Source: a virus. Taken from it: 25,886 bases of DNA. Where the stretch lies: IMG/VR virus record IMGVR_UViG_3300047548_000719, positions 1 through 25,886 of that record; one strand, 5' to 3'. Shown one piece after another: positions 1-25,886 of this stretch; position 1 is the stretch's first letter; each line of letters starts with the position of its first letter. The translations under genes and the position numbers were made by a program. A model generated the notes under the pieces. That model was not told the origin of the DNA, made no database searches, and was given only the letters and a program-made list of their open reading frames with translations.

Positions 1-81
1 ATCACGGCGCACTTCGTATAAAAAACGATCACGGCTGATTTCGCCACTCTTAAACTTACTATATAATTTTGCAGTTGTCAT
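1..81 (-). CDS. Putative head-assembly protein, N-terminal 27 codons (partial)
   Basis: The reading frame starts at an ATG at 81 and runs off the left edge of the window with no stop. The visible peptide begins MTTAKLYSKFKSGEISRDRF and is followed by LYEVRRD. I recall similar short N-termini next to the portal and prohead genes of marine T4-like phages, but no function can be assigned from 27 residues. It is the last visible gene of the minus-strand head block, directly after a 42-codon basic gene. Its ATG lies 5 bases downstream of an ATATTTAT box, which supports both the start and independent late expression. There is no Shine-Dalgarno sequence. Confidence 0.7.
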   Translation of the reverse strand, partial: MTTAKLYSKFKSGEISRDRFLYEVRRD

Positions 82-86
82 ATACT

Positions 87-94
87 ATAAATAT
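87..94 (-). promoter_or_regulatory. ATATTTAT box (candidate late promoter)
   Basis: On the minus strand the sequence reads TAA-ATATTTAT-AGTAT-ATG. TAA is the stop of the upstream 42-codon gene and ATG starts the next gene. It shares the ATATTTAT(A/T)AGTA pattern with six other gene-upstream sites in this window. The promoter role is inferred from position and from the late sigma factor gene in the window. Confidence 0.55.
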
Positions 95-223
95 TTATCT
101 TCCTTGTCCACGATAGTTCCTTTCTGATTTATCGTGTTTGTTATGTGATTTGTGTGCCTTTCCTTTTCTACGTTTACCGAAACTGATTTTCTGACTGTTG
201 GAACCACCTTTAGCTTTTGCCAT
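95..223 (-). CDS. Small highly basic phage protein (42 aa)
   Basis: An ATG at 223 opens a 42-residue frame beginning MAKAKGGSNSQKISFGKRRK and ending in a TAA at 95-97. It is rich in Lys, Arg, His and Gly and has no acidic cluster, membrane segment or cysteine, so nucleic-acid binding or a role as a small internal head protein is plausible. It lies 3 bases after the 307-codon gene and ends exactly where the next ATATTTAT box begins. Small proteins with a KGGS...FGKR...YRGQG pattern occur near portal genes of marine T4-like phages as I recall them. The function is unknown, but the compact packing between two coding genes supports it being real. Confidence 0.65.
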   Translation of the reverse strand: MAKAKGGSNSQKISFGKRRKGKAHKSHNKHDKSERNYRGQGR

Positions 224-226
224 GAC

Positions 227-1150
227 TTACTTGAATTTTTTAACGTTTTTGTTTAATTCATTAACCATGTCCTTGATTTTAGCAAGGGCTTTTTCAGTAT
301 GCATTTTATATTTAAGACCGCCTTCTGCTTCAGATAGTTCTTGTTTTAGGCGGCTTACATATTCAAATAGACGGTTGATCTCTTGTACCTTTTGTCTAAC
401 AGCACGAACAGCTTGATGGAACTGGTCAGACTTACCTCTAGTCTTAGTTTCAGTCTTGAATCTAGAGTAGTTTTCGTTTAATCCTGCGGCTTTAATGTCA
501 GCTCCAAATTCTTGATCTAGATCATGAGGATAAACGTCTGAAAGCGCGTCTATTATAGCGTTATATAGCTTTTGATTCTTGTCTCTGATCTTAGACAACA
601 CATATTTTACTCTCTCATAGTCTTGTTGAGTAAACACTTCGTCTAGATCTTCATCACCTCCAACATAATCTACATCAGTATAGTGCATAGAGAACTCTCT
701 ACTTATACCATCGATAGAAACGATTACGTGTGTTTTAGTTACGTCTTCTACAGTGCCATTCATACCATAGAACTGGTTGCCATAAGTTACCTTAATTCTA
801 TCTCCAGGCTCAAATGGGTTTATATTCTCATCAGTATCTTTGAACTCTTTTACAGCACTACTAAGCTCTTCAAATAACTGCTTATATATAAAACCACCTT
901 TTGATGGGCGGTTAGGAATAGATGGAGCATCTTTCCAACCCCACTTATTTTTCATATAAACTTTTGCTTTTCCAGCAGCTAATTTAGGCTCAACGTCTTT
1001 TACTTCTTTCTTAGGCTTCTTTTTGAATGCCTTGTTAGTTGCCATTTGCTCACCTGTACCAGGAGTAAAGGTTGCCCCTCCTACATTAGTCATAGAAGTT
1101 TCAGCACGTAGCTTCTGAGTAGCAAATTGATTGTTAAATGGCTTCTTCAC
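227..1150 (-). CDS. Putative head-assembly protein with KOW-like segment (307 aa)
   Basis: This gene of unknown function follows the portal and one other gene. The N-terminus (about residues 20-45) is Gly/Lys-rich and low in complexity. A segment at about 113-150 (PGDRIKVTYGNQFYGMNGTV and onwards) resembles a KOW/SH3-like barrel. The C-terminal third is helical and charged, suiting a coiled coil. LSEA near residue 272 fits the T4-type prohead protease site (L/I)-x-E/A. The start used is GTG at 1150, two bases after the upstream stop, which suits coupled translation; an in-frame ATG at 1093 is the alternative. A scaffold or internal core role is inference only. Confidence 0.6.
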   Translation of the reverse strand: MKKPFNNQFATQKLRAETSMTNVGGATFTPGTGEQMATNKAFKKKPKKEVKDVEPKLAAGKAKVYMKNKWGWKDAPSIPNRPSKGGFIYKQLFEELSSAVKEFKDTDENINPFEPGDRIKVTYGNQFYGMNGTVEDVTKTHVIVSIDGISREFSMHYTDVDYVGGDEDLDEVFTQQDYERVKYVLSKIRDKNQKLYNAIIDALSDVYPHDLDQEFGADIKAAGLNENYSRFKTETKTRGKSDQFHQAVRAVRQKVQEINRLFEYVSRLKQELSEAEGGLKYKMHTEKALAKIKDMVNELNKNVKKFK

Positions 1151-1152
1151 TA

Positions 1153-2001
1153 TTAGGCTTTTTTAAGCTCATCGATCAGATCGAAATATTGTAGAATTCC
1201 AGTTATAACCTCGTCTTTTATTGATTGATTTTCTTTGATAGGAGTAACAAATTTGAGCACCTCTTCTAGTTTGATCTTAACCACTTGGTCTTTTGACTGG
1301 TTTTTCAACTGAGTCAATTCTTCTTTGATAATATCAAGCTGATTGTTGAGATACACTTTCAGATTCTTGGTGTCACTGATGCTACCAATATACTCTTTTA
1401 GTACTGCTTTTTGTCTTTCAGACATGCCTTCGTACTTACTATTGAACTTCTCAACCAAGATCTTGTAGGCAAGAAGACGAATCTCTTTATCCTCTTTCAT
1501 GAACTCTTCTACTAGAGACTTTGGAGCCTTAGTATCACCTGCTGGTGTTTTGGTAAGATGCTCAAGAAGAGTGATCTTGTTTAGAATCAACTGTTTTGTA
1601 TCAACTGAAGGGCTGTTGTGTCCTTCAAATATAGTGTAAATAGAAGCAAATGGCTTGTAGTTTTCTATCTTAGCCTTAAAGAAATTGTCTAGATCGTAAT
1701 TTTTCTTGATCTCTTTGATCAAGTTGTACTTCAATTTGGCTATTTTAGCATGATCTAGCTTCTTGTACTGCTCAATAATTGTAGATATCAAGATCTCGGC
1801 CTTGGCTTCAGACAATTTAGGACTTGCTGAAAATGTGCTATAAAGACTGTACTCTTTACCTAACTCAGTATTAGTAAAATACTTTTTTAGGATTTTAACT
1901 GCCTTGGAGTCTTGATTATTAATTAGGTCAGATGTGGTCTGTCTAACTAATAGCTCGAATAAAATACCGGTATTACGATATTTGGAATGTTTTATTGCCA
2001 T
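1153..2001 (-). CDS. Conserved phage protein of unknown function, downstream of portal (282 aa)
   Basis: The protein begins MAIKHSKYRNTGILFELLVR and is almost entirely helical and Lys/Glu-rich, with no cysteine cluster, membrane segment or catalytic motif that I can see. I recall similar proteins (KHSKYxNTGILFELLVRQ) in marine T4-like phages next to the portal, so a structural or assembly role in the head is a reasonable inference. The ATG at 2001 is preceded at 24 bases by an ATATTTAT box in the 40-base gap after the portal stop, so it may be the head of its own late transcript. The downstream gene starts 2 bases after its stop. Confidence 0.6.
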   Translation of the reverse strand: MAIKHSKYRNTGILFELLVRQTTSDLINNQDSKAVKILKKYFTNTELGKEYSLYSTFSASPKLSEAKAEILISTIIEQYKKLDHAKIAKLKYNLIKEIKKNYDLDNFFKAKIENYKPFASIYTIFEGHNSPSVDTKQLILNKITLLEHLTKTPAGDTKAPKSLVEEFMKEDKEIRLLAYKILVEKFNSKYEGMSERQKAVLKEYIGSISDTKNLKVYLNNQLDIIKEELTQLKNQSKDQVVKIKLEEVLKFVTPIKENQSIKDEVITGILQYFDLIDELKKA

Positions 2002-2025
2002 AATTTTTGTACAAGTCGACTAGTA

Positions 2026-2033
2026 ATAAATAT
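2026..2033 (-). promoter_or_regulatory. ATATTTAT box upstream of the 282-aa gene
   Basis: The minus strand reads AGATATTTATTACTAG in the 40-base gap between the portal stop and the next ATG, 24 bases before that start. It is the member of the motif set furthest from its start codon. A small palindrome AGTCGACT lies between the box and the gene. The promoter role is inferred. Confidence 0.5.
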
Positions 2034-2041
2034 CTATATAT

Positions 2042-3955
2042 TTAATCTAAGTCCTCTTTGATATTGCCCTCACTTAAAAGATCAGACTCTTCAAAAAGGT
2101 TAACTTTTCTGCCTTTTTTACCACCAAACATCTTCTCAAGAGATCCTTTTGTTTTCAAGAACTCTGCCATTGTAGATTCAAGCGCTAATGGACTACCTCC
2201 TTTGAAGTTAGTTTTGAGACTATTCTCACCAGTTTCAGCATCTTTCTTATAAGCAGAGGCTCCTAAAGGATCACGACCGAATGCAGAACCATCTGTAGAG
2301 ATAATAGAAGTCTGTGTTTTAGGACGGCCTGGTCCTACTTGCTTCTCATCATATCCTTGTGGTACATTCAATACGGAATCTTCTTTACCGCCATATAAAC
2401 TAGCTATTTGGTGAGGTGTTCCATAAGCTTGTCCAGATTCTGCAGGATCGTTTCCTTCTTCTTGAATCTGTGCATATCTAAAGTTACGTTTCTTGTCTTC
2501 AATGATTTGATCTTCTAGCTCAGCATATTGATCTTCTGAGAAGTGGAAGATCTTATCGTACATGAAGTCGCGAGGTAAAATTCCTGCTTCCATTGCATTC
2601 TTAGCAAGATCGATCTTCTCTTTGAATAGAGCAATTCTCTCTTGGTCGTAAATGATAGATGGGTTAGTTAATGACAATGTAAAGTTAGCTGCACTTTCGT
2701 TAGTATATCCATGAGCATACAAATGCACTAGAGCTATCTTAGTTAACTCACTGATAACTATACGCTGTAATCTTTCAACAGTTCTAGCAAAACGAATATC
2801 TTCTGCAGCAAGTGTTGCTTTACCAGTTAGATCTTTTTCATAACCCATAAAAGCTTTAGGTATCTTAAGAGCTGCAAACAACTTCTCACGGAAGTAAGCA
2901 ACGTCTTCTATGCCGTTATAATCAAGACCTTTTGCAGTATCAATCTTAGTAGAGGTATCATTTCCACGAACAGGAATAAAAAAGTCCTCTAACAAATTTT
3001 GCTGATTGTATTTTAAGTTATAGTTACCAGTGTTAGGATCAATAAGAGGTGTTTTCTTCATCTTATTAATCATCTTTTGCATGTAGTTATCTACTTCACC
3101 TGGAGGAATGGCACCTACGTTTACGTAGAATATACGGCGTTCTGGTGCACGAACAATACGGTGAATCAACATCGCATCTTCAATCAACACATACTGCTTA
3201 AATAACTTACGAGCAGGCTCAAGATATGATCTACCATAAGGTAAGTAGTTAACATCACCAGTCAATCTAAAGTGAGCCATCTCATAGTTATCAAACCAAA
3301 CACCAGTATCACGATTTTGTTGTGAACTATATCCAGTAGATGAAGCTAATGTTGCATTAGGATCATATTTGAAACGAACCTCTTGAGGATTTTCTGGGTT
3401 ATAACCTTCTTCACGAATAATATTATAGGCAGAGAATGGGATAACGTTGTACACACCGTAGTTTTCAGCGATCTCTAACTTTAAATAGAAGTCGCCATAC
3501 TTACACATGTTACGAATCCAACTCCATAAGTTAAATTCAATGTTAAGTACAGAATAGAATAAGTTGTAAAGTAGCTTTTGTATGTTCTCATCAGAAGATC
3601 TGATTTGTAGAACTTCTCCTTGTTCATTCTTAAGTGTACATTCGTCAGCTACAATATCTAGAGCAGAACAACAGATTGCATCTGTGTCCATAGCATCATA
3701 GTCAGCATAGATTTGTACACGAGCTGATTGATAGTTCTGTGATAAGTTTAGATTAACACCATACGCAGTAGATGTTGTATAAACCTTGTTGAATCTATCA
3801 ATTAATGAGTTTGTTTGAATGACACCTGAACGTTGTATAGTATCAGTGTCAATTACCTTTAACATATCTCCACCTTCATTACGAATAATTACGTCTGTAG
3901 AAAACAAACGTCTCAAGGTTGAGAATAAGTTATTTTGTTTTTGTTGTTCTGCCAT
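2042..3955 (-). CDS. 20: Portal (head-tail connector) protein, gp20-like
   Basis: The portal forms the dodecameric ring at the unique head vertex through which DNA is packaged and ejected. The protein has the T4 gp20 layout: an N-terminal region with YADYDAMDTDAICCSALDIV, a clip/stem region with many aromatic residues, a segment KDLTGKATLAAEDIRFARTV typical of T4-like portals, and a long polar tail. At 637 residues it is longer than T4 gp20 (about 524), mainly through a Gly/Lys-rich C-terminal extension. The extension ends with LLSEG, which resembles a prohead protease site. It starts 6 bases after the terminase stop, so terminase and portal are adjacent with no tail sheath or tube gene between them, unlike T4. 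Confidence 0.93.
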   Translation of the reverse strand: MAEQQKQNNLFSTLRRLFSTDVIIRNEGGDMLKVIDTDTIQRSGVIQTNSLIDRFNKVYTTSTAYGVNLNLSQNYQSARVQIYADYDAMDTDAICCSALDIVADECTLKNEQGEVLQIRSSDENIQKLLYNLFYSVLNIEFNLWSWIRNMCKYGDFYLKLEIAENYGVYNVIPFSAYNIIREEGYNPENPQEVRFKYDPNATLASSTGYSSQQNRDTGVWFDNYEMAHFRLTGDVNYLPYGRSYLEPARKLFKQYVLIEDAMLIHRIVRAPERRIFYVNVGAIPPGEVDNYMQKMINKMKKTPLIDPNTGNYNLKYNQQNLLEDFFIPVRGNDTSTKIDTAKGLDYNGIEDVAYFREKLFAALKIPKAFMGYEKDLTGKATLAAEDIRFARTVERLQRIVISELTKIALVHLYAHGYTNESAANFTLSLTNPSIIYDQERIALFKEKIDLAKNAMEAGILPRDFMYDKIFHFSEDQYAELEDQIIEDKKRNFRYAQIQEEGNDPAESGQAYGTPHQIASLYGGKEDSVLNVPQGYDEKQVGPGRPKTQTSIISTDGSAFGRDPLGASAYKKDAETGENSLKTNFKGGSPLALESTMAEFLKTKGSLEKMFGGKKGRKVNLFEESDLLSEGNIKEDLD

Positions 3956-3961
3956 TTTATA

Positions 3962-5554
3962 TTATATTAACCAAGTTAAATCTTGTGATTCTCCACCTTG
4001 AGGAGTAGATATATTCATACTCCAAGGGTTTTGATTATAAACATTGTTTGCATTGTAAGCAACACTAGTGTCTTGTGTTCTAGTGAAACTATTTAATGCT
4101 GCATAAGTTAAGTTCTCGGCCGTCTTACGATACCTTAAACTTGTCTCTCTCAAAAACATTGCAATACCAAATGACATCACTAAGTCGTCATTATATGATT
4201 GCATGGCTTGAGCCTTACCATTTTTCCAAATGAAAACTCTGAGCTCTTCAAGTAGTCTAATTGATCTAATTACAACCACTTTATTCTCTACAAAGTCTCT
4301 CATCTTTTCTACAACTAAAGGTCTGTTTTGAGTTGTCATTGAAAACCCAGGAACCAAACCTGATTGTGTGTTAAACTTATCCACATATTTAGTAAAATCC
4401 ATTGTTGAATCTTGCTTATAACTATAGTGGATATTAGTGTAACCTTTTTCTGTTATCGATTGAATAACGTCCCAGCCTATGTTTGCATTTTCAACTACTA
4501 ACAAAGCTGTGTTATATTCAGAGGCCACGCTTAACAATATGTTAGCATATTCTCTTGTATCGACTTGTGACTTATATTCAGCTACTTGAGTCAAAGCCTC
4601 TACATCAATAACATGAAATGCAGAGTAGTCATTTCCATCACCACGAGCAACGTCAGCTACTACCGCATAATATTTTGTAGGATCTGGGTATTCAAAGATC
4701 CATAATGCTTTATCAAGACCTCTTCTCTCAATTGGCTCTTGCAACATATTCTGTTCGTACCATACTAATATGTCTGGTTCGATAACAGTATTACCAGATG
4801 TTGCAAAGTCACAATCACACTCTTGAGCTGCATTTCTTTTACCTAACGTTCTATCTTGTTCGTCACGCCAAGCTTGATCACGTTCTGGGTGTACAGTCCA
4901 AGGTAGAGATATAGGCAAAAACCTGTTTTCTTGCTCTTGCGCTAGTGTATATGTTTTGTGAAACCAGTTACCAACACCATTAGGAGTAGATAACGCAATA
5001 CATCCACCACCAGTAGCAAGTGTTTGTTGAGCCGCTGTGAATATCGTTTCAATATTATCGATAAACGCAGCCTCATCTATTACTAGAAGAGATACAGCTT
5101 CAGAACGACCAGCATCACCAGCAGCTGATACCGCTTTAATTTGTGAACCGTTCGTCAACCTTAAACTCAACCTATTATCTTCAGACGCTCCTATTCTAAG
5201 CCATGTTGGTAAGTTCTGGTAAGCAAATCTCACCTTAGTCACCATGTTCTTAGCTGTTTCTTGCTTAGTTGCAATAACAAGAACGTTTTTATCTTTGTTA
5301 AACAACATCAACCATAATGAATAAGCAGATACTAGAGTAGATATACCTAGCTGTCTTGACTTATTGATTATAGAATAGTCATGCTTTTGAAACAATTTCA
5401 AAACCTTCTCCTGAAACGGATAGAGATTAAAGTATTGCCTTCCTCTTTGTGGGTGCTGGATCATGTAGTACTTCTTCATGAAGTATACTGGATCTGTTGC
5501 ACATTTGACAAACTCCTCTTTTATCCTTTCTTTTATATTCTGTTGTTCAGACAT
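3962..5554 (-). CDS. 17: Terminase large subunit, gp17-like (TerL)
   Basis: This is the ATP-driven motor and nuclease that packages DNA into the prohead. The ATPase domain shows a Walker A-type loop KSRQLGIST (residues 65-73), Walker B LLVIDEA (156-162) and coupling motif ALSTPNG (187-193). The RNase H-like nuclease domain shows DVARGDGNDYS (301-311), VVEN (353-356) and NDDLVMS (455-461), giving the expected acidic residues. T4 gp17 has SRQLGKTT; here Ile stands in place of Lys in that loop, a variant I recall from marine relatives rather than a sign of decay. The length of 530 is slightly below T4 gp17 (610). It is followed closely by the portal gene. Confidence 0.95.
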   Translation of the reverse strand: MSEQQNIKERIKEEFVKCATDPVYFMKKYYMIQHPQRGRQYFNLYPFQEKVLKLFQKHDYSIINKSRQLGISTLVSAYSLWLMLFNKDKNVLVIATKQETAKNMVTKVRFAYQNLPTWLRIGASEDNRLSLRLTNGSQIKAVSAAGDAGRSEAVSLLVIDEAAFIDNIETIFTAAQQTLATGGGCIALSTPNGVGNWFHKTYTLAQEQENRFLPISLPWTVHPERDQAWRDEQDRTLGKRNAAQECDCDFATSGNTVIEPDILVWYEQNMLQEPIERRGLDKALWIFEYPDPTKYYAVVADVARGDGNDYSAFHVIDVEALTQVAEYKSQVDTREYANILLSVASEYNTALLVVENANIGWDVIQSITEKGYTNIHYSYKQDSTMDFTKYVDKFNTQSGLVPGFSMTTQNRPLVVEKMRDFVENKVVVIRSIRLLEELRVFIWKNGKAQAMQSYNDDLVMSFGIAMFLRETSLRYRKTAENLTYAALNSFTRTQDTSVAYNANNVYNQNPWSMNISTPQGGESQDLTWLI

Positions 5555-5557
5555 ATA

Positions 5558-6256
5558 TTATTTTATGAGTATACCAGCTACCAAGCCTGCTACTCCAAAT
5601 ATAACTTTTTCAAATTTACCTATCTTCAACTTCCAATTTTTCTTTTTGATGTCTGCTTTAAGACCATCAATTTGGATTTTGTAGTTCTTAGCTTGTTCTA
5701 CTCTTTCTTTATCGATAGTAATATAGTTATCTTCTTTCTTTCTAAGATCGATGATAATTTTATCTTTATTCTTAACTAGAGTATCAAGACCTTGTATAGT
5801 GCTGTCTTGTGTTAATATAATCTTTTTATTTGTAAAAGATTGCATAATATCCACAGTGATTTGCTTAGATACTTCTAAAGGAAGATGTGTTGTATCTTCA
5901 CTCAAACTAGCAAATTGTACTGGGTATGCTGCCATAAAAAAGCTATCAACTTGAGTAGGTTTATAAGCTAAAGCTTTTTCAGCGTCTTTTAAATCACCTT
6001 TAAGAATACTAACCTTATCTTTTAGAACGTCTACACGATCAGTTAAATAAGTGTTTGTTTCTTCTAACAGTTGAATTCCAGATTCTAGACTGTCATTCTG
6101 TTGCTTAATAGAGTCAATACGATTTTCTAAAGAATCGATCTTATGTTCGTATGGTTTAGTATCGAAGTCAGAATTACACCCTTGGTATAAAAATAACCAA
6201 TAAATTAAACCAGCTAGTAATACTACTAGAGTTATCTTAGTCCATTGGTTCTTCAT
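5558..6256 (-). CDS. Membrane-anchored coiled-coil protein, spanin-like candidate (232 aa)
   Basis: An N-terminal hydrophobic segment (ITLVVLLAGLIYWLFLYQGC) is followed by a long heptad-rich coiled coil (EHKIDSLENRIDSIKQQNDS and onwards), a globular middle, a second charged helix and a short hydrophobic C-terminus (VIFGVAGLVAGILIK). An inner-membrane spanin or another envelope-spanning lysis factor is the simplest reading. The Cys after the first segment (YQGC) only weakly resembles a lipobox. I chose ATG 6256; an upstream in-frame TTG at 6280 would deepen the overlap with the preceding gene from 20 to 44 bases. It ends 3 bases before the terminase start. No lysin gene is visible nearby. Confidence 0.6.
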   Translation of the reverse strand: MKNQWTKITLVVLLAGLIYWLFLYQGCNSDFDTKPYEHKIDSLENRIDSIKQQNDSLESGIQLLEETNTYLTDRVDVLKDKVSILKGDLKDAEKALAYKPTQVDSFFMAAYPVQFASLSEDTTHLPLEVSKQITVDIMQSFTNKKIILTQDSTIQGLDTLVKNKDKIIIDLRKKEDNYITIDKERVEQAKNYKIQIDGLKADIKKKNWKLKIGKFEKVIFGVAGLVAGILIK

Positions 6257-6593
6257 CTGTGTCAGTTTCAGGTGTTTCAATTTGTTGAATCTGCTGCTTT
6301 AATAGCTTCAGACGATCAGGCATATTTCCTACCTCTTTTTTATAGGCAGCAATATCCTTTAGTTTCAAAGAGCCATCTGGTCCTTTTACAGCATGTTTAG
6401 CTAGGACAGCTTTTACTTTCTTTTGAAGGTCAGCATACTCTTGCTTCTTCTTGTAAAGATCACGAAAGCCTTTTTCGGTCTTTTTAAGATCTGCTTTAGA
6501 AGGTCCTTCATCATCTATTCCAATATCTTCGCGTATCTTGGAGATAATGGTAAGATTGTTCTCGGTTAAATACTTTTCTAAGTTAAATGACAT
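6237..6593 (-). CDS. Small helical phage protein with capsid-leader-like N-terminus (118 aa)
   Basis: From ATG 6593 the protein starts MSFNLEKYLTENNLTIISKI, then a Lys/Glu-rich helical body with coiled-coil character and an acidic C-terminus (TDTDEEPMD). The start was chosen over an open frame beginning at 6623 because an ATATTTAT box (6610-6617) would otherwise lie inside the gene, whereas from 6593 it lies 16 bases upstream, as at other genes. The first ten residues (xxLEKYLTE) loosely match the short leader seen on other genes of this block. The function is unknown. It overlaps the next gene by 20 bases. Confidence 0.6.
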   Translation of the reverse strand: MSFNLEKYLTENNLTIISKIREDIGIDDEGPSKADLKKTEKGFRDLYKKKQEYADLQKKVKAVLAKHAVKGPDGSLKLKDIAAYKKEVGNMPDRLKLLKQQIQQIETPETDTDEEPMD

Positions 6594-6609
6594 GGTCGTA
6601 CATTTACTT

Positions 6610-6617
6610 ATAAATAT
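6610..6617 (-). promoter_or_regulatory. ATATTTAT box upstream of the 118-aa gene
   Basis: The minus strand reads CAATATTTATAAGTAAATG just after the stop of the 83-codon gene (6620-6622) and 16 bases before the chosen ATG at 6593. It matches the ATATTTAT(A/T)AGTA pattern of the other boxes except for one inserted A. The promoter role is inferred. Confidence 0.5.
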
Positions 6618-6619
6618 TG

Positions 6620-6871
6620 TCAATCGCCTGAATCTTCTTCATTGACAGTCAATGCACGTCTAAATGGTCTAGAAAGCTCTAACCATTTGTCATATCCATA
6701 TTTTACACCGAAAATAAAATACTCGTCAGGTCTGGCCTCAGACTTAGGGTATTGTACTGCTGCTACTTTTGTGGAGTGGGGTTTGATTACCCCTTTGTCA
6801 TCTTCGTAGACATGGAAAATGATCCCTTCAACTGTTTTAATGGTTCTGTATATAGCGTCACGCTTTGCCAT
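6620..6871 (-). CDS. Hypothetical protein (83 aa)
   Basis: This is a compact, mixed-charge protein starting MAKRDAIYRTIKTVEGIIFH with several aromatic residues (YFIFGVKYGYDKW) and an acidic end (NEEDSGD). There is no cysteine, membrane segment or known motif. The ATG at 6871 follows a 49-base gap containing TATATTTAG, one base different from the ATATTTAT box, 15 bases upstream. It lies between a 532-codon gene and the 118-codon gene. I do not recognise the family; a small folded beta-rich phage protein is all that can be said. Confidence 0.55.
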   Translation of the reverse strand: MAKRDAIYRTIKTVEGIIFHVYEDDKGVIKPHSTKVAAVQYPKSEARPDEYFIFGVKYGYDKWLELSRPFRRALTVNEEDSGD

Positions 6872-6886
6872 AGTATATGTTTATGG

Positions 6887-6894
6887 CTAAATAT
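6887..6894 (-). promoter_or_regulatory. Variant box ATATTTAG upstream of the 83-aa gene
   Basis: The minus strand reads TTGTATATTTAGCCATAAAC in the 49-base gap 6872-6920. The core differs by one base from ATATTTAT and lacks the AGTA extension. It sits 15 bases before the ATG at 6871. It is listed because it is in one of the few real gaps of the block, but it is a weak match. Confidence 0.3.
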
Positions 6895-6920
6895 ACAAAA
6901 AAAAGTTGAAATAAAAAAAT

Positions 6921-8519
6921 TTATTTTGCCTTATAGTCACACATAATGTGAGTAGGATATAGACCACCTTGTTTGTTTCTGATATTAACTTTAAAGTAAT
7001 ACTTATCAGATTCAAATACAACGTCTATTCTCTTGCCTTTTCCATCAATTCCTCCATAGTATACTACAGGTTCTGATGTAATAGTAGATGCTTTTTTGTT
7101 ATACTTCTGGTCTATTTTAAAGAATTGATCTTCACCCTTTCCAGCCGAGGCATAATAATAACCGTATCCTATACCTGAACTAACTAGGTTTTGTAGTTTA
7201 CCAATATCAGCAGATATCTTTTTAGGCTTGAACTGTCCTGCTTTACCTTTTTCGTAGTAGTTAAATACAGCACAGAATGATTTATTATCTATTCCCAATG
7301 TTTTAAGTAGAGCGATGCCATTAGGGTTTTTGATCTCACCTTTCTTGATCTCATCTGCTGGGAGTGTTTTTGCAACTCCAGAGTTAAAGAATGTTAATGT
7401 TCCACCAAATTTAGCAGATATATAGTATTCTTTACCTTCTTTTATTACAGTAATATCAGTTAAAGTCTCTGCTACACTTTCACCAGAAAATGATACAACA
7501 GGGCCTGCGGAACTAAATGCCAGAGGTCTAGGTTTATTTGCACTACCGTCTAAACGGACAGTAAAGTTACCTTTTTTTAAACCTAGTTCATTAGCTATTT
7601 TACTAATAAGAACTGGATGATTATATGATTCAGCATTTTGTTTAGTAAGACCTTCTTTAGATAGCTTTTCAAGATCTCCTGCTAAACTACCTTCAAAACC
7701 AAGTCCTTTTGATTTAACACCACGACCACCTCTTGAACCTTCACCAAACTTAATGTTTAGTCCATTCCACTTAATATTTCCACCTGGTTGGAGGTCTTGT
7801 CCTGTTACTTTTTTAATGGCTGCAAGAGCTTTTTTATCTGTTTGAAACTTTCTTGTTATATTAACAAAATTAGGTTTTTGAGGATCTAATGATATAGGAT
7901 CTTCAATATCAGATATAGCTCTTAATGATTTATAAAGTGCTTTTATATTAGGATCTTTTATTTCTTTGTCTGACTTAGGAAAGTCTGTGTAAGCTTCTGC
8001 TCTTAATATACTCTCTAATATTCTAGATTCTGTTAACTCCTCTTCTCCTCCTGCTGCAGGTTCTGTTTCAGGTGTTGGTCCAGCTTCTGTATCTGGTCCT
8101 TCTTGATCACGAGTTGATTTTTCTGCACCTTCTGGACCTTGTGTCTTTAATGGGTTACCGAATCTAAGTAGTCTAGAGATAGCAACCATGCAACGTTCTT
8201 TCTCACCTATTGACATCAAATAGTATTTCTTACCTTGTACAGTTGCTTCATAAGCTTTGCCCATGAACTGTAAAAAGAAGAACTGTCCATTATGAAGAAC
8301 GATCTTAAATGTAGTTGGCTTAGGTGCTACTACATATATACCAGTGATGTACTCTTCAAATGACGGGGTCATCAAGTACTCTAAGGTCTTCTTGAGTCCT
8401 GCATACTTTCTCAATATGAATTGCATAGGATCATCCTCAAACGTAGATGTTTCAGGCTCCATCCTATCTAACTCTTTTAAGAGTATCGTCTTTAATATAT
8501 CGTGCTTAGACACAGGCAT
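6921..8519 (-). CDS. Large conserved phage protein, possible nuclease-fold domain (532 aa)
   Basis: An N-terminal domain (residues 1-125, MPVSKHDILKTILLKELDRM onwards) is joined by a Pro/Glu/Gly-rich linker (about 125-160) to a helical part and a larger C-terminal domain. The C-terminal domain contains LISKIANELGLKKGNFTVRL and a segment TDITVIKEGKEYYISAKFGG. The spacing D-x(10)-YISAK resembles the D...(D/E/S)-x-K core of PD-(D/E)XK nucleases, but no other catalytic residue can be placed confidently. The linker end (ELTESRILESILRAEA) holds several E-x sites like those cut by prohead proteases. I recall the C-terminal part from marine T4-like phages without a function. Packaging inside the head is possible but inferred. 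Confidence 0.6.
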   Translation of the reverse strand: MPVSKHDILKTILLKELDRMEPETSTFEDDPMQFILRKYAGLKKTLEYLMTPSFEEYITGIYVVAPKPTTFKIVLHNGQFFFLQFMGKAYEATVQGKKYYLMSIGEKERCMVAISRLLRFGNPLKTQGPEGAEKSTRDQEGPDTEAGPTPETEPAAGGEEELTESRILESILRAEAYTDFPKSDKEIKDPNIKALYKSLRAISDIEDPISLDPQKPNFVNITRKFQTDKKALAAIKKVTGQDLQPGGNIKWNGLNIKFGEGSRGGRGVKSKGLGFEGSLAGDLEKLSKEGLTKQNAESYNHPVLISKIANELGLKKGNFTVRLDGSANKPRPLAFSSAGPVVSFSGESVAETLTDITVIKEGKEYYISAKFGGTLTFFNSGVAKTLPADEIKKGEIKNPNGIALLKTLGIDNKSFCAVFNYYEKGKAGQFKPKKISADIGKLQNLVSSGIGYGYYYASAGKGEDQFFKIDQKYNKKASTITSEPVVYYGGIDGKGKRIDVVFESDKYYFKVNIRNKQGGLYPTHIMCDYKAK

Positions 8520-8521
8520 TC

Positions 8522-9238
8522 TTATTTTGCTTTTTTAGCAGCGCTCTTCCACATTGCAGCGGCAGCTACTTTTTGTCCTCTTTCTTTTGAACCGTATTTT
8601 TCAGCAGCAGCTTTAGCTATCTTCTCAAAGCCTTTGCCTTTCTTTCCAATATCTTTTCCAGATTTAGCTTTCTTTGAAATAGCCGACTTTTGCTTCTTTG
8701 TAAGACCAGCTGATGGTTTTTTCTTTGCTTCATCTACACCTGTATCATATTCAGTATCGTAATCATGAATTTCTGTGTCACCATAATCTTCATCATCATC
8801 TTCACCTAGAATGTTTTCCATAAGACTAGCTAAACTCATATTGTGCTCATCATCTACTGGCTCTTCTTCAGTACCATCTGGAAGTTCGTCGATATCTTCT
8901 TCACCATGGCTATATTCATGATAGTTCTTTGAAGCTTGATTAATATAGTTCTCTGCATTAGTGATATGATCTTGAATCCAAGCCGGGATATCTTTCTCAT
9001 CTTGACCTAACAAGTTCATTAACTGACTTGCTGAACTTATGATTGACTTAAGGCTATTTTGTGCCATTGATACTTCATGGTCTCCTTCTTTCATACCTTT
9101 TTTTGCACGAAGAGCAGCAAAGTCTGCGCCTGTGATTTTATCTTTAGGCTCAGCAGCTCCAGCAATTTTCTTTTGCTTTGGACTCAACTCTTCTGCTTCA
9201 GAAAGTAGTCTCTTCTTAAGTTCAGTGATGTTTATCAT
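8522..9238 (-). CDS. Putative internal head protein with acidic centre and basic C-terminus (238 aa)
   Basis: The first residues MINITELKKRLLSEA match the leader pattern of this block and end in LSE/A, like a prohead protease site. Then come a helical domain (about 60-110, with IPAWIQDHITNAENYINQAS), a strongly acidic stretch (about 112-165) and a Lys/Ala-rich C-terminal module (about 175-238) with SKKAKSGKDIGKKGKGFEKI and AAAAMWKSA. I recall the last module from small phage and bacterial proteins of unknown function. The charge pattern suits DNA contact at the C-terminus. It lies 2 bases upstream of the 532-codon gene and overlaps the preceding gene by a few bases. Its fate as a packaged protein is inference. 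Confidence 0.6.
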   Translation of the reverse strand: MINITELKKRLLSEAEELSPKQKKIAGAAEPKDKITGADFAALRAKKGMKEGDHEVSMAQNSLKSIISSASQLMNLLGQDEKDIPAWIQDHITNAENYINQASKNYHEYSHGEEDIDELPDGTEEEPVDDEHNMSLASLMENILGEDDDEDYGDTEIHDYDTEYDTGVDEAKKKPSAGLTKKQKSAISKKAKSGKDIGKKGKGFEKIAKAAAEKYGSKERGQKVAAAAMWKSAAKKAK

Positions 9239-9510
9239 TTCTTTTTCTTTTTGTCTAATTTTCTTTTTACTATTTCTCTAGTCCTATCCATTTTTCTGGC
9301 ATAGGCTGGATCTTCTTTACGATTAAAGTTAGCTTGTTGATTCAATGAGCCTGTAATTCTACTCATATTACCTTTTCTAGTTCTGATCAACCAATTTGCC
9401 AACTTTTCTGCCGACAACTTTCTGAATTTACCTTTTGCATCAGGTGCATTAGAGTGGTGAAACTTCAACCTCTCTTCAGCTAATTCAGTTAATATATCGA
9501 TTAGTCTCAT
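9235..9510 (-). CDS. Small basic phage protein with leader-like N-terminus (91 aa)
   Basis: The ATG at 9510 overlaps the upstream stop as ATGA, and the resulting N-terminus MRLIDILTELAEERLKFHHS matches the leader on neighbouring genes, which decides this start over an open frame reaching 9543. The body has ANWLIRTRKGNMSRITGSLN and then a Lys/Arg-rich tail ending KKKKK. I recall this WLIxTRKGNMxRITGSLNQQ pattern as a common uncharacterised protein of marine T4-like phages. The strong positive charge suggests DNA or RNA contact. No catalytic motif is visible. Confidence 0.65.
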   Translation of the reverse strand: MRLIDILTELAEERLKFHHSNAPDAKGKFRKLSAEKLANWLIRTRKGNMSRITGSLNQQANFNRKEDPAYARKMDRTREIVKRKLDKKKKK

Positions 9511-9794
9511 TTTTTCTTCTTTGACTTTCTTGCTCTCTTCCATAACTTCTTATCTACTTTTCTTGCTCCACCTTTACCAGTCACAAATGAGTTTACTCGG
9601 CCCATACCCCACTGATGTTGTGAAACACCAGGACGGTGCCCAGTTTTCCAAGCAGCTAATCCTTTAGCGTAAACACTCTTGAGTATTGACTTAGATATGC
9701 CAGTAGCTTTTGCCTTATTAGACAGTGCCTTTTCTACTTCAGCACTATACTCTAATATAAGTATTTGTTTTAATATCTGTAAGTCTAAACTCAT
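9507..9794 (-). CDS. Small basic conserved phage protein, DUF5824-like (95 aa)
   Basis: After an N-terminal helix (MSLDLQILKQILILEYSAEV) comes a conserved core SVYAKGLAAWKTGHRPGVSQ followed by QWGMGRVNSF, and a C-terminal KKLWKRARKSKKKK. The AAWKTGHRPG...QWGxxRVNSF pattern is one I associate with a small uncharacterised phage family (DUF5824-like, from memory). It is very basic. The N-terminal helix resembles the leader of its neighbours and ends ILE. It overlaps the gene before it and the gene after it by four bases each (ATGA). The function is unknown; DNA binding is plausible. Confidence 0.65.
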   Translation of the reverse strand: MSLDLQILKQILILEYSAEVEKALSNKAKATGISKSILKSVYAKGLAAWKTGHRPGVSQHQWGMGRVNSFVTGKGGARKVDKKLWKRARKSKKKK

Positions 9795-10387
9795 AGTTTA
9801 CCTTGGCCCATTAATCTATATGTCTTAGCTCTAAGCTTCTTAACTGAATCACGAATAGCCAGATATTCTGGGTTATCTTTTGCTCTGTCTAGAAACTTTA
9901 CTAGATCATCTAACCTTTTATATAGCTCTTTTGGCTTTACTTCATAAGAAACATCCCAACTAACCTTTCCTGTTTCAGGGTCTAGACTAGTCAATTTTGT
10001 TTCTGGTTCAGGAATTGAAGCCGGATCAATGTCCTCATTCTTTTTACCAAACCTCTTCTCATAGGCAGAAGTAGCAGCACTCTTCTTAGTCTTATACTTC
10101 TTGGTCTTACCTTTGTCAGCATAATCAGCTTCCCACTTTCCATAAGCAGAAGGATCATCTGACTTCAACTTCTTTACTCTATCGATCTCACGCTTCATTG
10201 CTGCAGCGTCCTTGGTCAAATATGCAGGGTTGATTTTACCTTTCTTTTTTTTCTTGGCTTCACTTACTCTAACACAGTTAGGAACCATTTTATCACCTTT
10301 CTTCTTCATTCCTTGCTGTTCATAACCATCCCAACAAGCTTCTTGAAGATTAACGGCTTCTTTTAATATGTCTATGAGTTTGATCAA
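9791..10387 (-). CDS. Conserved phage protein with capsid-leader-like N-terminus, TTG start (198 aa)
   Basis: The start is a TTG overlapping the upstream stop as TTGA. It is supported because it gives MIKLIDILKEA, nearly identical to the N-terminus of the P-loop kinase gene at 16,223. Two further potential cut sites follow: NLQE/A before a module CWDGYEQQGMKKKGDKMVPN, and VSE/A before a Lys-rich stretch. The middle (about 55-115: YLTKDAAAMKREIDRVKKLK and a KSAATSAYEKRFGKK end) and a helical C-terminus complete it. I recall the CWDGYxQxGMKKKG..MVPNCV module from many marine phages with no known role. The apparent leader and internal E/A sites suggest a packaged, processed protein. Confidence 0.65.
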   Translation of the reverse strand: MIKLIDILKEAVNLQEACWDGYEQQGMKKKGDKMVPNCVRVSEAKKKKKGKINPAYLTKDAAAMKREIDRVKKLKSDDPSAYGKWEADYADKGKTKKYKTKKSAATSAYEKRFGKKNEDIDPASIPEPETKLTSLDPETGKVSWDVSYEVKPKELYKRLDDLVKFLDRAKDNPEYLAIRDSVKKLRAKTYRLMGQGKL

Positions 10388-10644
10388 AGTTTGGTTATTT
10401 TAACTGTTAGGCTACCGGTTCCTTTAATAGCACGATGCCACACATATCTAGGAATAAATATCTGCCCTTTAATTAAAGTGGGTAGTTGATTGTCTAATTG
10501 AATCTGCCAATCAGTTGGATCAGTTGCTTCAACAATACGGTCTTCTTGATCACGATGCCACATTAATTCTGTAGGATCTATGTCTTGATCAAACACTCTT
10601 GTAACAGTGTTAGCTTCACTTTTTATTTCCTGGTAAGGTCTCAT
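10384..10644 (-). CDS. Small cupin-like phage protein (86 aa)
   Basis: The sequence MWHRDQEDRIVEATDPTDWQ leads to a segment LDNQLPTLIKGQIFIPRYVW followed by HRAIKGTGSLTVKI. This pattern (WHRD..DR, W.x.QLDNxLP, G..FIP...HR..KG...L.V.I) is one I recall from a small phage family with a cupin-like beta-barrel look, although no complete metal site can be demonstrated here. It overlaps the preceding gene by 29 bases and the following gene by four. Its role in the phage is unknown. Confidence 0.6.
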   Translation of the reverse strand: MRPYQEIKSEANTVTRVFDQDIDPTELMWHRDQEDRIVEATDPTDWQIQLDNQLPTLIKGQIFIPRYVWHRAIKGTGSLTVKITKL

Positions 10645-11248
10645 TGATATCGTAATAATATGAATCTGTGTCTTCTGATACCCATCTATCTGAAACAGAC
10701 TCTACATTTAATAGCTCTGTGTCTACTTTTATCTTTTTTGGTTCAACAGGAAACTCTTTTGTTACCCAGTTAGAATCTTTCCAGAATAACCTATTGTTAG
10801 GCTGACATAATAAATAACCATCATCTGCTACCAAAACATGACCACATTTATAATCAGAAGGCTCATTAGAATAAGTGTTGTTTTGCCAATCAATTGTGAA
10901 CATGTAAGTAGCCCAAACAAATGTCTTATCTCTCAATATTACTTTGCACTTTTTATCTTTCAAGAAGTCGTATTTGATTATAGCAGCATCTGAACCAAAA
11001 CAATCCCAAAGCTGTTTGAAATGAAATGGTAGGTCTTTTACAGGAGGTTTGATATATATCTCAGACAAAGGAACCCTCGACCTTAACATGCCATAATCGG
11101 TCATGATGTGAAAGGTCAATATCTTAGAGTCAACAGACTGTACTCCAAATGCATAGCAGTTGTGGAAGATCTTGTCGTCTTTCTGGTCTTTTGTAAAGTA
11201 AGACTGCTTTACTAGACACTTAAACCCTTCTATATTGTAGTTTAGCAT
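10616..11248 (-). CDS. Conserved phage protein of unknown function (210 aa)
   Basis: The protein is rich in aromatic residues, with the segments FHFKQLWDCFGSDAAIIKYD, MFTIDWQNN and KCGHVLVADDGYLLCQPNNR. The LWDCFS..., FTIDWxx and HxLxxDxGxxxLQPNNR motifs recur in an uncharacterised family that I recall from diverse tailed phages. It looks like a folded beta-rich enzyme or binding protein, but no catalytic residues are evident. It begins 5 bases after the end of the upstream gene, so it is in the same transcript. It carries no leader-like N-terminus. Confidence 0.6.
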   Translation of the reverse strand: MLNYNIEGFKCLVKQSYFTKDQKDDKIFHNCYAFGVQSVDSKILTFHIMTDYGMLRSRVPLSEIYIKPPVKDLPFHFKQLWDCFGSDAAIIKYDFLKDKKCKVILRDKTFVWATYMFTIDWQNNTYSNEPSDYKCGHVLVADDGYLLCQPNNRLFWKDSNWVTKEFPVEPKKIKVDTELLNVESVSDRWVSEDTDSYYYDINETLPGNKK

Positions 11249-11252
11249 ACTA

Positions 11253-12056
11253 TTACCAGAATCCTGAGAAGTTAGATTTTAAACCTAACAACTTGGCGTA
11301 TCTTGGTAAGCGGCAAGACCAGTATTTAGGAGTTGTCTTGTCTTTAGCTTGTGAACATTTGTGTCTAGCTGCAAAACTTCTCCTAGCTTCTGGATTGTTA
11401 ATCTTAGCAGAAAGGCCAGATGTATCACCGAAAGATACTTTCTTGATGCCTCCACCAGGTTTACGTACATAAACGTAAAACTTCTTAGAGCCACCACGCT
11501 TAGGTTTATTTAATTCAGGCTGCTTCTTCTTTGCTTTCTTTTTAACTTCTAGTAAGAAGTCAATAGTCATTGGAAAGTCTAGAGGTACTTTTACACCATT
11601 GTAGATACCAGTAGTACCTAGGTCAGTGTTTTGAAAATACCACTCATCTTGTTCAGATAATTGAAGCTTGCCTGTTTCGTATAATGATCTTGCCTCTTCA
11701 AATAAGGCTAGAAAATTTGTAGATTGTGGACGGTAAATAGACTCGTTAAGATCAATCTTATTGTCTAAATGGTAAGCTAGTCCTTCTGAGATAAGAAGTC
11801 TGTTAGCTGTTTCGTGCAGTTGTAGTTTATTTTCTGTTCTGTAGCAGTCGCATCCATCATCATAACCTTCCGGACCTTTATATGCTGGGCTGTTAGGCTG
11901 TTTCTCTTCTAAACCTGCTTTAGTCAGTTTATCGTAGTATTTAGGATCTTCTTTAAGGTGATCTAAAGCTATCTTTAAGGCGACACGTTTGTCGTCAGTA
12001 TGCTCCATCTCAACTTCAATACCCTTTTTAATTTGGTCGATTGAAGGTTGTTTCAT
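11253..12056 (-). CDS. Multi-module conserved phage protein (267 aa)
   Basis: Three modules are visible. Residues 1-50 (IEVEMEHTDDKRVALKIALD, HLKEDPKYYDKL) match a short module that I recall as DUF5661-like. Residues 112-165 (ALFEEARSLYETGKLQLSEQ, YNGVKVPLDFP) match a module found on many marine phage proteins. Residues 190-267 (KKFYVYVRKPGGGIKKVSFG, RHKCSQAKDKTTPKYWSCRL) form a basic Cys/His-containing module. The last junction is FLLE/VKKKAKKK, resembling a prohead protease site, and LISE/G, LNE/S and FEE/A occur earlier. The start overlaps the upstream stop as TAATG. The function is unknown; the modular layout suggests a precursor that is cleaved. Confidence 0.6.
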   Translation of the reverse strand: MKQPSIDQIKKGIEVEMEHTDDKRVALKIALDHLKEDPKYYDKLTKAGLEEKQPNSPAYKGPEGYDDGCDCYRTENKLQLHETANRLLISEGLAYHLDNKIDLNESIYRPQSTNFLALFEEARSLYETGKLQLSEQDEWYFQNTDLGTTGIYNGVKVPLDFPMTIDFLLEVKKKAKKKQPELNKPKRGGSKKFYVYVRKPGGGIKKVSFGDTSGLSAKINNPEARRSFAARHKCSQAKDKTTPKYWSCRLPRYAKLLGLKSNFSGFW

Positions 12057-12427
12057 TACTGTAGGAATTTAAGTCTATATCTAGCTTCTTCAATTAACTC
12101 AACTATCTCATCAACTTGATTCTGAATATAAGAGTCTTGTGGAATTTGCTTTCTGATTGTCTCAACAAACTTGCAAAGACCGTCAAAGTACATTCTAGCG
12201 TTATTATCTTCACGAATAGTATCGGCCATCTTATAGCCAGTTATGATACCATAGCGACCTTGTATACCTTCTGCTAATTTATCTAATACAGGAACAATAC
12301 CTTCATAATAGGCTTGTAAAGCTCTATGCATAGCATCTGAACCTACACCTTGTGATTGCAAATGGTACACATGTGCTTGTGTTCTAGACTGCATTAATGT
12401 TCCTATGAATAGTCCTACTGCTTCCAT
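12056..12427 (-). CDS. Helical phage protein, DUF5856-like (123 aa)
   Basis: An all-helical small protein starts MEAVGLFIGTLMQSRTQAHV and contains HLQSQGVGSDAMHRALQAYY and GRYGIITGYKM. The pattern SRTQAHxxHLQ...HxAL..YYxGI...D.L.E..QG.YGI is one I associate with a phage family (DUF5856-like, from memory) that resembles a Dps/ferritin-type four-helix bundle. The His and Glu residues could suit metal binding but this is not demonstrable here. It lies 3 bases downstream of the DUF3008-like gene, and its stop overlaps the next start. Confidence 0.6.
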   Translation of the reverse strand: MEAVGLFIGTLMQSRTQAHVYHLQSQGVGSDAMHRALQAYYEGIVPVLDKLAEGIQGRYGIITGYKMADTIREDNNARMYFDGLCKFVETIRKQIPQDSYIQNQVDEIVELIEEARYRLKFLQ

Positions 12428-12430
12428 TAT

Positions 12431-13348
12431 TTATTTTTTATATAGATATACTGGTTCTCCTAATCCGTGTTTGTCTTTACCAACCATTTTATAAACTGTA
12501 GAAATATCAAAGCTAGATGGGTCAAAATCTCCTACTTTAGTACCTTCTCCTGATTGTTTAAAATCTACTCTTGCAAAAATCTTTTTGTCTCCATTAAGAT
12601 CCCAAAAGCCATGGCTAACTTTGTCATACAACTTTTTTGCTTTAGGAAATTTTGAAAGAAGCGTCTCTTCATCATGAATGTCTTTTACAAAACTAATATC
12701 CATTTTTTTATCGTCAGCTTCTTTCAACTCTTTTTTATCTTCTGCCTTTTCTATTTGCTTTTTACTCTTCTCTATTCTCTCTAACTTAGTCATTAAATCA
12801 TCGATCTGTGTAGCGATCTTAGCGATGTGCTCTTTATGCTTACTAGCACTTTTAGGATCATCTTTAGCTAGAGTCAAATGCTCTTTACGCTTCTTTTCAA
12901 GCTGATCAATTGCCTTTTTGATTTTACCAGATGTAGTATCTTTTTTTTCTTCTAGAGCAATTGCCTCATCACAATACTTTTGGTATGCTTCAGCTGCAAT
13001 TTGTTGTGCATCTTCAGCAGTAGCATGAACAGAATGAACATCATTCATGTTTATATTAAGAGGCTGGATTCCTTCAAGTGGATTGATCTCACATACCATT
13101 TTCTCAGCAGTCATACCATCCATTGGCTTACGAACCAAGAACATAGTTGGGATAGCCATCTCTTCTTTCTTTACTTTCTTAGGAAGCCCTTTATGTTTAG
13201 TAGAAGCAAAGTCTTTTACATCTGACTTTTTCATTGACTTAGCCATTTGTTGAGCCTTTTTAGAAGCTTTTCCTGGTTTTAATTGACCAGTTTGTAGGGC
13301 GTGAACAATACCCATCAATCTTTGCTGCTGTTTAGATGTAGCTGGCAT
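12431..13348 (-). CDS. DUF3008-like N-terminus fused to a coiled-coil protein (305 aa)
   Basis: Residues 1-55 (MPATSKQQQRLMGIVHALQT, AQQMAKSMKKSDVKDFAST, KHKGLP) look like the DUF3008 type of small basic protein that is usually free-standing. Here it continues into a mid domain (about 65-135), a strongly charged coiled coil (about 135-215) and a C-terminal domain (about 220-305, GFWDLNGDKKIFARVDFKQS). LKEADDKK near 213 resembles an (L)-x-E/A cut site. The ATG at 13348 is 17 bases downstream of an ATATTTAT box that is embedded in the last codons of the upstream gene, so it probably starts a late transcript. The role is unknown; a head-internal or scaffold-like part is possible. Confidence 0.6.
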   Translation of the reverse strand: MPATSKQQQRLMGIVHALQTGQLKPGKASKKAQQMAKSMKKSDVKDFASTKHKGLPKKVKKEEMAIPTMFLVRKPMDGMTAEKMVCEINPLEGIQPLNINMNDVHSVHATAEDAQQIAAEAYQKYCDEAIALEEKKDTTSGKIKKAIDQLEKKRKEHLTLAKDDPKSASKHKEHIAKIATQIDDLMTKLERIEKSKKQIEKAEDKKELKEADDKKMDISFVKDIHDEETLLSKFPKAKKLYDKVSHGFWDLNGDKKIFARVDFKQSGEGTKVGDFDPSSFDISTVYKMVGKDKHGLGEPVYLYKK

Positions 13349-13364
13349 ATACTTTTAAGATTTA

Positions 13365-13943
13365 CTAATAAATATCTTGCTTCTTCCATTCGTCTATCTT
13401 CTTTTTGAGCTCTTCATAGATAGCAGATTTGTCTCCACCAGACCAAGATTCAATGTCTCCTTGCTCAGAAACGAATGTATCTTTATCTTCAAGCCATGAA
13501 TCTAGAGCTCTTTCGAAGTCTTCTAGGCTAGCATTCTTATTAGAATTGAGAATGTTTTTCTCATAGTCTTCGTACTTACCTTCTGCTTTAAGCTTAGTTT
13601 CCATATCAATCACACAATCAAGACACATCTGGTGAATAGCGAACATCTTCTTGTTAAGCTCGTTTACCTTCATAGGTTTCTTACAACTTGGGCAAGAGAT
13701 AGGAAGTATCGCTAAATGTTTGAGTTTGTCTAATTTAGTAATAGATTGTTTGATGCCATTTTTTATGGTCCACTTCTTGCCATCTTCTTCCCAGACATCA
13801 CCTTCTTTATGGTCTTGTATTTTACTTTCCCAGCCTGCTTGGACTTGGGTTCTATCACCAGATTTACCAGTGATTAGGTTTCGCATTCTTTGAACATCAC
13901 GTTTCGAAAACTCTTTCTTGAGTGTTGACTCATTTGGTATCAT
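13365..13943 (-). CDS. Zinc-finger-like conserved phage protein (192 aa)
   Basis: An N-terminal basic part (FSKRDVQRMRNLITGKSGDR) is followed by a small beta segment (EGDVWEEDGKKWTIKNGIKQ) and a probable zinc site, CPSC at about 94-97 paired with CLDC at about 117-120 (ISCPSCKKPMKVNELNKK, HQMCLDCV). The C-terminus is acidic and helical. I recall this combination (SKxDVQRMRNLI.GK, GDxWEENGKxWTIKNGIKQ) from marine T4-like phages with no assigned role. The last codons (GAT ATT TAT TAG) double as the ATATTTAT box for the next gene. Confidence 0.65.
   Translation of the reverse strand: MIPNESTLKKEFSKRDVQRMRNLITGKSGDRTQVQAGWESKIQDHKEGDVWEEDGKKWTIKNGIKQSITKLDKLKHLAILPISCPSCKKPMKVNELNKKMFAIHQMCLDCVIDMETKLKAEGKYEDYEKNILNSNKNASLEDFERALDSWLEDKDTFVSEQGDIESWSGGDKSAIYEELKKKIDEWKKQDIY
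13368..13375 (-). promoter_or_regulatory. ATATTTAT box embedded in the end of the zinc-finger gene
   Basis: The minus strand reads AAGATATTTATTAGTAAATC, so the box encodes the final Asp-Ile-Tyr and abuts the TAG stop of the upstream gene. It lies 17 bases before the ATG at 13348 and matches the consensus including AGTA. Conservation of the box inside coding sequence would be a strong test of function. Confidence 0.5.
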
Positions 13944-13948
13944 ACAAC

Positions 13949-14854
13949 TTATTTTAACCTGAATTTATCTAATATATTACTTGTCGCTTCAAATGATTTA
14001 TACATAATAGCAATACCACCAACTTCTTTCCAAGGTGCTAGGTTTGGATAGTAGTCATCAATTAACATTGAACTTCTGATCTCTTCTGGTGACTTGTCCT
14101 TGATCGCTTCATACTTCTTTCCAGTATTAGCAAACATAATATCTTTTGGCTGAGGAGAAAGATTTTCTCTGATCCACTCTAACTTGCCTTCTCTAGCGTA
14201 TATAAATTTGCCTGGGCTTGTCAATATGATTGGGTCATACTTGGATATCTTGGCCCATAATTCACGGCCACCTTTTAACCAAGGCATTTTTGACCAATAA
14301 ATTGGGCCTACTTTATCTACGGCTTCTTCCATAGCCTTTTGGCCTTTCTCTTTAGCGTACTCTCTAGGTGGAACACCGTAGTAGTGTTCAAACCTACTGT
14401 CGAAGTCACATAGCACACCGTCCATATCACAATAGATCTGAATGCTTCTAGACTTTTCTGCTTCATATATCTGTTTAAGTGAAGGAATAACTGTCTCATA
14501 AATGAGATCGTTAATGCGTCCGTAATCACGCATCATAATGCCTGCTAATGAGTTAGCTTCATTTTCGATATCAGAGCCAGTGTTTCCAGAACCTATTGTC
14601 AAACGACCTTCTTCATTTTGTTTATGGTGTATTAACTCGTGACCTAGTGTTCTAAGTATATCAGCTAAATTCCTATTACCTATATAAACTTCTAATGTCT
14701 TTGTACCAGGATTGTATTGGCCAAAACTACGACGGTCTACTGCCCAACTTCTTTTGTTGGCAAATTCGATTTTAGGCAACTCTTTTATTTGAAGCCTATT
14801 TTTAGCGAACTCAACAAAGTCTTCTATGATTGCTATTCTTTGTGGGTCTGTCAT
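13949..14854 (-). CDS. Zinc metallopeptidase-like domain fused to HAD (deoxy)nucleotidase-like domain (301 aa)
   Basis: Residues 1-130 hold a zincin signature HELIH (72-76) with a possible third ligand in IENEANSLAG (about 96-105), as in small metallopeptidase-like domains. Residues 138-301 are a HAD-fold phosphatase: motif I DMDGVLCDF (143-151), ILTSPG as motif II, and MLIDDYYPNLAPW as motif IV. This resembles 5'(3')-deoxyribonucleotidases. The join IYE/AEKSR at about 129-135 fits the (L/I)-x-E/A prohead protease site, so the halves could separate. The start overlaps the upstream nucleotidyltransferase stop as ATGA. The HAD substrate (nucleotide or polynucleotide end) is not known, and peptidase activity is inferred from the motif only. 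Confidence 0.8.
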   Translation of the reverse strand: MTDPQRIAIIEDFVEFAKNRLQIKELPKIEFANKRSWAVDRRSFGQYNPGTKTLEVYIGNRNLADILRTLGHELIHHKQNEEGRLTIGSGNTGSDIENEANSLAGIMMRDYGRINDLIYETVIPSLKQIYEAEKSRSIQIYCDMDGVLCDFDSRFEHYYGVPPREYAKEKGQKAMEEAVDKVGPIYWSKMPWLKGGRELWAKISKYDPIILTSPGKFIYAREGKLEWIRENLSPQPKDIMFANTGKKYEAIKDKSPEEIRSSMLIDDYYPNLAPWKEVGGIAIMYKSFEATSNILDKFRLK

Positions 14855-15441
14855 TTCATTATCTTTATTAGTCTACCAAACACATCTTTGGTAACTCCTT
14901 TATTATATGCAGCATCTGGGATAAACTTCTCGAACTCTTTTACATTTCCTTGCTTAACTGCTGCACGCATTTGTGTTGCTGATATTCTACCAAACTGATC
15001 AGGTATTACTTCTTTTCTTACTCGATCAGGGAATCTTTTTTGTATAGCATCAAAGTAACCTAGACCTTCTACCTCTTCGGCTCCACCTGCAACGTAGACA
15101 GGATCAACTTCACGATTAGCGTCTAGAAAAGAAAAAATATCTTTGATAGGTGTTGACTCTTTTGATATCTCTACCTTGATCTTAGGGTTAGGCTCTGCTT
15201 TCAAGTACTCTGTCCATATATAAAGAGAGTCTTCTGGTGTTATACCAAACTTAGTAACATTAGATATAATAACATAGACCTTATTAATATAAGGCTTAGA
15301 TGCTAGATATTTTGCAGCTTCAAAGTGACCTTTATGTGGTGGTTTGAATTTGCCAGGATAAAGGCAAGGTCCAACATCTGGTGATGCCTCTCTTAAAATA
15401 TCTTCTGCGATTTGTCTACCTATGTGGTCTATATTGATCAT
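14851..15441 (-). CDS. HxGH nucleotidyltransferase (NMN adenylyltransferase/cytidylyltransferase-like) with leader
   Basis: The N-terminus MINIDHIGRQIAEDILREA looks like a longer version of the block's leader and ends LREA. The enzyme follows: GKFKPPHKGHFEAAKYL with the HxGH site (KPPHKGH, ending at 39) and ISATQMR (153-159), the second nucleotide-binding motif. These mark the nucleotidyltransferase superfamily that includes NadM-type NMN adenylyltransferases and cytidylyltransferases; the exact substrate cannot be read from the sequence. It is overlapped by four bases on both sides (ATGA) by the P-loop kinase and the peptidase-phosphatase, which implies a co-translated enzyme set. A link to NAD metabolism or to end-processing is inference. 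Confidence 0.8.
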   Translation of the reverse strand: MINIDHIGRQIAEDILREASPDVGPCLYPGKFKPPHKGHFEAAKYLASKPYINKVYVIISNVTKFGITPEDSLYIWTEYLKAEPNPKIKVEISKESTPIKDIFSFLDANREVDPVYVAGGAEEVEGLGYFDAIQKRFPDRVRKEVIPDQFGRISATQMRAAVKQGNVKEFEKFIPDAAYNKGVTKDVFGRLIKIMK

Positions 15442-16223
15442 TTGGAAATAAACGATTTTGCTTTAGTAACAGCTTGATTCATGTCTTGTACTTTCAACCT
15501 TTCAACATCTTTTTCAATCTTGTCAAATTGGCCAGAAAGTATGTCTATCTGCTTGTCTACCAACGCTTTAGACTTAGCGATCTCTTCAGGGCTTTTCTGC
15601 TTAGTAGGATCTTTTCTGAATGTTGATTTGAATTCTCCAGAAGATAATAAGCTCTCAAAGAACTCTTTCAACTTATTCTGCTTGAAAGCCTTTTCGAACT
15701 CACCAACCATTTTCTTCTCTTCATCAGACATAGTTGTCTGTACTAAAAAGAATTTATCGCCAAACAGCTTCTTATATGTTTCGATATTCTTGTAGATATT
15801 ATTCCAGCTACTTAGAACACCTACAGTTGGCACCTTTCTTTCTCTTTTGAAGTTGCGAAGGAAGCTAACAATAGGGTTAGAATAAACCATGACCATCATG
15901 ACCTCGTAGCCATTGTCTTGGATAGATTTGATCCTATCTACATTAGAAGCTGTAGTGTCATACAAGAAGTTCTTGCCACTTTTAATAGTATCAGGAAGGT
16001 CAATCTTGTCGATTCTGTTAGAAGCCTTGGCCAGATTATTATACATGTCAGACTCTGGATCTTCTACATATTTATCTGCATTTAACTCAATCCAGCCATT
16101 TTTTACTAGGTCTGGTCTGATTTGCTTAACAAAAGTAGATTTACCGACTCCGGCCCCGCCTGCCATTACAATAGCCTTCTTCTGGCCTTTCACCTCATTT
16201 AATAAGTCTAGTAGCTTAATCAT
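15438..16223 (-). CDS. P-loop kinase, zeta-toxin/polynucleotide-kinase-like, with leader (261 aa)
   Basis: The N-terminal MIKLLDLLNEV is almost the same as the leader of the gene at 10,387. Directly after it is a P-loop domain: Walker A GGAGVGKST (22-30), ELNADKYVEDPESDMYNNLA, and FLYDTTASN as the second-strand motif, all typical of zeta-toxin and PNK-like kinases that I recall from marine T4-like phages. The C-terminal 80 residues are Lys-rich helices. It could phosphorylate a nucleotide sugar, nucleotide or nucleic-acid end; the sequence does not decide. The ATG at 16223 lies 6 bases after an ATATTTAT box, and it is the first gene of a kinase, nucleotidyltransferase, peptidase-phosphatase cassette joined by ATGA overlaps. 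Confidence 0.8.
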   Translation of the reverse strand: MIKLLDLLNEVKGQKKAIVMAGGAGVGKSTFVKQIRPDLVKNGWIELNADKYVEDPESDMYNNLAKASNRIDKIDLPDTIKSGKNFLYDTTASNVDRIKSIQDNGYEVMMVMVYSNPIVSFLRNFKRERKVPTVGVLSSWNNIYKNIETYKKLFGDKFFLVQTTMSDEEKKMVGEFEKAFKQNKLKEFFESLLSSGEFKSTFRKDPTKQKSPEEIAKSKALVDKQIDILSGQFDKIEKDVERLKVQDMNQAVTKAKSFISK

Positions 16224-16229
16224 ACTACT

Positions 16230-16237
16230 ATAAATAT
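16230..16237 (-). promoter_or_regulatory. ATATTTAT box upstream of the P-loop kinase gene
   Basis: The minus strand reads TAA-ATATTTAT-AGTAGT-ATG, where TAA ends the nuclease gene and ATG starts the kinase gene. The arrangement is the same, stop codon included, as at 87-94. If it is a -10-like element, the transcript would be nearly leaderless. The promoter role is inferred. Confidence 0.55.
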
Positions 16238-17032
16238 TTACTGGCCTAGTTTAACCGTGTTAGGAAGGGTCAATAACTCAATCTCAGTCTCTGGGTGCAT
16301 GATCTTGTAGGTCTCGTAGGTGTGCAAGAACATATCGAAGTATTCGTCTAGCGTCTTCTTGCCTTCCATGATCTCCCAACCAGCTCCTTGCATCTTTTTA
16401 CCAGATTTGTCAGGGCCACGCTTACTTGACTTAAGCCAAATAATACCATTATGATCTACCTTTTGAAGATATCTCTCTTCATAAGCTTTAGTGTAAGCAG
16501 ACATCTGTAAGAAGTAGCTCTCATGAATGTTGTTAGAGGTTTTAATGTCTAAGATCCACTTTTGACCATTCAACTCAACAAGAAGGTCTAATGTGCCAGA
16601 GTACTTGTGAGTATCACTAAACATGAACTCTTCTGATAAAAGAAGCGTTGGTTTATAAGTAGTCCAAAAGTCGACAAAAGAAAGTATCATTTTCCATACA
16701 TGAGTGGAATAGTTAACTCTACCATCTGATTCGATCCAACGAAGCTCTTGACCTTGAAGAAACTTTTCTACTGCTTCATGGACTTGAGTACCTTCAACAC
16801 CTGCTCGACGCATAACAATATCAGCATTATGTCCAGTATCTTTTAACCACGTTTCAAAGAAAGCACCTTTAGGGAAATATCCTAAGATAGTGGTAACAGA
16901 AGGATAAAAAACACCGGGGGACCTTTGATAATATCTAGAGTCATGAAGTGTGATTTGTCTTAGTTCAGGATCAGTTTCAACAATACGTTTCAAGAATTTA
17001 TCCTTGTAAACGTTCTTTGACTGTTCAATCAT
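16238..17032 (-). CDS. PD-(D/E)XK nuclease, RecB/Cas4-like exonuclease family (264 aa)
   Basis: The RecB-type core motifs are in order: GTQVHEAVEKF with His 85, an acidic strand LLSEEFMF, GTLDLLVEL with Asp 149, WILDIKTS with Asp 162 and Lys 164, and QMSAYTKAY with Gln 176. This is the pattern of single-domain RecB/Cas4-like nucleases that act on DNA ends. The start overlaps the primase stop as ATGA, so the enzyme is probably made with the replication protein and may act in recombination, end processing or host DNA breakdown. There is no Cys cluster for an iron-sulphur centre of the Cas4/AddB kind. It ends directly at an ATATTTAT box. Confidence 0.85.
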   Translation of the reverse strand: MIEQSKNVYKDKFLKRIVETDPELRQITLHDSRYYQRSPGVFYPSVTTILGYFPKGAFFETWLKDTGHNADIVMRRAGVEGTQVHEAVEKFLQGQELRWIESDGRVNYSTHVWKMILSFVDFWTTYKPTLLLSEEFMFSDTHKYSGTLDLLVELNGQKWILDIKTSNNIHESYFLQMSAYTKAYEERYLQKVDHNGIIWLKSSKRGPDKSGKKMQGAGWEIMEGKKTLDEYFDMFLHTYETYKIMHPETEIELLTLPNTVKLGQ

Positions 17033-17958
17033 ATTAATTGAATTTTCTTGAGTAGAAGGTCTGCAAATGATAACGGCTTCGCTTTATGAAGCAGTTTAGT
17101 TACATTTTCAAAGCCTAGATCCGATGGATCTTTTCCTTCTAACTCGATTAAATATACCTCTTTCCCTAAATCGAGAAGAGTTTGTGAATAATCTAATGCT
17201 TCTTTCAAAGCATCTTTGTCTAGTGCTAAATATACTGTTTTTACTTCAGATTCTACTAATTTTAACATGAGTGACTGAGGAATAGACTTTCCAAACAAAG
17301 GTACCGCGTTTCTCTTAATAGCAATTGCATCAAAGATACCTTCACATAAAATAACTGGTACAGACCAATTAATAAAGTACTCTAGACCAATCAACTCTGT
17401 TTTATTACAACTAGGTGCGTCTATCTTCTGAAAAGGATCTTTCTCAAATGATCTGGCTATGAAATAGTTAACATGTCCATCTTTGTCATATGATGGTATA
17501 ATCACTTTGTTTCTATATCTACCAGTCTTACAATAACCAATATTATACTTTTGTATGTCTTGTAAACTAATCTGCCTTTTTTTCAAATAAGCTAAAGCGT
17601 GTCTTGCTTCTAGTGATTTGTCTGGGTTAGATAATGAAATAAATTCTTCTGGAAGTGTTACTTTGTCAGGCTTATTGGTATCAATCTTAGTATTATCTCC
17701 TTGAAAATAGGTCTTCATCTCCAGCATTTTTTCTGTAGGAGCTTCTATCTTCTTGAATAGTGATACAGGAGTTTTCCCTTTAGTAGGTGGGTGGCACGTC
17801 CAACAATTGTATTGACCAGTCTGTATGTTCACTATCAACTTTGGATTGTGATGTTTACAAACCGGGCAATAAAAGGCGTAGTCTTTCGATGTTTTAGAAC
17901 CTTTACCTTTACCAAGCACGGTCTCCAATAAACCTAAAACAAGTAGTTCATTCTCCAT
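17029..17958 (-). CDS. 61: DNA primase, CHC2-type zinc finger and Toprim (gp61-like)
   Basis: It makes RNA primers for lagging-strand synthesis. A zinc-binding finger is formed by CPVC (31-34) and CWTC (52-55). A Toprim catalytic core follows with VILCEGIFDAIAI (Glu 206, Gly 207) and LALDKDALK (Asp 247, Asp 249). At 309 residues it is close to the T4 gp61 size. It is the first minus-strand gene after the central gap, and the RecB-like nuclease overlaps its end. No helicase gene (gp41) is adjacent in this window. The gene symbol is given by analogy to T4, not by alignment. Confidence 0.88.
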   Translation of the reverse strand: MENELLVLGLLETVLGKGKGSKTSKDYAFYCPVCKHHNPKLIVNIQTGQYNCWTCHPPTKGKTPVSLFKKIEAPTEKMLEMKTYFQGDNTKIDTNKPDKVTLPEEFISLSNPDKSLEARHALAYLKKRQISLQDIQKYNIGYCKTGRYRNKVIIPSYDKDGHVNYFIARSFEKDPFQKIDAPSCNKTELIGLEYFINWSVPVILCEGIFDAIAIKRNAVPLFGKSIPQSLMLKLVESEVKTVYLALDKDALKEALDYSQTLLDLGKEVYLIELEGKDPSDLGFENVTKLLHKAKPLSFADLLLKKIQLI

Positions 17959-17993
17959 CTAACTAATATAAGACAAAAAAACGAGAAAAAAAA

Positions 17994-18001
17994 ATATTTA
18001 T
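17994..18001 (+). promoter_or_regulatory. ATATTTAT box in the central gap (orientation uncertain)
   Basis: On the plus strand the sequence is AAATATTTATAAAAAAATTT, about 50 bases before the candidate structured RNA. On the minus strand it reads TATAAATATT, an exact T4 late box, 38 bases upstream of the primase ATG. Either reading is possible. The orientation found at gene starts elsewhere in the window favours the plus strand. Confidence 0.4.
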
Positions 18002-18045
18002 AAAAAAATTTTTCTGTTTCAAAAATTTGTTGTATATTGAACTTA

Positions 18046-18250
18046 ACTAATGCCGGGTCTATTTGACTCTACTCCATAGCTTGGTGAGATTCCATGAGTG
18101 AGAGCTAGATCAAGTAACCTACAACGGCTACCAGGAGCTAAGACTAAGATATGCTTCAGGTATAAAAAGATAGTTAGAAGTGAAGGTTTAAAAGAATATC
18201 GGTAAATCCGACGGTCATAGTCCGCTAGGGCTTTTAAATATAAACTTCAA
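18046..18250 (+). ncRNA. Candidate structured non-coding RNA
   Basis: Inverted repeats nest in two domains. In the 5' domain GCCG (18052-18055) pairs with CGGC (18125-18128), enclosing TAGCT/AGCTA (18077-18081 with 18103-18107) and an inner TGG/CCA hairpin (18082-18084 with 18092-18094). In the 3' domain GAAG/CTTC (18182-18185 with 18245-18248) and TTTAAAAG/CTTTTAAA (18187-18194 with 18231-18238) enclose two small hairpins, TCGG/CCGA (18199-18202 with 18208-18211) and CGG/CCG (18212-18214 with 18222-18224). The base composition is richer in G and C than the flanks. TATATTG at 18033 might be part of a host-type promoter. No known RNA family was recognised. The strand is inferred from the plus-strand box and the downstream genes, and the ends are approximate. 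Confidence 0.45.
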
Positions 18251-18278
18251 ACAATAAACAGCGTCAACTTCCACTAGA

Positions 18279-18300
18279 TATATAGGCAATACCCTATATA
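18279..18300 (+). promoter_or_regulatory. Hairpin upstream of the first plus-strand gene
   Basis: A perfect 8-base-pair stem TATATAGG/CCTATATA (18279-18286 with 18293-18300) encloses a six-base loop CAATAC. It lies 13 bases before the ATG at 18314. No T tract follows, so a simple intrinsic terminator is unlikely. It could shape the translation start, mark the 3' end of the upstream RNA or bind a protein. The pairing is seen; the function is inference. Confidence 0.45.
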
Positions 18301-18313
18301 ATAAAATTATTTT

Positions 18314-18460
18314 ATGGAAAATGAAAAAATAACAGAAGAACAACTAGAAGCATTATACATTTATCTATCTTTAAATTATGATACTTTTAATGATGAAGAG
18401 AAGATGTTTTGGTATGAAGTAATGAAGGAAATAGATGGGGAATTTAAACTAGAGTTATAA
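18314..18460 (+). CDS. Small acidic hypothetical protein (48 aa)
   Basis: An ATG at 18314 opens a 48-residue frame beginning MENEKITEEQLEALYIYLSL and ending with a TAA at 18458-18460. It is acidic (many Glu and Asp) and predicted helical, with no cysteine or membrane segment. It is the first gene of the plus-strand block, 13 bases after a hairpin and 3 bases before the glutaredoxin-like gene. An A/T-rich leader without Shine-Dalgarno precedes it. I do not recognise it. The position and tight spacing support a real gene; a small host-takeover or regulatory protein is conceivable but unsupported. Confidence 0.6.
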   Translation: MENEKITEEQLEALYIYLSLNYDTFNDEEKMFWYEVMKEIDGEFKLEL

Positions 18461-18463
18461 ATT

Positions 18464-18784
18464 ATGGCAAAAGTAAAATTGTTGGTTTTGGATGGTTGCT
18501 CAAGATGTAAAGCACTAAGAAACAAATTAGACTATCTCAAAACATCTTTTAACTACATTAATTGTGATGATGATCCTGAAATGTGTGATTATGTAGAACA
18601 GTTATCTGGAGTAAATACATATCCTATGGCCGTTATTCTAGACATTAACGATCAAGTAAAGGAAATAGTTTACTTTGCTGAAGACTATAACATGGTTGGA
18701 AAAAAGCACAAATTGGTAGATGGAGTTTCTGCATATGGTGTATACTCTATAGATCAATTAGTGGAATACGTAATTAAATCGTAA
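18464..18784 (+). CDS. Glutaredoxin/thioredoxin-like protein (106 aa)
   Basis: The first strand MAKVKLLVLDG is followed by a redox-type CSRC site (Cys 12, Cys 15) at the start of helix 1, and VNTYPMAVI carries the cis-proline motif (TYP). The size and layout fit the phage glutaredoxins that donate electrons to ribonucleotide reductase. No reductase gene is visible in the window, so the partner is unknown. The segment after the cis-proline is longer and more charged than in NrdH. It follows the 48-codon gene by 3 bases and precedes a 58-codon gene by 9. Confidence 0.8.
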   Translation: MAKVKLLVLDGCSRCKALRNKLDYLKTSFNYINCDDDPEMCDYVEQLSGVNTYPMAVILDINDQVKEIVYFAEDYNMVGKKHKLVDGVSAYGVYSIDQLVEYVIKS

Positions 18785-18793
18785 ATTAACAAT

Positions 18794-18970
18794 ATGAAAT
18801 ACAAACAATTAATTCAAAAGAAGATATTCGAATTGAATAATTTTCTTAATGGCCAAGATGCACTATTATCAACTGGTAGATCTGTAGATGAACTAAAAGC
18901 TCATATTGAAAGAATGAGAGCTAAGCTTCTAGAGATTGAAACATTAATCAATAGTGAATCTGAAGGCTAA
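18794..18970 (+). CDS. Small helical hypothetical protein (58 aa)
   Basis: An ATG at 18794 opens a 58-residue frame beginning MKYKQLIQKKIFELNNFLNG and ending at a TAA at 18968-18970. Two amphipathic helices (about 1-20 and 31-55, DELKAHIERMRAKLLEIETL) suggest a helical hairpin, possibly a coiled-coil dimer. It is flanked by the glutaredoxin-like and HD genes with gaps of 9 and 19 bases and the same AT-rich start context, so it belongs to the operon. I do not recognise a family. Confidence 0.6.
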   Translation: MKYKQLIQKKIFELNNFLNGQDALLSTGRSVDELKAHIERMRAKLLEIETLINSESEG

Positions 18971-18989
18971 TCTAAAAAAATAATAAGTT

Positions 18990-19616
18990 ATGAATAAGTT
19001 GTCAGCAGAACAAATGATGGATAATCTCAATAAGTTTTACAGTCTTATTGACAAGTATATTACTGGAGATCGTAAAGATAAACTAATAGAGTTCTACAAA
19101 TCACTTGAAGAGTTGTTGGTAATGGCTCCAGCATCAACTAAGATAGATCACCACAATTGTTTTCCAGGTGGTTATTTAGATCATGTTATTCGTGTTGTTG
19201 AAGCATCACTAGTATATGAAAAGGTATGGGACAAGTTTGGCCAGAAAAAAACGTATACGACAGAAGAGTTAGTTTTCTCAGCTATTAACCATGATCTAGG
19301 AAAGCTTGGAACAGTTAATGCTCCAGTTTATATAGAAAACGATTCTCAATGGCATGTAGAAAAGCAAGGTGCTCTCTACAAATATAACCCAAAGGTTACT
19401 CATATGAGAATATCAGATCGTAGCTTGTTCTATTTACAACAACAAGGAATTGAGGTTACAGAAAATGAATATCTTGCTATCAAGCTTCATGATGGTCTAT
19501 ATGAAGAAGGAAACAAACCTTACTTCATGACATATAACAAAGATACAGAATTGAAATGTAATCTTGTTCATATTCTACATCATGCCGATATGATGGCAAG
19601 TCGTGTCGAATCATAA
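18990..19616 (+). CDS. HD-domain phosphohydrolase (208 aa)
   Basis: The HD metal-binding signature is present: HHNCFPGGYLDHVIRVVEAS (His near 54-55 and 65), AINHDLGKLG with the His-Asp pair at 101-102, and later ILHHADMMASR with a distal Asp. Such domains hydrolyse phosphate esters of nucleotides or nucleic acids; the substrate is not evident. Phage homologues that I recall are stand-alone, as here. A role in nucleotide turnover or in clearing host signal nucleotides is inference. It lies between a 58-codon gene and a small membrane protein in the plus operon, with an AATAAGTTATG start. Confidence 0.82.
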   Translation: MNKLSAEQMMDNLNKFYSLIDKYITGDRKDKLIEFYKSLEELLVMAPASTKIDHHNCFPGGYLDHVIRVVEASLVYEKVWDKFGQKKTYTTEELVFSAINHDLGKLGTVNAPVYIENDSQWHVEKQGALYKYNPKVTHMRISDRSLFYLQQQGIEVTENEYLAIKLHDGLYEEGNKPYFMTYNKDTELKCNLVHILHHADMMASRVES

Positions 19617-19627
19617 AACAAAATAAT

Positions 19628-19900
19628 ATGTTTATCACAATTTTATCAATATCACTATGGATCCTAACCGTTGTTGGTTGGATCATTTGGAACTTGTATA
19701 ACAAGAATAGAAAGTTGGAATCGATGGTCATTAGACAGCAAATATTCATTGATGGTGTTAAAGGCTCTATGAAAGAGATTAATGCCTGCGCTAACCTAAT
19801 TGATTCCAAACTATGGGTTCAATCTGACCCTGAGTTCTTGGGCTTAATGGAAAATGTTAAGCAGATGCAAGAAACAATCAATAACTACATAGAAGAATAA
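19628..19900 (+). CDS. Small membrane protein with cytoplasmic helix (90 aa)
   Basis: A single N-terminal hydrophobic segment (FITILSISLWILTVVGWIIW) is followed by a positive patch (NKNRKL) and a helical soluble part with coiled-coil character, so it is probably an inner-membrane protein with the C-terminus inside. There is no signal-peptidase or lipobox site. The start follows AAATAATATG with no Shine-Dalgarno. It sits one base before the late sigma factor gene. Holin, superinfection-exclusion factor or sigma-associated protein are all conceivable; nothing in the sequence decides between them. Confidence 0.6.
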   Translation: MFITILSISLWILTVVGWIIWNLYNKNRKLESMVIRQQIFIDGVKGSMKEINACANLIDSKLWVQSDPEFLGLMENVKQMQETINNYIEE

Positions 19901-19901
19901 T

Positions 19902-20654
19902 ATGGCAGATATTTTAGCCCAAGAAGAAGAGGTTCTCTTGACCAAAAAAGGTGAACCTAGAAAACGTAAGCCTAAGACCAAGAATAACTATTTTACTTCT
20001 GAAACTGAGGAAGCTATCCTAGAATATAGGAATACGCCTAATCAGGCAAAAAGAAATAAAATATACAACGAGAGGATTCACTACGGCTTCTACAAGCTAG
20101 TAGAGAATATTATCCATACGTTTAAGTTCTACTATACAGAAGTTGATAACATAGAAGATCTGAAGTATGAAGTGATCTCTTTTCTCTTGCAAAAGATAGA
20201 CCTTTATGATCAATCTAAAGGAAAAGCCTACTCTTACTTTGGAACTATTGCTAAAAGGTATCTTATTATCTACAACCAAAAGAACTACAAGAAGTTGGTG
20301 TCTAAGGCAGAGATTGGTGAGCAACATGACGACAATGCTTTAGTCAACTCAATCATAGTAAAAGAGCCAGAACCAGAGCTAGATAAGCTAGATATAGTCG
20401 AGCTTTTTATCAAACATGTTGACGACAACCTTCTAGATCTTTTCGAGAAAACAGAGGAGATGAAGGTCGCTGATGCGATCCTGGAGATATTCAAGAAGAG
20501 AGAAAACATCGATATCTTCAACAAAAAGGCTGTGTTTATCTATGTAAAAGAAATGACAGATTGCCAGTCTAATACGATCACCAAAGTGATCAAGAAGCTA
20601 AAAACCATCTATAAGAGTATTCTAGACAACTACCTTGAAAATCATGACTATTAA
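19902..20654 (+). CDS. 55: Late-transcription sigma factor, gp55-like (250 aa)
   Basis: It redirects host RNA polymerase to late promoters. The sequence carries the gp55-type core: TSETEEAILEYRNTPNQAKR (33-52), IHYGFYKLVENIIHTFKFYY (59-78), DLKYEVISFLLQKIDLYDQS (86-105) and GKAYSYFGTIAKRYLI (107-122), a sigma region 2-like promoter-melting unit. It has a basic N-terminal extension and a longer C-terminal part than T4 gp55 (185 aa). T4 gp55 works with the sliding clamp and gp33; neither is in the window. Its own stop codon abuts an ATATTTAT box driving the next genes, which links it to that motif by position only. The start is AATAATATG. Confidence 0.9.
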   Translation: MADILAQEEEVLLTKKGEPRKRKPKTKNNYFTSETEEAILEYRNTPNQAKRNKIYNERIHYGFYKLVENIIHTFKFYYTEVDNIEDLKYEVISFLLQKIDLYDQSKGKAYSYFGTIAKRYLIIYNQKNYKKLVSKAEIGEQHDDNALVNSIIVKEPEPELDKLDIVELFIKHVDDNLLDLFEKTEEMKVADAILEIFKKRENIDIFNKKAVFIYVKEMTDCQSNTITKVIKKLKTIYKSILDNYLENHDY

Positions 20655-20661
20655 TATTTAT
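20654..20661 (+). promoter_or_regulatory. ATATTTAT box between gp55-like gene and structural genes
   Basis: The plus strand reads GACTATTAATATTTATTCTAAAAG. The TAA within it is the stop of the sigma factor gene, and the box is 10 bases before the ATG at 20672. It marks the switch from the small regulatory genes to the tail and baseplate genes, as expected for a late promoter. The role is inferred. Confidence 0.55.
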
Positions 20662-20671
20662 TCTAAAAGTC

Positions 20672-21034
20672 ATGGAACTAGAGAAAGAAATATTCAAAGG
20701 TAAAACCATAGCTGACCTAGTAGAAGAGGTCTATAATAAGCATAAGAATCAGGACTCCACTATTAAGCAAGAGATCATGCGTCTTGCTGATATGATCGAA
20801 ACTCCTGGTGATGCTATTGTCATTGTACCATTATTAAAAGGATTCATGGATTCTAGCCTCAAGAATGATGAGGTGTTGATGAAACTCCTTACATTGTTCC
20901 AAAAGGCATCTGCCGAAGCCAAGAAAGAAGGAACAGAAGATAGTGGTATCTTAACAGAAAAGGATATCGAACAGCTATTTAGTGAGGTGTCCACTATAAA
21001 GATTAAAGATCCTAAACAACTACCTAGCGCATAA
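20672..21034 (+). CDS. Hypothetical protein, probably late (120 aa)
   Basis: An acidic, helical protein starts MELEKEIFKGKTIADLVEEV with no membrane segment, cysteine or known motif. It is the first gene after the ATATTTAT box at 20,654 and its stop overlaps the start of the spike-base-like gene as TAATG. This position suggests it is expressed late and coupled to baseplate proteins, perhaps as an assembly chaperone or a small structural part. I do not recognise the family. Confidence 0.6.
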   Translation: MELEKEIFKGKTIADLVEEVYNKHKNQDSTIKQEIMRLADMIETPGDAIVIVPLLKGFMDSSLKNDEVLMKLLTLFQKASAEAKKEGTEDSGILTEKDIEQLFSEVSTIKIKDPKQLPSA

Positions 21035-21939
21035 TGGCTAACGGATATATATTTGGTCCAGATTTTAATGCCGATAACGGCCAATCAGGAGGTCAATACT
21101 TCCAGATAGGTCGTGTCAAATCAATTGTGCTAGGCCCATACAAAGGGTCAACCCAAGAACGTGATCCAGATTATGGGAGTCCAATAGATATAGGAAAAAT
21201 AAAATATGAACTACTTTACTCTACGTTAGGAACGTCTAGGTCACAAGAAGTATCTGAACCGGCTTGGCCGATGTTTAGCTTTATGAGGCAGTACCCAGTA
21301 GTAAATGAGATAGTGTTAATATTAGCAGGTCCAACTGAAAAGTTAAATGATCGTGCTTCTAACCAACAGTTTTTCTACTTTCCTCCTTACAGTTTGTGGA
21401 ACAGGTCTAACCATGGTGCATTTCCTAACATGCAAGAGTATTCCAAGTTCTTGCAGCAGTATGTTAATATCCAAGGATATTCTGGGACAGCTACCTCAGG
21501 GTCACTTCCTCTAGGCTATACATTTGAAGAAAATCAGCAGGTTAGAAACTTGCAGCCATTTGAAGGAGACACCATCTTACAAGCAAGGTTCGGTCAATCA
21601 ATTAGGTTTGGTTCTACTGTTCCAAAAATGAAGACTAGTAATACCTGGTCTAACTCTGGAAAGAATGGTGATCCTATCACTATTATATTAAATAGTCAAG
21701 CAACATCTAGTCCTGCATTCAAATTCAATAATACCGTAGAGAATATAAATAAAGACGGGTCGGCTATCTATATGACTAGTACACAAGAGATCTTTTTAGA
21801 GGACATAAATAACTTCCCATTAAACTCATTTGGTACACCTATCACTCCAATATCGCAGCCTACATTAAGAGTACCGACTCCTCCAATTTCAAATGAGATT
21901 GTAGCTCCTGCAATTCAAGACCAAGCAAATATAGGATAA
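21034..21939 (+). CDS. Baseplate hub/spike protein, OB-fold-like (gp5 N-terminal-like candidate, 301 aa)
   Basis: The N-terminal 115 residues contain FQIGRVKSIVLGPYKG and YPVVNEIVLILAGPT, a beta-rich arrangement like the OB domain of gp5/VgrG spike proteins (xxGRVxxVVLG ... GExVxV). The middle holds VRNLQPFEGDTILQARFGQS and IRFGSTVPKM, then KNGDPITIIL, which I recall from marine T4-like phages as a spike-associated protein. A Pro/Thr-rich tail (TPITPISQPTLRVPTPPISN) would be extended. No lysozyme domain is present, unlike T4 gp5. It is coupled (TAATG) to the following beta-helical protein, with which it probably forms the central spike. The assignment is by motif impression, not alignment. 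Confidence 0.6.
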   Translation: MANGYIFGPDFNADNGQSGGQYFQIGRVKSIVLGPYKGSTQERDPDYGSPIDIGKIKYELLYSTLGTSRSQEVSEPAWPMFSFMRQYPVVNEIVLILAGPTEKLNDRASNQQFFYFPPYSLWNRSNHGAFPNMQEYSKFLQQYVNIQGYSGTATSGSLPLGYTFEENQQVRNLQPFEGDTILQARFGQSIRFGSTVPKMKTSNTWSNSGKNGDPITIILNSQATSSPAFKFNNTVENINKDGSAIYMTSTQEIFLEDINNFPLNSFGTPITPISQPTLRVPTPPISNEIVAPAIQDQANIG

Positions 21940-22376
21940 TGTTTAGACCAGTATTTCCATATAAAGGTAACCAAATAATTCTAACTAGTGATAGAGTAAC
22001 TATCCATTCTGGGAAGGATGCTATCTTTTTGTTTGGAAAACAAGCTGTAGGTTTATCTTCTACTAAGACAGTTAATCTAGATGCGGGAGAAAAGATCATT
22101 TTAGCAGCTCCTGTTATTGAATTAGGAAATAAAGCCGAAGCCTTAGGTGAGCCAGTTGTTTTAGGAAACACACTTAACCAACAACTACAAGCTATATTAA
22201 GTGCTTTATCAACAGCAGGAACTATGTTAGCTCAAGTTTCAACATCAAGCCCTGGTTCTAGTATGCAAAGTATAGCATCTGCTGGAAAAATATTGAATCA
22301 AGAGGCTAGTAGGATAGCTGAAATATTAAATCCAGGTGCATCTATTATATTGTCTAAAAATACATTCACTAGATAA
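21939..22376 (+). CDS. Beta-helical spike-tip-like protein (gp5 C-terminal-like, 145 aa)
   Basis: Short repeating strands (GNQIILTSDRVTIHSGKDAI, FLFGKQAVGLSSTKTVNLDA, GEKIILAAPVIELGNKAEAL) look like the triple-stranded beta-helix at the tip of contractile-tail spikes, which punctures the outer membrane. A helical Ala/Gln/Ser-rich C-terminus follows, with LGNTLNQQLQAILSAL. It lacks the PAAR-type Pro-Ala-Ala-Arg and His metal residues, so it is not clearly a PAAR cap. It is coupled by TAATG on both sides. Since the OB-like part is in the preceding gene, the functions of T4 gp5 appear to be split. Confidence 0.6.
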   Translation: MFRPVFPYKGNQIILTSDRVTIHSGKDAIFLFGKQAVGLSSTKTVNLDAGEKIILAAPVIELGNKAEALGEPVVLGNTLNQQLQAILSALSTAGTMLAQVSTSSPGSSMQSIASAGKILNQEASRIAEILNPGASIILSKNTFTR

Positions 22377-24484
22377 TGGCAGATCCAAGATTTTCAGTTG
22401 GCAACGCTCCTTTACCAAGAACTGGTACTGCTAATGTAGTAAATTCAGCACCGACTATAGGTCAAGCTACCGTAACTACTGCTGCTGCAAATCAAAGAGC
22501 ACAAACAACTCAAGCTGCAGGAACTACTCAAGCAAAAATAAATCAAGGGTGGGTTAATTTTGGAAGCGATAGATTAAACATCAACACTACTACTGCTAAA
22601 GGTCTAGAAAAAGCATTGGGCACAATAGCCAAATTTATTATCAAAGTTCAAGGAGATATAAATAAAATCCTATACGGAAAGTCTGCTCCTAGACAAGATA
22701 CAAATCTAATTAAGAGGCTATTAGATAAAGGTATATTAAACCTACTAACTGATATTGCATCTATAGACTTTTGTAATATATTAAACTATGCTCTAAATCA
22801 AGTCGGTGATGGACAAAGGTTTGACCCAACAAAACCTCCACCAGAAAATGATGTAATTGCTAGAAAAAAATGGCAGTTACAAAAGAAAGCATACGATACT
22901 CAACAGTTTATAGACAAATATTATAGAGATTATGCAGACAATAATAACCCACAAAGTAAAGTGGGATTGTTTGTTCTAATTCAACAAATAAAAGGATCGT
23001 TAGAGAGCACTCTATTAAGTCCAACTGAGGGGATAAATGATCCTCAACTAACTAGTAACTTTCCTCAATTAGGACTTGCTAACAACTTTTTCCAAAATGG
23101 TTTTGGTATACTTAACAGGTATACTGATGTTAGACAGATCAATAATGAAGATGTACAGAGGTTAATTTCATTAATAGATAATATAAGACAATACTGTATT
23201 ATAATTCAAGGGTTGAATAACCCAAAGAATGCCATTGGCTTAATAGATAGTTCATTAAATGGTGCCATTCAAAAAGAGTTAGCAGACATATCTAAACTAA
23301 TTATTAATCCAGCAGTTGCAACAAGAGTTTTACGTGATATATTAAGAGTTGCTAATAACATTAATACTATTGGTCAAAAGATATTAGGATATATAACAAC
23401 ACTCCAAGTTATTGTAAAAATAGGCATTTTATTAATCAGAATATTCAACATAGTTACAGCATTTATATTGGCATTACCTGCACCTGCCATGTTCTTGACT
23501 TCTGGAGTTATCACAACATTTTCTGATACGGTTCAAACAAAACTTAAAGAAAAAGGTACTAAAAAGTTATTAGAAAGATTAGAGCAAATATCATTTATTA
23601 TAAATTTAATTGCAATAGTTGTTACTAGTCTATTAATAGCTATTCAAAATATCATATTAAAATTAAGAGTAATTCTTGTAAACCTAGAGAATTGTTCGAA
23701 TGTAGATCCAGATTTGGTAAACGATCTACAGAACACAATAAAAAATCTAAGTAATACAGGAGACAAATTACAATCATTCTTAGATCAATATAATAACCAA
23801 CAACAACAATCTCAAAGTAGATTTGGGCAATATACTATTCAAATAGTTACGGAAGAAGTTGTTGATGAAGGGATCAATTTAAAAAGAAGATATGGTATTG
23901 CCAAAGACTCTAATGGGTATCTGGTAGTACAGTCCACTCCTACATTTGCTTCACTAGATCTAATAATAATTAATGAGGTAAAAGCCCTTTTAGTTTCAAA
24001 AGGTTTAGTATCTTCCAACATAGCTTCTTTAACTGCTGAAGAAGAAGTGATTGTTTTAGATGCCGCTCAAATATTAGGAGATGATGAAATAGATATTGCT
24101 AATATAAATGTAACTCAAGAAGATGTGGAAACTGTGGCAGAACAAGATGAAGAGTTAGGTTTAAGTTCGTTTATCAACAATCTTCCTGGAGGTAAGGCAC
24201 TTAGACGTAGAATGAGAAGAAAAATGATCGAAAATGCAAGAAAACTAGGAACTACACTAAAAGCAACCGATCCTCAAGGAAAATATAGCTCTGGTATCAT
24301 TAAACAGCAGTCTAATGAGGCTAATAAATTAGAAATAGAAGACTTACAAGACAAGATCAAGACTTGGCAAAAAGAGATTGCAGTTGCTGCTACACAAGGT
24401 CCTATTGGTCTGGCTATTGTAAGAGATAGAGTAAAAAAGATCCAGGCAGCAGAAAAAAGGATAAAAGAACTACAAAAAGGATAA
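22376..24484 (+). CDS. Large structural protein with central hydrophobic helices (tape-measure/hub candidate, 702 aa)
   Basis: The N-terminus (1-55) is Ala/Thr/Gln-rich and low in complexity. Residues 70-330 are helical. Two strongly hydrophobic stretches lie at about 339-380 (TLQVIVKIGILLIRIFNIVT, LALPAPAMFLTSG) and 405-436 (ISFIINLIAIVVTSLLIAIQ). The C-terminus (about 650-702) is a charged coiled coil ending RIKELQKG. Tape measure proteins and hub proteins that enter the host membrane have this mix, and the position between spike and gp25 fits a baseplate or tail-core role. No enzymatic motif is visible. T4 gp29 (590 aa) is a possible functional counterpart, but this is inference. Confidence 0.55.
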   Translation: MADPRFSVGNAPLPRTGTANVVNSAPTIGQATVTTAAANQRAQTTQAAGTTQAKINQGWVNFGSDRLNINTTTAKGLEKALGTIAKFIIKVQGDINKILYGKSAPRQDTNLIKRLLDKGILNLLTDIASIDFCNILNYALNQVGDGQRFDPTKPPPENDVIARKKWQLQKKAYDTQQFIDKYYRDYADNNNPQSKVGLFVLIQQIKGSLESTLLSPTEGINDPQLTSNFPQLGLANNFFQNGFGILNRYTDVRQINNEDVQRLISLIDNIRQYCIIIQGLNNPKNAIGLIDSSLNGAIQKELADISKLIINPAVATRVLRDILRVANNINTIGQKILGYITTLQVIVKIGILLIRIFNIVTAFILALPAPAMFLTSGVITTFSDTVQTKLKEKGTKKLLERLEQISFIINLIAIVVTSLLIAIQNIILKLRVILVNLENCSNVDPDLVNDLQNTIKNLSNTGDKLQSFLDQYNNQQQQSQSRFGQYTIQIVTEEVVDEGINLKRRYGIAKDSNGYLVVQSTPTFASLDLIIINEVKALLVSKGLVSSNIASLTAEEEVIVLDAAQILGDDEIDIANINVTQEDVETVAEQDEELGLSSFINNLPGGKALRRRMRRKMIENARKLGTTLKATDPQGKYSSGIIKQQSNEANKLEIEDLQDKIKTWQKEIAVAATQGPIGLAIVRDRVKKIQAAEKRIKELQKG

Positions 24485-24505
24485 AACCAAATATATTCAG
24501 GTAAA

Positions 24506-24513
24506 ATATTTAT
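24506..24513 (+). promoter_or_regulatory. ATATTTAT box upstream of the 147-aa gene
   Basis: The plus strand reads GGTAAAATATTTATAAGATATG in the 34-base gap after the 702-codon gene. It is 5 bases before the ATG at 24519, the same distance as at the box at 87-94. It would start a transcript carrying the wedge genes. The promoter role is inferred. Confidence 0.55.
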
Positions 24514-24518
24514 AAGAT

Positions 24519-24962
24519 ATGGACAAAGCAAATGCACTAAGAAAGCTTATTCGTGAAGAACTAAAAGCAGTTCTGAAAGAGGAACTTCCTAAGATTTTAA
24601 AGGAGGTTCAAGCCCCTGTAGTAAAATCTGCACAGAAAAGTCTACAAGAAGAGGTTAAGTCTAAGATACCTGGTACTTTAAATACAAAAGCAGCTAGACC
24701 TCAGATTAACTTTGCCCCAAATAACCCAATGGCAGCCTTCTTAAACGATACTGCAAAGTCTATGCTTAATGAGGACTTTTCTATGTCCTCAGATGATGTT
24801 CATCCAGCCATAGCTTTCCAACCTCGTGATGTTAAAGTAGGTTCAGTAGAAGGAATGTTAGGATCTGCTAGACCTAGCTCAAATCTAAATGCTGTTCAGA
24901 TTAATGAGGTTCCAGACTTCTCTGGGATAATGAATAAATTAAAAGAAACTGGTCAAATCTAA
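24519..24962 (+). CDS. Hypothetical baseplate-region protein (147 aa)
   Basis: An N-terminal amphipathic, Lys/Glu-rich helix (KLIREELKAVLKEELPKILK) is followed by a Pro/Asn/Ser-rich, probably extended region and a short C-terminal helix (SGIMNKLKETGQI). There is no cysteine or known motif. It follows an ATATTTAT box by 5 bases and its stop overlaps the gp25-like start (TAATG), so it is co-expressed with the wedge. A small wedge or assembly protein is plausible. I do not recognise a family. Confidence 0.6.
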   Translation: MDKANALRKLIREELKAVLKEELPKILKEVQAPVVKSAQKSLQEEVKSKIPGTLNTKAARPQINFAPNNPMAAFLNDTAKSMLNEDFSMSSDDVHPAIAFQPRDVKVGSVEGMLGSARPSSNLNAVQINEVPDFSGIMNKLKETGQI

Positions 24963-25375
24963 TGGCATACGGACTAAAGAAAATATCGGTAGTAGATCTA
25001 AGGCCATCAACCGGGGTTGGTGTTAAAATCCCTTTTGATGCCCCAAATGTATTTTCTACTGTCTATACCACTAAAGATCAGACAAAATATAACTTGATCA
25101 ACTTTTTGTTGACAGACCCAAGAGAGAGGCCATTTAACCCGACTTTTGGGGCCGGTTTAAGAGCTAGACTATTTGAACCAATTGACCAGCTTACTTTTGA
25201 TGATATCAAACAATCTATCAGAACTCAGATAGAAGCTAATTTCCCTAATGTTCAAATAGTTACTTTAGAGATTATAGGTAACCCAGATTATAATTCAATT
25301 AATATAAAATTCAGTTATAGACTACTAAGATCAAATGAAAATGATTCAGTTACGTTGACAATTCAAAATGTATAA
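24962..25375 (+). CDS. 25: Baseplate wedge protein, gp25-like
   Basis: This sheath initiator and wedge component belongs to the gp25/GPW family of contractile tails. After a short N-terminus the family core is visible: KYNLINFLLTDPRERPFNPT and FGAGLRARLFEPIDQLTFDD, then an alpha/beta end (NVQIVTLEIIGN ... IKFSYRLL). ERPFNP.FG.GL and LFEP are the usual hallmarks. The length of 137 is near T4 gp25 (132). It begins on a TAATG overlap and the gp6-like gene starts 2 bases after its stop, preserving the gp25-gp6 neighbourhood known from T4-like phages. Confidence 0.92.
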   Translation: MAYGLKKISVVDLRPSTGVGVKIPFDAPNVFSTVYTTKDQTKYNLINFLLTDPRERPFNPTFGAGLRARLFEPIDQLTFDDIKQSIRTQIEANFPNVQIVTLEIIGNPDYNSINIKFSYRLLRSNENDSVTLTIQNV

Positions 25376-25377
25376 AG

Positions 25378-25886
25378 ATGTTGAATCAAGTAGATATAAA
25401 ATATCTCAATAAAGACTTTACGTCGTTTAGAGCAGATCTAATCGAATATGCTAAGGCTTATTACCCTACAGTCTATAATGACTTTACTCAGGCTTCACCT
25501 GGTAGTATGTTTATTGAAATGGCTTCTTATGTAGGAGACGTTTTGTCATTCTATCTAGACAATCAGATTCAAGAGACTTTCTTACAATACTCTAAGCAAA
25601 AGGGTAACTTATATACTATGGCCTATATGATGGGTTATAGACCAAAGGTTACTTCTGCAGCAACTGTTATGCTAGATGTTTATCAACAAGTTCCTTCTGT
25701 AACTGTAGGAAGTAATACAGTTCCTGACTTCAATTATGCAATGACTATTGAGCAAGGTATGCAAGTTAAGTCAAATGTTAATAGCTCTGTATTATTCTAT
25801 GTGCCACAAAAAGTTGACTTTACTACATCATCATCTTACGATCCAACAACTGTTGAGGTTTATACAATCAACGGCTCAAACGTTCC
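25378..25886 (+). CDS. 6: Baseplate wedge protein, gp6-like (partial, N-terminal 169 codons)
   Basis: The ATG at 25378 lies 2 bases after the gp25 stop, and the frame stays open to the window end. The visible part has the gp6/J-family N-terminus: KDFTSFRADLIEYAKAYYPT, ASPGSMFIEMASYVGDVLSF and YLDNQIQETFLQYSKQKGNL, then a beta region after MGYRPKVTSA. gp6 dimers form the inner ring of the baseplate and join neighbouring wedges. A full protein of this family is usually several hundred residues, so most of the gene lies beyond the right edge. Confidence 0.9.
   Translation, partial: MLNQVDIKYLNKDFTSFRADLIEYAKAYYPTVYNDFTQASPGSMFIEMASYVGDVLSFYLDNQIQETFLQYSKQKGNLYTMAYMMGYRPKVTSAATVMLDVYQQVPSVTVGSNTVPDFNYAMTIEQGMQVKSNVNSSVLFYVPQKVDFTTSSSYDPTTVEVYTINGSNV

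Follow-up and report, generated by a model that had tools for sequence, protein, structure and literature searches.

A probable late-promoter box, ATATTTAT, in T4-related phages of the Flavobacterium type

The window, which is the whole stretch of 25,886 bases analysed here, is part of the genome of a T4-related myovirus. Its genes include those for a terminase, a gp20-type portal, gp25-type and gp6-type baseplate proteins, a DnaG-like primase and an exonuclease, as well as a gp55-like protein (Table 1). The window contains the octamer ATATTTAT in 11 copies where 3.4 were expected, and none of 100 dinucleotide shuffles reached that number. Seven of the 11 copies were located in the coding orientation within 30 nt upstream of start codons (chance P ~4e-10), and the window includes packaging and baseplate genes. 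All seven had been listed on the correct strands in a preliminary description of this DNA, with six of the spacings given correctly, including the 16 nt at 6610-6617, but the fourth spacing was 19 nt and not the 17 nt stated there. At 6610-6617 the nearest ATG, 6 nt from the box, was short and out of frame, and the position of the box suggests that the internal ATG of ORF 6237-6623 is the true start. The copy in the central gap and the two copies inside genes had been noticed too, but the plus-strand copy that overlaps the first box had been left uncounted. It is doubtful that the central-gap copy is functional. The extension "(A/T)AGTA", which had been read as part of the box, was exact at two window sites only and was not conserved in relatives, in which conservation after the box was limited to a W immediately following it and to purines at the fifth and sixth bases.

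Table 1. Genes and ATATTTAT copies of the window, with the start points of transcription (+1) inferred from the box register
Feature	Position	Strand	Gap to start codon (nt)	Inferred +1	Remark
T4-type portal protein (gp20)	2042..3955	-			
Terminase large subunit (T4 gp17 type)	3962..5554	-			query for finding relatives
gp55-like late sigma factor, 250 aa	19902..20654	+			
Baseplate wedge gp25-like gene	24962..25375	+			downstream of box 24506
ATATTTAT box, putative late promoter	87..94	-	5		gap to ATG
ATATTTAT box, putative late promoter	2026..2033	-	24	2021	for gene 1153-2001; inferred leader ~19 nt
ATATTTAT box, putative late promoter	6610..6617	-	16		gap to in-frame ATG (MSFNLEKYL...) inside ORF 6237-6623
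ATATTTAT box, putative late promoter	13368..13375	-	19	13363	for gene 12431-13348
ATATTTAT box, putative late promoter	16230..16237	-	6	16225	for gene 15438-16223; inferred leader ~2 nt
ATATTTAT box, putative late promoter	20654..20661	+	10	20666	begins on the final A of the gp55-like gene's stop codon
ATATTTAT box, putative late promoter	24506..24513	+	5		for gene 24519-24962
ATATTTAT copy	17994..18001	+			in A/T-rich divergent central gap; no late gene <=60 nt downstream
ATATTTAT copy	10454	-			inside a gene
ATATTTAT copy	16068	+			inside a gene
ATATTTAT copy	91-98	+			overlaps box 87-94 within palindrome ATAAATATTTAT

With the terminase as query, at least 600 IMG/VR stretches were found to encode relatives. 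The nearest cultured phages by terminase identity were Flavobacterium phage immuto (56%) and phage Mel-JY01 (52%), and the terminase of the 484 kb uncultured phage LR756508 was 44% identical. Immuto, Mel-JY01 and contigs of 162, 180, 166 and 57 kb were analysed over their full lengths with mechanically called genes, and octamers were counted within 40-45 nt before each gene. In all six relatives ATATTTAT ranked first or nearly first among the enriched upstream octamers, the enrichment being 20-30 fold in five of them and 7 fold in Mel-JY01. Within 60 nt upstream of genes, the ratios of coding-orientation sites to sites present only as the reverse complement were 34:5, 35:1, 33:2, 15:0, 19:1 and 21:2. 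When most of the T4 genome was passed through the same pipeline as a control, TATAAATA was recovered at 20 sense and 0 antisense sites, and the orientation given by the pipeline is therefore correct. Genome-wide enrichment and strand bias, which the preliminary description had proposed as a check on the box, were found in all six relatives.

According to the motif model, about 20% of genes carried a site in most genomes. In ~80 of 85 relatives a box was retained directly after the gp55-like gene although its flanks had diverged, and it often began on the final A of the stop codon; the remaining relatives included near-copies. No box was present in the 77 nt after the gp55-like gene of LR756508, whose product is a more distant homolog, and cyanophage S-SM1 contained NATAAATA at 5 sense and 0 antisense sites and no ATATTTAT box. 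Terminator-like hairpins just upstream of the boxes showed a modest excess (31/302 vs 15/291 controls, p=0.02). The region from -45 to -11 of 163 sites contained at most ~0.06 bit of information, i.e. no conserved -35 element.

The start point of transcription was approached with 200 dereplicated sites in which the ATG was at least 14 nt from the box. The fifth base after the box was a purine in 175 of them (88% vs 57% background, p=5e-21) and in 59 of 66 when one site per gene family was counted, and the sixth base was a purine in 85% (vs 57% background, p=1e-17). If the fifth base is taken as +1, ATATTTAT would span -12 to -5, and NATATTTA would occupy -13 to -6, the place of the T4 late box TATAAATA, which starts at -13 (PMC2988020). 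Aligned in this way, T-ATAAATA of T4 and N-ATATTTA of the present lineage differed only by the change of AA to TT at -9/-8. The box also resembles the T4 box on the opposite strand because ATATTTAT is the base-by-base complement of TATAAATA. It had been described at the outset as reversed relative to T4, but a reversed T4 promoter was rejected on the start-site signature together with the strand bias, and the box, when placed by its inferred start, reads in the orientation and register of T4 with the difference at -9/-8.

Two types of promoter were distinguished in immuto, whose early genes had a separate, host-like promoter (TTG...TATATTTAGGTAT). Boxes ending in ATATTTAG[G/A]TA were located in the early gene region, and 21 of 22 had TTG at the -33 place. 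For the ATATTTAT boxes, TTG was found there in 5 of 19 in immuto and in 31 of 305 when the sites were pooled, vs 14 of 305 at a control offset; some of this minority of late boxes may be mixed promoters. Upstream of genes, the virion block of immuto contained 11 of 19 late-type boxes vs 0 of 17 early-type boxes (p=1.5e-4), and 8 of the 19 late-type boxes stood before non-virion genes.

The predicted structure of the gp55-like protein (40 aligned sequences, pLDDT 78) consisted of a sigma region-2 fold at residues ~28-135, a flexible linker and an extra C-terminal helical domain at 160-247. Foldseek alone gave no significant match for this protein (best E 0.08), the Pfam sigma-2 match was weak (best 0.0039), a sequence search against solved structures returned a chance match only, and comparison of the single sequence with T4 gp55 was without power. 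Because the Foldseek result was nonsignificant and the Pfam match weak, the identification as gp55 is founded on re-alignment of structures and on a comparison of profiles. The best re-aligned structure among the Foldseek candidates was T4 gp55 in the promoter complex, 7d7c_F (Z 9.9, rmsd 3.5, 121/137 residues, where Z below ~13 is common for helical folds), and the other rows were sigma factors as well; in a profile alignment, the match to eight gp55 proteins from T4-type phages had P=7e-5. In the T4 complex, Y97 is the stacking partner of A-12, N13 and H95 make contact with A-9, and T99 forms a bond with A-8 (PMC7892883; T4 numbering as in PMC2988020). The Y97 column contained Y in 44 of 44 family members, and the N13 column contained T in all 44. 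The T99 column, which was T in 8 of 8 T4-type proteins, was occupied by G in 42 members, by Q in the immuto protein and by S in that of Mel-JY01. The H95 column varied among T4-type phages also and was uninformative. Judged from these alignments, the box positions that are conserved or altered relative to T4 appear to correspond to the conserved and altered residues of the sigma factor.

We propose, with a probability of roughly 0.87, that ATATTTAT is the late promoter of Flavobacterium-type T4-related phages and works with the gp55-like sigma factor. In the mechanism envisaged, ATATTTAT would act as the -10-like late-promoter element in a lineage of T4-related myoviruses with a cultured member that infects Flavobacterium, and it would be read by the host RNA polymerase carrying the phage gp55-like sigma factor, no conserved -35 element being present. 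The change of AA to TT at -9/-8 would have co-evolved with the loss of N13 and T99, and Y97, which reads A-12, would have been kept. A diverged gp55-type late promoter with very short or no leaders was the suggestion of the preliminary description, and the suggestion gained support from the enrichment and strand bias, the linkage to virion genes, the initiator signature, the gap distribution and the changes in the sigma pockets.

A different reader would be the unmodified host polymerase, acting with no phage sigma factor on a variant of the host sigma-A promoter (-7 TAnnTTTG) in which the G has changed. The resemblance of TATATTTA to TAnnTTTG (PMC6847099, PMC9723704) and the presence of TATATTTAG with TTG upstream in the immuto early promoters speak for this possibility, and the Bacteroidota sigma-A promoter (TTTG / TAnnTTTG) shares with the late boxes an A/T box, a TTT core and a similar distance to +1; a host-like form serves the early-type promoters of immuto. 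However, the late boxes contained T in place of G at -5 and mostly lacked the -33 TTG. In addition, the two promoter types separated early from virion genes in immuto and the position of the box was tied to gp55, and we regard a host sigma-A variant as quite improbable. The least probable of the readings is a signal in the mRNA, which could enhance translation or mark a processing site with cleavage 4 nt downstream. Such a signal would agree with the location of the box near start codons and almost always on the coding strand, and with the A-rich, non-Shine-Dalgarno start contexts of Flavobacterium. The spacing to the start codon, in contrast, was bimodal and extended from 1 to 59 nt, a distribution that ruled out a ribosome signal at fixed distance, and the purines at the fifth and sixth bases were anchored to the box. 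Boxes after terminators or overlapping stop codons were frequent, and it was precisely for the altered bases that the sigma pocket residues differed. The mRNA-level alternative, which had been raised from the beginning, is thus disfavoured.

Under the late-promoter reading, some late mRNAs would have no leader. The box-to-start gaps, weighted by family and measured to predicted start codons, were distributed as 6 sites at 0-3, 10.1 at 4 and 7.0 at 5; the numbers rose abruptly at 4, fell to a trough over 8-11 and peaked again at 14-17. The ATG at gap 4 was preceded by a pyrimidine in 29 of 29 sites (17 C) vs 56% (8% C) of other genes (p=7e-8); these 29 sites belong to ~12-14 families, one gene family being represented many times over, and counting by family gave 12 of 12. 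At gap 5, T preceded the ATG in 7 of 10 sites. A pyrimidine at -1 followed by the A of AUG at +1 is what leaderless transcription from gap-4 boxes would need. Where 4-5 nt separate box and start codon, transcription would begin on the A of AUG or on a base beside it and give a leaderless mRNA, and about one box in eight was so near its gene that this should be the case. The remaining genes would have short leaders, typically ~10-15 nt, the host lineage being one that makes no use of Shine-Dalgarno sequences. In the window, the box at 87-94 is followed by an ATG whose A, at position 81, is likely +1 because T precedes it, which would place this gene in the leaderless class. The gene of the box at 24506-24513, where T likewise stands before the ATG at 24519, is likely leaderless too. 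From the base patterns at these starts we consider it likely that a leaderless class of late mRNAs, unlike anything in T4, exists. It is possible, though unlikely, that the late promoter is real and the leaderless class is not, with transcription of the gap-4/5 genes starting further upstream or with the true start codons located downstream. The small number of gene families with gap 4 and the use of predicted start codons leave room for this, but the abrupt onset at gap 4 and the unbroken run of pyrimidines before the ATG argue against it, as does the similarity of the N-termini of the gap-4 proteins among relatives. Leaderless mRNAs made up 5.5% in F. psychrophilum, and few were found in host flavobacteria (PMC9723704).

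Compared with the T4 late promoter and gp55, the present system shares the orientation and register of the box, the lack of a conserved -35, the connection with late virion genes, a gp55-type sigma-2 factor, and the conserved A-12 with its Y97 pocket. It differs in that TT replaces AA at -9/-8 of the T4 TATAAATA consensus at -13 to -6, the N13 and T99 pockets are replaced, the gp55-like protein has an additional C-terminal domain, and the box-to-ATG gaps can be as small as 4, whereas none in T4 is below 14. The T4-type late promoters of KVP40, 44RR, S-PM2 and Aeh1 also have boxes that differ slightly between phages (PMC2988020), but the published Aeh1 variant alters -13/-12 (PMC2988020) whereas the lineage here alters -9/-8. 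The phiKZ late promoters (TATG, start at G; cited in PMC5312081) likewise have their element very near the start point, but their reader is a phage multisubunit RNA polymerase and not a gp55-type sigma factor.

T4 also uses the gp45 clamp, whereas the clamp models PF02916, PF09116, PF00705 and PF02767 had no match in five relatives, a search by which a diverged clamp may be missed; such a clamp may exist, since Mel-JY01 carries annotated clamp-loader genes. The DNA polymerase was of family B in two relatives and of family A in three. The C-terminal domain of the gp55-like protein, when predicted alone (pLDDT 87), had no clear match in the structure comparison, including sigma-4 and gp33 (best Z 5.6), and a gp55-gp33 fusion was not upheld as a finding. 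As of a 2010 review, a fused late sigma factor had not been found in nature (PMC2988020). It is unlikely, though conceivable, that the protein is a single-chain late sigma factor, in which a second polymerase- or DNA-binding domain joined to the gp55-like sigma-2 would replace gp33, free of a T4-type clamp and with many leaderless late mRNAs. The members with family A polymerase and the failure to find a clamp are the basis cited for the clamp-free part.

We found no description of a ATATTTAT late promoter in phages in the open-access literature. If the proposal holds, T4-type late transcription would be extended to an abundant aquatic phage lineage, which would offer a natural experiment in the co-evolution of sigma factor and promoter, with two bases and the residues that read them in T4 changed and a third pair kept. 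Leaderless late mRNAs would be predicted in hosts without Shine-Dalgarno initiation, and the late regulon of immuto and Mel-JY01 would become readable. The gp55 homologs of these two phages are annotated merely as hypothetical proteins.

Comparison of five relatives showed that G001, G002 and Flavobacterium phage immuto encoded a family A DNA polymerase, whereas G003 and phage Mel-JY01 (PP395634, L119-L122) encoded one of family B. The late box, the octamer before late genes, was identical across both sets, and therefore the replication module was exchanged among these relatives while the late promoter was retained. Mel-JY01 is recorded as a Microcystis phage. Its gp55-like protein, the putative late sigma factor, and its ATATTTAT boxes belonged with those of Flavobacterium phages, however; the true host may be some bacterium present in the Microcystis culture. 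In Rhodothermus phage RM378 (NC_004735, L205), TTATTTAA(A) was enriched upstream of genes (9 sense vs 3 reverse) and stood as near as 6 nt before an ATG; it is possibly this phage's own late box, with short leaders. The early-type promoters of immuto (L003-L006) shared a long consensus, AGTTGC - spacer - TTC.TATATTTAGGTATcaataattaaaa, in contrast to the far shorter host sigma-A promoter.

Two further features of the window are listed below.

Conserved features of the window
Feature	Position	Strand	Location or source
Conserved non-coding element	18067-18275	+	central divergent gap
C-terminal helical domain, gp55-like protein	20367-20651	+	structure prediction

The C-terminal domain was conserved and its helical fold was predicted with confidence; structure comparison of this predicted fold gave no clear match. 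The non-coding element was present in at least 18 relatives at 71-82% identity. Because of this conservation, a fold z-score of -2.2, compensatory changes at four pairs (15 sequences) and the lack of an Rfam match, the element is probably a structured phage RNA undescribed so far.

Follow-up and report, generated by a model that had tools for sequence, protein, structure and literature searches.

Why should a series of proteins that share nothing else begin with closely similar short peptides? The question is raised by a 25,886-nucleotide (25.9-kb) virus record, here called the window, which covers part of the genome of a T4-like phage. The minus strand of the window encodes a primase, an exonuclease, a run of small genes, the terminase large subunit (gp17-like; 3962-5554; phrog_2, E=8e-50), the portal protein (gp20-like; 2042-3955; phrog_213, E=7e-66) and two further conserved genes (227-2001). 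The isolates with the closest terminases are Flavobacterium phage immuto (56%) and Microcystis phage Mel-JY01 (52%), and long metagenomic relatives are available in G001 (162 kb), G002 (180 kb) and G003 (166 kb). An earlier sequence-only reading of the window had proposed that several of its proteins carry a shared leader of the T4 capsid-targeting type and are packaged in the capsid.

Across the window and its relatives, we distinguish four classes of leaders: class A, MIKLxDILxE; class B, F(D/N)LKKFLVENKLT; class C, MKKSxLRxIIKE; and class D, MKxQ(L/I)NExKRMQxLAGI(I/L)xES. Further examples of leader peptides are MRLLELLREAKE, MENFDLKKFLVENKLTTNSKILKE and MKKQILSEQFRRMQKLAGIITES. Class C is set apart as the least secure because similar helices start a baseplate-region gene, and its specificity for the head may therefore be doubted; the gene concerned lies on the plus strand of the window (24519-24962), and its class C-like helix, MDKANALRKLIREELKAVLKEEL, is kept in relatives.

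All N-termini quoted in the sequence-only reading were found at their positions on the minus strand, and the bodies behind them are unrelated, as it had claimed. The gene at 15438-16223 encodes a zeta/PNK-like P-loop kinase, with PDB matches to epsilon/zeta and polynucleotide kinases, behind the class A leader MIKLLDLLNE (16194-16223), which is followed by V. M1, L4, D6 and E10 of this leader are invariant across 10 orthologues with identities down to 34%, and in the AF2 model residues 1-10 form a separate helix with a mean pLDDT of 52, while the core begins at residue 15 and is mostly at ~90. The cytidylyltransferase-like protein (14851-15441; PHROG cytidyltransferase, E=4e-7) has the long leader MINIDHIGRQIAEDILRE, followed by A (15388-15441), and the Glu of this leader is kept in eight orthologues, including MNPEKIGSQIAKSILLEE in G003. 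A protein without assigned function (9791-10387) begins with the class A leader MIKLIDILKE, followed by A (10358-10387); its start codon is TTG, overlapping the preceding stop codon (TTGA), while the other leader genes start with ATG. The small basic protein (9235-9510) carries MRLIDILTELAE(E) (9472-9510; orthologues MKLQELLQQLVEE), in which comparison of orthologues places the conserved Glu at residue 12, and the lysine-rich protein (8522-9238) carries MINITELKKRLLSE, followed by A (9197-9238; orthologues MTNISFFKALLMKE and MENSLSYYRNILLQE). The two N-termini that had been described as weaker forms have to be separated: that of the DUF5824 protein (9507-9794; PF19141, E=2e-17) is a variant class A leader, MSLDLQILKQILILE (9750-9794; orthologues MIKLLDILKEMFIFE, MNLLSILKEILSE and, in G010, MIKLLDILKEMFIFEYD), while that of the protein at 6237-6593, MSFNLEKYLTENNLTIISKIRE, belongs to class B (FNLEKYLTENNLT), which recurs on unrelated proteins in immuto and G003. 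This leader is retained by 16 of the 17 members of its body family. The list had also overlooked one gene, which encodes a 532-residue protein (6921-8519; phrog_8438, E=2e-60) with the leader MPVSKHDILKTILLKE, followed by L (8472-8519; orthologues MIKLKDILKKILKE and MNKDLDILKAILLE). Searches of Pfam and PHROG gave no function for most of the cargos in the window. The N-terminus MRPYQEIKSEA at 10,644 looks like the T4 leader, but the Glu/Ala is not retained in relatives and we rejected it as a leader.

Taken by itself, the window gives these shared N-termini modest significance. The strict pattern hxxhhxE (h, hydrophobic) is present in 3 of the 23 genes, compared to a mean of 0.89 after shuffling (P=0.05); N-terminal pair scores reach P=0.01 for the best and P=0.003 for the third-best pair; and a looser pattern, chosen post hoc, is present in eight of the 23 genes (P=0.0004). 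The set is far larger among relatives, and there the evidence for sharing becomes decisive. In a scan of viruses with a DNA pattern, the class A leader opens at least 149 proteins, which fall into at least 63 body clusters without detectable similarity, and when N-termini are aligned across relatives the leaders recur and conservation ends at the Glu. In class A, Glu10 carries 3.8 bits of information and the weakly biased residue 11 carries 0.42 bits; the search pattern included Glu10 and left residue 11 free. Searches by tblastn with leaders of 24-26 residues gave matches in immuto only. The leader-bearing phages are aquatic and T4-like, and their hosts seem to be mostly Bacteroidetes. A Prochlorococcus single-cell contig (L504) encodes two MIKFxDILKE proteins side by side, and the leader may thus also be present in phages of other hosts.

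N-termini of this kind could lack any role in targeting and stem from translation-initiation sequence, from composition or from the duplication of a cassette of promoter and leader. The genomes are AT-rich, and of 63 unrelated genes with class A leaders at loci L143-L261, 60 use ATA for Ile7 compared to 44% ATA genome-wide, as might be expected on such an account. However, the codons for Leu, Asp and Glu of the leaders vary while the residues are constant, and the upstream DNA is not conserved, which argues that selection acts mainly on the protein. Moreover, the class D motif lies 10-20 residues into the protein or at the C-terminus, and the class A pattern, with at least 151 matches in viruses, picked out 40 stretches when 257 Gb of cellular genomes were scanned. 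Several of these stretches are in Flavobacteriales bins or on contigs that carry two or three genes with the pattern. None of the virus matches listed lies deep within a reading frame: for 134 of them the open stretch upstream is 20 codons or shorter, and it never exceeds 60 codons. Thus, simple base composition was rejected as the cause, and we consider an explanation by initiation signals or cassettes very improbable.

The proteins could also be members of a single ancient gene family, the bodies of which have diverged past recognition, and some bodies do share domains across fusions. By contrast, the class A bodies have different folds and include zeta/PNK-like kinases, Nudix proteins (4e-14), RimK ATP-grasp proteins (1e-32), RNase T-type exonucleases (7e-11), an Acb1/2H-phosphoesterase-like protein (1e-4 to 4e-4, under the Pfam cut-offs) and an ART-like family with DarT and KptA as best PDB matches (E=2e-3, model pLDDT 63), together with weak matches to HAD-like and protein-kinase-like proteins. 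These assignments contradict descent from one divergent family, which is hardly credible. Two leader proteins of immuto (L001; 12261-12575 and 17631-18632) bear the GenBank names TiaS agmatinyltransferase and cob(I)alamin adenosyltransferase; the latter region had no match in a Pfam scan, and both names therefore look unreliable.

Judged from its distribution, the leader behaves like a separable module, since leaders swap or persist while the bodies change. For instance, the body IKKGIEVEMEHT is leaderless in the window and G001, has a class C leader in immuto and has a class A-like start in G002. Similarly, the leader of the protein at 10,387 is joined in G001, G007 and G008 to a different first domain with the same second domain, while in L033 and L046 it is attached directly to the second domain. 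Three of the 64 component families with leaders mix leader classes.

What, then, would such a module be for? The location of the genes points to the head. In T4-like phages, the head module gp17-gp20-gp21-gp22-gp23 forms one block, of which gp17 and gp20 lie inside the window and the rest is seen in relatives. Strict-pattern leaders are enriched in this head block relative to the remaining genes in G001 (6/30 vs 5/165, Fisher P=2e-3), G002 (6/31 vs 1/190, P=3e-5), G003 (7/33 vs 3/162, P=2e-4) and immuto (12/29 vs 6/183, P=5e-8), and some leader proteins sit outside the block. In a control on T4, the same pattern found gp24, Alt, gp2 and five other proteins and missed IPI-III, and it is thus neither complete nor specific in T4. 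The order of the two genes after the portal gene is the same in G001, G002, G003, immuto and Mel-JY01, and beyond them in these genomes follow an S77 protease, a gene in the scaffold (gp22) position and then gp23. In the window, a 42-residue basic protein that ends in YRGQGR (95-223, minus strand) sits between portal and protease; similar tiny proteins that share this ending are present in G001, G002, G003 and immuto.

The idea of cleaved leaders calls for a prohead protease, and a gp21-type protease (Peptidase_S77) was found in 16 of 22 related records, a few genes past the portal gene in the nearest isolates (immuto, E=9e-35) and always alongside gp23. All related records with gp23 also have this protease. 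Among 16 further leader-bearing records, nine, including all six above 130 kb, have both protease and gp23, and seven, which are shorter fragments, have neither. A PF03420 search on the window was uninformative because the window edge cuts the head block; given the protease in every related record with gp23 and the conserved gene order, the protease gene of this phage is almost certainly located just beyond the left edge.

The form of the leaders matches such a protease. They end in hxE, as do the decapeptide removed from T4 gp24 and the predicted maturation site of gp23 in these phages, QAKQLVVE followed by S or A, which was placed by analogy with T4. Moreover, gp23 starts with MANLVQSLLTES, which closely resembles both class A and T4 gp24 (MAKINELLRES). 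In the literature, we found no virion proteomics or cleavage data for immuto or its kin. A leader that docks proteins in the head and stays uncut, with the Glu as part of the docking helix, is an alternative: the Glu might be conserved for binding, and the scaffold tail described below ends in LAGI with no cut site after it. Against uncut docking stand the shared hxE form, the end of conservation at the Glu and the presence of the S77 protease, and we regard it as unlikely.

Class D links the leaders to the scaffold position. Its motif, RMQxLAGI, is also the C-terminal tail motif of the protein in the scaffold position. As a leader, it is present on 64 unrelated bodies, with conservation from -10 to +11 and background thereafter (information content above 1 bit up to residue +11 from the motif start); Glu is found at -4 in 53 of 63 and at +9 in 48 of 64, and neither position was part of the search pattern. 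A count over 497,000 residues placed the LAGI motif near the N-terminus in 19 cases, at the extreme C-terminus in another 19 and nowhere else, and in wider scans 106 of 110 genuine LAGI C-terminal tails belong to the gene immediately before gp23, i.e. the scaffold position. In other words, the end of the scaffold appears to be reused as a cargo leader, which is what a docking signal should resemble. Some proteins outside the scaffold position apparently also have a C-terminal LAGI tag (G017 3214-3777, L391, L394 and L458), which suggests that the tag is workable at either end of a protein.

These observations also bear on the idea that the leader addresses a target other than the head, i.e. 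membrane, tail, chaperone or degradation machinery. A short amphipathic helix could bind a membrane, the class C-like start of the baseplate-region gene would suit a tail address, and the protein behind the leader MIKLKDILTE in L216 (1725-2972) combines Peptidase_M23 and phage tail lysozyme domains. This protein is an exception or a virion-borne lysin and not an obvious internal head protein. The clustering with head genes, the recurrence of the class D peptide as the C-terminal end of the scaffold-position protein, whose gene directly precedes gp23, and the class A-like start of gp23 all argue against a target outside the head, which appears quite improbable.

Targeting to the head by a short leader has precedents. 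Mullaney and Black reportedly described in 1996 the T4 capsid targeting sequence (CTS), i.e. the IPII/IPIII leader MKTYQEFIAEA. The leaders described here are likewise N-terminal peptides of about ten residues on unrelated small proteins, end in hxE and occur with an S77 protease in the genome. To this extent, the parallel drawn in the sequence-only reading holds. However, there are several classes rather than one, more than 60 clusters rather than a handful of bodies, and no sequence kinship to MKTYQEFIAEA in any of the four classes; nor is the T4 CTS described as matching the scaffold tail, as class D does. Pfam and PHROG searches with the window proteins gave no match to the T4 internal-protein (IPI-III) family. 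Descent from the T4 CTS family is not supported, and the leaders would work like the T4 CTS by analogy. Class A instead resembles T4 gp24, from which the prohead protease gp21 removes the first ten residues, MAKINELLRE (PMC9958956), in nearly the same layout (M-x-x-h-x-x-L-L-x-E); the gp24 decapeptide is on a shell protein, whereas the leaders here are on diverse cargo. The propeptides of 10-20 residues of gp24 and internal proteins are both termed CTS (PMC5694885), and in the T-even phages the internal proteins are diverse defence proteins of which only the CTS is conserved (PMC3012670). In phiKZ and SPN3US, propeptides of ejection proteins are cut after x-Glu and have been inferred to target the head (PMC5694885); these often exceed 100 residues and are not common short tags, unlike the short and shared leaders here. 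The first 30 residues of P1 DarB direct a reporter to the capsid (PMC9024508), but their sequence is unrelated to the present leaders and P1 has no known scaffold. The ART-like cargo can be compared to the internal ADP-ribosyltransferase Alt of T4 (leader MELITELFDE) in enzyme type and leader, not by demonstrated homology. Alt is injected into the host.

Based on these comparisons, we propose that the peptides are prohead-targeting leaders of internal head proteins that are cut after the Glu by the gp21-type protease, and we give this proposal a probability of about 80%. It is favored by the sharing among unrelated bodies, the Glu boundary, the clustering in the head block, the co-occurrence of S77 protease and gp23, the scaffold-tail match, the gp23 start, the gp24 precedent, leader swapping and the leader of the kinase, which is modelled as a detached helix of low confidence; the L216 protein, the leader proteins outside the head block, the weak bias at residue 11 and the modest statistics of the window count against it. 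In this model, the N-terminal peptide would dock each protein into the scaffolding core during prohead assembly, the protease would cleave after the terminal Glu of the hydrophobic-x-Glu end, and the freed bodies would be packaged alongside the DNA, probably entering the host together with it. Many of the bodies would then act there as enzymes on the host or its defences. Ejection into the host and a role in counter-defence are plausible, and we are less sure of them than of targeting with cleavage.

The few internal proteins of T4 act in counter-defence and takeover and can be identified by their leader. Should this hold for the present phages as well, short leader motifs would provide a sequence handle on the injected effectors of uncultured phages, and dozens of families, mostly without an assigned function, would gain a predicted place, the virion, and a predicted time, entry. 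The mimicry of the scaffold tail also suggests a binding partner for the tags described here. More broadly, it is on balance probable that a few head-docking peptides, exchangeable between proteins, constitute a general loading code, in which the RMQ[QK]LAGI anchor of the scaffold is reused on at least 64 unrelated cargos and dozens of enzyme families (ART-like proteins, kinases, Nudix, ATP-grasp, Acb1-like phosphoesterase and exonuclease) are delivered at infection. If so, these phages would bring a large set of effectors into the host together with their DNA.
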